NCBI GenBank assembly: GCA_963678675.1 | Contig: OY783194.1 | Span: forward strand, 34,698,278 to 34,762,277 | Direction: 5' to 3' | Length of the DNA: 64,000 bases | Source: Xiphydria camelus | Lineage: Eukaryota > Arthropoda > Insecta > Hymenoptera > Xiphydriidae | In this document: positions 1 to 64,000 of the stretch, piece by piece | Position numbering within the stretch: the stretch's first letter is position 1 | Layout: each line of letters starts with the position of its first letter | Notes under the pieces: model-generated | Seen by the model: only the letters and a program-made list of their open reading frames with translations | What the model was told of the DNA's origin: nothing | Databases searched by the model: none | Translations under genes and position numbers: made by a program

Positions 1-603
1 TGGTGGTGGTACACGGCTTTTAAGATTCCGGTAGCCGGTGCCGAGCCAATAACGCTGGCGTTAAAATATGGTAATCGTGCCGCGGGATCGGCATATCGAC
101 GGCTTGACAAACGATGCGACGCCCGGAGCCGTGGACCACCAACAGATCGTGCGCACGCCCGGTCTCGGCCACTCCGCTATCATTTGTTATGTACGTGACT
201 CGGCGCGGAGCTGACTGCTATCCTGCCATCCTGCCATCCTGCCATTCCGTCTTCTCGTCCTGCCGCTGCCGCCCCGCTGTTCCCTCTCGACAGCTTCGAC
301 TGCAGTCGGGCAGCCGCGGCGAGATAGGGACGGGTGCGCGTCGGCATCTTCGTCGAGCGATCGGATTCTATCGACGGATCGGAATCGCGAAGGGGTAGGA
401 ACCGATCACGCGAGAGAATCGGTTGACGGACGACGGCTTTGAATATCGTCGGTTAATCCGAGGAGCGATTCTTTTCGCCTGTTTGCGTACTTTGCGAATA
501 CTTTAATTTTTCATCGTCTGCTCTAATTCGGTACGCCGAGCAAAACTGGAAAATGTACCCTGATTGCTGATAGTATTTTTTACAGAAGAACGCAGAAAAA
601 ATA
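1..603. other. unassigned CpG-rich sequence
   Basis: No gene or transposon is recognised. The only local structure is a short tandem CTGCCATC repeat (about three units) near 221-245. Open frames here have no recognisable motif. Confidence 0.5.
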
Positions 604-812
604 AAAAACTATAGTATTTACACAAAGTTTGTGGTCAATTTTGGAACAAGGCCAATTTATCGTTACGATAACTACAATTTTAGTAAAAATTACAGCAACG
701 CTTGCAACTTTTACAAGTTTTACCATAATTTTTACGAAAATTGTAATTATCATAAGAATAAATTGGCCTTGTCCCAAAATTTACTACAAACTTCATAAAT
801 GCTATATGATTT
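604..812. mobile_element. palindromic MITE-like element (long inverted repeat)
   Basis: Two arms of about 65 bp (628-692 and 726-790) are inverted copies of each other around a short spacer. Both contain the stretch AACAAGGCCAATTTAT or its complement. Weaker similarity extends outward to about 604 and 812. The arms differ at scattered positions, so this is an old copy. The short overlapping frames on both strands are by-products of the palindrome. No transposase is present, so the element would be non-autonomous. The family is not identified. Confidence 0.7.
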
Positions 813-1530
813 CTTTTTTGTGAAGAAAAAAAATTCCTAGGAGAAATCAATCACATCCAATTTAAACGAGCTTCTAAAAATAAAACACCCGCGGAAATTC
901 ATTGGAAAATTTGTAGAAAAGGAACAACAAAGTAACGAAACATACGGCGACAAATCGAAGGAGTCGATCGCCGCGGATAACCAGGAACTAACACGGATTC
1001 TCGGGTGGCTTCGAGCCCCGGCATACCAATAGGATTAGAGTGCACGCGCCAGCGCTCCCGAGGCGAGGTAGCGATAGACTCGAGTCGACAGCCGATCGAA
1101 GGGACCGGTGTCGCACGGGCTGTCGAGATTCGTTTAAGTGGTATATTTAAAGGATTCCCTACAAATCCGTGGCGAGGCCCGAAGACCCGGCTCCCGCCAG
1201 GCCTGCAGCCATCCGAATCAATCCTATTACGGAACGCGTCCATCTCGACGCGGATTTCCGATCGGTCGATCGGCTCGACCCGGTGTCCGGCCCACGTCAC
1301 TTCGGATCAAGATTGGCCGGAGCCCGCGGTTTCTGGTAGCCCTGGATCTTGTAACGCTACTGTCTGATATCCGCGGGACTGGGGTGAGATAAAGAAAAAA
1401 ACCTCGGGGGACCTTTTCACCGCGCAGCGACGGTCGACGACTCCGGGTGGCGCTATAGATATTGGGTACTCGGTGCGTGTACACCGAGAGAAAGATACCG
1501 GGTGATATTTTGACCAATGTTTTGGCGGTG
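813..1530. other. unassigned sequence
   Basis: CpG-rich single-copy-looking DNA. Overlapping frames on both strands show no conserved motif. Nothing I can support as a feature. Confidence 0.4.
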
Positions 1531-1755
1531 CACTGAGAGAAAAAATGATATCTTCGATAAAATCTGTGTTTACAGATGGAGGAATGCAGAATTAGTTGTT
1601 TCGACTGATAAATTTGATTATAATGATTAACGGCTGTTTGAAGGAAACGGGTTGTAAGTCCATTCGAGTCAATTACTAGTTCAAGTAACTGGATCTGCAT
1701 TTCCCCACCCGTAAACCGTCGATTTAGTCAAATTTACTACATTTTGTTTTCAGTG
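1531..1755. mobile_element. CACTGAG-ended MITE, family D copy 1
   Basis: The copy starts CACTGAGAGAAA and ends TTTTCAGTG, with TA immediately to the right. The interior (about 1590-1700) contains a GGAATGCAG to CTGCATTTCC inverted-repeat pair around a sequence that includes GTTTGAAGGAAAC. It is clearly homologous to 51515-51736 and 56537-56767. The ends resemble those of families A, F, G and H although the interiors differ. No coding capacity, so probably mobilised in trans by a Tc1/mariner-type transposase (inference). Confidence 0.75.
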
Positions 1756-1996
1756 TAAAACTTTCAGCAGGGCGCGTGAAATTTTAATTATTCAGATAAT
1801 AGATTGACAATTACGTCGAATGGATTTTCCGTTATTCGCGCGTATCGCGAACATTGTATTTGAATGACGGTGCTATTTTTTTAAATTTCTATCCTCCAGC
1901 TATTGCATTTCAGAAAATAGTCAGTGGGGGCTAACGAAGCGCTTTAAATTTGTAACGTACCTACATTTGATGGAATGCGATTAAAAGAGCTTCAAA

Positions 1997-2140
1997 ATGT
2001 CAAATCAAGCAGATATTATTAGAGATCTGCAATTAAAAAAATTTAATTTAGAAGAGGCACTGCACCTGGCGAAGCCAAATCATAGAAACGAGATTGATAA
2101 TTTAAACTGTCAAGTATCAATTGAAGGAAAAAGGAGGTAG
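1997..2140 (+). CDS. short 47-residue open frame, possible retroelement or gene fragment
   Basis: An ATG at 1997 opens a 47-codon frame ending in TAG at 2140. The product begins MSNQADIIRDLQLKKFN and continues with a charged, helix-prone composition (LEEALHLAK, NEIDNLN). This differs from the arginine- and serine-rich translations of the surrounding CpG-rich DNA, and the codons are AT-richer than the neighbours. The product is not recognised. It could be the start of a retroelement structural protein or a stray exon. It ends about 50 bp from a hammerhead element, but no functional link is shown. It may also be chance. Confidence 0.2.
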   Translation: MSNQADIIRDLQLKKFNLEEALHLAKPNHRNEIDNLNCQVSIEGKRR

Positions 2141-2202
2141 CGAAACCTTTGGACGCTTCTAACAAAATAAGACTAGAGTTTCAGCGGAATCATCTATCGG
2201 CG

Positions 2203-2272
2203 GAGGATTTCGTCCTGGAGTCGGCCTGTGGACTCGTCAGTAAGACCTGGCCGACTCCTGCCTCAGACGCTC
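2203..2272 (-). ncRNA. type III hammerhead ribozyme, best-preserved copy
   Basis: Read on the minus strand, the order is stem III 5' strand, cleavage triplet GUC (2268-2266), stem I, core CUGACGA (2240-2234), stem II and GAAA (2211-2208), then stem III 3' strand (2207-2202). Stem I is UGAGGC with GUCUUA (six pairs including G-U). Stem II is GUCC with GGAC (four pairs). Stem III keeps pairs on both sides of one C-C mismatch. Cleavage is expected after the base at 2266. Loop I (2247-2259) and loop II (2216-2229) are complementary over ten bases. All invariant core bases are present, so self-cleavage is plausible but untested. Confidence 0.85.
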
Positions 2273-2357
2273 TGGTCCTCCACGATGGCGCTCGACTGTA
2301 GCGTCGCTGATATCGCAGCGCTAGCGACGCTTTAACCGTGAGAGGAGCTGGGTCAAG

Positions 2358-2372
2358 GTGGCCATCTGGCGG
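2358..2372 (-). promoter_or_regulatory. CTCF-like motif in hammerhead element copy 1
   Basis: The minus strand reads CCGCCAGATGGCCAC. It matches the first 12 positions of the insect CTCF consensus as I recall it (CCRMYAGRTGGCGCY) and then diverges. The equivalent position in the other three copies matches better. Binding is inference. Confidence 0.3.
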
Positions 2373-2375
2373 CAG

Positions 2376-3669
2376 AATTGGCACTGGTCGCTCTATTTCA
2401 CGCCAGTACACCTCGCGTCCTGGCAATAATATTCTTTCGCATTCCTCAACCACGGGCAAAATATCGTTCCCGGGATTTCCTCTCAAAAATATCAGCCGGC
2501 CACTCCTCCGAGCGTACACCGCCATATAAATTGCAAGATTGCTAGATATCGGACCGTATATCCGCGATTCCTCCGCAGACACTCGCCGCCCGCGTATTAT
2601 GCGAAGCGGGTCGGGCAAGAGAGCGAGTGACTCGTTATTTTCGCGATGGATCGACTGCACCGGCACGGAATATTAATACGGAAGCGCCGTCGCTTCGTGG
2701 CGCGCGGGAGACAGGAAGGAGAGAGGAAGAAAGTACACGCTTGTTTTTCACTGAGCCGAAGAATTATTCCAAGCGGCTCGCGAGTCCCGCGCGTGTCGAA
2801 GGCGGAGGAGGAGTAGGAGGAGTAGGAGGAACGCGCGTCCGTGCGCGCTCGCGTTGGAATACGCGCTCGGTACCGGGCTCGACGATGCGGTTCCGCGCGC
2901 TGCAGCGCCAGGCACCACCTACCGATGCCGTCATCGTCGCGTCGCGGGGTACGAAAGGGGTTACCTGGAAGGGAGAAGCGCGAGAGGCAGGGGGGGACGG
3001 AGGTCTCCGTAATGACGGGGCATAAATAACTCGGACATTTACGCGCGCATTGATTTAAGCAAACTAATGATTTCACTTTGACCGGCCGGCGAGAGAGGCC
3101 CGAAGAGAGCCGGCCCCGAGACACCGCCCCGCCTGTCATATTGACGTTTATATCCGCTCGCGTAATCAACATGTCCACGTATGACAATTATTGCCATCGG
3201 ACATGCCCCCGCGCAGTTTCGCGTTATTGCATCGGACATTGAAAAGCAAAAGTCGACGCGCGCGCACATTCGTCCGGTGTGACGCGCGCTGTATCTCGAT
3301 CTTCCGTGCAGTTATTCGCGGGAAAAGCGACGTTATCCCGGCGATTTTCCAATTCCGCACCGCGCGTTCTCCGCCGCACCGGACGTGGAAATCCGCGGAT
3401 ACGGGGAGACGGATTCGTATATTCAGTCGGAGCGTTAGCTCTGCACAGCGTCCGATAAGTCTCTGAAGGGGCTGAGCCGTAGGAGATGACATTGACGAGC
3501 TAAGCGTGGGACTTAAAGCCGAGCTCAACTCATCAGTCGGTACGCGATGCTACTTAGTATTTACCTTAGTTGGATTCGCGAGCGCCACGTGCAAACCCGT
3601 CGTGTAAGCGGAAGCTTGGCCGAGAGTGTAATAATTAGGTGTATCACGCGTCGAACTCGAGCATCTATA
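2376..3669. other. unassigned CpG-rich sequence with a GGAGGAGTA repeat
   Basis: Contains a short purine repeat, GGAGGAGTA in about three units (2805-2831). Long opposing open frames (up to 196 codons) exist but are arginine- and serine-rich and unrecognisable. I treat them as composition artefacts. No gene is supported. Confidence 0.4.
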
Positions 3670-3933
3670 TCGGTGTGCAAATTAATTTGGTGCCTTTCGT
3701 TAGAAAGTTCAACACTTATTTGTATACGATTAATATACATTTAGATTTTCATTTAAATTTTCAAAATAATCCCCGTCGTTTTCTACACATTTACTCCATC
3801 CTATATCAGGCAATCTGTGGATTCCTTCTCGATAAAAAGATGGCGACTTTGGACTACTGAAATCATAAGCAAGGCATCGAATTACGAATTAATTGATTGA
3901 TTAATTAATTTTTATCGTAATTTGCACACCTAA
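3670..3933 (-). mobile_element. internally deleted mariner transposon
   Basis: Both ends carry inverted copies of a mariner-like terminus. The right end on the minus strand reads TTAGGTGTGCAAATTAC, and the left end on the plus strand reads TCGGTGTGCAAATTAAT. Between them lies only the 3' end of a transposase gene on the minus strand. The element is about 264 bp, against the usual 1.3 kb for mariner, so roughly 1 kb is missing. TA lies outside the left end. It stands 10 bp from a family F MITE. Confidence 0.8.
3730..3867 (-). pseudogene. mariner transposase C-terminal fragment
   Basis: The minus-strand frame ending in TAA at 3730-3732 translates to about 45 residues. It contains SPSFYREGIHRLPDIGWSKC followed closely by ENDGDYFE, which is the hallmark tail of mariner (DD34D) transposases: FYR-GI--LP--W-KC---DG-YF. 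In intact proteins this is the extreme C-terminus. The helix-turn-helix domains and the catalytic aspartates are absent, so the fragment cannot catalyse transposition. The first about ten residues (upstream of the SPK motif) are less certain. Confidence 0.8.
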
Positions 3934-3943
3934 TAGATAGGTA

Positions 3944-4185
3944 CACTGAGAGAAATGAGTAGTAATGTTAACAGAACTTTTGCTTGATATGAGAACAACG
4001 AAATATTTTTATCGCGTCAACAAATGTTTGGTCGTCACAACCAAACATTTTACAAACATCGCATTGCCATAACCAACGTAAATTTGCCGTAATCAAAAAT
4101 TTGGTTGTCCCGATACAAATATTTCGTGGTCTCCATATCAACCAAAATTTGCTAAATATTATATTACCGATCATTTTTCTCAGTG
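3944..4185. mobile_element. CACTGAG-ended MITE, family F
   Basis: A 242-bp element starts CACTGAGAGAAATGA and ends TCATTTTTCTCAGTG, with TA directly outside each end. This is the target duplication expected of Tc1/mariner-superfamily elements. The interior has further inverted similarity (AACCAAACATTT and AAATTTGGTTG type motifs) but no transposase. Only one copy is seen in this window. Confidence 0.8.
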
Positions 4186-6054
4186 TATATAGATGAAGAA
4201 ATGCAGGACGAACGATTAGAATCGTGAGAATTTTTTTAACCGATTTCCGACGAGAAATCGATCGACAATATATCCCGATGATTTATATCGCACGCTTCGA
4301 CGCTTGGTGCTTTTCCGGTAGACCGCGCATCCGAAACGACTTTTGACGATAATTAATCGATCGAGACCGAACGATCGACTTCCAAAGTGGGCCGAGGACC
4401 GGCTCGATTAAAAGGGAGCTCCTCTCTCCGTCGACCCAGATGCATACCGAGCGCGCGGTCGTTCGTATTCCTAATGGCACAATCAGTACGCGGTAAGTAC
4501 ACACACGGTACTCTTATCGCGCCCCACCGGTGTATGAATATTCTATGCCGGTTAAGTATAGGTTACCTCTGCCTGACATAACACTCGTACGCGCGAGACA
4601 CGCGGACTCGTGCGTGAGCGTACGTACCGCGCGCGGGTCTGTGTACGGCGCGCGCCTCGCGCAAAATGATTAATTATTACCTATAGCTGAACCGGGGAGT
4701 CACATACGACACGGCACGAAGGACACGTCCCGCCGTTCCTGTACGGAACGCTAATGGCTTCGAAATAATTCTGATTTATGCGCCGGTAAGTAGGCGTGCG
4801 ACGTCCCGACAATCTAGAAATTCGGTTATCGCGGGCGAATTTGATTCGAGGGACAGCGAAGACGAGTCTCGAGAGACTATGAATTCCACGTGGATCTGTA
4901 TGGAAAGACATCGGAGTCGGCTAAATCATCGCTCCCGACGAGGCGGTCGTCGTATTACGATTTATGAACATTTCCTCGATAAAATATCGTTTCGTATATC
5001 GCGCGCGCGCGCGGATATATGTACGAATCGAAGAGAAGGACGACGCGCGACGGTCGTTCCTGCGGTTTCCGGGAGAAAGAAGTTGGGATTTACGAGCGAC
5101 ACGGACGCTTAATTACGGCTAAACCCGGTGATAGTGGTGTGACCGGTGCGACGCTATGTCGACGCGTTCGTATTAGGCGATATCGTCGAGCGTCGTCGTC
5201 TTCGCGGAGTTCGGCGAACGCTAAATTCGGTCACGCGAAGCGACGACTCTCGGAAGATCCCGAGGAGGCGAGCCGCCGAAAGGGTTGTCCCGGCTCTTCG
5301 GCGGGGAGGCGCGACGGCGAATGTGTTCGCGCTATCGGAAGAGGGGATCGTCGCTGGAGTGCGCGCGCGATAGATCGCAGGGGGGGTGTACTTTCTTCGC
5401 GACACCATGGACGCCTTCGTCTGGTAGTTAGTCATCGGTTGGCAATTTATCACGAGTTGCCGGGGGTCCGCGGGCTAAGCCTCACTTGCTATGCGCGATC
5501 CGGACGCGCAACCACACCAGTGATTACATATAATTACCGGCGGATTAATTAATTATACCCGTGCCCCTGCCGCCCCTCGAATCATCGGTTAATACTCACG
5601 ACCGACGAAAGTTACCGGCTCAGGGCTGCCGGACTCGTCGAGTTTGCGAAATTCCGTAATCTCGTCAGACGCTCGAAAGCGACGTCCAGAAGGCGCGTCG
5701 CGGGGAGAACCGCTCCTCCACCCGCGCTCTTCCCGCCGATCCCGATGTTATACCCTCTACGACGCGCTTGGCTCGCTGAAATGCTCTCCGGGATGCTTCC
5801 CCGTGATGGATTGTAAGAGGGGCGGGGCTGGCGGAATCACGGAGTCTGATAAGGCCGTCGAATGTATACCAGTTGCAAGTTTTCGTTTCGATTTTAAAAA
5901 TATTTTCTTTGAAGATTCCGATAAAATATCAATTTCATCTTTATTTTCGGAAGAATCGAACGAGATCTGCGTAAATCTACCGTGACACATTTATTTCCCA
6001 CTCGTAATTCGAAATTGCAAAATCTGCTCGTTGAACGTCTCTAAATCCGTTACT
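4186..6054. other. unassigned CpG-rich sequence
   Basis: Includes short CG-dinucleotide runs near 5001-5012. The 177-codon frame at 5019-5552 is arginine- and serine-rich, has counterparts in other frames and shows no domain. No gene or repeat can be supported. Confidence 0.4.
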
Positions 6055-6185
6055 TGGTAAAAAAGGTGTGTCAATTTTTAACACCATCGTGTAGTTTGGT
6101 GTAGACCTATATAATATATTTCGTATCTGGTGTCATTCAGTCTTACGCCATTGTTCTTTAACATCAAAAGTGGTCTACCAAGGTC
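6055..6185 (+). mobile_element. family B repeat, copy 1
   Basis: Contains the family B core: GGTAAAAAAGGTGTG, AATTTTTAACACCAT, TGGTGTAGACCTA, TCTGGTGTCATTCAGTCTTA and CATCAAAAGTGGT, in the same order as 19684-19795, 34020-34163 (minus) and 63339-63495. The family is about 120-160 bp with ends near ACAGTAAAAAA. It encodes nothing. Confidence 0.7.
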
Positions 6186-7244
6186 CGTATCGTCGCATTT
6201 TTGTACAGCGCAGGTACTCACAAATATCGACCGACACTCCTTATCTCATGGTCAAACGACGAGATACGAAGATGAACAAACGACTCCCAGGCGAACCGAG
6301 CCGTAAAATGTTTACACACACATCAAAAAACCCCGACACATCGCGCACCGCTCACCGTCCCGTCCTATTATTACCGGGGTTGCAAATATTCCTAAATACC
6401 TCGCGCCTCCGTACCGCTCAGAGACTCGTATCTCGATTACCACTGAAATCCCTCCATAGATTCTCGCGAGAGCCGTGTCTCGCGGATACGCATAACACGG
6501 TTCGCAGTGCAGTAAAGTAGCGTGGGTGACACGCGGCGTGATGAACTGAGGGGCAGGTGCAGCGGGCGTGCTTTACTCTAGTCGCGCGTGCACGCAAGAC
6601 GCGCTGTGCGCCGGCGAGCGAGCCACACACGCGCTTCGCGATTCGCGCGTAATGGCGCATACGCGCAACGGGAACGCTCCCGGGTGTCCCGGGCGGGCTC
6701 AAAGAGGAGGCTTCCACGAACCCGTGGCGATCCCTCAACCCTCGCGGCCGAGCATCGAGATGATGTTGTTCGACTCGCTTCGCGCGACGCCACCCCCTTC
6801 ATCCCCCGTCCAACCACGATAAATCAGCGAAACCTCCAACTCGGTGGCGACACCCGTGCATTATGCCGCGGAGGGCCTCGCCGCGCGTATACGCGCGCGT
6901 TCGCGAGGGCACGGTTTATTTAACCGGTTCAGAGACCGACGCAGCGCGCGAGGCCTCGAGGGAGAGATCTTCCTCCGTGGGAGGAGGACCGTGGAGAACG
7001 CTGCGTCAAGGAATTTGAAGGGCGAGCGCGGCGACGTCTCGGCTTCGACGAGGCGCGTCGTCGGAGCGAATTTGCGGAGACCGCGCGGCGGTGGTCCGAT
7101 TCGGGAATGTCACCGGAGAGAAAGAGAGATAAATTTTTGTTTTTTGGAATCAGCGCGGGGAAATAGGTACATTTTGGATAGGGCAGTCCAGAGTTCGATG
7201 TCAGAGTTTTCGGTTTTCGTGAAAAATTGATAAAATATCAAGGG
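6186..7244. other. unassigned CpG-rich sequence
   Basis: Overlapping frames on both strands between about 6420 and 7230 are arginine-rich and motif-free. No element or gene recognised. Confidence 0.4.
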
Positions 7245-7660
7245 TTTGAAGCTTTTGCAAAAATCGAGATCTCTGGAATCGAACTCTTGACCACTTTATC
7301 TTACGTATTTTTTCGCACTGAGTCTGAAAATCGCAGATATATTCAGGGGATCTCAAACAGGTACAGAGATGTCGATGATTTTTTGTAAAAAAATAATATT
7401 CTTGTACCTACACAAAATTAATGATATCATATTTCCCTTGAGATATCGATCCGATAACCAGACCTTTCATGATCAATATGAAAAAAATACATAAGATAGG
7501 GTAATCAGGCAAGCGATTCCAGAGATCTCAATTTTTGGCTGAAATGTCAAACATTTTTCCAATCTTCCACGAAAATCGAAACCTCTCGAATCGAATTCTC
7601 GATCATCCTATCCGATGTATTTTTTCACGGTGATTTCGAAAATCACAGATTTATCGACGA
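7245..7660. repeat. family E diverged repeat, two direct units and one inverted unit
   Basis: The sequence AAAATCGAGATCTCTGGAATCGA...TATTTTTTCGCACTGA (7258-7346) recurs in diverged form at 7570-7655 and in inverted orientation at 7480-7560. Related pieces occur near 31540-31690, 47100-47180, 53120-53300 and 63145-63190. Several copies pair an inverted half with a direct half around a GCGAAAAAT-like centre, so the ancestral unit was probably palindromic. No coding capacity and no class assignment. Confidence 0.6.
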
Positions 7661-10600
7661 AAGTTCAAACAAAGCCTCGAAACGAACGAAAGCAGTCGGA
7701 GCCGCATTCGACAAAGCGGTTTCTCCTAATTCGTATGTAAGTCGACGAATTCGCGACGAATGTAAAAGTGCCCGAGCCTCGTATAAATCGAGCGTCGCGT
7801 CGGCATCATCCCTGGTGACCCCGCTGTCCGTCCATCGCATCCATCCGGGAAAGACGTTCGCGCAATCGAAGAACAGTCTCGCGGCGACGGAGAGAGAGAG
7901 AGAGAGAGAGTGCGAGAGAGCGACGAGGAGGCGAGGGAACCGACTCTATACCACTCCGAGTCACGGGAGAACTCTTTCGATGGGCCGTGCAGTTCGCGGA
8001 AGCTAAATAGACCACGCGAAAGAGTAATTACACCGAGCGCCGTGCAGAAAAAAAAATGCGTGGCACCAGCTCTCACAGCCGAGCACTCCTTTGATCCTCC
8101 CAATGCGTTATGCCTGCCAATGATTTAAGGGCGTGTGCCCCTTCCGCCGAGCACGCGCTCTTCTCACTAACATCATGTTTAATTTGATTTATCGATGCTA
8201 TTACGCGCAATGAAAAATGGCCAAAATAGATTAAGCGCCGGTGACTCGCGGTGCTGCCTCTCTTCTTCCGTTCCCTTCCCTCTCTCTCTCTTTCTCCAGC
8301 GAGGTCGCTCGATGTGGAAGCCAGCTCTCCTCGGCTGGCCACAGCCGGCCAACTCTCGCGAAACTCGCGCGCGCCGCTCCACACCACGGCGTTCGCTCTT
8401 GTAACCGAAGGAAATTACTGCGGCGCGAACACAATTCGCCGTTTCGAGGACGTTTCGGAACATCGCGTCGGGAAAGGCGCAACGACGCGCGGCGCGAGGT
8501 GGTGACGACGACAACGACAGCGCAGCGTGCGCGTGTGCGCCGCCGTGACACGGGGCAAAAGGAGGAGCGGGTCGCGGGGATAATTGCAGGCAGCGAGCGA
8601 CGAGCGCGCAACACTGTGTGTCTCGCGGGAGGACTCGGTAATTGGACCATAAAGCAACAAAGATCGTGCGAACGATAATTAAAATATCTCCTCTCGCCTG
8701 TTTCGCGTTCCGTTCGATAGCTTCGGTTCGACTCGCGCGCGCCTGGGACGCATCGGACGTGCCTCGGGCGAAACGACGTTGGTGATCCCCGGTCGAGCGC
8801 TTACAAAGCAGCAACGGTAGTGGGTTTCTCCACGGAGAGAGAAAGAGGAGAGCGGAGGCTCGACTCGTGTGGGAAGTGTGGAAGGTGGACCGTGGGTTTT
8901 ACGAGCGTGGCGACTGCAGAGTTTCATTCATAGATGACTCGATTGATAAATTTGAGATGGAAAAACAGCGACGACAGCACAGCTGATCTTTACTGCTCCT
9001 CGGCGAATGCTAATTCTACTTTTCAATCGAGCTAATTCATCGTATTATCTACTGATGAAATTTTCCCACGATATTCTTTTTTTCGTCCACGATTTTCTGT
9101 CGCATTTCTCTATTTCTATATTTGTTTTTCTTCCGCCTTTTCGTCACTTTCCATTGTAAGAACTTCTGCGACTTCCACTCACCGCACGTTACTATGATTT
9201 CTGTTCTCTGTAATTCCGGACTCGTGAATGAGAGAGCCGAGCGCCAGCTGCCAGGCGCGCGTTTACTTCCTCTCCGAGAAGAATTAAACGCACCGAGAGA
9301 ATTTGTAAGCGCGCATCCCACCACTACGGCCGGGAAGGTGTAGCGGGCGAAAGGTAATGGTCCCGGTAATATCGGTGCTGTGTGTGGGGCCGCTGCACTA
9401 CTAGTAATTGATTGGTCATACCCTCCGTGCCATTACTCCTTCAAACCTCACTTCTGCCGGTTCTTCAGCCTTCCGTAACCCATCCGCCGGCACTTCGCCA
9501 TCGCCCGAAGGGTCAACGTCGAACGCTGCGCCACGGCTACCACCGCGAGGCGAGAGAGACGTCTCTCCTGTCTTCCATTTCCCTTTTTTTTTGGTCCCCG
9601 GTGAAATTGCCGCGTTTAAATTATAGGTGTCGAAGTTTAAGTTATCCCCCATATATCGATTTCGCGAACCGAGTTTTCTTCGGTTTCGAGAATCAGTTCG
9701 AAACCGAATGACCGCGAAGATTACAAGGGGCGCGCCTATCAGCCAATGCGTTTCGCGAGTGCAAAAGTGGAGGGAGTTCGAGAGGAGTCGCCCTCGATGC
9801 GTTAACAGCGCGATACCGAGAATATTAATGTCCCGAAAGAGGCATGGCGAATTCCGTCGGCAAACCGCACCGGTCTCGAAGCGGCAAACGCTTTTTTAAG
9901 TTTTGCGAACCTTTTTTTCGGTTATGCAATTCGTTCGGCTTTAGTGACGCGCGTCAACTGTGATTTATCGCGTTGCGATTAAAAAATTTCGAGGATTTGT
10001 ATCGAAAGTAAAATTGATTACGAGCGATCGGATACCGCATGAAGACATCCATCGTGTACTCGAATGCCGTGTGCTCGATTGCAGCGTCGCGGCGCAAAAC
10101 GAGGACCCGCGCGGAAAGAAAAGCCGGGAACCGGCGCTCTTTCTCGCGCGCAAACTCCGCGGCCAAAAATGGACACGAAGTAAGCGGTAACGCATCGTTG
10201 CCCGCGGAGCGTATTACCAATTGTACGCGATAATTATAGAATAAATAAATTCACGTCGCGGCGGAATGCGTATAATATATCTACGTCTGCCAAATGGTAC
10301 CGAGATACAGCCGTATATCACCGGGCGAGTTATAGTCTCCGCCCGGTAACTCGTTGCCGGCCGTCTCGTCGCGTTTGGCTCGAATCCACGCTCGCGTTAT
10401 GGCGCGAATCGCGCGCTCGCCCGCGAATCGAGGCCCGTTTAAAAAAGACGCGCGGCTCGCCTCGGTGAATTTGGCAGGGGACTCGCGCGGCGCGGTAGGG
10501 CGGTTCTTTAAGGAGAGCGGCGCGTACGCGCGAGGAGAGCGTTTCGCGAGGGCCATACGTCTTACGGACACGGACTTCGCGGTAATATAGAAATTCAATC

Positions 10601-10798
10601 GTTCTGGCAATTATGCGCCGCGGCTGTTATTACGGCACCGCTGTCCGTCCGTCCGTCCGTCCATATATATATACATGTAAGAATATATTTTATTGGTTTT
10701 GTTTACGACCCGGCGGTAATGCTCGATGCGACCGCCTCGTTTTGAACTTTTCATGTTTCTTTATCCATTGAAAATTAATCTACGGAAATTCATATCTA
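7661..10798. other. unassigned CpG-rich sequence with short GA and CT runs
   Basis: Contains a GA run at about 7890-7909, a CT run at about 8280-8296 and CCGT tetramers at about 10640-10660. Long overlapping open frames at 8179-8814 occur on both strands in a CpG-rich stretch, and I regard them as artefacts. No supported gene. Confidence 0.4.
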
Positions 10799-11057
10799 CA
10801 CTCGGGGAGAAGGTCTGGTTAAATTGAATACGAGCCTGATAGAACAATTATTTGAGACGATTAGGAATTTATTGAAATGGAACAAAAGTCTATTTGAATT
10901 TGACAGATGCTCTGCTAGATTCGTATTCGATTAAAAAGATATGCAAGACATCGATCTGATTCAAATAGACTTTTGTTCGATGTGAATAAGTGCCTGTTTA
11001 CGCCGAATAAATTTTTCTATCACAGGTTCGCATTCAATTAGATCTTTTTCATAAGTG
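10799..11057. mobile_element. MITE with CACTC/AAGTG ends, family I
   Basis: A 259-bp element flanked by TA on both sides (CTA before CACTC, AAGTG before TA). The terminal 40 bp are imperfect inverted copies (GGTTAAATTGAATACGAGCC against GGTTCGCATTCAATTAGATC). An inner pair, GAACAAAAGTCTATTTGAAT and its exact complement, lies near 10870-10980. No coding capacity. Single copy in the window. Confidence 0.7.
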
Positions 11058-11980
11058 TACGAAAGAGTAAGTGCGAGAAAATTTTGCACCGCATATAGAG
11101 GCCGTTACCGCGTGTTCGAATTTAATGAATCATTCTTGTAAAAAATCGAGGACTCCACGCAATTCGAGGCGGTATCACACGCGACATGCGCCAGTACCTG
11201 AGAACCGCTGCGAGTTACAGTGATGCAGCGAGCAATAATAAGTGCGGTGAAGTCACAATGCAACGTGTAGAAGTATACCAGAGCGCAGTGCCGGTAAAGA
11301 TGAAAGGTTCGCCCGAGGATTGTGTTGGGCAAGGCAAAGGGTTAAGTCAGGCTATTGATAGCTCAATAAGACAGCCAACCATTCATTCGTACCGGGACAC
11401 ACCCTTCGCGGGTGGAAAGGAGGTAGCGAGGGGGTGGAAGAGGGAGACCGAGGGAATCATCGTGCATTGTAAGATACCGATACCGTGTAATTACGCGGCA
11501 GACCCGAGCCCTCGCCATGGGAAATATACACATATCATTATATCCGAGCTTGGCTCACATGTCCGCACGGTATAAATTCAGGGTTCGTCGAAGGGTAATT
11601 ATTTTATATCGAATCATCCGGGCGGGATCGAGGGTCTCTTTCCTCTTTCCGTACGCGGGATTGCCGTATACGCGTCCTCGGTACCTCGTGCCTGCACGCG
11701 CTCGTCCCTCGGAAACGCTCGGTTCCGCTTCCGGAAGGATGAAAGGCATCGACGAGACCGCATCGGAAGTTCTCTCGTCCGGAAGAAGCGAGTAAACTAC
11801 TGAAGCGCGTTTGTTGTACGTGGAGTAGTCCAACTCGCGGAAAAAAAAGGAAAGGATCTATTGAAGGATAAGGACGAGGAAAGTCCATTTAGATGTTTCC
11901 TAGCCGATTACAGATTTTTATCAACATCTTAAATCCCTACCAGAGAGAGAGTTAAACAAATTAGAAGCACAGAGAAAAAG
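11058..11980. other. unassigned sequence
   Basis: The 129-codon frame at 11186-11575 is motif-free. No gene, repeat or RNA is recognised. Confidence 0.35.
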
Positions 11981-12015
11981 CTGTGGCGAAAAGATGTGGT
12001 CGCCATCTAATCGGG

Positions 12016-12087
12016 GGAGCGTTTCGTCCCGGAGTCGGCCTATGGACTCGTCAGTAAGGCTAGGCCGACTCCTGCCTTTGGCGCTCC
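12016..12087 (-). ncRNA. type III hammerhead ribozyme, copy 2
   Basis: Stem III is GGAGCG (12087-12082) with CGCUCC (12021-12016), six perfect pairs. The core CUGACGA and GAAA are intact, and stem II is GUCC with GGAC. Stem I is AAAGGC with GCCUUA, with the terminal pair lost. The cleavage triplet is GCC instead of GUC, a change expected to slow cleavage strongly. Loops I and II are complementary over twelve bases (GGAGUCGGCCUA with UAGGCCGACUCC). The fold is convincing, but activity may be reduced. Confidence 0.85.
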
Positions 12088-12197
12088 GTGAGGGACGGGC
12101 AGTTACGCTCTTCTATATGTACTTGTACCGTTATCGGACACTACCGAGAGCCGAGAGCCGTGGGCCGGTAGCCGCGGAGTCGAGGGCCGAGAGGGTC

Positions 12198-12212
12198 GGC
12201 GCCATCTGGCGG
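12198..12212 (-). promoter_or_regulatory. CTCF-like motif in hammerhead element copy 2
   Basis: The minus strand reads CCGCCAGATGGCGCC, a complete match to the Drosophila CTCF consensus as I remember it (CCRMYAGRTGGCGCY). It occupies the same position in the element as in the other copies. Binding in vivo is inferred only. Confidence 0.4.
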
Positions 12213-12253
12213 CCGGCCGCCGTAGCGTGACGGGTCGCCACATAGCAATTGTC

Positions 12254-12410
12254 ATTGCTTCACCCAGTAGCGCTGAGACTCGAGCTCATTTTCATGAATT
12301 CGTAGAGAGGATACTATTTTATGTACTGTTTACAACGATAAATAGAAATGTCTCATCCGTACGAGTTCTTGAAAATGAGTTGGCGTTACAGCGCTATCGG
12401 ATGAAGCAAT
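12254..12410. mobile_element. 157-bp hairpin MITE
   Basis: The ends ATTGCTTCACCCAGTAGCGC and GCGCTATCGGATGAAGCAAT are inverted copies. Pairing continues with gaps for about 50 bp per arm (CTCATTTTCATGAATTCGTA against TACGAGTTCTTGAAAATGAG). No coding capacity and no second copy seen here. It sits next to hammerhead element copy 2. Confidence 0.75.
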
Positions 12411-14733
12411 AAAAACTGCTCTTCTTCTTCCGCGAGGGAAATTAAACTAACGCTGATGATACGAGTAAAATAACTTTTCCCCGTACCCATGTAAAATTGA
12501 AATATTTCACGAAATCCCCCGAAAACTTCGCGTCCCCGTAAAACGAACAAACAAATCCAACAACAAATATCTACATTCGTCTATGCCCGCGCCGAATCGC
12601 CAGAAGCAAACTCGATTCCCGAGTGAATAATGTCCGAAATCTTATCGCGGATCGTCCAGGCATTTTATCCGATCGCTTGCATGTCAAAGGTTACAATAAG
12701 TAACCACTAATCCGGAGCTGATAATCAAACGCGCGCGGGAGCTCTCCGGCGCGCGCGCGCGCACACACACACACACACGCACACGTGCGCCGTACAGCAG
12801 CTCGCCATCGGAGATCGAGACCTGCGTGGGGCACGTCCATCTCGCGTGGACGTTCACAATGGCTTCTGTTTAGAGTACTTACGGCCCCGGCTGCTGCGCG
12901 CGCGCGGGTAACCCAAGTCAGCCATCTTACATCGAATAAATCATCGCCGAGACATCAGAGATATCATTCGACCGGTTGACGGGGCGAGTACCGGCGCGGG
13001 GTCCGGTGTAACGGGTGGGACGAGAAGCGAGAGGGAGGCTGATCGCGCGCGTCGAGAGGTGAAAGGTGAAAGCGAAGATGACCACCGGTCTTAAGTGCTG
13101 GCGTGGGTATACGATTGAGTGGAAAACGTCGTCGAGGAGGAGGAGGAGGAGGAGGAAAACGGAATTCGAGTCCGTCGAATGTAATAATCATTATCGGCCG
13201 CGGCATGAGAGAGGGCTGAGCTGGACCAAAGAAGCTGACGAAGAGGCGCCGGTCCCCCCCCCCCCTCGGCGGGGCACCCGGTATACGCGGTGGCACGGTG
13301 TTACGATAGGCGGATAGTATCGCGTATCAATCAGATGCGGAGAGCCACATTGTCTTACGCGTCAGCCGGATAAAGGGGCGCTCGCTTCCATGGTCCACAG
13401 GGGCATCGGGTGCTCGGGTCTTCTGGACCACCCGGGCAGATCCTATACGTCCGGCAGGGATCTTATTGACTCGATACCCGGAGTGGTTCCCGCACATCCC
13501 ACTTCTCGCGAGGATGAGTGCGGGTTTTGCCGCGGAACGGCCGACGCCTCTCCTCCCCGTGTTTACGGGACGGGGTAGACTTTTACCCGCGGCCGACGCG
13601 GAACCGGGAAGATTACGACCGCGCGCTGTACCGCGCTCCCTCGTCTCTCCCGCGTTTCTTTCTCTCTCTCCATCGCGAGCGACAGAGAGGGACTCGAGAT
13701 GGATGTACGTACGTACGGTGAGAGAGGGAGAGATCGAGATGAAAGGAGATCTTTGTTCTTGGAAGCCTATTTTCTTTGGGGGATTTTATCGATCTCTCGC
13801 GCGCGGTGAGATACGCCGTAAAACGTTTCACCTCGAAGACGCGTCCATCCATCTAGATTCGAGAATATAAATACATCACCGCGTGTGTGCGAGTTCAACG
13901 ATCGACTACAAGCCTCCGGTGTCGCCCGCGACGCGGTTCAATGCTTCGCGAACGATCGCGATCGAGATGCGATCGGCGTAGCGCACGAGCGCGAGTGTCG
14001 CCGGCTTCGAGCGAGAGGACTCGTCGAATTTACGCGTCCATTTGTCCTTGGTGCCTCGATAAGGAGTCCTCGCGTCGAGTGTCGTCCGTGCGCGCCAAGG
14101 AGAGAGGCCGCGCGCCGTCTCGACGCGGTCAAAAGTTCCCCGTCGACGGCCCCGCGGAGAAGGAGCCGGGGCCCGTTCCGTGAGGGCTGAGTACACAGTA
14201 GCAGACTTCTCATATAATGCGATATAATCACCTGGCATGACTACACACTATCTGATCCGTGCACACACACAAATCACTGACAGGGCCACATTTGAATCCT
14301 CGACGACCATTACTCACTGCTCCTGATATTACTTCAATTCAATCAGTGTCTTGCCACGGCTCTCGGTGCCCGCCTGGCGGCGCACGGATATGTTCGAGCG
14401 TTTACGTCCACGTGCGCGCGCGCGTATATGATGAATAGTTTCCAGCGCTTCTGGAATGCGGTCTCGGGGCATCGACGTTATTGGTTTCGCGTCGAACGGA
14501 ATGCGAGTTCCTCGGGAGAGAGAGAAAGAGGAGGGAGGAGGGCGACGACGGTCCGTCGTCGTACCTCCGTGTCTTCTCCTCTCTTCGGCAGCTGATAATC
14601 CGTCGGCGTCCTTCGCTTCCTCCTCCTGCGGGGCGAGCAATTCCAAATTGGTAATCACGCGATGGCGCCATCCTCCCCCGGCCCGTCAGCAATCTCGAGT
14701 CTTGTTGTTCGGCCGGCTTCTTCTCCTCCTCCT

Positions 14734-14734
<1 letters not shown>
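12411..14734. other. unassigned CpG-rich sequence with microsatellites
   Basis: Contains a CG/CA run at 12750-12780, a GGA triplet run at about 13135-13157 and a C homopolymer near 13246-13265. Frames at 13466-13870 and 13885-14190 are motif-free. No gene supported. Confidence 0.4.

Positions 14735-14826
<92 letters not shown>
14735..14826 (+). repeat. (CT)n microsatellite, about 92 bp
   Basis: An essentially pure CT dinucleotide run, the longest simple repeat in the window. It generates spurious long SLSL and ERER frames on opposite strands, which should not be annotated as genes. Confidence 0.95.
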
Positions 14827-14831
<5 letters not shown>

Positions 14832-16787
14832 TGCTCCTTCATTTATGTGTTTGTCCGTAGCATGTGGGATGATTGTGTGTGGAGCGGAGCGTTCCGGTAC
14901 CGCATCAGAGAGGTTTGTCTTTGTGATGGCCGACGCAACGTGCTGCAGGGGCGCCAACGGCTACCGAGATACGCGCTGAATTATCTACCGCGATAGAGTG
15001 CCTTCGGCGTGGGTCGGTTGTGGCTCGCGCGCGGTAGTTGTGCAGCGGTAGTACCTAGTAGCGATCGTTTTTATTTTATTTACACGCAGCTATACTTCAC
15101 CGGTTTCTATGCAAGCGATGTAATCAATTTTTTGTTATATATTTGAGATATTTTCAGTTTTTAGTCAATACGGATGCTGCGAATTCTTCTCAACGACAGG
15201 ATAATACCATCTTTTCTTCTCTCACACATAACTCTCGGCCTATTTCAAAGTTGTACAGCTAACTATAATTTTTCTGCAAGAGCTAGTCGAATTTTTTCAA
15301 GGCAAGATGCTATTGCAATGGACTTTGGGCTTCTTAACGAGGTCCACGTGCAGCTTGAACGGTTCATTTACCACACAAGTCGTGGATGTCCGCGATGCAC
15401 GAGTCTCGCCTCGCAGACAGATCGCAACACTCGCCCCCGCGTAACGTTAATCGATCTTCCTCCCAGTCAGTGACGAATACGCTCAATCGGTAGAACCGAA
15501 ATGCACCCTCCAACCTCGCTCCCGTTGCCGATGCGTCGACGCGGAGCGCTGATGCATCGTTCGAACGCGCACGATGCATTGGAACGATCGGGTAGTGACA
15601 AATCGGCGCGAAAAAGGCTCGAGAGAGAGAAAGAGAGACAGAGTGAGAGAGGACAAGCACGGGAGCAGTGCACCTCCGACTCGCTGTGACCGGGCAATAA
15701 ATTCTGCGGTAAAGGTCCGCGCACAGGCAGTGAATCATAAGCGGTCAAATGATCAAAATTACAAGGTTCGTCTGATGATGTTCCCCCAGACGTCGCTAGA
15801 AATAACCTCGACTATGAGAAAGAGAGAGAGAGAAAGGGAGAGGGGGGTTGAGTAGCGCGGCGGAGGGCGGGAGGGACTCCGCAATGCTGATTTTCATTCG
15901 CCATGATTGGATAAGTAAACACGCTATAGCTTCCGGATGTCTTTTTCTCCTTTCCGCTGCTCGCCCTGCAGCTGAAGTGCAACGAGGGCAAATTTCTTTG
16001 ATGCAAATATACGAACGTTTTAATAGCTCCTAATGAATAATACGTCTGATTTCACTGAATATTAATTTGACTCGAACGAGTTTCTCCGCGCGCGCGTTAC
16101 GTGGAATATCTACTAAAATAAAATTTAAAAACTCTCTGTATTCAATTAAATAAATCTTTCATTTATTCGATATCAATAAATTTTATTCGCTATTTGGTAA
16201 AATTCGAGAGGAAGAGCGCAGATTTCGCGACGTGAAAAGGTGCGACGGCTTTGATCCAAATGCAAATGCAGCGTGCTTCGTTAAAACTCGATTGTTCGAT
16301 TTGCGTCTCGTTCGAGGGGGAGACGTCCTGGTAAGTGGAAACCGACGACTTTCGAAAGAGCCGGGGGAGGGGTGAAAGACTGGTTGGTACAAAGGAGTCG
16401 AACGGTCGAAGTCCTCGGAATTCGATTCACTTTTGCGCGAGGAGTTCGCCTCCTCTCCCGATGGAGGGGCGGTGGGGAGTACGAGCGACTTGTAATTTCC
16501 ACGGGCGCACCGTTTCGTACAGGTACCCACCCGGACACGGTACATTTAATTCGAGGATTCGAATCAACGGTATAAATTTACTCGAGCCAAGGTAAAGCGG
16601 CAGGGAGAGGAGGAGCGTGTTCGGGACAGATCCAATACGCCCGGATTAACGTAACATCAAGCTCGTCGAGGAAATTACGAAATTAAAATTCAATTATCGT
16701 TGCCGTCGACGGATCCCCGTATACTCATGTTAAGAATGGCCCCCGGCGAATTTTTCCGAGGCTCGTTCGACAATCTGACGCACTGAT
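14827..16787. other. unassigned sequence
   Basis: Short GA runs lie at about 15620-15650 and 15820-15840. No gene or element recognised. Confidence 0.35.
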
Positions 16788-17087
16788 ATAATCCATAAGT
16801 GGTTTTGGTCATATATCGATTATATATGAGGGGCCTGGAAGTAAAAGGGTTTAAGTGCATTTTTGGTAGTTCTGAAATAATTGGCTTCAAAGTTAACTTA
16901 TTCCTGGAATTTTTAAATTTAAGTTAACTTTAAACCCTTTCACTTCCAGGCCTCTCATATGATTTTTATATTAATCATATAAGGACTACATACAGATTTT
17001 TGAATATTTGTATAATCCATATATAGTTCGTATATATGGTTAATATATTACAGAAATCATATATGACCAAAACCACATATGAATTAT
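16788..17087. mobile_element. outer palindromic MITE containing a nested element (family J)
   Basis: The arms ATAATCCATAAGTGGTTTTG, continuing GTCATATAT, on the left and ATATGACCAAAACCACATAT, continuing GAATTAT, on the right are inverted copies. The left arm is followed within about 20 bp by a second, unrelated inverted-repeat element (16823-16961). The right side keeps about 120 bp of AT-rich interior. The asymmetry indicates the inner unit inserted into the outer one. Confidence 0.7.
16823..16961. mobile_element. inner 139-bp MITE inserted in the family J element
   Basis: The ends ATATGAGGGGCCTGGAAGTA and ACTTCCAGGCCTCTCATAT are inverted copies, and pairing continues with AAAGGGTTTAA against TTAAACCCTTT. 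A further internal pair, AAAGTTAACTTATTCC against AAGTTAACTTT, is present. No coding capacity. The arms match closely, which suggests a younger insertion than its host element. Confidence 0.75.
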
Positions 17088-17111
17088 TAAGAAAGTATAT
17101 AGAATGTTTCC

Positions 17112-17279
17112 GCCTGGGTTAGAAAAATGAATCGCTTGGTTGGAATAACTAAACATTTGGTTAGAATAACTTGATATTTGGATCAACCGACCAGTAGAAC
17201 CGACTAGTTTTGGGTAGAATGACTAAATGTCTCTAACTAGATGCGTTTTAACCTAATTACATTATATTTTTCCGTGCAT
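17112..17279 (+). mobile_element. family A MITE, truncated copy
   Basis: Contains the family A interior: TTGGTTGGAATAACTAAAC, ATTTGGTTAGAATAACT and GATGCGTTTTAACCTAATTAC, in the same order and orientation as 25899-26147. The left end is missing or diverged. The right end, ending TTTTTCCGTGCA, is a decayed form of the TTTTTCTCAG terminus. Confidence 0.7.
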
Positions 17280-19683
17280 AATCTGACGTCAAATTCGTAG
17301 CGTCTTCGCGCGATTTCGACGATTCGAGAATTCAAAAATCGGGCTGGTTGCACAGGAAATCGATCCAACGACAACCTTGCTAATGACTCCTTAAGAAAAT
17401 TGAAGTGAAATCACGAGTTCCCTTGATCGATAGATCTCGGAGGGTGCGAAAGCGCCGTAACGACGCTAATTGCCAAATACCTACATAAAAAGTTTCGACT
17501 GTTCCGAAGGGCGTGCAACAATCAGAAGTAGAATGCCTCGACGAAACCAGCCGCACCGGCAGCCCTATCCATCCGCGCGCTCGTCGGTCGCTCCCGCCAC
17601 CCCCGACAATCGCGTAGGAGGTGTTTACATTTCGTTACGTTCAATTACGCCTCAAAAAGAGCCGAGAACAATGCGAATTATAATATTTGTTTGCCGGCGT
17701 CCGCCTCTGCGGGAGCGCAAGCGTTGCGGCGGCGTCCCGAGGGTTCGAGGAACTACGGGACGCGGCCCTGGAGAACTCGTCCGTAAATCTTACTACGCGA
17801 GCCGACGAATCTCAACCGGAAAAACGTGTTCCTGCGATTCGTTGGAAACTGCGCGATTCGCGAGGGACGGATACATCATACGTTACGTCCCCGGCTGATC
17901 GGACGCCTCGAATCGTTTCTCGTTACTCCGATCCCCGCTAGCGGTCGAACTGCGAGCGATGATCAGTCGATGCGTCCGATCGAGATCCTCGCGCGCAATT
18001 CGACTCTCCGAGCGGCGGTGGCGCGCGCTGGACCGTTCGGGATGCTGGAAAAATGAGAGCTGCTCTCGCAGGGGGTCTCAGCGCGCGTTTAACAGCCTAT
18101 AAATAATTCTTTGACTCGCGCCTAATTGAACCTACCTTACACCCATCGAGGCCGAGACTTACACCGCCGTTGCCGTGCGTTACGTGCGTCGCAGTGGTCC
18201 TCAGCCGCGAGCGCGCGTTACCTAATATCTCCTCGCTCGGACAGAGTGCTCCGATCGAATTCATCTCTTCGACGAAAAATTTATTCGGCCCGAACCCACC
18301 CCCCCAAAAAAATCCTATCCACGGAGCGACTCAACGCATCCCCACGCCTATTTTTCATTTTCGCAGTAGGTCAAGCTAATTTATCGCCGGCCCCCGATGA
18401 ATTGAAATAAAACCCGGATAATCGAGCGGAGCTCCTATTTTAACATCGCGGTCTAGCTCAACCCTCACCGGCGGGAATGATTAAAAGTTCCTCTCCCTTG
18501 AGATCCACTGGGTCGAGGTGCGTGTAGCACGAATCCGATATAGGGGGGGAGAGCGGCGGGGAGGTGAAGTTCGGTGGTTCGTATATCGGAGGCTCGCGGA
18601 TTTTAATCAACCGCCGATCTGACGGCGGGGTCCGACGGAATAGCCGTGCGAGATGGTGGCGAGGCGCCACGGGGGTTCGACACGTACACCGGCACGGGAC
18701 GCGATGGGATGCGATGGGATGGCAGACGCGCACGGCACGTCGTTGCGCCTCCTCGAAATCACCAATTTTATGGGGCACCTTTGATGTTTAATGAAGGAAT
18801 TTTACGAGGCGGGATTGTTTTAAAGAATCGCATGCGCGCGGGACGAGCAGCCGATAATTTTGCATTCGCCTCCCCAACCCCCGCGCGCCTCTCGCGGCGG
18901 GTCCGACCGTTCGTTCCGATGCGTCGGATCTTTGTTGTCCTTTTTTCCGCGCGTTCCTCTTCGATTTTCACAGTCGCGCCGGGGGAGATCCTCGAACTCG
19001 AAATTATTTATAATATGTATATCGAATCGCGGCGCCGATCGCTAACGACCTCGACCTCCTCCTTGCGCGCGGTTTCCTCGCCTCGATGCTCTTTCCGCCC
19101 CGCCTCCCGCCCTGCACCCGCGCCAATTAGGGGCAAATTTCAATAGGTTTCCAATTAATACTTCGCCCGGCATCCGTTCAATTAGAATCCAATTAATCAG
19201 CCGCGCGCCGACGCAAGTCGCGCGAAGTAAATTGTTAATCCGCTCGTATTAGTTATGGATTTATGTTCCCAACGCGGCATCGCACGCATTCCCTTGCATC
19301 CATCGCGCGACTGGAGCCACATCGCGGCTGTAGGTCGCGGGGCATATCCTGCGCGCGATATCCCACCTGCTGACGCCATCGCGGTATCGAGCGGACGAAC
19401 AAATTGTCTTGTTTTAAATAAAGCAAAACCGAAAACGCGGCGGTGTTCCACGGTCGCTGCTGCAGCCGCAGCGGCTGTACTGATACGCTGCACATCATTC
19501 TCCGCGGCGTAGTCGCTGCAGTGGCGTGGAACCAGGGGCTCCGAAACCTACCGCCCGGTGGATATGCATGAGGTCGCGGGTCATTCGAGTGCTTTTGATA
19601 GAAAAATTGGAGGATCGAGATAAAATTTTTTTATGATCCTTTAATAAGTATTTTTATTTTTTAGAATACTCCAATTGCTACAT
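17280..19683. other. unassigned CpG-rich sequence
   Basis: Holds several ATTAATT-type clusters (for example 19120-19200) that could be homeodomain sites, but such sites are common by chance. Long overlapping frames at 18458-19146 have no motifs. No gene supported. Confidence 0.35.
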
Positions 19684-19797
19684 GTGGTGAAAAAGCGGTG
19701 TTCATTTTTAACATCATTTGACCGGTGTAGACTCGTATGTAACATATCTGGTGTCGTTCAGTTTTAGGCCATTGTTATCCAACACCAAAAGTGGTCA
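19684..19797 (+). mobile_element. family B repeat, copy 2
   Basis: The core GTGGTGAAAAAGCGGTGTTC, ATTTTTAACATCATTTGACC, GGTGTAGACTCG, TCTGGTGTCGTTCAG and ACACCAAAAGTGGTC aligns with the other family B copies. It directly abuts a family C element at 19801. Confidence 0.75.
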
Positions 19798-19800
19798 TAA

Positions 19801-20012
19801 TATATGAGGCTAAACTTACTCGCCAGAAAAGAAATTTCAATCCCTATTATCTCATTATTTATGAACTTTTGGCCTACATCGATATAAGACTTTATTGTAG
19901 ACTAAAATGTAACCTTCAAAAAAGTATTACACAAGTATGAGCTAAAAGCTCACAGATAATGAAATAATAGTAATTCGAGTTTCTTTCCCGGCGGGTAAGT
20001 TTAATCTCATAT
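19801..20012 (+). mobile_element. family C MITE, complete copy
   Basis: A 212-bp unit with about 55-bp inverted ends. The left arm is ATATGAGGCTAAACTTACTC followed by GCCAGAAAAGAAATTTCAAT. The right arm is TTCTTTCCCGGCGGGTAAGT followed by TTAATCTCATAT. Each arm continues into a TATTATCTCATTAT-like segment. Homologous copies lie at 44788-45016, 45015-45235 and 48871-49012. No protein. Confidence 0.85.
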
Positions 20013-21006
20013 GGTATATAAGTCTGTATCGCAGATTTTTTTTGACCGTATCGAAATAATTGAAAGAAAAAGAACAATCAACGAATTTGTCCAATTTGCC
20101 AAGAAAAAATACCACGATTTCTAATATTAAATTCCATTTATCGCAGGACCATGTATCATTACGTGAATTCGAATTCAATCAGCGAATATCGCCGCGTTTC
20201 GATAGTCCCTCGAACGCGGAACGGGAACGCCTCTATTTAGCAGCTGTCCACAGGTAAGTGCCCTCTTAACTTTGCGGCCGATAATGCTAGCCCACCTCTG
20301 GTGCGCGGGTTGGTGTACGCCCGAGGGGGTTCTCGAAGGTGGTGATAACCCGGCTCGATCCATCACTGCCCTCGGGCGGCGGGGGTCGAGAGGGGCCGAA
20401 GGTGGTTGGAAAGTGTACCGCGTGCGTGAGTCTAGTCACACCACCGACCGACCGACCGACGTAACTAACTTTGCGACGATATCGCGGCAATCGATACTTC
20501 TCCCCCTCCTCCTCGCCGACGCCCCTCTCACCACAACCCTTCCGAAAAAGTCCGAAGATAAGGGATCGCGGCAATGGAGCTGCCTTTATCGCTTTATGGA
20601 AATCGCTCTCGGACTGTACCTCGCGGTATACAGGGTGGATTTCGACTCGTGAAATGCACAGAGGGGACGGAGGGCGAGTGGAAACGATACCGCGCCGCAT
20701 CGTACCGAGCGCGCGGAGTGCGTGAGCTTTATATCACTCGGTAACTCCTTTGTCAAGCGACGAGTGCTGTAAAGAGACACTCGCATCGGACTTGGCTCGA
20801 CTATCTGGCTTGCACTCGCGATCGTGTCCCGGGGGGACAAATGGTTTGCGTTAAATTTGTGGAGATCTCGCGCGCGTCGCCAGTGGTCCGCTCGAAAATT
20901 TGTGTTATTTCGACTCGGAGTGATCGCGACGATTGTTTTACCAGGTACGAATTGTTCGGGTCATTTCGGTTTATTTACGAGAGAGAATTTTGGTCGCGTT
21001 TCAATT
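20013..21006. other. unassigned sequence with a CCGA repeat and a strong small hairpin
   Basis: CCGA tetramers lie at about 20446-20461. CGCCCGAGGG and CCCTCGGGCG (about 20318-20380) form a perfect 10-bp stem around about 40 nt. The 87-codon frame from 20841 runs into the duplicated segment that follows and ends at a donor-like site, but its product is not recognised. Confidence 0.35.
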
Positions 21007-21428
21007 GCAATTATTTTTTTGTGAAAATCAAGCGTGTCAAATTTTCGTTTGGCGAAACAAACGAGTTGGCGAGAAAATTTAATTCGATTAATTCGAGCAG
21101 GTAAGATTTTCGAGACATGTGAATTATGCTTTGTTAGACGAAATTTAAATTCTCCGTGTACTTTTGCGTTGATCCAGAAGGTATAAGATAATGAATGTAT
21201 GGCGAGAATAAGGAATCAATTCCAATTTTTTCATGAAAATCGAGCGTATCGTGGAATTTTTGTTTGAAGGAAGAAAAATAAGTCGACGAAAGAATTGAAT
21301 TCAATTAATTCGAGCAGGTAAGATTTTCCAGGTATGTGAACATGTTTCTTCAGACGAAATTTATATTCTCTGCCTGCTATTGCGTTGATCCAGAATGTAT
21401 GAAATAATGAATATACGAGGATAAGGAA
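21007..21428 (+). repeat. diverged tandem duplication, unit about 214 bp
   Basis: Two copies (about 21007-21213 and 21214-21428) share AAAATCAAGCGTGTC-like starts, ATTCGAGCAGGTAAGATTTT, AGACGAAATTTA, TTGCGTTGATCCAGAA and ATAAGGAA. Identity is incomplete, so the duplication is not recent. Both copies preserve the perfect donor-like GCAG/GTAAGA at the same place (21100/21101 and 21316/21317). The unit encodes nothing recognisable. Confidence 0.7.
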
Positions 21429-24400
21429 GTGTCGAGAAAACATTCACGAAAAGAGGCAATTTTAAAACGTCTCTTTCTAGGATTTATTCGGGAACCACCG
21501 GGTGGGTAATACTCGCGAGTCGAGCGTGGTGGTATCGCGCAATGACAAATCCGAGCAATAACCTCGAACTGCCGCGGGTGTAAAATGTGCAAATGTGGGC
21601 AACCGGCACGAATCGTATACACAAGCTGGTTGAATTACCGCCGCGACCGGGTATAAAGTATAAACAACGGCGGGGCGGTGAGGTGCAAGGGGGTTGAGAC
21701 GAAGGCGGAGGTGATGGTGGCGGGCGAGGGCAGCCATAATATCTCGGAGCCACGCAACTTTTAATATCGAAGGGTGTTTTCTCACCTTTAGCATAATATT
21801 AGGCGGCGGATTTAAATTTAAAGGTCGCGGGATTCGAGCCCACCTATCTGATATGCTAATGGCATAATATCCAGCTACGACTCCCTCCGATAAAGGCTAA
21901 CCCGCAATCCCCATAAATAAAAGGTGTACATTCGACGGCGCCCGCAATGGCGTGCTCCGGCGACGAGCCGATTTCGGGCGAGGGTGAAATTCTGATCGTC
22001 GACTTTCGAGCTCGTCGGAAGAGCGGAACACGTTTTTATGAGAAATATCGTCGGATCTAAAAATTTCAGAGACTCTTACTCATGTTTTACCGGAAGCGTC
22101 GTTTTATAAAAAAAAAAGTTCGTAATTAAAAGTAGTCAGGTAACCCTATTAGGCGCGGCTGTATAAAAATGTAATTGTTAAAATGGTGCTCTTTTACTAC
22201 GTTTTTACATGCCACCCTTTGTATATACATTAGGTTACATAACCCGAATAAGCGATAATACGCCTTTTTGATAGATTTTCCAAGTCCGCCCCCTCGGAGC
22301 TTCGTGGGCGAAGCGATACTCGGGCTTGTAATTAAGAGTAACATGAGAACTCGAAGTCCGCGCGATAAGGGTGCACATGAAGGGGGTGACCTGTAAGAAA
22401 AATCGACGTCCCGGCGAGGTTTCCTCCCACCCCATCTCTCTCTCTCTCTCTTCCTCTCTCTCACTCGCATTGCGTGCCACTCCGCTAATCTCGAATAAAG
22501 TTTATGCACTGCAACCGTCCGCCACGACACTAGGCCTATTAATAGCGAGAGCTATAAACAAGCACTCCGTATCGGCTCCTCAAACAAACTTATATACACT
22601 CCCCGCGGAACCTTGTGAAAATAAACTCCGCCCATATGAGCTACACCGTATTAACCGAAATTACCATACCGAAATCGAATAAATAGTGAAATTAATCGAG
22701 CAATCTCGGATAGTATTTCAAGCTCTCCAATTTTCTTCGACTTTTCCACTCAATATCAATTTTCCTGACCGCTAGATACCGCGACTCCCTCTCCCACCCC
22801 CGCCGTCGATTGATCAACCCATCGCGAAAACGCATGCCATTATTTATGAGTACTATTTGTATGCAGAGGAGGATAATTAAAAACCTCAAGGGTCAAGGCC
22901 TGTGGCTGGAACATCGCGCCGCGAACGCGAAACACAACACCCCGATACAAAAATCGAAGGAGAAAAAGTCGGGGGCCAATTAGGCGATCGGAGAGACCCG
23001 GCGTAATTGTGAACCCCGTGGCGGAGACCCCAGCTGCACCTACCCACCGACTCTAACGTATTTGCTTTCTCTCGCCAATTTATAATATCGCCAGAAAATA
23101 AAAGTCGGCTCCACTCTCTCTCTCTCTCTTCTTTTCTTTACTTCGCTTTACTCTACTTAGCTTACTTGTGTCATCTACTTACTTGCTCAATCTATTTATT
23201 TTATTTTGCTTTTCTTACTTTACTTATTACTTACTTACTCACTTACTTATTTACTTACTTGCTTATTTAGTTATTTATTTATTTATTTACCTACTTATTT
23301 GCGTTTCTCTACTTTTTAATCTTAATTTTTCTTATATCTTTCCTTGCCAGCTCTTAGAGAACTTGCCCTAGAGCACAATAAACGCTTCTTCTTCTTCTCT
23401 CCGTCGGAGTCCGTTTTTCTTCGGCGTCGAAACGAGACGGCGCGCGGGTATACCTTCGATCGCGCCTCGCACTTGCTCTCGTCGCGAAAGTTGTGAGATG
23501 ATAAAAATTCCCGCGGAAAAAAAAGGTCAATCGCTCAACGAGGAGTCGAGAGGACGAGAGGATGAGGAACGGCAAGCCGGAGGAGTGCTGCAAGCTCCCG
23601 GCGAGAAGGAAATTAGAATTGAATAGTTGATGAATTTTAGGAGTGGCGCGGTACTCGGCGGTACGCGAAGCGTATACCTGGCGTGCGATATAGAGCCGTC
23701 CACCTCTCGTGTGCGGCGGATGCGTGTACGTACGCGGGGTATTACACGGATGTAGCGTGGCCATCTATCGCGGTGTTGAAAGCCGAGCTGTAAATAATTA
23801 GGAGCTCGTGTGGATTGAACTAAGGCAAATATTACGTACGCGCTTTCGTTCGTCGATGTGCACGGATGCGTTTATCGTGGTCCAGATGTGCAGGGAGCTT
23901 GCCCGGAATGTATCATTTTCTTTCTTATACTTTTCTCTTTAGGGAAATGTGCGGTGAAATAAAATATTCGCATTTTGCCCTATCTATAACCGTCACGAAT
24001 ATATCGGTCATAAGTCTACCTTTCATTTCACCGTTACAAATTTTACACAAAACTTTTTGTATAAATCTAAGAATTCTATCAAATTGATTGATTGTATTAT
24101 TGCGTTTGAAAATAAAGGCAATTTTTTTAACAGTGTAAGTCTACCTATTAATGTTATCGCGTTATCAGATTTTTTTTATCCTCCCGAACGCTTGAATATC
24201 AGTCGTGTACGTCTACCTATTAATATTATCTACATGATGGGTATAAGGTGCGGAACTGGGACTCGATCGAAGCGCCTAACAAAGGCGAGATCAGAGGAGA
24301 TAAAGACACTGTAGCTGTGTGATAGTCCAATATCTATATACCCGGAGGGTCGAGTCGGACTGGTCTCCTAGAAAGAGAGGGTGAGGACGAGCGGTGGAGA

Positions 24401-24793
24401 AAGGGACAGGGGGAAGAGAATACCAGAGGTATTATCCTTTAATCAAATACATTACAGGAAATTTATCGCGCCCCGCGAATTAATTAAATGCCGAAGGATA
24501 AATTCTCGCCGCTCTAAAGCTCACTGCCTACATGAAATTTAACATTCGATAAAATAAATCGCTCTCCCTCTAAAATCGTTCGCTCCCTCCCGCCTCGCCC
24601 TCTTTACTCGCGGGTATCCTCGCTATTTCCCTCTTTCTCCCTCTGTCTCTCTCACCCTCGTCTTTCCGTAATTATAGCATTGTAAATCTCGACATTGGCT
24701 CTCAGCTCGAACACCATCTTGAAACGGGTCGAGTGGAAGTAACCGTTCGAAACGGAGAGAACCTCGCGAGGTGCTTCGTTTCGAAAAAAAGTA
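21429..24793. other. unassigned sequence with microsatellites
   Basis: Holds CT runs at about 22435-22463 and 23116-23131 and a degenerate TTAC/TTAT tetranucleotide region at about 23150-23300. GTCTACCTATTAATRTTATC-like segments repeat near 24131 and 24205, with a shorter relative near 24010. No gene supported. Confidence 0.4.
23150..23300 (+). repeat. degenerate TTAC/TTAT tetranucleotide tract
   Basis: About 150 bp of TACT, TTAC and TTAT tetramers. The leucine- and tyrosine-rich 67-codon frame across it is an artefact of the repeat and should not be read as a membrane protein. Confidence 0.85.
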
Positions 24794-25007
24794 CACCGAG
24801 AAAAATAATTAGGTTAAAATGACAAAACACATCTAGTTAAAAATGTTTAGTTATTCCAACCAGAGTACTGGTCGGTTTAATCAAATATTGACTTATTCCA
24901 ATGAAATGCTTAGTTACTCAAACCAAATGTTTAGTTATTCAAACTAAAAAGCAGTCAATTTTACCAAACAGATGGAAAAATCATGTTTCGCTAAATGGTT
25001 TTGTGAC
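24794..25007 (-). mobile_element. family A MITE, cut off by hammerhead element copy 3
   Basis: Starts with CACCGAGAAAAATAATTAGG, continues with TTAAAATGACAAAACACATC and the AACTAAAC-type repeats of family A in minus orientation, and ends abruptly at AAATGGTTTTGTGA. Complete family A copies continue there with GGTCAT, CCAGGAT and a CTCAG terminus. Here the sequence switches directly to the hammerhead element. I see no family A sequence resuming after 25250. Confidence 0.75.
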
Positions 25008-25013
25008 GGCCTG

Positions 25014-25028
25014 CCGCCAGATGGCGTC
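25014..25028 (+). promoter_or_regulatory. CTCF-like motif in hammerhead element copy 3
   Basis: Reads CCGCCAGATGGCGTC, matching 14 of 15 positions of the Drosophila CTCF consensus as recalled. Same element position as in copies 1, 2 and 4. Confidence 0.35.
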
Positions 25029-25103
25029 GACCCTCTCGGCCCTCGACTCGCGGCTCCCGGCCCACGGCTCTCGGCTCTCGGTAGTGTCCGACAACGGTAC
25101 AGG

Positions 25104-25111
25104 TATATAAG
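25104..25111 (+). promoter_or_regulatory. TATA-like box upstream of ribozyme copy 3
   Basis: TATATAAG lies 34 nt before the first ribozyme base at 25145. A pol II start 28-32 nt downstream would fall at about 25133-25140, just before the ribozyme. Copies 2 and 4 keep related runs (CATATAGAAG and TATATACC) at the equivalent place. Promoter activity is inference. Confidence 0.3.
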
Positions 25112-25144
25112 AGCGCAACTGCCTGTCTCTTACGGAGGACCACA

Positions 25145-25217
25145 GAGCGTTTAGACTCAGGAGTCGGCCTAGCCTTACTGACGAGTCCACAGGCCGACTC
25201 CGCCTCCGAAACGCTCC
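25145..25217 (+). ncRNA. hammerhead ribozyme, decayed copy 3
   Basis: Stem III is GAGCGU (25145-25150) with ACGCUC (25211-25216), and the core CUGACGA (25178-25184) and GAAA (25208-25211) are intact. The cleavage triplet is GUU. Stem I has an extra base and two lost pairs. Stem II is broken because GGGAC is replaced by GCCUC. Complementarity between the loops is kept over at least ten bases (GGAGUCGGCC with GGCCGACUCC). Self-cleavage is probably lost. Confidence 0.75.
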
Positions 25218-25250
25218 GCCATGAGACGGCGACCTCACACGTCGCTACAG

Positions 25251-25898
25251 ATTGTTGTTTCTTGGTTTTCGGGTCAAAGAAGACGTTGAGCATACAATGT
25301 CGATCGAATTACAAATATGGATATCGCAACGGAGTTCGAATTAGACTCACGATTGCGTCGTCAACGGGTGCAATCTTCCTGCGACGAATAAAAGCTACGC
25401 GAACACGAGCACCCCTGCGGGTAATCGTCGATACCGCGCCAGCTCCGCGCACTCTGCACCGTGGCGTCGCGACATCACTGAAATCCATATCGTAAAGTAT
25501 AAATTATACAAACCAGTCAACTCACGCCCGTATATTGGACGACGCGCGTACACGCGCGGACGCGCGATACGTGGACATACGCGATGCGAACATTTATATC
25601 GGCCCTAAACCTACAAGTCCACCGGTTTATTCTTATGGTATACCCATACAGGCGCGTATACGATCAGTCGCCGCGTGTGCGCGCGTTTATTAGCATCCCA
25701 TTGCAATTCCACGGCGCGCCATTGTAACTCGAACGGGTTTTGCGTGTCACGTGTGAGGGGCATCGGGGAACGACGATCGTCGGTTGTGATCGCGGGCAGA
25801 CGCGTTTTGATCGTTTCAGTGATTGAAGGCTGCGCGGCGATTCTGACGATGCAGTTTTTTTTCCAAGGTCAAGACACATTTTTATTAGAATGCACGTA
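25251..25898. other. unassigned sequence
   Basis: No gene or repeat recognised. Frames at 25664-26014 run into the neighbouring MITE and have no motifs. Confidence 0.35.
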
Positions 25899-26147
25899 GA
25901 CTGAGAAACAAATTTGGTCAATCCTGGAGACGATGACCAAAACCGTTTGTTGAAATATGGATCCTCCATTTCTTTGGTCAGACTGACCACTTTTTGGTTG
26001 GAATAACTAAACATTTGGTTAGACTAGCTAAACATGTGGTTAGAATAACTAAGTATTTGGTTCAACTGTTCAGCATTTGGGTTGGAGTAACTAAACGTTT
26101 TTGACTAAACGCGTTTTGTCATTTTAACCTAATCATTTTTCTCAGCG
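25899..26147 (+). mobile_element. family A MITE, complete copy
   Basis: A 249-bp element with ends GACTGAGAAAC and TTTCTCAGCG and TA outside both ends. The interior holds several ACTAAACATTTGGTTRGA-type subrepeats of about 20-24 bp, so much of the element is a degenerate tandem array. The right side carries GCGTTTTGTCATTTTAACCT. Other copies are at 17112, 24794 (minus), 55016 (minus) and 63197. No protein. Confidence 0.85.
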
Positions 26148-27889
26148 TAGTTTGAAAATGCCGCACGAAGTCGAAGAGACGATCGAGCCAAAAATATAAA
26201 TATCTCCCTCGCGCTCTCACCCTCGAATCGGAGAAGGAAAGCGTGCTAATCGCGTATCAGGAAATTTTTGATCCGCACGCGGCGCTGCGGTTGATTTCTC
26301 CGTGCCACCGCTGAGGTCGTATCAACAAACGGCTCGCGTGCGGCACGGGTCGACAAAACAATCAGCTCCGCGGAGTGTCGGGGTTGCGCAAGGTATAAGG
26401 GCGAAGGTGGTGGTCGGTGGTCGAGATTGGCGGCCGATTCAGGGGGTAGGGGGCACGAGAACGCCGGCAACATCCATCATTGTTTCGCGGCGAAGACTGA
26501 TAGGGCGCCATTATCTTCGAACTCATTACGATCTCCTATTGATAAAGCTACAATTACGGCGCGCGCTGCTTGACGCGACGCGCCGCGCGGGAAGGAGATT
26601 GGGAAATTGAAATTTCTACTTTTCCAACGCGATCCCCTCTTCATCTTCGGTGAAGGAGAGAAAGCGAGACGTTAACGAGGAGTCGTTAAGGACTCCCCTT
26701 TCCACCTCACTCGAACGTCTTCCCTTTTTTCGTTTTTCAAGGAAAATCGAGCGTTCTTCGAGCTGCTCCGAACGGGGCCAATTAAGTTCGAGATACGCGC
26801 GACCCGAAGTACGTTCCAATGTTCTCGCGATAGCGTTAACCTTACCGCGCGGAGCCTCGAAAGACTATATTGTTTTGCTTATCGTTCTGGCTCTCGTTCG
26901 AACTGAAAGTGTGCCAGGGGGTTGCGCGCGCTCGCGAAATTAGCCGCGCTCAGCCCTCGCGAAGACGGTCGGACGCGACTGGTTCATTTTCGGGCTTATC
27001 CAAATCCGTGGGGGATCGTTAGCCCGCGAAGGAACGAGAAAACGTGACGGTGCGTTGGGTCTCTTCAACGCTGCTCGACGATAATGACGCAATTTTCGAT
27101 AATTATTGCATACAATAACGATTGAGAATATTTCATGTTAATTCAAACGATATACCGTTGCACTTGTTAATTTTTTTCGATTCGATTTCATCGCTATCCT
27201 ATTTTTTGGGAGGGGGTTTATCATTACCGAACGTCGATCACGCCGTTAACTATCAATATCAAAGCTCCATTAAGCTGTAACCATTTCCAAGAGCACATTT
27301 CGATTAGACCTTCGGCTTTCCCCGTCCGCACCACGCGGCCTCGTCGTCCGCATCTTGACGCGGGAGGAGTAAATCGACGGCGACAGATCGGTAAGAGGGC
27401 AACGAGGTCCTAGCCGCAACTGTCCAACTGTCGAATCCAGAACGTCTGCTGTTCTAATTTCTCGGTCGTTCCACGGGTCTATTTACCATTCTCCAGACTC
27501 TGCTCCCCGTTTCTCGTCCCCTGGACCGCATCCAACCCGGGACACATTCGTCCCGTTCCTAATCTATCGCGGAGCACGCCGCCTCGTCTCCGAAAGCACT
27601 CAATGGGGCGCGGCCAGTATCCCGAAGAGGACGCGATGCGGTCTGTCCCGTATTGTTTATTTACCAAATAAATTGCCTGCGGTTGACGCCGCGCTCCGGA
27701 GTCTACGCTCTACCTTTTACCGTCTACCTAATCCGAGAGCGGGGATATACGCGCGCGCGGGGGATCTTTATTATCGGATAAATTAAGCCCGACCGAGCTT
27801 AGCCCTCGATCGACCCCTCTTCGCTGGATTATTTCGCTAGCCCTGGGCGTTATCGAGCTCGATAGTGGTTCGTCAGATTTTTTCCTGTA
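26148..27889. other. unassigned CpG-rich sequence
   Basis: No repeats beyond short purine runs. The 102- and 97-codon frames (26302-26610, 26650-26943) show no motif. No gene supported. Confidence 0.35.
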
Positions 27890-28134
27890 CACTGAAAAGA
27901 AAAAAGAAAAAATTGCTTCATTCAACTATCGGTGAGGCTGAATACGGCGAACCTCACGGTGTAATTGTTTCAAGTAGGTGTTCACTTACTTCAACTTCAA
28001 TTTGATTCCTCTCTCTCTCTCTTTAACTGTATTTATTTTTCCTTACACTTTTATGGCATTGAAACAATTACGCTATGAAGTTCGCCATATTCCACTTCAC
28101 TGATGGTGGAATGAAGCAGATTTTTCTTTCAGCG
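27890..28134. mobile_element. family H MITE, copy 1
   Basis: A 245-bp element starting CACTGAAAAGAAAA and ending TTTTTCTTTCAGCG, with TA before the left end. The inverted inner arms (ATTCAACTATCGGTGAGGCT, AATACGGCGAACCTCACGGT, AATTGTTTC) pair with sequence at about 28065-28125. Homologous to 42030-42257. A CT run lies in the middle. Confidence 0.8.
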
Positions 28135-29737
28135 CATCTTTTCAATTTTCCGTGATCTCTTCTATCTTCTATTTATTATACATGTAAAAAGTACACACCT
28201 ATCATGACTGACTGACTGACTGATTTATCAACGCCAAGTCGAAACCACTGAAGCTAATAACATGACATTTGGACAGTAGGTTTCTTTTGTGAAGTAAGCA
28301 CCTACCAAAAAAGGATTTTACGAAATTCTTCCCCTCTAACGTGGTAAAATAGGGGTTGTAAGATTTATTTCGAGATCCACGCGGACGAAGTCGCGGGCAA
28401 AAATCTAGTTTTTCATATTCACTACGAGCAGTGTCTTCGATTTGCTATATTTCGAAATTTAATCAGATTGAAAATGGTTCACCCCACGATACACATTTAT
28501 TAATTGGAGATTCCTTATCTATTTTTATACTACAGTTTCGGCCCTCCCGGTAACTTTTTTACCTCCCGCAATCCCGAAGATCCGCGCGAAACTGTCGGCA
28601 AAATAAGAGACTCTCGCGGACGAATTAAAATCCGCGCAATTAGGAGGAAAGGGGATCTGCTCCCGACAGTTCGAAACGATTGAATTCTCCTCGAGACGCG
28701 CTCGCTCGTGCTCTTTTAATCGCGGACTTCCCCCTCTCTCGCGTTCGTCTCCACTCCTTCCCTCCCACCGCCGCCTACCGCATCCTTGGCCGAGAATCAA
28801 GCGAGCCTCGGAGAGACCGTACGAGCCGACTGTAAACTGGCGGACGCATAAAACTCAAAGTCAAACGCTCTGCGCGTAGAGCGGGCATCCGTAAACACGA
28901 GGATCGTATATACGTTTGGTCGTGGCGCTCTCTACGCGAGGTTCCCGATAAAATCTCAATTTATAAGTGTCCCACGGCCGCAATATCGAAGACCGAAGGC
29001 TAGATATGCCATTCTTACCGAGGGATACGGTATCAGGCCGATGATATTACTCGCGAGCACGCAACTACTTGGCATGCAAATGCATGAAAGCAATAAACTG
29101 CTCGATACGCTCCGCGGAATTTATTCGATCGGCGCTTCTTGCCGGCTAAATTCCCAATTTGTGCGGACGCTGACGCGCGGTCGACGAGTGCATGGTTTTT
29201 TGCGTTAACACTGCGCTGAAAGAAACGGGGAAAAAAGCGAAAATAAAAAACTGTAACTTTTAATATCACGCGATATTTCAATTACTCGATCGCTACATTC
29301 ATTTTTCTCCTCGGAAAGTAATTAAAGAGATTTCAAAATTAATCACGAGTCGACGACATCAAAAGTCGAGGGACCATGACCCGCCTCAAAAAACCGCGTG
29401 GCGAGCGAGCCCGCACCTGGTTGACACGATAATTATGACCCCGTATCGCGAGGAATAAATCGTACCGCCGTTCGGTATCTCGGATCATTAGTTATGGGCG
29501 TCGCGCAAAGAAAAGTCTTTAAAAAATAACTCCAGTTTTCGCGCCGAGCCGCGGCCAGGCGAAGCCGCTTCCACAACCCCGGCTATACCAGGGAGCCTCG
29601 ATCTTGATCAAGCCGAGCATCGCCGCCGCACGACTCGTAATCCAACTTGTGGATTAACCGCAGAGACCGTTTTGCCGTCCGATGCATACCGGGTGAAACG
29701 AATTTTCGCTTCGTCTCTTCTAGGCTTTCGACGCGAA
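28135..29737. other. unassigned sequence
   Basis: Contains a TGAC tetramer run (28205-28222). No gene or transposon recognised. Confidence 0.35.
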
Positions 29738-30100
29738 GGGGCTGTTCACTCGGGATATTTCGCTTGAAATCATGGAAAAATTACGAAAAAAATTTTTTTG
29801 AGATCTTTTAAAACCTCTGGAAATCTCTTGAAATTTCTTGAAATTTTTTGAAATCTTTTGAAATCATTTCTGAAGTCAGAAAAATTTCTGTGATTGCTAA
29901 ATTCCTGAACGTTGGAAAAATCTCGTGAAATCTCTGTGATTTCTTGGTGAACTCTCGTGAAATCTCTGGCAAACTCTTGAAATCAGCGGCTGCAGTGTGA
30001 CTTCGGAAATTACATGAAGTCCCTGGAAATTTCGGAAAATCTCTGGAAATCTCTGAAAGTCACAGAAAGATTTCCTTTAGTTTCCTGAGTGAATAGTCCC
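29738..30100. repeat. degenerate GAAATCTC repeat tract bounded by an 18-bp inverted repeat
   Basis: About 20-25 imperfect copies of a TGGAAATCTCT or TGAAATCTCT-like unit (10-14 bp) fill the segment. The boundaries GGGGCTGTTCACTCGGGA (29738) and TCCTGAGTGAATAGTCCC (to 30100) are inverted copies with three differences. This suggests a discrete mobile or amplified unit rather than an open-ended microsatellite. No coding capacity. The class is not identified. Confidence 0.65.
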
Positions 30101-31539
30101 TCGTTTCGACGTTTCTTCTCACGACTCGATGAGGCGGCGGAAAAATGTCCTCGTAAGTCTGCTATTAAAGGATAACGTCGAGCTTCGATGGACGTAGGCT
30201 TCCGCGACCGATTCCCGATATTATCACTTCGGGGAGGGGGGGGGGGGGGGGAAGAGGCATCGACAGCTCCGCGCGCCGAAAGTGAGAAAAGAAAGTGCCG
30301 GTCACGCTGCCCGGGACGGGTCTCTTTCGTGGGTCGTTAAATAATAGTCGGCTACCGATTGCCTCTTATTAAATTGTTAGATCTGCATTAGCCGCCCGAG
30401 GTCAGATTACAATCTGCTCATCGATCATTACCGGTAATGCGTTCTCAATTAATTTACCATGGGCACATCAAGAGGGTTCCCTTGGCGGGATATTAATTGA
30501 AGCTGCTTCTCTTCGGCGGGACTTTTTGATATTCAGAAAAAGTCCCGGTAGTAAGAAGTGCTCTACACGCGACGCCTCATTCGAGAGAAAGCACAGGGAA
30601 GAATTAGGTAACCGTACCGAGATTTATACCGTTCGTTCGCACGAATTCGGTAACAGTAAAGAATAAGCGGGCGAGCAGCGGCAAAATTCCATTTCGTCGT
30701 CTTCGTGGAAATCGTTCCTTCGCCTCTTTGGAATTTCCCGAATCGGTCGCGCCACCCGCGGCGGCGGTGATAGCGGCGGGATCGATCGATCAAAAAGTCG
30801 ATTCCCGATCGGACAATGGACCCTGACCGGATGAATCAAAGACATTCGATTTCCTTCACGCAGAGATAAAACTCCCCCTCCCCCCCTCTCTCTCTCTCTC
30901 TCCCTCTCCCGCAGTATTTTTCTCTTATTCGACGGAGGAGAAGTGCGTAATTTGGAGCACACAGCATCGGCGTCGGCAAGAGCGGAGGAGTGTTCCCCGT
31001 CCGCGGCAGAGGGATCGGACCTCCCGCCCGCGATCACAATAAAGTGGCAGCCCGCCAACAATGCAGAGAATGGCGCGGCGCTGCGACCAAAAATTACTCC
31101 GACAAAAACTATACAATTTCGATTCGGAACCAACTGATCGCTTTTTTATCCGCTACTGAGTTAATGACTGCATTATGATGATTGCGGTGTCAATCTTCAT
31201 TTGCGGCTTCAAGGAACGCGCCGCGGCGGACACTGCACCGGTAGTCGATTGGAAATGACGACCCACCCGGGGTTTTCGATGCCACTGTTTATTAATTACT
31301 TTTCTCTCGAACTCCCATCACTCTCTCTTCCTCTTTCTCTCTATTTCTACCCTTTCTGTTATTTTTACGCTGATACAAAAATAGACCTCAATCGACCAAA
31401 TATTGTGATATCGGTCATTTTATGGGAAAAATTAATAATGTTTTCACATGTTGATATTTTAAAGTTGATATTTTAAAGTAAAATTGTTGATATCTTATAG
31501 TTTTTTTGAAACATCGATCTAATAAATATGTTTTTCATA
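30101..31539. other. unassigned sequence with homopolymer and CT runs
   Basis: A G-rich run lies at about 30233-30252 and a CT run at about 30882-30908. TTGATATTTTAAAG is tandemly repeated at about 31451-31480. The AT-rich stretch 30330-30500 contains several ATTAAT sites but no evident gene. Confidence 0.35.
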
Positions 31540-31690
31540 ATCAGCCAGGGTGCACAAGCGATCGATTCCAGAGATTTGGATTTTCGCGAAAAATGAAAAA
31601 ATGTCAAGGGGTATTTTTTCGCGCCAATTCCGAAAATCTTATATTCATTGGTGAAATCTCAAAGGTAAACTGAGATATCGTCGATTTTAT
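31540..31690. repeat. family E diverged repeat
   Basis: An inverted half (GCGATCGATTCCAGAGATTT) is followed by a direct half (GGTATTTTTTCGCGCCAATT, CCGAAAATCTTAT, GAAATCTCAAAGGTAAACTG, AGATATCGTCGATTTTA), matching the organisation at 7245-7660 and 53120-53300. Confidence 0.55.
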
Positions 31691-34019
31691 ACATTCGGAG
31701 AAATTATTTAATTGAACGCGAAATAACGTACGAGAAAATATTTCCATGTCAAGGTAAAATCCGAACTTCTTCACAGAGAAAATATTTATTCGAAAATGAA
31801 ACTATGGTGAATTTTAATCAATCGCAAAAGCAATCGACCCGATTTTACTACACATTGCATTCAACTATCCACGCCCTATAGGTACCTGTATAACACGAGC
31901 TCCGAACCGATAAACTTTCACGCACGAAACCAACCCCGGCCTCGCGATCCTCGCTCTGGGAAAAAGGCGAGAAAACCGAAGCGGCACCCAGGGGTGCGTA
32001 AATCAGGGGACGATTTCAGGCTCGTGCGTTATCTAAAACGCGGCCACCCAAGGACTCGTCTACTTGGCTCGCACACCCCGATAAATAAATCAAGCCCCGC
32101 AACCCTTTAGCTATTAGCGAAGTGAATCAGTTAGCCTGAAATTGTGCCGAGACGATAAATTTTATGTCGGTAGGTAGATGTATATGGTATATATATATAC
32201 ATGTATACGTTAGGTATAGAGCACGCTCGTTCGCTCGTTCGCCGACGACCGGCATTAAATAGAATTGCGCCGCCGTATAAACAATTGGATCGATAATTTA
32301 AGATCATTATCAACCCCTTTATATTAGTGCCAACCTCGCGGCTGTAAATTCGCCCGTGACCTAAGCGGTTCTCATTTCGCGCGAAGACGGACGAGAGGGT
32401 GGAATCGATATAGGCGTCAGAGCCAAGGAGGGATGGAAGGACTTATGCAAGAATGTACAAATCTTGTACAAATCTTTCGTCATTATTTCTAGCAAATTTG
32501 ACGTGTAATGTAGCTAATGGATTGACGTTAAAGCTCAGGACGTATTATTTTTAACGGTAGTCCTCTGTAATACTCACGAGGTCATTAACAACCTTAATCA
32601 ATTCTCCAATAAATCGATGAAATCGCACTGGACTTTTATTGACCGTCACTGCCGTCCGAACCCCGCCCGTCTTCAACCCTTTAACGCCGAGTGCGTGTGC
32701 GCCAGTCGTAGTCACGCGTGTGACGTCATAATACACCCAGCCGGCCGTGTATGTAAATCAAGGGTAACTGTACACGCGAGCGACATGCTGTACCCGCTTT
32801 TAAATTGCTTTGTTTGATTGGTAGCCGTGCATTAATCATTATTACGCTAATTGCGAGAGAAACGCGGTGTCGATATACAATCCGACAACCTGACGTTGCG
32901 ACCTATGTAGGTCGAGGGGTCGTTATACGACGAAATCGAAAGAGAGAACGCTCCCTACGTTGGATTCGTGATTGGTGATTCACGCCGATCCTCGCTCTGC
33001 GATCGCAATAATTAAAGTGACAACGGAGTACGGAAACGTGTCGACGAATCCGATGTACGAAACGAGCCCACGTTTGCCCCCCCCCCCTGCACTTGAAAAA
33101 CCTTTATCACTTCCTTCCAGAAGAAAAAACGCTCATTATACTTCGGGTTTTCCGCCGCGCCGCGCGCAGATTCCGCGGAGAGAAAAAGGGTTGTAAGCTC
33201 GATAGAGCTGAAGGGTGCGGCGGCTGCGACGAAGTTCTTCGATTACGCATGAGCGGCCGCATGAAAATTAGAAAGGAATCCACGAGAATGAGCAAAAGCC
33301 GCGTAGGTAAAAGCCGCGTGCTCGAGTATTTTCTGCAATTCTCTTCCCCTCTCCCTCGCCCTCTTACCACCCACCACTTTCCGCGGGAAGGCGATAAAAT
33401 GGGCCACTATGCGCCGCGGAAAATTTTACAATCAAGCCCAGACAAGCCCGGCGGTGGTAACCGAGCCGCGCGGCTTTGCTTTTCGCGTTGTAGGTGGCTG
33501 CGCTGCTCCGCGAAGGGTGGTGGTAGTGCGCCACCGCTACCGCTCCGGAGGTGGTTCCCGCTCGCTCCACCGCACACGCCTCGGATATAATAAGTCACGT
33601 GACATTAATATTTGAAAGCAGTCGGTACGTGGATTGCATTCGGAGTGCCCGGCGCTTCTGCTTCGCAATATTCCCTTCTTCCTGCCTTTCGCCTTTTTCT
33701 TTGCCATCTACGTACCCCTCCCCCACGCGGCCCTGACGCCCGCACGGCTCTCGTTCTCATCCCTTTTCATCTTTCTGGCGAACATCTATTATCGCTGAAG
33801 CTGTAGACTTTAAACGTCTTTGTACGGAGGGATAATACTACTGTCTCTCTTTCCGGCTATCTCGATGAGCCACTGACTCTGAGTAGGTATTATACACGGA
33901 ATTTGGCCTCGTCTCATCATCGTATTATCGTTCTCCAGAAAAAAAAAAATGTGATTTGAGTAGATGTTTACACTTGAGGAGGAATTATTAAATTTGTATT
34001 CGCGGAGCGGTTGTCGAAT
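31691..34019. other. unassigned CpG-rich sequence
   Basis: A C homopolymer lies at about 33078-33088. The 165-codon frame at 33093-33590 has overlapping counterparts on the other strand and no motif. No gene supported. Confidence 0.35.
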
Positions 34020-34163
34020 GTATTATACACACTGGTATTGGTACCAGCCACCACTTTTGGTATTGGATAACAATGGCGTAAGACTAAATGACACCAAATG
34101 TGGTACATGTAGGTCCACACCGGTGAAATGATGTTAAAAATTAACACCACTTTTTTACTGTAC
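34020..34163 (-). mobile_element. family B repeat, copy 3
   Basis: On the minus strand it begins TACAGTAAAAAAGTGGTGTT and continues AATTTTTAACATCATTTCAC, CGGTGTGGACCTACATG, ACATTTGGTGTCATTTAGTC and CCAAAAGTGG, aligning with the other family B copies. The AGTAAAAAA end is the same as in the nested copy at 63339. Confidence 0.75.
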
Positions 34164-34919
34164 AGGAATACTCGTTCGGGCCGAACGTATTTCACTTACG
34201 TTCGATTAATTACGCAGGGAGACCCGAGTTACGAGGAAATCGATCGACGAGAGAAGCGAGTCCGAGATGGTCGCTTGTACACGGTAGCTCTATAACCCAG
34301 TAATAAACCCATGTACACGCCAGTTCGCGGTACTTCGGAGGTTGGATTCGAGATGTTGGAATTTAACCAGATGCTACACGTGTCTTGGTCTAGTTCGGCG
34401 CCAGACTACCGCCGGCTTGACTAACGACGATTTCGTAAGGAACACGTGAACGATTTTTCTCCGCCGCGTCAAGAAGCCTTCCCTCGACTCTTCACGCGAT
34501 CTCGTCATCGCGCGGTGTATAATCTTCATCGGCAGAAAAAAAAAGCCGGAGACCCGCGAGGATCGTTCGCTTTTCGTATACACATATATATACGAGTTCA
34601 TACGTTACGCGGTTCAAATTGATTTTTAATCATAGCCCCTGCCGTCGACACTGTTATTCCTAGAGACTCTCGAAGCTTGTCACCTGCCTGCGAATTAGAA
34701 CTCTGGATAATAACACACTGCGCTCGGGTTGACGTGCGGGATATTTGGAATCGATCCAAAGGAAACACTATGTAACTTTGTAAATAATCTTCGGAGCTAC
34801 TGGCACACTTTTCCAAGTGAGATTTATTCGATAATAAGTCGTGTAATTGTGACAATATGAAGGCGCCGAAAGTGACCAAATTTTAAAAGCTCCGTCACTC
34901 CGGAAAACGATTTGAAATA
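34164..34919. other. unassigned sequence with one AT-richer minus-strand frame
   Basis: A minus-strand frame of about 93 codons at 34598-34879 is less CpG-driven than most but opens with TTG and has no recognisable domain. I cannot support it as a gene. Confidence 0.3.
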
Positions 34920-35101
34920 CACGGAGAAAAATTTACGGTAACCATTTTCACAATCCATGTGGTAAGCTTGAATTATTGCGAGTAGTTAGTAAAAGTACAG
35001 CAAGAGTGGCAATATTTTTAACGAACATTGACGTATTTATCGTACTGAACGTTATATGCTGCAATAATTCAATATTACCACACATATTGTAAGAATAGCA
35101 G
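34920..35101. mobile_element. palindromic MITE-like element (family L)
   Basis: CAATCCATGTGGTAAGCTTG followed by AATTATTGC (left) and GCAATAATTCAATATTACCA followed by CACATATTG (right) are imperfect inverted copies around about 80 bp. The outer left sequence ACACGGAGAAAAA resembles a decayed CACTGAGAAAA end. Limits are approximate. No protein. Confidence 0.55.
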
Positions 35102-38100
35102 ATGCAAAGAGAAATTCTAGAAACCTTCGACGGTTTTTTCCGTTCGAAAGAAGCCTGGCCTCTTCCCCCTCCGCCCCGCAAAATCATCACTAATACGCGC
35201 CAGTGAATAAGATACGGGCAGCGCGCATTTCCCGGTTCCCGGGTCCGCGATATTTCAAGCGGATGAACCGAGCCGGGGCCGAGCCAAGGCGGCTTTAGAA
35301 ATGGAATACCGCACTTTATGTTTTATGCGATAGATCAGCTAGCGAGACTGTCATACGCCGCCGCGTCTCGGGGATAAAGTAAGATAGACGGATGCACCTT
35401 CGTGTGTGCGGATACGCCGCGGATAAATTCAACGTTACGTCTCGTGGCTTTGCCGTTTTACCTATAGGCACCGCCCGTCCTCCCACGATCAGGGGTGCTC
35501 AATCTCGCGGCTTTGGAATGCTGCCGCGAGTTGTCAGCGAGGTCGTATTTTGGCGGCTCAGGAATTTTCTGGCTGTCGCTTCGGGGAGCGAATGTAACCG
35601 ATTGAACGAATTTTGGGATTCATTCTGGGACGAGAGAATCGAATTGGTTTGCTTTTCTTTGAAGAAAAAAGAATTTCACGCAACGAATAAAATGATAATG
35701 AATACAAAACTGTGCCATTTTCTAATTTTGCCGATCGAAACCTTCTCGAAGAAAACCCACGTAGTCCTGCAAACGAGGGTGAAGCTGCGCACCTCCTCGT
35801 GGTAGAATGCATAAAACATAGGAACAGATAGTGGCATAGCGCTCGGATGCGGACTCCCTCCCGGATCCGCGAAGTAAAAACTCACCCCGAATGTGATGTA
35901 TGCATGCGAATACATCGCGCACACATCCTCCATGCTACACAAGCCCCCGTAACGCCTTTCTCAACCGTCGTCTCTTTTATTGGCGTTCTCCTGAGAACTG
36001 GTAATAGCGGAGCGCGCGCGCGCGACTTGGAGAACACGAAGCTGTACCGGTAATCGTGCTCGGAGGATATCCGCGGTTCTATCTTTAGTTTTTCCGCGGC
36101 GACGTGAAAATATCATCCAGCGTGTCGCATATGACTGCGTTTAAAAGAGGAGGAAAATCGTCGTGTCGACTTTGTCGGCGTTGGAAAAAAATAATGCGAT
36201 CCTTGTCATGACTTTCTGACTCTCCAATTTGGCAATCGCGGTAATTTGTGTAATTAGAAAAATAAGGATACTCTCTCTCTAATTTTTCTTTTGGGTAACG
36301 ATAATAAAAAATATTCGGTACGTAATACTTGGCAAAATATAACGTAGACGTCGACCCGCCCCAAGAATGGTCTCGGTCCTGATTCGAAAAGGACGAGATC
36401 CCTCCGAATTTAGGTTTTACGGCGCCCTGATGACGACCCCCGATTGCACAATCGTTAGCAAGTGCCGAAGCGGACGAAACCGCGCGGAATCGTCGAGGTT
36501 GTGTTGTACAATTACAAGATCGAGAAAGTTTATGCTTTATAAATTGTTCTTCCGCGGAATCATTAATATACCAACCGCACGTCGGCATCGGCGGCCGGGG
36601 CCTTCGAGGCGTAATGATTTTTAACACGAAAAACCACGACCGTTTTTGTTCGTTAGCCCGTACGTTTCGATTAGGCTAAATTATAGGCCCTTGATTACCC
36701 GAGCGGAAGGGCGGGTTGGGAGTTGTAAGAAAGTCCGAGAGACGCCGCGCGGCCTTGTCGTCGTAAAAGTCCGATAATCTAACTGGATCGACCGCAGTAT
36801 CGAGGAACTCTCGTAATATCGCCCGGTAGCGGTCATAAATCCTGCGGTCGCGCGGAAGCCGTATCTTGTTTCGATCGAGACCCCCCCACTCGGACGCTGC
36901 ACACTCGATACCCGTATTGCATCTGGATCGATCATCGCATTGCACAAGAGAATCGCGAATGTAATATGGCTACTCGATAAAAGTATACTCGATTAAGGGC
37001 CGTCTTTTAACATCTTTGGTAGTTGGTAAAAGTGACACAATTCTAAGGGGATCGTAATATTTCTTTTTCTACTTATTTTTATACACTGTAATGAAATTAT
37101 TTTAATCGATCGTATCAGATTATTTCTAGGCCGCTACAGCGCGGTTTTTTTTCATCTGATCCTCGAAAAATTTATTATAAATTTGAGAAACTTCTAGGAA
37201 ATATTACCTTTTTTTGATGGCACGCTAGTTCAACAAATGTGATTATTGTTCAATGAAATTTCAGTGCTTACTGAATGACTCTAAATAATTAATAAATCAG
37301 GACTGAATACTGATTCAGCGATTTTTATCTGATCAATCGGTCTACTCTGACTAATTATCGCCTGGAAAATTCCTATGAGCTAATTTAAAATCCCCAAAGC
37401 GAAAAGACGCCCTTTAAATCAAAAGAAATACCTACATCCAGTCGAGCAAATTATCTCGCATTTTCGAACAAACAAGCGTTAAGGGAGTGAGAAATTCCGT
37501 AGAGCGGCGTAACGAGTGTTCGACACGCGGAATATCACGGACGGAATATATCTCCGTGCCGAGAAATTTGTTTCGGCATTATTCTCCTTGTTAGCTTCCA
37601 CCTTTGGAACCTAGCTACACGTGTACACAGGTACATAGTCGACGAATCAATGGTTCAGAGAGATACGGCTGCAGCGAAACGAGGTTCGTATTCCTTTTGT
37701 TCCTGTCGGATTCGCGGAAAATAATTTTAATTAAGGTAGAATATACGTTTGTTGCACGGGATTCGTATTTACCGTGGGTATCGTCGTATTTAAAACGAAG
37801 AGTGCGCGAGTGTAGGGGTGGAAGGTGGGAGAGCATTCGCGAGAAATAAATCGCGAGCTGGCGAGCGCGTACGGAACGAAGCAATGCCTTTTTTAACAAC
37901 GCAAATTCGAGAAAGCACGCGGAAACGGGAGTACAAGAAATAGAAGAAAGCCGCCTTCCATAATATAATCGTCATATACGCGCGTGTGTGATGGTCATTT
38001 TTTTATCGTCCGAGCTGGTTTCGAATTTTCGAAAGACGGCGTCCCGTATCGTTAAAAGCCGATACGCGTCGGGAAAAACACGCCTCGCGGAGCGGAGAGC

Positions 38101-39351
38101 TTGCCTTTTAGGGCAATTATTGTCTTTCGGATCGTACAAATGGATCGGGACACCTGATCCATAGATCCAGGTTATTAGACGCGCGCGGCGCGGCATTCAG
38201 GTCGCGCACCTGCCTCACCTGTTGCCGCAAAACATTATCTCCCTTCGCCAACGTTCCTCGAGAGAACCGCAGTGACCATCTTTTGCCGACAGACGACAAG
38301 TGCATTCGACGTATTTACGCTTGCACTGAAAAGTGCATCGCGGAAATTCCTGCGATGTGACGCGACGCGATACGCTTTTGCGCGTTAGCATTGTCGATAT
38401 ACAGGTGCCCACAATCCGTGGAGTAAGATTGATAACGCGAAAGTACGAAGGCGCATCGCATCGATGTCGTACTGCCCTCGCTCTTTATGACATTCGTCCA
38501 CGTATTTTCCTACGCAATTTCGAGAGCCAAGATTTGGTATTCACGCGAGCAACAAATCCCCCGGTATATGTAAATAATCGTGTCGAAACAGAACGTGGCG
38601 GTTGTTCGGCTACAATATTCGCTTCTCGACGGACGTTACATACGCAACTTTGTCGCGCGTACGAAAAATAAAAAGTGCGTTCGAACCTAACCTGTACGAA
38701 TTCTCCGTGTAGATCCCACCCGCGCTGAGCCGCTCGACGTCCGGCAGCATCGTAAGACACGATCAGCTGGAGAGATTCTCAATACTGTTCCATTCGCACA
38801 ATTCACAGGACAAACCCGACACACCGAGCAAAACGAACACTTTTCACGGAGACTCATTCGAAACGTTCGCCCACGCCCTCCGATAAATTCGTACGCTCTC
38901 TGTGCGAAATCGACAGTTTTTCCGTTCGTGCGAAACGCGGGCGCTGCATCGCGGTAGTTCGCGCCACCGCCACTGCCAGTCGCGCCGCCACCTGCCAGGC
39001 TTTCGCGTTCGCCAAGTTCACGCGGTGCGGGATCTCTTTTTCATCTCGGAACGAATTACTCACTTTTCCCCTTTGCCCGCGACAAATTGCTCGCTTTTCT
39101 CTGCGCCCAGCTCGAGGCTCGCGGTTCTCTCCGCGGGAGGGAGGAAGAGGACAGTGCGTAGACTCGCATAAACACGTTCGCAGCGAGAGCGTGTGTGCGG
39201 CGCGAGCTGTGCGAACGCGTAAGTATAGATATACATTGTATCTAGTCTGTGCGTCGCAGTGGATTATGCAAGGCTCTCTGTTTACGGACGTCTATTCAGA
39301 GCTCGAATTCTCGAGCTCACGCGAGAAACTTTCGTATACGAATCTTTCATT
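35102..39351. other. unassigned sequence
   Basis: A 4.2-kb stretch with no repeat family recognised. The 180-codon minus-strand frame at 36085-36627 is the longest open frame here but has no motif, and its splice context was not resolved. No gene supported. Confidence 0.3.
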
Positions 39352-39442
39352 TTAACCCGGGATTGGTCGTGTTAATTTCAATACATAAGAGATGGCGTGT
39401 TATGTTAGACAACATCTAACAACGCGACCAATCTCGGGTTAA
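39352..39442. mobile_element. 91-bp hairpin, small MITE-like element
   Basis: TTAACCCGGGATTGGTCGTG and CGCGACCAATCTCGGGTTAA are inverted copies with few mismatches, enclosing about 50 bp. The unit could form a hairpin of about 22 bp. It lies about 500 bp upstream of the candidate exon at 39943, so it could instead be part of a promoter region. Only one copy is seen here. Confidence 0.5.
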
Positions 39443-39942
39443 CCAATAAAGCAACGGATCGAACGGAATGGCCTCAACGAGATTGGCGAGATTCAAAGTA
39501 TCGTATACGAAGGTTGGTCGCATAAGTTTGAGAATCGCGGGGCCCTGTGCTGGAGCCTCGAAAGTTGACAGGTTCAGACGAGTCAACGTACCTTGCCTGC
39601 AGGAAACGTACATTGCGTTCGGGTTACGTGCGTCCCGTGAATGTCGTTCCGAGTCGCGACGGCGGTGAGATTGATAGACCTAGTCTAACCTGATCTAACT
39701 TTTTAAAAGTGACCGTTCGATCGATTCGGCAAGTGTCGAGGGAACATCATACTTTCCTTTCATTGAACGGGAAAGCCATCTTGACACGTGGTGGTTCGTA
39801 TTATCGATTTCGTGCGCGTTTCGCGTCGTGTGTTTCGTGTGACGATTTATCTGGACGGAACGATTGGAAGATCAATGTTACGCGTATTAGTGACGGAGTG
39901 ATTTCGGGCAAAGTCGCGGTTAACCTAACTTTTTTGAGTAAA

Positions 39943-40155
39943 ATGTCGATTGCTTCGAATGCGATTGTCGTCCCTCGAGAAGAAAAACTTTGGAAAAACG
40001 TTAAAAGATTGCTAGAGTTCGACGAAATTGCAGTAGAAGTCATTTTCGAACACGAGTTTTCGACCCCCGAGAAGGAAAATCTCGTAAAGATGGGAAAGGA
40101 TTGCCGAGAAGAGACGGGAGTACAGATCATCACGGGATGGGCTGTCTTCAAAATC
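39943..40155 (+). CDS. candidate coding exon, 71 codons, product unknown
   Basis: An ATG at 39943 opens 71 in-frame codons ending at AAAATC, directly followed by the donor-like GTGAGTACC at 40156. The predicted peptide starts MSIASNAIVVPREEKLWKN and continues with a balanced composition (RLLEFDEIAVEVIFEHEF, then GVQIITGWAVFKI). This is unlike the arginine-rich translations elsewhere. The frame is open upstream to 39709, but that part reads like untranslated sequence. CCTAACTTTTTTGAG just before the ATG could be an acceptor or 5' UTR. No downstream exon was found and the family is not recognised. Confidence 0.35.
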
Positions 40156-42029
40156 GTGAGTACCTTCCTCCATATAATCGAAAGAGCGTACAGCATCACC
40201 GCCTAACGACTCGAACGGATTTCGTGCGTGTTCGGCATCGAGCGTTTCGAACCCCGATTTATCGGTGCGGAACGGATGGAAAATAAATATTCCGCGTCGC
40301 AAAAAAATGTAGAGAGCCCTGAGCCGACGGAACCGCGTAACGATCGAGCGGACTTAATGACCGGTGGATTAGTGACAGGCAGGATGAATCGATCGAGAGC
40401 GTTGGAGCGGCGGTTCCACGCCAGAAGGCAAAAAGCAGCGACAGCCGCGTGCTCTCGAAAAGCCGCGGCGATCTGATTGATGATTGCCAACCGATAATTA
40501 AAAACACAAGACGATCGACCCGGCCTTGGGGAGTAGGAACGATATTAGTCTCGAATCTCGGATAAATCTGGTTGAATACGGAGCGTCTTTGGACGTTTGG
40601 AGGATAACTCGAAATTTTGTAGGAAGTGAAATATTCTAATGGCACAATTTATTCCCACACGACACTCCAGATATACGTAAATGTGCGTAAATTATACAGC
40701 AACTTTAGGTATTTGCGTCATTAAATAATTTCAAACTAATACAAATAAAACGCAAAATATCTATTCAACATATCGTCAATTTTTCGTAGATATATTGCTA
40801 CAGTACTGACAACCTCACGGCTCAGCGTGAAATTGAATTTGTAAAATCGAAATACGGCGATCCCCCGGGGCGAGACCGCGAAACGTCTCAAATATAATAT
40901 ATCGCCTCGCGTTACATAAGACTCGCACGGCGTTTCGCGTGTCTCCGCGGCAGGATGCGCGCGGCACGGCTTACTTTTATTTCCACTTCAGGCAGGGTAC
41001 AAAGCAGGCACGGTCGCACCTCGTCGGATCATTTTAGACCGTTCATTTCGTCGAACGCTTTTTTTTCCCCCGAAAGCGTTCACAACACCGGGATTGGTTA
41101 ATGGAGCCGAAGTAACGGTTTCAACGGATCCCTTTTAATGGCCAGGAATTAGGGGACGAGTGTGGATAGATGGCGGGGCGTGTGCGACCGGAGCGCGCGT
41201 GATTATTAGAAAACCGAAGAGTCGGAAAGACGCTAATGGAAATATAATTGTCATAGCGGAGCTCGGATGGAGTATTATCGAGGGTTTATCCCCGCGCGAA
41301 CGAATCGCTCCACGGCTGGCCCGGTCGGGCGCTTTTCAGAAGTCGTCGATCCGTCGAATGAGCTCGAAAAAAAAGAGGGGGCGACCATCGGCCGGTGGAT
41401 CTCATCGCGACGCAGGATCGCTCGCTAATTGGTCAATTCGTCATCCCCTCACAAATCTTATTACGAACATTGAGCGAAAAATGGCACATCATGGGCGCGC
41501 GTGCACGCGAGTGACTCACGCTTTAAAATGTACCGCGACGCGAGGTCTCGTGGTCGGAAGAGGGGTGGCGGGGGCTTCGTAATTATCGATTATACAATTA
41601 ACATCTCACGGCCCGAATTCACGAACGCGCAACACCCACGCGATATAAAAATGTGCGTCGTTATCCCTTTAACGCCCGACGTCCTTCGTCGCACGATCGT
41701 CGTGCAACCGCGGGTGGCCGGCCCTTCGGGTACTTTGAAGGGTGAACGCAGCGCATACGACACGAAACCTGTGTCCGCGTATATCTGTAAAGGGGAAAGT
41801 AAGTCGTAGTCATTACGGCGGAAAAAATGTACTCGGACGTGGATTTACCGAGAATTTATTTCTAGTAGCTACTTCGGTTGGTGTTTCGGTAACTGGAGAA
41901 ATAATTGGAACTGCAATTTGACTCGTTAAAAAGAAACTTTCACTGCCAGCACGAAGGCAATTCCCCGTTAAAAAATGATCATCTCCGTTAATAAAAAATC
42001 AGCCCTCCTAATCCAGTATCTCATTCGTA
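40156..42029. other. unassigned sequence after the candidate exon
   Basis: If 39943-40155 is an exon this would start its intron. No matching downstream exon is evident. The 140-codon frame at 41160-41582 has no motif. Confidence 0.3.
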
Positions 42030-42257
42030 TCCTGAGAAAAAATTTTGCTTTAATTAACTATCGATGAAGTTCAATACGACGAATCTCACGGTACAATAAT
42101 AATTGTTTCAGTGGCATAAGGATTCAAGAAGAAATAAAGTTGAAGCAATGAAATTAAAGTTGAAACAAGTGAATATCTACTCGAAACAATTACACCGTAA
42201 GGTTCGCCGTATTCAACCTCACCGATGGTTGAATGAAGGAAATATTTTTTTTCAGCG
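42030..42257. mobile_element. family H MITE, copy 2
   Basis: Starts TCCTGAGAAAAAATTTTGCT and ends TTTTTTTTCAGCG, with TA on both sides. The arms CTATCGATGAAGTTCAATAC and GTATTCAACCTCACCGATGG pair as in copy 1 (27890-28134). The middle holds GAAGCAATGAAATTAAAGTT in place of the CT run of copy 1. Confidence 0.8.
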
Positions 42258-43097
42258 TATTGCAATCCACGCGCCCATCTTACTCTTAAGTGAATAATCT
42301 AGAGTGCCTAGAGGGATTTCGCATCACGACGCGGACTTCAGGTACATTGCTGATTGCTCGTATCGTTATCGTCATCGCCGTCATTATCAGGCGAACCGGT
42401 AATTCCTATACACCAGAAGGCGAGCGCGTCCGGAATCGCGGTCTCGCGAAGTGACAAAGAACGTAATGACGACTGTAATGAGAAGGCTGGGAGGGCTACC
42501 GATCCTCCGGGGCATCCGATTTGAACGATCGTTCTTGCCTCGTAATTTCTTCTCCTTCTTCTTCTTCTTCTCCCTCGCGGCCAGCGGCGCGAGCAAATAG
42601 ACGCGGTGGACCCCGGGGCTCGCGCGGTGGATGCGGGATTCTGATTATCATGCGCGTAATCGGTCTGCGTTCCGTTGCAGTGGGTCAGTCTCGTCGCACG
42701 AAACGGAAAGTCGAAACGCTGAGGGGGGATGGAGACGAGCCGTGCCTTTGGCATTTTAATGGTAACCCATTATATCGCGTGGCAGCTTTAATCGGGCATC
42801 ATCTTCCAAACCCGATGAGCGGCTCGCTAACGCTGACTTAATGAAATTATAATTCCACAGGACCGAAATGAGAGTCAGCTCCGCCAAATGGTGGACATTA
42901 GGAAAGCGTGTACAGGCGTCGTGTATGACTATAGATATCTACCCGGGGTCCTGCCTATCTCTTGCGCTGATGTCAATATAATGGGACGATTCTTCGAACC
43001 CCGTTCAACGGCTCAGGGCAACGTATAAACTGCTCCGTCTCGGTTCAGGTTAGATCAGATTGGGTTGAATCCGAGAAGTCGATCGAGTGTGAAGCGC
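42258..43097. other. unassigned CpG-rich sequence
   Basis: A CTT triplet run lies at about 42550-42572. The opposing frames at 42338-42841 overlap this run and have no motif. Confidence 0.35.
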
Positions 43098-43392
43098 ACG
43101 GGAAGAAATGATTTTGCAGTCTCGACAAAACTGGGTTTTGCTGAGAACTTTTTGCTGTCGTGACAAAAATATTATCTGTGGCAGCGAAAGATATGTCTAA
43201 TATATAATAGAGTAAATGTAACTGAAGTTTTTTCGGTAAAAATGTTTGCTCTATCCCGGTAAATATTTCTACCACCACACACACACATTTGACATATCTC
43301 TTGCTACCACAGATAATATTTTCGTCACGATAGCAACAAGTTCTCAGCAAAACTCAGTTTTGCCGAGACTGCAAAATCATTTTTTTCCATGC
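43098..43392. mobile_element. long-inverted-repeat MITE (family K)
   Basis: About 295 bp with arms of roughly 100 bp. The left arm has GAAATGATTTTGCAGTCTCG, ACAAAACTGGGTTTTGCTGA and GAACTTTTTGCTGTCG. The right arm ends with CGAGACTGCAAAATCATTTT. The arms differ at about one position in ten. TGTGTGTGTGG-type repeats lie near the centre. No coding capacity. Confidence 0.8.
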
Positions 43393-44787
43393 ATTCGTTC
43401 GAAGCGGATCGTCCACCTTCATTTCACATATACTCCCCGATAATCTGTGCCTGATCATCGGCCTTGAGCGCTCCCCGCTTTGCGAGCAAGAAGTCAAGGA
43501 CGAAACTCCCCTCCGAGTGAAGTCTCTTCGGCAGGTATCAGCGATTTCTTCTCCCTTCTTTTTTCAACGCGTAAATTCGCCACGGCGGAGGCCCGTAATA
43601 AAGTTACACAGTTATTTCCAGTTGGTTATCGTAAAAGTTCGAGGGTGTCGCGGGATGTTCCGCGTATAGCTCCGGGGGACAATCAGTTGAAGAATGCCAT
43701 TTTGATATCGTTCGAGGGACGGGGGTTACGGCGAGTCGCTGGGGGGGGACGAACGGCGAGCGGTGTCCTATGAAATTTGATGAATCTCGATGAACAAAGG
43801 GCCGCGCTCGGCATACTTTCATCTTCGCCGAACTGTGCGCGATGAGCTTTTCATCTCGGGATAACCGTTGTATCCCGCGTCCGCATCGTATTTTTGGTTG
43901 GCCGAAGCGTCCCCCCGCGAACGGGGCGGCGGGAGGGTTTCGGCTCTTCCGCGCCCGCGGTTCTTTACGAGAGCGGGAGAGGAAACGAATTTCGGGTAAG
44001 TCGCCGGGGAACGAGGTATGCGGCTCCGGTCGGTCCCTCCGCTGATTGCAAAATAATTGAACAGTCCGGACGATCGACCAGGATCGGTAGTTCGTATCGG
44101 TCTTATTGGCTGGCGCTTGGGGAGGGGGAGACTTCGGTCCGGTAATGCGTTTTTAAAGACCGTCCTCCGCGCCGATGATGGTGGAGTGGGGTGGATGGGG
44201 AGGGCGGATGCAGGGAACGGGGGGAAGTTCGTTGACGGATTACCGGCAGCGATCGGCCCTCCGAACTAATCAATAATCGTGAGCTTCGACCACCGACTAT
44301 TATATACCCCGGAGCCGGGAGATCATTATTTCTCTTTCGTTTCGTCGTCGCTTCACTTTGTTCTACGGGTATAATGACAAGTTATCATTATAAACGTATT
44401 ACGCAGTCGCCGCGTGTTCTCGAAATATTCCGACATCTTCTCGTCCAATCGGATTCCGCGGTCTCGAAGGGGCGATCGATGCTATCTGCGGCGATATCGG
44501 AAATCGTCCCTGTACCGCGCCGGATAACGACGATCGTAATTATACGGCGACGCGTGTTACGATGGTCTGCTTCCAGGGACCATCGATCATGGTTTATCCA
44601 ACGGTTTTGGAACGAGGAATTCGTGACGGCGGATGGAGTGTATAGCGATCCGAGATAATTAGGTTCACTGCTTAAACGCGCGATATGTCTCGAGATAAAA
44701 TTCACGGTATCTATGTACATAGTGCCATAGAATGACTAGTGAATTTGACTCGCGAAGAGACTCATCCGCGCGACGAAGTCTATCGCA
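43393..44787. other. unassigned CpG-rich sequence
   Basis: Overlapping frames on both strands without motifs. No repeat family recognised. Confidence 0.35.
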
Positions 44788-45016
44788 TATGAACCTAAAT
44801 TGACTAATCAGTCTCATCAGGAAAGAAACTCGAATCACTATTATCTCGATATCTATATATAAGCTTTTCATTCATACTTATGTAATACTTTTTTGAAAAC
44901 TACACTTTAATCTACAACACAGACCAGCTATACCAATGTAAGCTAAAAGTTCAAAAATAATGAGATAACGGTGATTGAAATTTCTTTCCTGGCGAGTAAG
45001 TTCAGCTTTATACCAT
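44788..45016. mobile_element. family C MITE, copy 2
   Basis: The left end ATATGAACCTAAATTGACTA carries an extra about 15 bp compared with the consensus before CAGGAAAGAAACTCGAATCA. The right end is AATTTCTTTCCTGGCGAGTA followed by AGTTCAGCTTTATACCAT. The interior contains GTAATACTTTTTTGAAAACT. It abuts copy 3 directly. Confidence 0.75.
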
Positions 45017-45235
45017 GTAAGGCTAAGCTTATTCGCCAGGATGGAAACTTCAATCATTATTATCTCATTATTCATGAACTTTTAGTCTACATGGACATAA
45101 GATTTTATTACTGGAAGAAAGTGTAATGTTTAAAAAGTATTACATAAGTATGAGCCAAAAGCTCATGTGTGGATAATGAGATAATAGGCATTCCAATTTC
45201 TTTCCTGGCAAGTAAATTTAATCTCACGTGATATG
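45015..45235. mobile_element. family C MITE, copy 3, back to back with copy 2
   Basis: A complete unit: ATGTAAGGCTAAGCTTATTC, GCCAGGATGGAAACTTCAAT, interior GTATTACATAAGTATGAGCC, right end TTTCTTTCCTGGCAAGTAAA, TTTAATCTCACGTGATAT. No spacer separates it from copy 2, so the junction (CTTTATACCATGTAAGGCT) is itself a palindromic joint of two ends. Confidence 0.8.
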
Positions 45236-45944
45236 TGGTATTTACCGAACGATCGTCGATGCTCTCAATCACGTTAGACACACCCTGAAATCAGCTCCGG
45301 CCGCATCGGTAAATAATCGAAAGCGCGGGGACGGGTCGCGCGAGTGCCGGCGAATTGACGTTCGGCAGGGTGTAAACAGACTAGCGGAGCGAGAAGCAGT
45401 GACAAGGTGAAAATGCAGTAATAAAAGCCGCACGCCCGCATCCCCCCGGCTTCGGCTGGCTCTCGCAATATCGATAAAAGCTTCGGTGTATTGTAAGCTC
45501 GCCGGCGAACGGAGCCACCGGTTTGAGGGAGTTTGTCATGGTATGGGAAAGCCATCAATTTCAATGGGCTTTGAAAACCGAACTACTTGTTGCATGCCTC
45601 CCCAGGCCCCCGAACGGTTCGCCCTCCTCTCGATGCGCGAGCCGATAGCTTCCCTCTGGAACGCGATGGGAGTGAATTGGCTCCGCGCTTCGACGTTGGA
45701 ACAACACACACGGCTCTGATTTTTCCGCCTCTCGTTATATTACGAGTATATGCGTATCGGCGTGGCGTTATTTCTCTTCCAATATTTGGTTTGAATCGAA
45801 TTCATGGCGACAGGCTTTTTATTTATTGCGCTGTGAAAAGTAAAGGAATGCGAAATAATTGTGCAGCGTAGCGATCATTTATAGAAGAATGATGCTTAAG
45901 TTGGGTACAAAATCTGTATCACTTGTAACATTTTGTCGTGCATG
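45236..45944. other. unassigned sequence
   Basis: No gene or repeat recognised. Confidence 0.3.
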
Positions 45945-46342
45945 CATTGAGAAAAAGGATGTTTCAAAATATAGCAATCAATCCCATAAAGTATGGGGGA
46001 AAAAATTGTTTTCTCTGATAAACTAATAATTAATTATTTTTAATTAAATTGAAATTAATTATTAATTCAATCGCAAACAATTTGATTTTTTCAAATAAAT
46101 TAAAAATTGATTAATATTAATTGATTTGTTTTTCTCTGGGTAAGAAAGTTATAAATTCGATTAAATATTACACTATATAGGACTGCATAGGATTTAATTT
46201 TATGTCCGATAGAAGTAAATTTTATACAGTATAGTATTTAACCGAATTCACAACTGCACTATCATCAGATTTCTTACCTGAATTTTTTTCCCGTACTTTC
46301 TGAGATTGATTGCTACATTTTGAAACATCATTTTTCTCAGTG
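45945..46342. mobile_element. CACTGAG-type MITE with an AT-rich insert in one arm
   Basis: The ends CATTGAGAAAAAGGATGTTT, CAAAATATAGCAATCAATC (left) and GATTGATTGCTACATTTTGA, AACATCATTTTTCTCAGTG (right) pair over about 60 bp. Pairing resumes further in: GTAAGAAAGTT, then GATTAAATATTACACTATAT, on the left against TATACAGTATAGTATTTAAC and TTTCTTAC on the right. Between these blocks the left arm contains about 125 bp of TAATTAATT-rich sequence (about 46015-46140) with no partner, which looks like an insertion or expansion. Confidence 0.75.
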
Positions 46343-47099
46343 GTCGAGATTCATCTTTGGTCGAGAGAGATAGCAATTTTTGTCCTACGAATGGAATAGA
46401 GTTTATACGCGCACCGTAACAATTTTGTCGAACGACTTGCAATTTATGAAAAGTCGTTCTCTCCACGATATCGCCAATCCGTCACTAACCCACTCTCGTA
46501 CGGATCCACCGCGATTGACAGTCTGTATCCGAAAGCCGCGAAGCGAATACGTGCTGATGGAAACAGGTGGGTGGAGGAGGAACGGAACGCGAGCGCGAGG
46601 GACCGCGCCGCAGCGCGCGTTCACCCCGCGTGATATCGAGGTATTTCCGCGGAGCTTCCGTTAATCACATATCCACACGTGAATGCTCACTGTTTGTTTA
46701 CCTACTGACGGCTCTAATGAATAGCAAAATCGAGCCGTCGCGTCGCGCTCGTTACGCGCCCCTGTACGCACTCTCCATTGACAAACTAGCCTGCCAATTA
46801 ACCGTACGGCGGGCGGTTAGGTTACCCGATCGCGTGTACACGACGTGGTCAACGGTGCACATGCCGTGACGCTCTCTTACTCGATTCCAGAACGACGTAA
46901 CATTGAATTTGTCACTGGAATCTATTATTTTTTAATTCATCGGACGATTTTCGGTTTTCTATTCGTTTTTCTCTCTTTTTTTTTTGACGCGGCATCAAAA
47001 GTTACCAGGAAATCTTATATATCGCGACAAAATTAATCAGAGGTTGAAACATTTTCTGAGATTAAAAAAATCAAAGAAATCTTGAGGTCCATTCCTTAT
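46343..47099. other. unassigned sequence
   Basis: No gene or repeat recognised. Confidence 0.3.
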
Positions 47100-47180
47100 A
47101 AAATGTTGTCAAAATTCGAAACCTCTCGAATCCATCGCTCGGCTATCACATTTCATGAATTTTTTCTCATTAACCTAGAC
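47100..47180 (+). repeat. family E fragment
   Basis: AAATTCGAAACCTCTCGAAT followed by ATTTCATGAATTTTTTCTCA matches the family E core at 7565-7640. Short and diverged. Confidence 0.4.
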
Positions 47181-48870
47181 AATTACTTACAGTCATTAAG
47201 TCGATATCTGGAACGAAGGAAATATAAAGTACCTATATTGGTAATATTTTCAATCGAAGGGCAGACGGCGAGTTATTTCCGAATCAACGATATTTCCGGT
47301 GATTGGAAAGCCACTCAGCCATTCGCTGAACCCTTCAAAGAGTGGCACATACCCCTCCGTCCTCGAGAAAGAAGAGAGATGTGTTAATTTTCCTCGTTCG
47401 CAAACTTCCTTTCACCCCGCACCAATACTTTCCTCCCTCTTTCACTCGATATCCGGACTTTTATATTTACAAGGCATCGAGGAACGTCGGCGAAGGGTGC
47501 GGCGACGACGGTGAACAGGGGAAAGGGGAGTCGCGCGTCGTTCGCCCTCCTTCGGATATTCTTTCGATATCGAGGGGAATCTTTAAGTGGCTCCGGCGCA
47601 GCAACAGGTTGTAAATCCGTTTTTTAAGGGATCCACCGCCGCCACCGTTCGGTTTGAGGTCGCGAGGGTAAAGGGAACTCCTTCGGGAGAACCTAACCTC
47701 CCCCTCCCGTCCCTCCCATCGCCGTCTAGACGCGGGCCAGCCGACCTTTGCACGTTTTCCAATCACGCCATTTCCTTCCCCGGGACGGGACACGGTTGTA
47801 CGCCGCGAGGGTGCGCGAAGGAAGAAAGAGATTTCCCGCTATTGGAAATTCGTAGGTCGGGGTCTCTCCCCCGCGTGCCGAGAGGGTGCGGGAATGGAAT
47901 TCGAGGACGCGCGTCCGCGTGCCCCTCGTGTAGTTCCTCATTTTTTAAGAAAAAATTGTGGGAAATTCTTCATCAACTTTATGAAATATATCATTTATAC
48001 TAAACAAAAATTTTCGACGTATCGATATGATTAAATATTCAAAAAAAAACAGCGGAAAAATCCATCTCGCGCGTCGATTTCACGTTCGATCGCGACGACG
48101 TTGCGGGTCGCCTCTTAATTCGCAGGGCAATTCGCCTGGACAATGACCATGAAATGACGTCAAACTAGCCGTGGTGACTTGACCGACAAATTACGCGGAA
48201 TGATCGTGAAGAAATGGGGAATCCTATACGTACCGACGCGATGGTAGTGGTCGGATCCGTCGGTTGTGGGACCGGATGCCGGGCAATCATTTATTTTATA
48301 TTAATCATACTTAAGCAGGAAGGGGTGAGGAAGGGAGGGGGGGAGGGAGTTTGGAAGGGAGGGTTAGGCCGAGCTGGAAGGTGGAATAAAGAATTCGTGC
48401 GGTATCCCGGCTCATGCCTTCGGTTTCGAGTCCGTCGTAGAGTCGCGGTGCATGTCATTAGCCGTGATGGGGCCCCCGGATGCCCTCTGTACGGGAGAAG
48501 GAGGAAGCCGCCTTCACGGACGACGTGTACGTGGATTGACAAATCCTGTATACGCGTATACACGTGGTCCCGGCCATTGTTGCGCGACTGTCGTGCGTTC
48601 CCTTCCTTTCGAACACCTCCGCTTCTTGTCATTATATGACTGTCCTCGAAGGAGGAAGCCGTCAACGGATTCGAGGCCTTTCGATCTCGTTTCGTGTTCA
48701 GTGTCCGCGATGCGCCGGAGAGACAATGAGGGGAGGGAGGAAACCGCAAGTTCCTACGTTTTTACGTTTCTTCGTGTAACCGGACGTATATGAGTACTTA
48801 TAAGTCAAATTATTGAATGGGGTAAAAAAGGAATGTCTAGTCGAAAAAAATCTTCACTAAATTAAGGATA
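47181..48870. other. unassigned sequence
   Basis: Frames of 138-152 codons at 47587-48003 and 48214-48749 overlap on opposite strands and are motif-free. No gene supported. Confidence 0.35.
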
Positions 48871-49012
48871 GGTATACCATAAGAGGCTAAACTTATTCGC
48901 CAGGAAAGAAACTTCAATCGCTATTATCTCATTATCCATGAACTTTCGGCCTACATCGATAGAAGACTTTATTGTAGATAAAATGTAATTTTCAAAAAAG
49001 TATTACACAAAC
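48871..49012 (+). mobile_element. family C MITE, truncated copy 4
   Basis: Matches the left two thirds of family C: AAGAGGCTAAACTTATTCGC, CAGGAAAGAAACTTCAATCG, TATTATCTCATTATCCATGA, and AAAAAAGTATTACACAA. It then stops, and the right terminus is missing. Confidence 0.8.
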
Positions 49013-51514
49013 ACATGTGTAACATGTGTGTCCAGCTATTTGGGTAGTTGCCTTTCCCGACTTCCCGAATTCGTACCTCCTCCCGTCGAAGGGTGAAGCG
49101 CGCGACGGAATTATCGAAACGAATTATATCGCTCGTCGAGGTGAGCTTCTCGAAAGCGAGGCACCGACAATAGGTGGTACCGGCGTGGTAGGCGTACTAC
49201 CGACCACTCCGAGTGCGGAGTACGACCTGTTATTTGCCCGCTTGATCTACAACCGGCCACGTCCAGTGTTCGCCTGCTCACCGCAGTGGAAGACTCGCGC
49301 GTCTCGCTATTTGTCCGTTGCCGGCCGCGATACCGCGGGGCTGCTTCTTCAGGGACGCTTGTGAAGCGCCGCGAGTCTCGGTCGTTAGCCCGCCCCGGTG
49401 ATCAGGGCGCCCGCCGCGGCTCCGAGATCGCGGGGCGAACACGAAGGCGGTACCCCGACAACGAGTTCGATCGGGACTTCTCCCGCGAAACCGGTCGTTA
49501 TCCGCGGTTATTGATCGGCCCTCGTTAACGCCGGCTATTTGTTTTGCCGAGTGTGAGAACCGGAACCACCTTCGGCTCGCTCGCTCGCTCTTCATTCGTT
49601 GCACACCGGCGCGTAAAAAGTTTGAAAACATTCACGTTTCTTTCCAACAAACCACATTTCCGTTCTGACATTTCCCGAAAAACTCTCTGTCGATCCGATT
49701 TTCCTTCGCATACGACCGTTGTTGGAGTATAAATTTTGATCGGCTTCCCCGTCAAAACCCCGGCAACGACTCACGACTGCTACAACCGCGTATGGTCTGA
49801 ATGTAGAAGAACCCTTAGCGCGAAGGCGTCCCCGAAGAAGAAAAAACGCGTCGTCCGGAGAAAAGAGGGATACTCGGGGTCCCGCGCATACGCGTATACG
49901 TACAGGAGACAACGTCAGGGCGGAAGTAATTTCCGAGATGAGCGAGAGGCGACTCGTAATAGTGGTTGAACAGTCAAAGTGGGGTCATTTCGACATATAG
50001 CGCGCGCAACGAAGAGACGGCGCGCGGGAGGTCATATCCTGTCCACCCCGCGGCTCCTCGGTACGCGCATTGAACATCGAGAGAAGGGCAATTTCGTGTA
50101 CAAAGAAGCGATGCAAAGTGGCCGAGCGGCTAAGGGCAACGAGAAGGACGGACGAATGGTGTTTGTATTTATCCGGATAGGCTTCACCTCTCCGTCTTCA
50201 CACGCCGCGAGATTTCTACTCCAGTTACGCTAGGCAGCTATACGTGCCCCCCCCCCCCCCCCCTCGATTCCAGTAGGAAGACCGCAGCCCTTATCGGCTT
50301 CGGCCGATCTCCCTTGTCTTCCGTACTCATCCCCCCTCCAGAGAGAGCCTCGTAACGCCAGTTTCCGCGCTCCGCGCATTACTTAGCCGCCCAGGCATTC
50401 GACTGTCCTGGAATTGCCCTGTCATAATTAGGCACGTCTAATTCACGTGGAAATAATGTTTTTTTAACGCTCGCCCGGACCCCCGTACGCACCTCAACCA
50501 CCGCGCGTCAGCGTCAGATACGGATCGCGGTTTCGCCGTGAACAATTACCAGGACCGACTCTCGCAGCGAGCGCACGACTCGTAGCGGTACGGAGTCCCG
50601 GCCCGAATTGTTTACTTATACCGACGCGCGTACGATCCGAGTACAAATCCGGTCGATGCCGCTTCCTTTGTTCGCTCCTTCGCGATGGGTCAAGCCGAGC
50701 ACACGGCTCTTCATCGCGCGCACGGCTAGACGCGCGGGGTACGCGTTCGTATTCGTTTGCGTTTCGGTTTGCCTTTGCGTTTTAACGGCGCGCCGCCGTA
50801 ATTACGGCATTAACGAGCGGTTCGCGCGGATTCTCCGCGTAACGAATGAACGACCCGTACCGTGACTCGTTCTTCTCGCGGCGACCGCGGCGGGACGGAG
50901 AGCGCGGGCGCGGCGCACTGCCCGATACGCGCGGCGTGACACGCAGCTCGGTCGGCGCGGGGGTGTCGAGAATTTTCATCGCGACGATCGACGAAGTGAC
51001 AGGCGTGAGGGGACAGGACGAGAGATAAGGCCGCGTTGGATTGAGAGAAACGCGCGCGTAAAAGTGCTTTCATTGACGGTGGTGTGTATACGCGCGTATA
51101 AATATATGTAGGTACACATATATATACGTATCCACTCGCGGCAGACAATGGGTATTAAAATATTACGTAAAACTCTGGCTATAAATGCGAACCCATAAAG
51201 CAGCCTTTAACAAGTCATGTTCAGCACCATATCGCGTACGCGAGAATCGCTTCCTTCCTTGCGAAACCTATAAAAACATCAGCAGTGAGAATGGCCGCTC
51301 GAAGGATCGTTACATCTTCCTCGTTAATACTCCGAGCCAGTGCCTTTTCGATACGGCGTCGTACTAATTAGTTCCCGACGTTGAATGCGCCGGTGAACCC
51401 ACTTGGAACCTAGCGTTTCTTCCAGCGCCGAGCGTCGCTTCGTACTGCCCCCACCGCCGTTGAAAGCGTTTCGGGGCGGGCACGCGTGGTGAACCGTTTT
51501 TTATCGACTCTTTA
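49013..51514. other. unassigned CpG-rich sequence
   Basis: A C homopolymer of about 17 lies at 50247-50263. At 50108-50130 the string GTGGCCGAGCGGCTAAGG resembles a tRNA A box, but no B box follows. No gene supported. Confidence 0.35.
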
Positions 51515-51736
51515 TACGCTGAGAAAAAAATGCAGTAGATTTGACTAAAGCGGCGGTTACGGGTGGGGAATGCAGATTTCATTATATTTGGACTAACAAT
51601 TGACTCGAATGGACTACAGCCATACAGCCTGTTTCCTTCAAATAGTCATTAATCGCTATAACCGAATTTATTAGTTGAAGCAAATATAATATATCTGCAT
51701 TCCCCTTCACGTAAACGCCGCTTTAATCGAATGTAA
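51515..51736. mobile_element. family D MITE, copy 2
   Basis: The left end is TACGCTGAGAAAAAAATGCA. The arms GACTAAAGCGGCGGTTACGG, GTGGGGAATGCAGAT and ATCTGCATTCCCC, TTCACGTAAACGCCGCTTTA pair closely. The interior ATTGACTCGAATGGACTACA and TGTTTCCTTCAAATAG is in inverted orientation to copies 1 and 3. The right CAGTG end is not visible. Confidence 0.75.
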
Positions 51737-51987
51737 GGTGAATGTTCCAATAACTAACCAAATCCTCAAATATCTCTTTATTAACTTATCGTATATTGTT
51801 CACGTGAATATCTTTATTATCCCTTTTATTTAGGTAACTATTTCTGTTAATAGAAGGCAAATCAACGTTATAATTTTATTAATAGAACTAAATATATAAA
51901 CGGTTAGGGTTTGAGCTTAACTGATTAGGAATTGAGACCCTTATGTACCTTATCATTTTATTTTCTCACAATTAGTGTACCTACATA

Positions 51988-52199
51988 CACTGAGAAAAAA
52001 ACTTACTTGATCGAAATAAACGTGCCTTTGGATAGTCCCAAGAGCGTATTTATTCGATTTAAATGAATATCGGTTGGACGCAAATATTAGATTATTGAAT
52101 TAATTAGATGTTATTTGAATCAAATCGATATCCATAAATACACTCTTGGGACTATCCAAAGGCACGTTTATTTCGATCAAGTACATTTTTGTCTCAGTG
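51988..52199. mobile_element. CACTGAG-ended MITE with about 65-bp perfect-like TIRs (family G)
   Basis: A 212-bp element from CACTGAGAAAAAAACTTACT to AGTACATTTTTGTCTCAGTG, with TA directly outside both ends. The arms (TTGATCGAAATAAACGTGCC, TTTGGATAGTCCCAAGAG and complements) are almost identical, which makes this the youngest-looking copy in the window. No coding capacity. Confidence 0.85.
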
Positions 52200-53119
52200 T
52201 ACGCTCGAAAAATAATCAGGCTCCAGATTGACTTCTCATTTGATCTCCCGAATGGTTATAAATTTACATATATTCAGACCACTTCGTCCATCCTCGATCC
52301 TCATCCTTCCATCATCCTCCGACCAATTGAGTCGCGCGTCACCTTCGATCTCGCTTCCGTTCGCCCTATACGTCGGCGCGTCTCGCCGCGATTTCCCGGA
52401 AGGTAACAAGTGGTTAACCGTAACCGCGGTAGTCTGGGGCGCGGAGGGTGTTTATAAGAAGATAAAGGTTACGTTTGATCCCGAGTCACGAGCACCTTTA
52501 TACGCGCCTTCCAGGAACAGGCCGCGCCGCCGGGACGACGCGGCACGGTTAATGGCATGAATTGACATAAAATTATTGTGTTTTGTCAAGAGGGGAGATG
52601 ACAAGTCGCTTTCTGATACGTGACTCCGGGACAATGCGTCGTTTTTGCCCTGTCAACGGGCTCCGTGAACCAATCGCGCGGCCTGTCACCGGTCACAATC
52701 GGCCAATGATGCGTTCACCGCGTCCCACCGGCGGCGGCGACGCTGCCGGTTGAAGAAAAAAAATGACGAAAACGGCTCCTGTAACGATAAAGGATTATTC
52801 TCTGTGTAACGTCGAGGAATAGCGCAGCAACGCCCCACTGCGACGAGGAGTAGGGCTCACGACGGTCGACTGCCGTCAGCAACTGCGTCACGCGTGCGTG
52901 CGTGACCGTGATTCGATATCGTAGATCAACTCGCGTAACGCACCGCGAGCGTGTATTATTATATCGAAGGTAGACTGGATGTGCGAGCGATAAAAATTGA
53001 ATCTGGCTGTACTTTGTTGTTTTATTTATCGAATACGAGGTGCGTAGTTTGAGATTCAGGGTATAAAAATTCTTTATTTCAATAAATATGTAATTTTCGG
53101 AATAAGAACGAAAAAATAC
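52200..53119. other. unassigned sequence
   Basis: No gene or repeat recognised. Confidence 0.3.
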
Positions 53120-53300
53120 GAAAAGGTCGAGCGATCAATTCCATCGATTTCGACAAAATATCATGCGAAAAACGAAATTTCTGGAATCGATTTTTCGATG
53201 ACCCTATTCGATGTATTTTTTCACGCTGATTACGAAAAACAAGGTTATTAGGTCGACATCTTGAAGAAACTATGAAATATCAGCGATTTTATGCACGAGA
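53120..53300 (+). repeat. family E diverged repeat
   Basis: An inverted half (GGTCGAGCGATCAATTCCAT) is followed by a direct half (CGAAATTTCTGGAATCGATT, GATGTATTTTTTCACGCTGA, TATCAGCGATTTTATGC), the same organisation as at 7245 and 31540. Confidence 0.55.
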
Positions 53301-53747
53301 CATTTTTCTTTCCTCAGAAAGTACCTAACTGGTATTTCTGATATTCTTGGAAAAGTACATCATTAAGGTGATCAAGAGTTCAATTCCATAACAAATGATA
53401 CAGTCAGCTGCAATCATATTTTATCGGAGCACCACACTCGTGCTGTATACGTAAATACAGGTTATCGATGAAGGGACGAGTCGTCGCGGGGAGAAGGACG
53501 GATCGTACGACTATTCAGAATGCTCGGCTCGCGCCGTAATTCGATTAACTTACGTGAAAATGTGCTCGTTTGTAGCGCGCATATATAATAAATGAAATCT
53601 TCTGCATAGTAATTCCATCCGGAATACGAAAGTAGAGGATACGCCGCCGGGGGTGGTGCAGGCGGCGGCGGCAACGGCGATGGTGGTAGTGGTGGTGGTG
53701 GTGGTGGCGCGATACCGACATCGGTACATGGGGCGAGTGGACGTAGC

Positions 53748-53781
<34 letters not shown>

Positions 53782-55015
53782 CGAAGGGACGCGGAGATAG
53801 AGAAGGCACGGAGGAGGAGGATTAAAAATGTAATCCAATAATAACGTGTCTCCGGCGCGTACGTAAGTACGCGAGCACACACGACTCTCGCGAATACACG
53901 CGCGCGTTACATAACCATCCGCACATCCCATGTACATATCTATCCATAGAACGATGTCCCACCGCGCCACGAATCTATCTCTAGGCTACACCACGGTGGG
54001 GGTGGGTCTTGAGGTGGTGAAAATATTACGATGTCCGCTGCTACCGGATGGCCGCGGAATGGGAAAAGGGGAAGGAGTGGTGAGGGGGGTCGGAGTCCAT
54101 TAGCAGACCGGTGAGGATGTGTGCGATTACACACCCCCGACAGCCCCACTCAATAATGCATCATCCCTCGCCTCTCCTCGTCTCCAGTCCACACCACGTA
54201 TGACCACTCTCGGAGTCGCCTCCTTGCCATCGTCCCTTCCGTCCCCTCCCCCCATCCCCCTCCTCATTCGCCCGTTTCGTCGTACCGCCCGGGTGCTTAT
54301 TACCGCCGCGGCTTTGATTTGTAAAGGGTGGAGGGACGAAGAGAGAGAAAGATAGCGGGCGCGAGGGAAAGAGAGAGGCAGCAGTGAAAGCTCCGTCTTT
54401 CAAAGAGAGAGCTCCGTGCGGCGCGCGCGCGCCCCCGTGCTTTCATCATACATACGATCCGACGCGAACTTGCAGTCTGAAAACGCCTACCGATGTTGGA
54501 AAGATGTTCCGCTGGATGCGGAGGAGCGGACGGACGCATAGACGTGGCAAAGAGCGCGCGGCGAACGACGCGGGGGTCGGGGGAGGTCATTTCTGCATGA
54601 TCTTTGACGGTCGAACTGGTCCAGAACTCGTTTCAGTCGCGCCGGGACGGATTTATGCGCGCAAGGGTATATGTAACGTGTATAGATACGAATTGCTAGA
54701 ATTATGTATGAAATGATACTGGAGGAATACTTGGTGCACCTGACTATATATATCTACGGAGTCGTTCACCTGGGGGAAAGTTCGGGAGAGATCCCTTCGC
54801 CACACTCGCTGCCCTGCAACTCCCCCGCGCGCGGATTAGCGGATAATCTGTACCGGAATGAGAATTTGTTGAGAGAAATGCGGAAATACTAATCTCTCGA
54901 TGAGAGAGAGAACCGCACGGATACCTACTCGTACTCGCTCATCGGAGACCACGCGGTTTCCGGTTAAACCGAGGTTGTGACCCATGTACAGAGAGAGTTA
55001 CCGTTTTCGTACGTA
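53301..55015. other. unassigned sequence with GGT/GGC and GA microsatellites
   Basis: A GGT/GGC triplet tract (53646-53708) and a GA run (53757-53782) are close together. Histidine- and arginine-rich frames across them are artefacts. No gene supported. Confidence 0.4.
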
Positions 55016-55284
55016 CACTGATAATGAGAGAAATAACTTGGTTAAAAATGACAAAACACATCAGGTTAAGCGAGTTCAGTTACTCTAACCAAAACATTAG
55101 TGAGTTGAATCAAATAATTAGTTATTCCAATTACACGTTTAGTCATTCTAACTATATGTCTAGTTATTCTAAGCAGAAAATGGTCAGTCTAACCAAACAG
55201 ATGGAGAGAATCCATATTTTACCAAACGATTTGGTTATGGTTACCAGGATTTTGGTTAGATCGACCAGGTTATTTTTCTCGGTG
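55016..55284 (-). mobile_element. family A MITE, complete copy
   Basis: The ends CACTGATAATGAGAGAAATA and TTATTTTTCTCGGTG border the family A interior in minus orientation (AAAAATGACAAAACACATCA, TTCTAACTATATGTCTAGTT, ACCAAACAGATGGAGAGAAT, ATTTTACCAAACG). TA precedes the left end. About 269 bp, slightly longer than the 25899 copy. Confidence 0.85.
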
Positions 55285-56536
55285 AAGATTACGCTGCATT
55301 CTTTAGAGCGTTCTTCCGGGTCGAATGACTCGAAGTATGATAACTACAGGAATGAGACGAGATTTTCTAATCCGTTTCCAAAGATCGTCGTAAAAACCTT
55401 GGAATCATATATATTTTCACATAGGTATATTATATTTCCGATCGCATAATCAACGCTTTCATCTTTGGAAATAATTCCTAGAGAGAGTCTCTCTCTTTCC
55501 CACCAAACCTCCCGATTAACAGCGTTACACCCGAGACGCGTCTCCTCGCGTCATCCCTCCCCATGTTCTCGCCACCCCTCGCGCGGCGTCGCCACGGCGA
55601 AACACATTTTCTCCGCGTCTCCCCGAGGGCCTCTCCTTTGTCTTTCATCTTTCGGCATCGAAGCACCCCCTCCTCCCCCTGTTCCGCGCGCGTATCCAAT
55701 CAATCCCGCGTCCCGAAGAGCAGAAGCAGGCGCGACAGGACCGCGCGCGGCCAACACCTCGTGACTTATAATCGCATTTCTCGCTGTCCCACCCCGCGAC
55801 AAAACCGACCCTCCGCTAATGGCCGCTGGTAAAGCTTTTAGCTAACCGAGGTCCGCGCGCCGTTCGCCTGTCTCTGATCTATTCCTCGGCTAATCTGCTG
55901 ATTATACGCGACCGGCGCCCGGCCATCCGTTATTGGCAAGCGGAACGCCGTCGGGAGCCGCCGTCGTTCGGGAAAATCGCGGAAATGTGTTTTCGGAAAG
56001 TCGTTCGAGCGTTTAACGGGCGGTGCTTCGGCGGGACCAATGAGGTGACGAATTAAATTGCCTCGAAGGACGCTTCGCCGCATATTTAAGAGGGGTTCGA
56101 GAGAAATCCCGAAGTTTCGACCCCCGCCCCCCTCCTCCGAAGAGATCTCGGTTTTACCTCGTCTCCTTTTCGGTCTCGTCGACTTTCTCGAGCGTCGACG
56201 GATATCGCCCCGCGCCGTTGCGAGACCCCGGACAATTACTCCGCATCGATAACATCGGGAGAATTAACCTACTATCACTTTGGTTCGCTGCAAGTTATGT
56301 TTCAGCACGTGGGAAAATAGAGTCCCCACGCGCGCGCACAAGTAGCGTTCGCAACGCGGTGCCGCTGTGCGAAGAAGGTTGCCCAATGATCGTCCGATAG
56401 CGGTTCGAGATCGTTGGAAACCCACTTTTCCACGAACCGCGCTCGGTTGTGAATTCTCATTAGCCGTGAAGAACTCGAAGAGACGCGTATCATCGACCTG
56501 TTCGTTCTACGTCTATCCGATCGCTTCGCTCCTATA
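55285..56536. other. unassigned CpG-rich sequence
   Basis: No gene or repeat recognised. The 99-codon frame at 55465-55764 is proline- and serine-rich and motif-free. Confidence 0.35.
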
Positions 56537-56767
56537 ACTGGGAGAAAGAAAAAGTGGTATATTTTCAATTAGATCAGCGTTTACGGGTGGGAAAATGCAG
56601 AATTTGTTACTGCGACTGATAAATTTGGTTATAACGAGTAACGACTGTTTGAAGGAAACAGACTGTAGTCCATTCGAGTGAATTGCTAGTCCAAGTAACT
56701 CGATCTGCATTCCACCACACGTAACCACCGACTCGGTCAAAATTACTACATTTTTTTCTCTCGGCGT
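56537..56767. mobile_element. family D MITE, copy 3
   Basis: Left end ACTGGGAGAAAGAAA, right end TTTTTTTCTCTCGGCGTA. The interior GAATTTGTTACTGCGACTGA, TAAATTTGGTTATAACGAGT and GTTTGAAGGAAACAGACTGT aligns closely with copy 1 (1531-1755), in the same orientation. Confidence 0.8.
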
Positions 56768-59700
56768 ATCGAAGAGCTCGCGAGTGGGCGTTCAAAGTTT
56801 ACAGTAGCGCACGAGAGAGGTCAACCGATCCAATCGCATTGCCGCGATTCCCCATAAGCCCACCCAACCGCGAATCCACGCGAGACGAAGACGATACCTT
56901 AATCGCGCGTCGACGTTAAGAAGATAAACGCTTTGAACAGCTGGGTGTACCGCACACAACGATGTATATTCATGAAGAGCAAGAAGCCGAGCCAACCACT
57001 CGTTAGTTCTTCCGAGTGATAATTTATTTATCTTTCTGGAACACAGTCTCTGCAGAGCAATTCCAGCTCGGCTGAACGTTCATTGTTAATTCCCGCCAAC
57101 CAATTATGGAAAAATACGCGGCGTTCACGAGTGCACTTGAGCTCGAAGATACCCCGTAACATCGGCACTGGAGACATTAGCTGCCTTTTAGTCCCCATTA
57201 GGCGCTCCAGTCGAACCTCTCCATCCGAGAGTTTTCCCAGGTCTTTTCTCCGTGTCGATAAATCCTGCATCGCTCTGCCTGTGTTCTATCCTGCGAACGG
57301 TTCGCAGGGGAAAAAACAGGAAACAAAAGACGGGAAGGACCGACTACCGTGCACCGACTCTTACGCTGGACGCAATTAAAACTTTTATGACGTGGCACTA
57401 AAATGCAAATAAAGCGTCGCCTTTTGCCAGCTTTAGCGATACGCGTGTTACGCGTAATGAGCCACGGCGATTTACCGGGGAGCCGTTGTTAAAAGTGAAT
57501 TGTAGAGAAGGGCTCGACGGACCTTCGTCGAGTCTCCTTTAAATGTTTGAACTCTTGACCTATATCGGTCCAGCGAATCGATATTTCGTCCCTTTAATCA
57601 AACAGCGAAACGAACGACGGTAGCTCAGTTCGAATGAGCATTACATCGAGTAACGAAATTAATTATTTCTAGAAGCAAAAATTCATTTAGACGGAATAAT
57701 TGCAATTAAAGTAGAACCGAAGAAATACCGCACTTCTACCACCATCAGTGTGCGTGACTCGCACACACCGCGTACCAATTTCGCGAAAACGGCTCGACCT
57801 TACGTCACCGGCGCGATCTCGCGGGATAGGCGCGGATACACAGAGTGGCGCGAACGTTGATTGCTTAGCAATTAGCATACAATGAGAATTGTCGGATACA
57901 TCGGGCGAGCAGACGAGCGAACAAGGAGCACCCGTCACTCCTCCCTCCCCGTATCAATCGCCACCATCGGAGCCCACCCCTGCCTCTCTCGCCCTGCGCG
58001 TACGTCTGCCCGTTTGACTTAATCAGTAATCGCTAATTGCCAGCCCGATGCACTGGGCTAACGGACGAGGAAACGTATGCAAATCGCGCGAGGAATTATC
58101 CGCCGCCTCCGCGCGCGATAGGACAATTAGACGGGCGAGTATTCTTACTGGCGCGTATAAAGCCATTTCCGGTGCACGCTCGCTTCGATCGCGATCGATT
58201 TAATCGACGACCCTCGAGACCCGCGGCGCTTGGTCGTTGCTGGCATTTCCGCGGTGAGATTTTTGGGGTAGATACGGATGGTCGCGTCTTTTGAAATTTA
58301 TTTTTTTCCGGAGTTCGAAAAAAAAAAAAAAATGCGTAAAGAATCATGCCCATGAAGCGCATCCAAGAACCGAAAATATCGCAAGCTTATTCAAGCCTCC
58401 GAAATCGCAGTCTAATTTTCGCGTTCCGAAACACCCGTCAATTTTTCCTTTTACGCGAATTCTGAAAGATTCAAGCCCTCCGCCTCGCCGCGCACTTCGC
58501 GATACACGGTACTTCGCGACTCGAGCGACGCCAATTTCCGGTTTTTCTCGCGCGCCTCGCTCTCGCAGGGAACGCAGAATCTACCTGCGTTCGTTAAAAT
58601 GCCCCGACCGAGTCCTCGATCTACGCAGGCAGAGGTGTGTGGCGCCCGTATACCAAAGGCGCGAGAAGACGGGCGTGGGCAGGGTATCATTATTCCCTTT
58701 AAATAAAATAATGGGAAAATTCTAGGCTTTGTCGATGCGGGCGCACGTGGAGGGCGAGACGAAATGGATGCACACGCCGCACGCGGTATTCGCGTCGCCG
58801 TCGCGACGCTCTCTCTTGCTCGAATTTTTTTACTCTCCCCTCTCCTCTCGGCGCCCTGTGCGCTCCCTCTCCATCTCCTCCGTCGCCTTCCGCTTTTCAT
58901 CCGACTCCCTCGTCTCTCGTTACACTCGTTAAATCCCCGGGCATTCTTCGAACACGCGCGTCGCGTCGTCCGCGGGCAGGTATTCCCGGTGTTTCGAGGT
59001 AAACATTTTTTCCGAACGCCCGGTCGTGTCCAGAGATTCGCGCTGCTCCTTTTTCAGCGCGATCGGAAGTCCTCGGCGTGGACCCGACGACGTGACGAAG
59101 TCCCTCTCGCGCGAAGAAGGTGCGGATATTTTACGGCCGTCGGTTGCGTGGCGATATTTCAGCCTCTTAAAATCACCATTATTATTGCGTCTTATCGACA
59201 TGCTCTATCATCCTATCAGAGGCATTAAGGCGGCACTGTTAAGGGGTTCGAGTGAACCGACCATTATAAATGCTATCAGGCGTGTTTTACAAACCGTGGT
59301 TCTCAGTGGTTACTGTTGAGCCTGGGCCATGGGGAGGAAGTGGGGGAGGTTGGGTTTATTCGAGTTAAACAACTTTTCTCTCTCGTCCGGATGCGAACAT
59401 TTCTTTCAAAATTAAGCTTCAAAGTATGAAACACATCGCGGCGACGCGATAAATACGGTGTGATTAAAAAGGGGGCGTAACCGCTCGGCGATTTTTCCAT
59501 ATCGTCGACGCCTCGCGTTTATTTTGCTTTTCTCTTTCTTCCTTTCTTTTATCGGTCGACAATTAAAATAGCCGGCGAGTGCCACGAATGACGAGAAGCT
59601 CGCGCGTCCAGCGAAAAGACAGCGAATTAGGGTCTCGTGACCACCGCGGACGAGGAGCTCTGTTATTATTGCCGGGAGAGCCCGTGTCAGTTGGTCGCCA

Positions 59701-60337
59701 CTGACTGGTCCGATGCGGTGAGCACGACAGTGGCTGGGGGGAGCATGAATATTCATCCCCCTTGTTCCGAGGAGGACCGCGGCGACGCGCTCTTCGGCAA
59801 CGAGGGGGAGGAAGAGGAGCGCGACGGAAGCGCGGGCGGCAATAGCGAGAGATTGATAACAGATACCGACGCGCCAAAGTCTTCGGCTTTTTCACAATGT
59901 TTGCGTTGAACGAGCGGACGAGGCGATAAGCGAGGGCAGAGGGGGAGAGGGTTACCGCTACTCGGTCATCACGTTTTTAATTAATATTGATAAGTTTTAT
60001 GGCGTGCTCTCGCTGCGAGGGACTTGATATCTCGCAGACGGCAGCTGCGCGGCTGCGGATGAACGTTTAATAAGAATTGTGAAAATCAACGAGCGGCGTC
60101 GTCGCTCGTTCCTTCCTGTATTTCGCGTCAACGCATCGTTCGATCGGTTCGAGATCCACGAATTTTCGAGAATTTCACTCGCCTCGAATATCCGCGAAAC
60201 AAACGCAGCTTCAGCTTTTTTCTAATTTCGCATTCCGAGCAATTCATCGGTTCCGCTATATTCGGAAAATATAACCGGGTGAGGGAAGAATAAAATGAAA
60301 TATAAAATGAGGACGTCAAAGAGAGGGAGCCTCCCCG
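56768..60337. other. unassigned CpG-rich sequence
   Basis: About 3.6 kb with no repeat family recognised. Frames of 144-154 codons at 58291-59228 overlap frames on the other strand and lack motifs. No gene supported. Confidence 0.35.
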
Positions 60338-60860
60338 ACCAGAAATTTCGATACTTGTCACATCAGGGCCGGGTCAGGCAGCCGGATCTTGGAAGTCAGG
60401 CCCTTATCAGGCAACCTTACCCGGCCCTGGTCAGGTATGTAACGCATTGTCACATCAGGGCCGGGTCCGGTTGCCGGATCCGGCCCGGATCCGGTAACCG
60501 GATTCGGCCCTGATGTGACAACGCGTTACATACTTGATCAGGGCCGGGTCAGGCTGCCTTACCCGGTCCTGACGTGACAAGTATCGAAATTTCTAATCGG
60601 GCCCGGATCCGGCCCGGAGCCGGTTGCCGGACTCGGCCCTGATGTGACAACGCGTTACATGCTTGATCAGGGCCGGGTCAGGCTGCCTTACCCGGTCCTG
60701 ACGTGACAAGTATCGAAATTTCTGGTCGGGCCCGGATCCGGTTACCGGATTCGGCCCTGATGTGACAACGCGTTACATGCTTGACCAGGGCCGAATAAAG
60801 TTGCCTTATTCGGTCCTGACGTGACAAGTATCGACATTTCTGGTCGGATCGGGTCGGGTC
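60338..60860. repeat. modular palindromic GC-rich repeat
   Basis: Built from inverted and direct copies of two modules: TTTCGATACTTGTCACATCA plus GGGCCGGGTCAGG, and ATGTAACGCRTTGTCACATC plus AGGGCCGGGTCC. The segment 60436-60532 is a nearly complete palindrome of about 97 bp. CTGATGTGACAACGCGTTAC recurs at 60510, 60639 and 60757, giving unit spacings of 129 and 118 bp. The first and last modules are inverted, so the whole block is roughly a large inverted repeat. No coding capacity. Confidence 0.75.
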
Positions 60861-60943
60861 TAAATTTCCCATACGATAATTGTTTATTTTTATATATAAA
60901 CAAAATCGCTTTCAAAAATCGCTGTGGCAGACGAGTGAGTTCG

Positions 60944-61013
60944 TCATTTCGACCCGGAGTCGGCCTGTGAACTCGTCAGTAAGGCTAGGCCGACTCCTGC
61001 CTTAGACGCTCTG
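60944..61013 (-). ncRNA. hammerhead ribozyme, copy 4 with stem III lost
   Basis: The cleavage triplet GUC (61007-61005), stem I UAAGGC with GCCUUA (six perfect pairs), core CUGACGA (60978-60972) and GAAA are intact. Stem II is GUUC with GGUC, one mismatch. The 3' strand of stem III (AUGACG) no longer pairs with GAGCGU. Loops I and II are complementary over at least ten bases. Self-cleavage is probably weak or lost. Confidence 0.8.
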
Positions 61014-61072
61014 TGGTCCTCTTAGGTATATAGTACTGTACCGCCGTTTTACTACCGAGAGCCGAGAGGGTC

Positions 61073-61087
61073 GGCGCCATCTGGCGT
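61073..61087 (-). promoter_or_regulatory. CTCF-like motif in hammerhead element copy 4
   Basis: The minus strand reads ACGCCAGATGGCGCC, 14 of 15 positions of the recalled Drosophila CTCF consensus, at the conserved element position. Confidence 0.35.
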
Positions 61088-61446
61088 CAGGCAGCTACGG
61101 CAAGCCGGACCCGGCATGCCGGGCATATGCCTGATCAGGGCCGGGTCCGGCGCAGCTAAGGCAAACCGGATCCGGCATGCCGGGCGTATGCCTGATCAGG
61201 GCCGGGTCCGGCGCAGCTGAGGCAAACCGGATCCGGCATGCCGGGCGTATGCCTGATCAGGGCCGGGTCCGGCGCAGCTAAGGCAAACCGGATCCGGCAT
61301 GCCAGGCGTATGCCTGATCAGGGCCGGGTCCGGCGTAGCTAAGGCAAACCGGATCCGGCATGCCGGGCGTATGCCTGATCAGGGCCGGGTCCGGCGTAGC
61401 TAAGGCAAACCGGATCCGGCATGCCGGGCGTATGCCTGATCAGGGC
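61086..61446 (+). repeat. 61-bp tandem array, about six units
   Basis: Units contain AGCTAAGGCAAACCGGATCC, GGCATGCCGGGCGTATGCCT and GATCAGGGCCGGGTCCGGCG. The repeat advances one base per 60, giving a period of 61. The first unit, next to the hammerhead element, is the most diverged, and the inner units differ by single bases. Each unit has three perfect short palindromes (CCGGATCCGG, GGCATGCC, CTGATCAG). The array is followed by GGGCCTGATGTGACAA and AAATTTCTGGTCGG, modules shared with the block at 60338-60860. Confidence 0.9.
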
Positions 61447-62810
61447 CTGATGTGACAACCGGCATGTCAAGCCAAATTTCTGGTCGGGTCGCCCCTGCAG
61501 GTGACGACGAACTTTTCCGAAGGGAAGTACAAGCGTAACGTACCTCCGACTTTACGATACGCTTAATATCATTAGCCATGTTAATGATAATAATTGCCCT
61601 TTATAATCAGCGATATCAATCGGTGCGCGCGCGCGCGCGCACCTGTGCCGCCGGTACCCATTGAATAATTATGCGTCGTCGTGTCGGAGGCGCGGAAGAT
61701 GCGTCGGGCCGATACACGTATAAGAAACGGCCCCCGTTACGTGCATTTGCATGGATCGCGGGGAGGAGCGAACGGGGAGGGAGAGGGAGCGAGAGGGAAC
61801 GGTGTCTCACACACCGCGCGGCGCGCGGCCGAGCCACCGAAGGGGATATCTTGAGAAACTTGACGCATGAGCGCGCATTTGTGCGTACACGCAGCTCGCG
61901 CATAATGCGCTTAATTATTGCCCCTCGCGTAGTTAGTGGCTGGTTAACCATACTAAGAAGGTCATTATGCCTCGTATATTTTTTTACGAGCCCGTGATAG
62001 GAGCCGCGCGTTCGTTACGTTCTCGGGGCGAGTAGGAAAAGCGATGCGTTTTGCCGAGCGCGCGACGCGGTGTCCGGTGGGTGGGTTGGGTGGGTGGCTG
62101 GACGGACGGACGGACGCGCGGTGCAGCGAGCTCGGCCGATGCTCGAAGCGTGACACGAACCGATTTTTCTGGACGCGATATGAGAGGAGATAGGCACGAG
62201 TATACGTTTGGCTCGATTTCGGCAGATTTAAGTGCGCGTAACCGCGGGTATAGCCAGGAAGCGTAACCTCCGTTCGTCGAGATTAATTTAACGAGTGCGT
62301 CATCGACGTCGATGCGATCTAATTAGGGAAATTCGCGGCGCGGCGAGACGCGCCCGCTCGCTTCGCCGTAGCGTCGAAACAATGATCGGTAAATCGTAGC
62401 CCGCGGTATCGCGACGCCCATCGGCCCCGTCGGTATTCGTATAAGCGGGGAAGAAGAGCACGGGCTCTCTCTCTCTCTCTCTCGGTCCTCCGATTCGTTA
62501 ATTTGTAAGTACAAGCGGAACGGCTTGACTTCCTTTTTCGTACGGGCGCGAGTGGAAGGTAAGTGGCATTAAAATACAATGGCTGACACAGTGTGAGCGC
62601 GCCGGGCTCATAAATAACCTTAATCGGGATCGCTAATTACAGATATTGCGCGCTCTCGTGTGTACGCCTTCGCGCTGCTGTTCCCATTCTTGGCCGCGGC
62701 TCGCACTTCGCCCGTGCGGCGTGCGGACCGACGGAATTGAACGATGTTTGAATGAAACCGCGCGTCCGTCCGGCGCGATACGGACCGGAGATAGGAAAAT
62801 TAATTACAAT
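61447..62810. other. unassigned sequence with CG and CT runs
   Basis: A CG dinucleotide run lies at about 61625-61642, GGGT and GGAC tetramers at about 62073-62117, and a CT run at about 62464-62482. No gene supported. Confidence 0.35.
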
Positions 62811-62988
62811 GAAATTTAGCGGTAAAGAGGGCGTGAAGACGATAATATTGTTAGCGCTTGTTCTCTCGTGTATAGGGTTTCTTCCGCTCGTTCGAGCCGC
62901 TCGGGTCCATGCGAACTCTTCCCCGTTAATGCCGTTTGAGTTAGTTTCGATCGTGCGAGTTGGAGCGTTTTCTGCAGGTGTAGCATAA
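62811..62988 (+). CDS. possible first exon of a secreted peptide
   Basis: From an in-frame ATG at about 62811 the translation begins MKFSGKEGVK, followed by a hydrophobic run TIILLALVLSCIGFLPLV and then RAARVHANSS. This is the layout of a signal peptide with a plausible cleavage site after VRA. The frame stops at 62986-62988, but TTCTGCAG/GTGTAG just before could be a splice donor. The mature part is not recognised. The opposite strand has a longer unrelated frame, so this may be chance. Confidence 0.25.
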
Positions 62989-63196
62989 TTAGCGTTATTC
63001 ATGAGCGTATCATCGGGGGAGCGTGGAGAGACGGGAATGGAATACGTTATCGGGAACAATTCCGCTCGCTACTGGAAGAGAAAATTACTCGCTATCGTGG
63101 AATCGTTGCTATTCCGGGTCTCCTTTAAAACAGCTTTCTTTGTATTCTTGATTTTTGCAAAAATTTAAATCTCTGGAATTCATCGTTCGATAATAT
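62989..63196. other. unassigned sequence with a family E fragment
   Basis: About 63145-63190 contains TTTGCAAAAATTTAAATCTC and TGGAATTCATCGTTCGATAA, a short family E-like piece. Nothing else recognised. Confidence 0.35.
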
Positions 63197-63618
63197 ACCG
63201 AGAAAAATAATCCGGTCGATCAAATCAAAATCCTGGAGACCATGATCAAACCGTTTGGTGAAATGTGAATCCTCCGTTCGCTTAGTTAAACTAAGCATTT
63301 TCTGCTTGGAATAACTAGACAGGTGGTTGGAATAACTACATAGTAAAAAAGTGGTGTTAGTTTTTTAAATCATTTCACCGGCGTGGACCTATACTATGTA
63401 CCACATCTGGTGTCATTTAGTCTTATACCATTGTTATCTAACATCAAAAGTGGAACCTATATATAGGTTTGCACACAGCAGAATTTTTTACAGTATAAAT
63501 ATGTATTTTGAATAACTAAATATTTGATTCAACTTGCAAGTACCCGTATTTTCGTTAGAACAATTAAACTCGTTTATCCAGATGCGATTTGTCATTTTCA
63601 CCAAGTTATTCTTCTAAG
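63197..63618 (+). mobile_element. family A MITE interrupted by a family B element
   Basis: The left part is TACCGAGAAAAATAA, AAATCAAAATCCTGGAGACC, CCGTTTGGTGAAATGTGAAT to GTTGGAATAACTA. The right part is AATATGTATTTTGAATAACT to GCGATTTGTCATTTTCACCA and the decayed end TTCTTCTAAG. Removing 63339-63495 restores the family A order seen at 25899-26147. Confidence 0.8.
63339..63495 (+). mobile_element. family B element nested in family A
   Basis: About 157 bp, from CATAGTAAAAAAGTGGTGTT to TTTTTTACAGTA. The ends are short inverted copies (AGTAAAAAA against TTTTTTACA), and TA lies at both junctions, as expected of TA-targeting insertion. The interior carries the family B core (GGTGTCATTTAGTCTTA, ACATCAAAAGTGG). 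This copy best defines the ends of family B. Confidence 0.8.
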
Positions 63619-64000
63619 TCCATCTTCCGTGTCATTTGCGAATATTCGCCCCGTTTCGATAAGCCCGCACCGCCGAGATGCGCCGTCATCGCCGACGAAA
63701 GGCCGCGTCGAGACGATTTCGCACGCGGCTCCCAATTATTGTTCGAATGTCAACCGAGCGCGAGCGGGACGGAGCAGCGGCGGCACGATATTCCTAGACA
63801 AATCAAAGTAGGCATCTGCACCGAATGCTCCCGCGAGTGCAGAATGCAGATAGGGCAGAATAGACGGAACAAGGCATTCGCTTCGGGGGTTAATGAGAGA
63901 ACGGTTTCGAGCTCCGTTCTAGCGGCTGCAGCAGCCTACCCGCGAGTCGCGGCGGCATAAGGTGAGACGCTGCGACGACCCTCCCTTCGTCTCGCGCGTC
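63619..64000. other. unassigned sequence
   Basis: The 123-codon frame reaching 63960 has no motif beyond a short alanine run. No gene supported. Confidence 0.35.

Follow-up and report, generated by a model that had tools for sequence, protein, structure and literature searches.

The four hammerhead motifs in the window (the whole 64-kb stretch of DNA analysed) are worn solo or broken LTRs, and none of them is intact. The family to which they belong probably consists of small non-autonomous LTR retrotransposons built on the plan of the plant LTR retrozymes, with a proposed circular-RNA cycle. The LTR-borne hammerhead is already known from plants; what appears to be new, judging from the element sequences and the available sections of the papers cited below, is its occurrence in an animal family. 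In the same sections, PMC7229834 and PMC7761336 separate plant LTR retrozymes, with type III hammerheads, from animal retrozymes, which have type I hammerheads and are described as being without LTRs, primer binding site (PBS) or polypurine tract (PPT). An abundant animal LTR retrozyme, if true, would break this division, would represent either convergence or a trace of inter-kingdom transfer, and would provide a tractable animal system for the reverse transcription of circular RNA templates. PMC7761336, citing work in preparation, mentions that plant retrozymes may have come from insects, and describes no such element in the text available.

Hammerhead copies in the window

The original prediction placed hammerhead cores at four sites, and CTGACGA...GAAA cores were found at all four, offset by 0–2 nt. 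Copy 1 (2203-2272, minus strand) lies in a fragment identified by its match to the LTR (2191..2281, minus), and its single stem mismatch is a C-C in stem III. The copy 2 hammerhead (12017..12086, minus), in which U16.1 is changed to C, is contained in a solo LTR of 261 bp (11982..12242, minus) with ends TGTGGCGA...TCGCCACA and flanking GCTA/GCTT, a match at 3/4 positions. Copy 3 is a solo LTR of 248 bp (25002..25249, plus) with a TATATAAG box and flanking GTTT/GATT, again 3/4 matching; its hammerhead remnant (25145..25216, plus) retains the core and stem III. Copy 4 is a damaged solo LTR (60947..61098, minus) with a TATATA box. Its match to a family LTR (L014) stops at 60947, and its hammerhead (60942..61011, minus) extends past this point to 60942, the 3' strand of stem III being gone.

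By direct reading, the stem II hairpin predicted for every copy is complete in copies 1 and 2 and carries one U-U mismatch in copy 4, but is essentially absent from copy 3. The hairpin predicted between the cleavage triplet and CUGACGA (stem I) is complete in copy 1, where G-U pairs retain it, and in copy 4; copy 2 is without its first pair, and in copy 3 the stem is mostly broken. Pairing of stem III in three copies was confirmed (5/6, 5/6 and 6/6 pairs in copies 1–3), copy 4 having lost it.

A strict type III descriptor, composed of the core and 5+4+5 stem pairs with up to four mismatches allowed, returned no perfect copy from the window. Copy 1 was recovered with one mismatch and copy 4 with four; copies 2 and 3 were undetected. 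Thirty first-order random 64-kb controls, searched on both strands, gave no match at 0–3 mismatches and three at four, so that copy 4 alone is not distinctive by this measure. For the window, Rfam gives no hammerhead at E<=1. For the family ribozyme, the Hammerhead_3 model (RF00008) scored 21.7 bits against a gathering threshold of 48.5, aligned in a different register. The full type III arrangement, a CUGANGA, GAAA and UH core in which stems I and II are closed and only stem III is open, is found in the family consensus and not in the window copies.

Anatomy of the family and its candidate partners

Within the 357-Mb genome, at least 739 copies lie no more than three mismatches from a ribozyme 56-mer (reversed control, 0), and at least 169 LTR/primer-site junctions are present. 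The predicted three-stem consensus (UAAGGC/GCCUUA, GUCC/GGAC and GAGCG/CGCUC) proved correct, with many exact genomic occurrences; correct, too, was the proposal that the motifs mark a non-autonomous mobile element, dispersed in the genome and bearing a type III hammerhead. Complete elements measure approximately 0.86–1.08 kb without inserts and are composed of two LTRs of 214 or 250 bp (214–261 bp across the family when window copies are included), a non-coding centre, a PBS and a PPT. In parsed elements the PBS adjoins the 5' LTR and the PPT the 3' LTR at fixed positions. Elements with paired LTRs carry the consensus type III hammerhead in each, and a TATA-like box starts 41–47 nt 5' of the ribozyme. 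The centre is GC-rich; the longest frames in two centres are of 196 and 117 aa, the former with no Pfam match.

Exact 4-bp target site duplications (TSDs) flank 23 of the 25 parsed elements, or 22/24 once L040, whose flanks repeat those of L024, is set aside; L030, unparsed in that count, has GCGA/GCGA flanks in a separate reading. The spacing between the two hammerheads is 609–865 in 23 of 24 pairs, and 1020 in L036, which has extra sequence inside its 3' LTR. One such unit (L010) is 785 nt long with 60.8% GC. An exact ribozyme 24-mer had no match in viral and prokaryote collections, where insect genomes are not expected.

The PBS is of the type that corresponds to the 3' end of tRNA-Trp. It equals the PBS of Rfam RSV_PBS in 18/18 letters, the match itself being sub-threshold (18.6 of 47 bits, E 0.33), and a 3' end complementary to it is borne by two tRNA copies, both truncated, in which the anticodon loop has CCA. 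ARAGORN reported no tRNA in 17 element loci, and also missed both truncated tRNA-Trp copies. Nine autonomous-type loci carry the same PBS, as a common stretch of 18–22 nt. All nine contain ORFs, and gag DUF7041, protease or RVT_1 was identified by Pfam in 8/9; no hammerhead core was found in any of them. Beyond the PBS, the retrozyme centres and LTRs have no significant match to these loci, in a comparison that ended short of the partners' PPT and 3' LTR. The three named gag relatives among 24 matches, Formica, Polyergus and Helicoverpa, are the basis for regarding the DNA as insect, as originally proposed.

LTR, PBS, PPT and TSDs are by themselves the anatomy of a TRIM, and TRIMs are known from Hymenoptera (PMC3532108, PMC10886601, available sections). 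The family could conceivably be an ordinary TRIM whose template is a linear transcript carrying R at each end, and whose active hammerhead serves another purpose, for example to limit read-through or to make the 3' end. We regard this as unlikely. Cleavage in both LTRs would strip the terminal repeat required in first-strand transfer, yet the ribozyme is intact in most 5' LTRs sampled blind to it: core, three stems and an 11-bp match between loops I and II are kept at 29 of 38 junctions, 25 of them the exact consensus, in a sample biased to young copies by its restriction to exact 250-type LTR/PBS junctions (the multimers L092 and L097 are outside the count). Moreover, AATAAA/ATTAAA was absent from the three LTRs searched and from the 420 nt 5' of the PBS in 4/4 retrozyme-type loci, and is present in 9/9 autonomous-type loci.

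Conservation and folding of the ribozyme

Among 31 variants, the number of changes per site is 0.3 in the core, 1.07 at paired sites and 2.67 at other sites, a contrast that is partly selection because copies were found via ribozyme words allowing four changes. This set is without gapped alignments (among them copies 3 and 4, L014, L055, L057 and the 5' LTR of L050); the last of these has a one-base insertion, and its U25-A46 pair has become C-G. Covariation over genomic copies, the check proposed with the original prediction, was assessed in 30 distinct copies, the 31 variants minus one more, rearranged variant. None of 27 pairs is changed on both sides among these copies, which are 97% alike, and we read this as neither supporting nor refuting the hammerhead stems. 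Paired cells make up 96.5%, against 96.7% in shuffles, only a slid control being clearly lower (22.6–44.2%). One-sided changes retain pairing in 27/58 cases, a weak excess (0.466 observed, 0.368 expected). The 11 bp over which loops I and II are complementary are paired in 97.0% of cells, with 0 double changes.

The two LTRs of single elements differ at 2/1470 positions inside the ribozyme and at 35/3457 outside (L011 skipped, L030 and L036 excluded), figures not used as evidence because the copies were chosen for a near-perfect ribozyme. Identity between families, 0.901 in the ribozyme versus 0.710 and 0.650 elsewhere, is only suggestive given a similar selection bias. Apparent insertions in L052, L030 and L055, seeming to begin exactly at the cleavage site, had been considered fossils of cut RNA; this reading was withdrawn because the L030 insert is MITE-like, its ends being inverted and a TAA duplication present, and because the junctions of L052 and L055 show similar GGCCC termini.

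Loops I and II are of 13 and 14 nt, where type III loops are usually 4–8 nt (PMC7936874, available sections). When the fold is computed without pseudoknots, the minimum is a hairpin on the 11-bp repeat (-21.4 kcal/mol alone), in preference to the hammerhead (-15.8); cleavage may consequently be slow or conditional. The dominance of this hairpin, together with the stems' lack of covariation, could indicate that the conserved entity is an 11-bp inverted repeat, acting as a hairpin or DNA element, with the hammerhead likeness incidental or dead. This seems very improbable: core sites dispensable for such a hairpin show some of the lowest variability, subject to the selection noted above, and the core with its stem pairs never occurred at 0–3 mismatches in the random controls. 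From its sequence, the family RNA appears able to cleave itself by means of the LTR hammerhead. We give almost no credence to a SINE-like, non-LTR element of about 240 bp that bears a type III hammerhead, the unit originally taken for the whole element: in the window, the two copies whose ends are clear do measure 248 and 261 bp, but both align to the LTRs of elements with paired LTRs, PBS, PPT and 4-bp TSDs, and such a unit is a solo LTR.

Proposed cycle and related elements

For the retrozyme-like family we infer self-cleavage and a circular RNA. Transcription would begin just 5' of the ribozyme and continue through the 3' LTR, and both ribozymes would cleave after GUC to release an RNA of approximately 610–870 nt with 5'-OH and 2',3'-cyclic phosphate ends and without terminal repeats. 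A host RNA ligase would circularise this RNA, and tRNA-Trp would serve as primer at the PBS. A Gypsy-type element with DUF7041 gag would supply the reverse transcriptase, which would make more than one circuit of the template, and the integrase for insertion of the product. Multimers with four LTRs (L092, TSD CTAT) and three (L097, TSD GGGA), each inside one TSD pair, are compatible with such copying; they could alternatively arise from unequal recombination. The complementary loops may dock as a tertiary lock, or may hold the ribozyme off. We lean towards the view that animal LTR retrozymes exist, here as an insect ribozyme-bearing TRIM that would spread via circular RNA, released by self-cleavage and used as template by a Gypsy-type reverse transcriptase. 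Cleavage would stand in for both the poly(A) signal and the terminal repeats, and an 11-bp loop-loop helix, longer than those described in the sections consulted, would lock or switch the hammerhead.

Plant LTR retrozymes, as described in the available text of PMC4918200, likewise have a type III hammerhead in both LTRs, a non-coding centre, PBS, PPT, 4-bp TSDs and a unit of several hundred nucleotides between cleavage sites, and have a GC content above 55% (PMC7229834). They have short boxes alone in common with Gypsy-type elements (PMC4918200), as may the present family, which has 18–22 nt of PBS in common with its candidate partners. Mapping in Nicotiana placed the transcription start 5' of the ribozyme (PMC12029980), a position only predicted in the present family. 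The family differs from the elements of PMC4918200 in its animal host, in a tRNA-Trp rather than tRNA-Met PBS, in shorter LTRs (theirs are 300–400 bp), in candidate partners with DUF7041 gag, and in long loops with a Watson-Crick match where the plant ribozymes have short loops and non-Watson-Crick contacts. The tRNA-Met PBS and plant host are traits of the described LTR retrozymes, not of the mechanism.

Metazoan non-LTR retrozymes (PMC7229834) are also animal, non-autonomous and hammerhead-bearing, and their circular RNA has been demonstrated, that of the present family being presumed; they differ in that their type I hammerheads lie in short tandem repeats and their GC content is low. The type III hammerheads of PMC7936874, from HDV-like RNAs of termite and toad and from dipteran genomes, occur in insects too and have a Watson-Crick pseudoknot between loops. 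That pseudoknot is of about four pairs, with a longer helix I and an extra hairpin; the sections available describe no placement in LTR elements and report no hymenopteran example of this architecture. PbTRIM of the harvester ant (PMC3532108) and Helenus (PMC10886601) are small non-autonomous hymenopteran LTR elements with 4-bp TSDs, for which the sections available describe no ribozyme, plant retrozymes entering PMC10886601 solely as a citation. The LTRs of Helenus contain tRNA-like sequence, and some hymenopteran Helenus also use tRNA-Trp. PbTRIM has a tRNA-Leu PBS, unlike that of the present family, and AT-rich ATAT targets, whereas TSDs here are varied, ATAT and TATA each occurring at 1/24 independent sites.

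Anatomy and abundance of the element family

The four hammerhead motifs of the original prediction (approximately 2203-2272 (-), 12016-12087 (-), 25145-25217 (+) and 60944-61013 (-); copies 1-4) were located at their positions by direct inspection of the sequence. A descriptor scan recovered an intact hammerhead in 0/4 of them, and Rfam, at E≤1, has no hammerhead anywhere in the window. Copy 2 is a solo LTR of 261 bp and copy 3 one of 248 bp, each with flanks matching at 3/4 bases; copies 1 and 4 are remnants of damaged LTRs. Beside copy 4 lie a 61-bp tandem repeat and palindromic repeats spaced 118-129 bp (window 61030-61508 and 60395-60849); the top two Rfam microRNA matches in the window, both sub-threshold, fall inside these palindromes.

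The genome (357 Mb, 38 contigs) was searched with the consensus ribozyme 56-mer, which was found at no fewer than 739 places with at most three mismatches, against none for the reversed control. Many of the roughly 100 places listed are paired, with a ribozyme-to-ribozyme spacing of 609-865 (n=24 paired loci) except at L036 (1020), whose 3' LTR contains extra sequence. The paired units are LTRs of either 214 bp, starting with TGTGGCGG and ending GCCAAA, or 250 bp, starting with TGTAGCGG or TGTGGCGA and ending TCGCCACA; where measured, the LTRs of an element are 96.8-100% identical. The 5' LTR is followed, after 1 nt, by the primer site TGGTGACCCCGACGTGAT, and the 3' LTR is immediately preceded by GGGGGGAGTAC or by a sequence close to it. 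At least 169 exact LTR/primer-site junctions are present in the genome. In an alignment of 15 LTR regions most rows have the same layout: a common start, then boxes resembling CCGCCAGATGGCGCC and TATATAAG, followed by the ribozyme and a short tail. The first of these boxes resembles a CTCF site. A TATA-like box begins 41 or 47 nt upstream of the ribozyme in the three LTRs examined for it, all of which lack AATAAA/ATTAAA.

The family is real and abundant, and is best read as animal LTR retrozymes. Its plan is that of plant LTR retrozymes as described in excerpts of PMC4918200; animal retrozymes are described as having no LTR, PBS or PPT in excerpts of PMC7229834 and PMC7761336. Type III hammerheads are known in termites and flies (PMC7936874); excerpts of that paper place none of them in LTR elements, and it reports no hymenopteran case of the architecture it describes. 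Among the open-licence papers that literature searches brought up, none has an insect LTR retrozyme as its subject by title or abstract opening. Work in preparation on type III elements of insects is cited in PMC7761336, and such elements may therefore be known to others.

The ribozyme motif

The consensus ribozyme has every core letter and stems of 6, 6 and 4 pairs; its loops of 13 and 14 nt are complementary to each other over 11 bp. In a ribozyme-blind sample (38 of 65 listed exact junctions), which is biased to young copies because it comprises 250-type junctions with unmutated ends, the ribozyme is fully intact in 29/38, exactly consensus in 25/38 and damaged in 9/38, the last including L064 and the decayed L073. 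The ribozyme interior of L064 is apparently inverted between its own inverted repeats. Changes per site amount to 0.3 in the core, 1.07 at paired and 2.67 at other positions (31 distinct gap-free copies), although most of these copies were retrieved via ribozyme words and core conservation is thereby overstated.

Compensatory stem changes, sought across genomic copies as the original prediction had proposed, were not found (0/27 pairs changed on both sides in 30 distinct copies, 97% alike). The Rfam type III hammerhead model gives a sub-threshold score with an alignment in a different register, and a pseudoknot-free fold favours the 11-bp hairpin. All three observations weigh against the favoured reading, though the missing compensatory changes are not taken as a refutation.

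Predicted life cycle and candidate partners

Anatomy and copy number are observed; beyond them we infer, as the most likely course, a retrozyme life cycle with cleavage and circular RNA as predicted steps. Transcription would be TATA-driven and start near the ribozyme; ribozyme cutting in both LTRs would be followed by circularisation of the RNA, on which tRNA-Trp would prime, and a Gypsy-type enzyme would copy round the circle before integration. The circle is proposed because cutting leaves a unit that lacks repeated ends and would be unfit for ordinary strand transfer, and ribozymes are nonetheless kept intact. Two multimeric loci, L092 (four LTRs, three units) and L097 (three LTRs, two units), each inside one pair of target duplications, agree with copying more than once round a circle; unequal recombination would give the same structure. 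A further three-unit array (L052:398-1950) mixes both LTR subfamilies and has an inverted piece at its end, suggesting template switching.

All 18 letters of the primer site agree with Rfam RSV_PBS, although the score of this match, 18.6 bits (E 0.33), falls well short of the 47-bit threshold. RSV uses tRNA-Trp as its primer. A genome pattern search built on the complementary tRNA end found no intact tRNA-Trp gene. Two places (L101, L102) have a CCA-anticodon arm before the complementary end and are truncated tRNA-Trp-like copies, in neither of which ARAGORN called a tRNA gene. Their 3' flanks are identical and their 5' partners different; on visual inspection, one of the two copies is fused to a second tRNA-like sequence.

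Nine autonomous-type loci carry the same primer site (L042-L045, L047-L049, L051, L053), seven of them distinct (L047/L051 and L049/L053 are each ~99% alike). Their open frames span 187-391 aa. Pfam DUF7041 is found in six loci, and three give a hit to a protease or a reverse transcriptase: L042 (also DUF7041), L047 and L051 (below curated cut-offs). The tested L045 frame has no Pfam match, and the L042 gag has 24 relatives, the three named being from two ants and one moth. A poly(A) signal lies within 420 nt upstream of the primer site in 9/9 of these loci, the nearest 39-160 nt away, and is absent from the same 420 nt in four retrozyme-type loci (L010, L023, L046, L050). A core scan found no hammerhead core in the nine, and outside the primer site neither the retrozyme centres nor three LTRs match them significantly. 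These loci, read on their primer-site side, may serve as helpers of the family.

Target duplications and insertion sites

A 4-bp target duplication is exact in 23/25 parsed elements, or 22/24 counted independently because the flanks of L040 repeat those of L024 over 700/700 bases. In L010, 3/4 bases agree, and in the parse none was found for L034. Here (L034:769-1850, - strand reading) the primer site recurs as an exact 18-nt repeat after the 3' LTR, as though the copied end of the primer had been retained or a multimer truncated. L030, outside the 25, is flanked by GCGA/GCGA.

Shared repeat sequences are hit at the same place, within a few bases, in L023, L097 and L037, in L025 and L031, and in L011 and L026, some in opposite orientation. 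This is possibly an integration hot spot; L023 and L097, which share orientation, could be one duplicated insertion.

In L030:737-1080, L046, L052:390-400 and L055:150-165, MITE-like inserts occur in the cleavage site GTCTAAGG at its TAA. The L030 insert has a TAA duplication and inverted ends, and on visual inspection the other three have similar termini. Within the ribozyme, TCTAAGG appears to be an insertion hot spot of a mobile element, presumably of Harbinger-like type.
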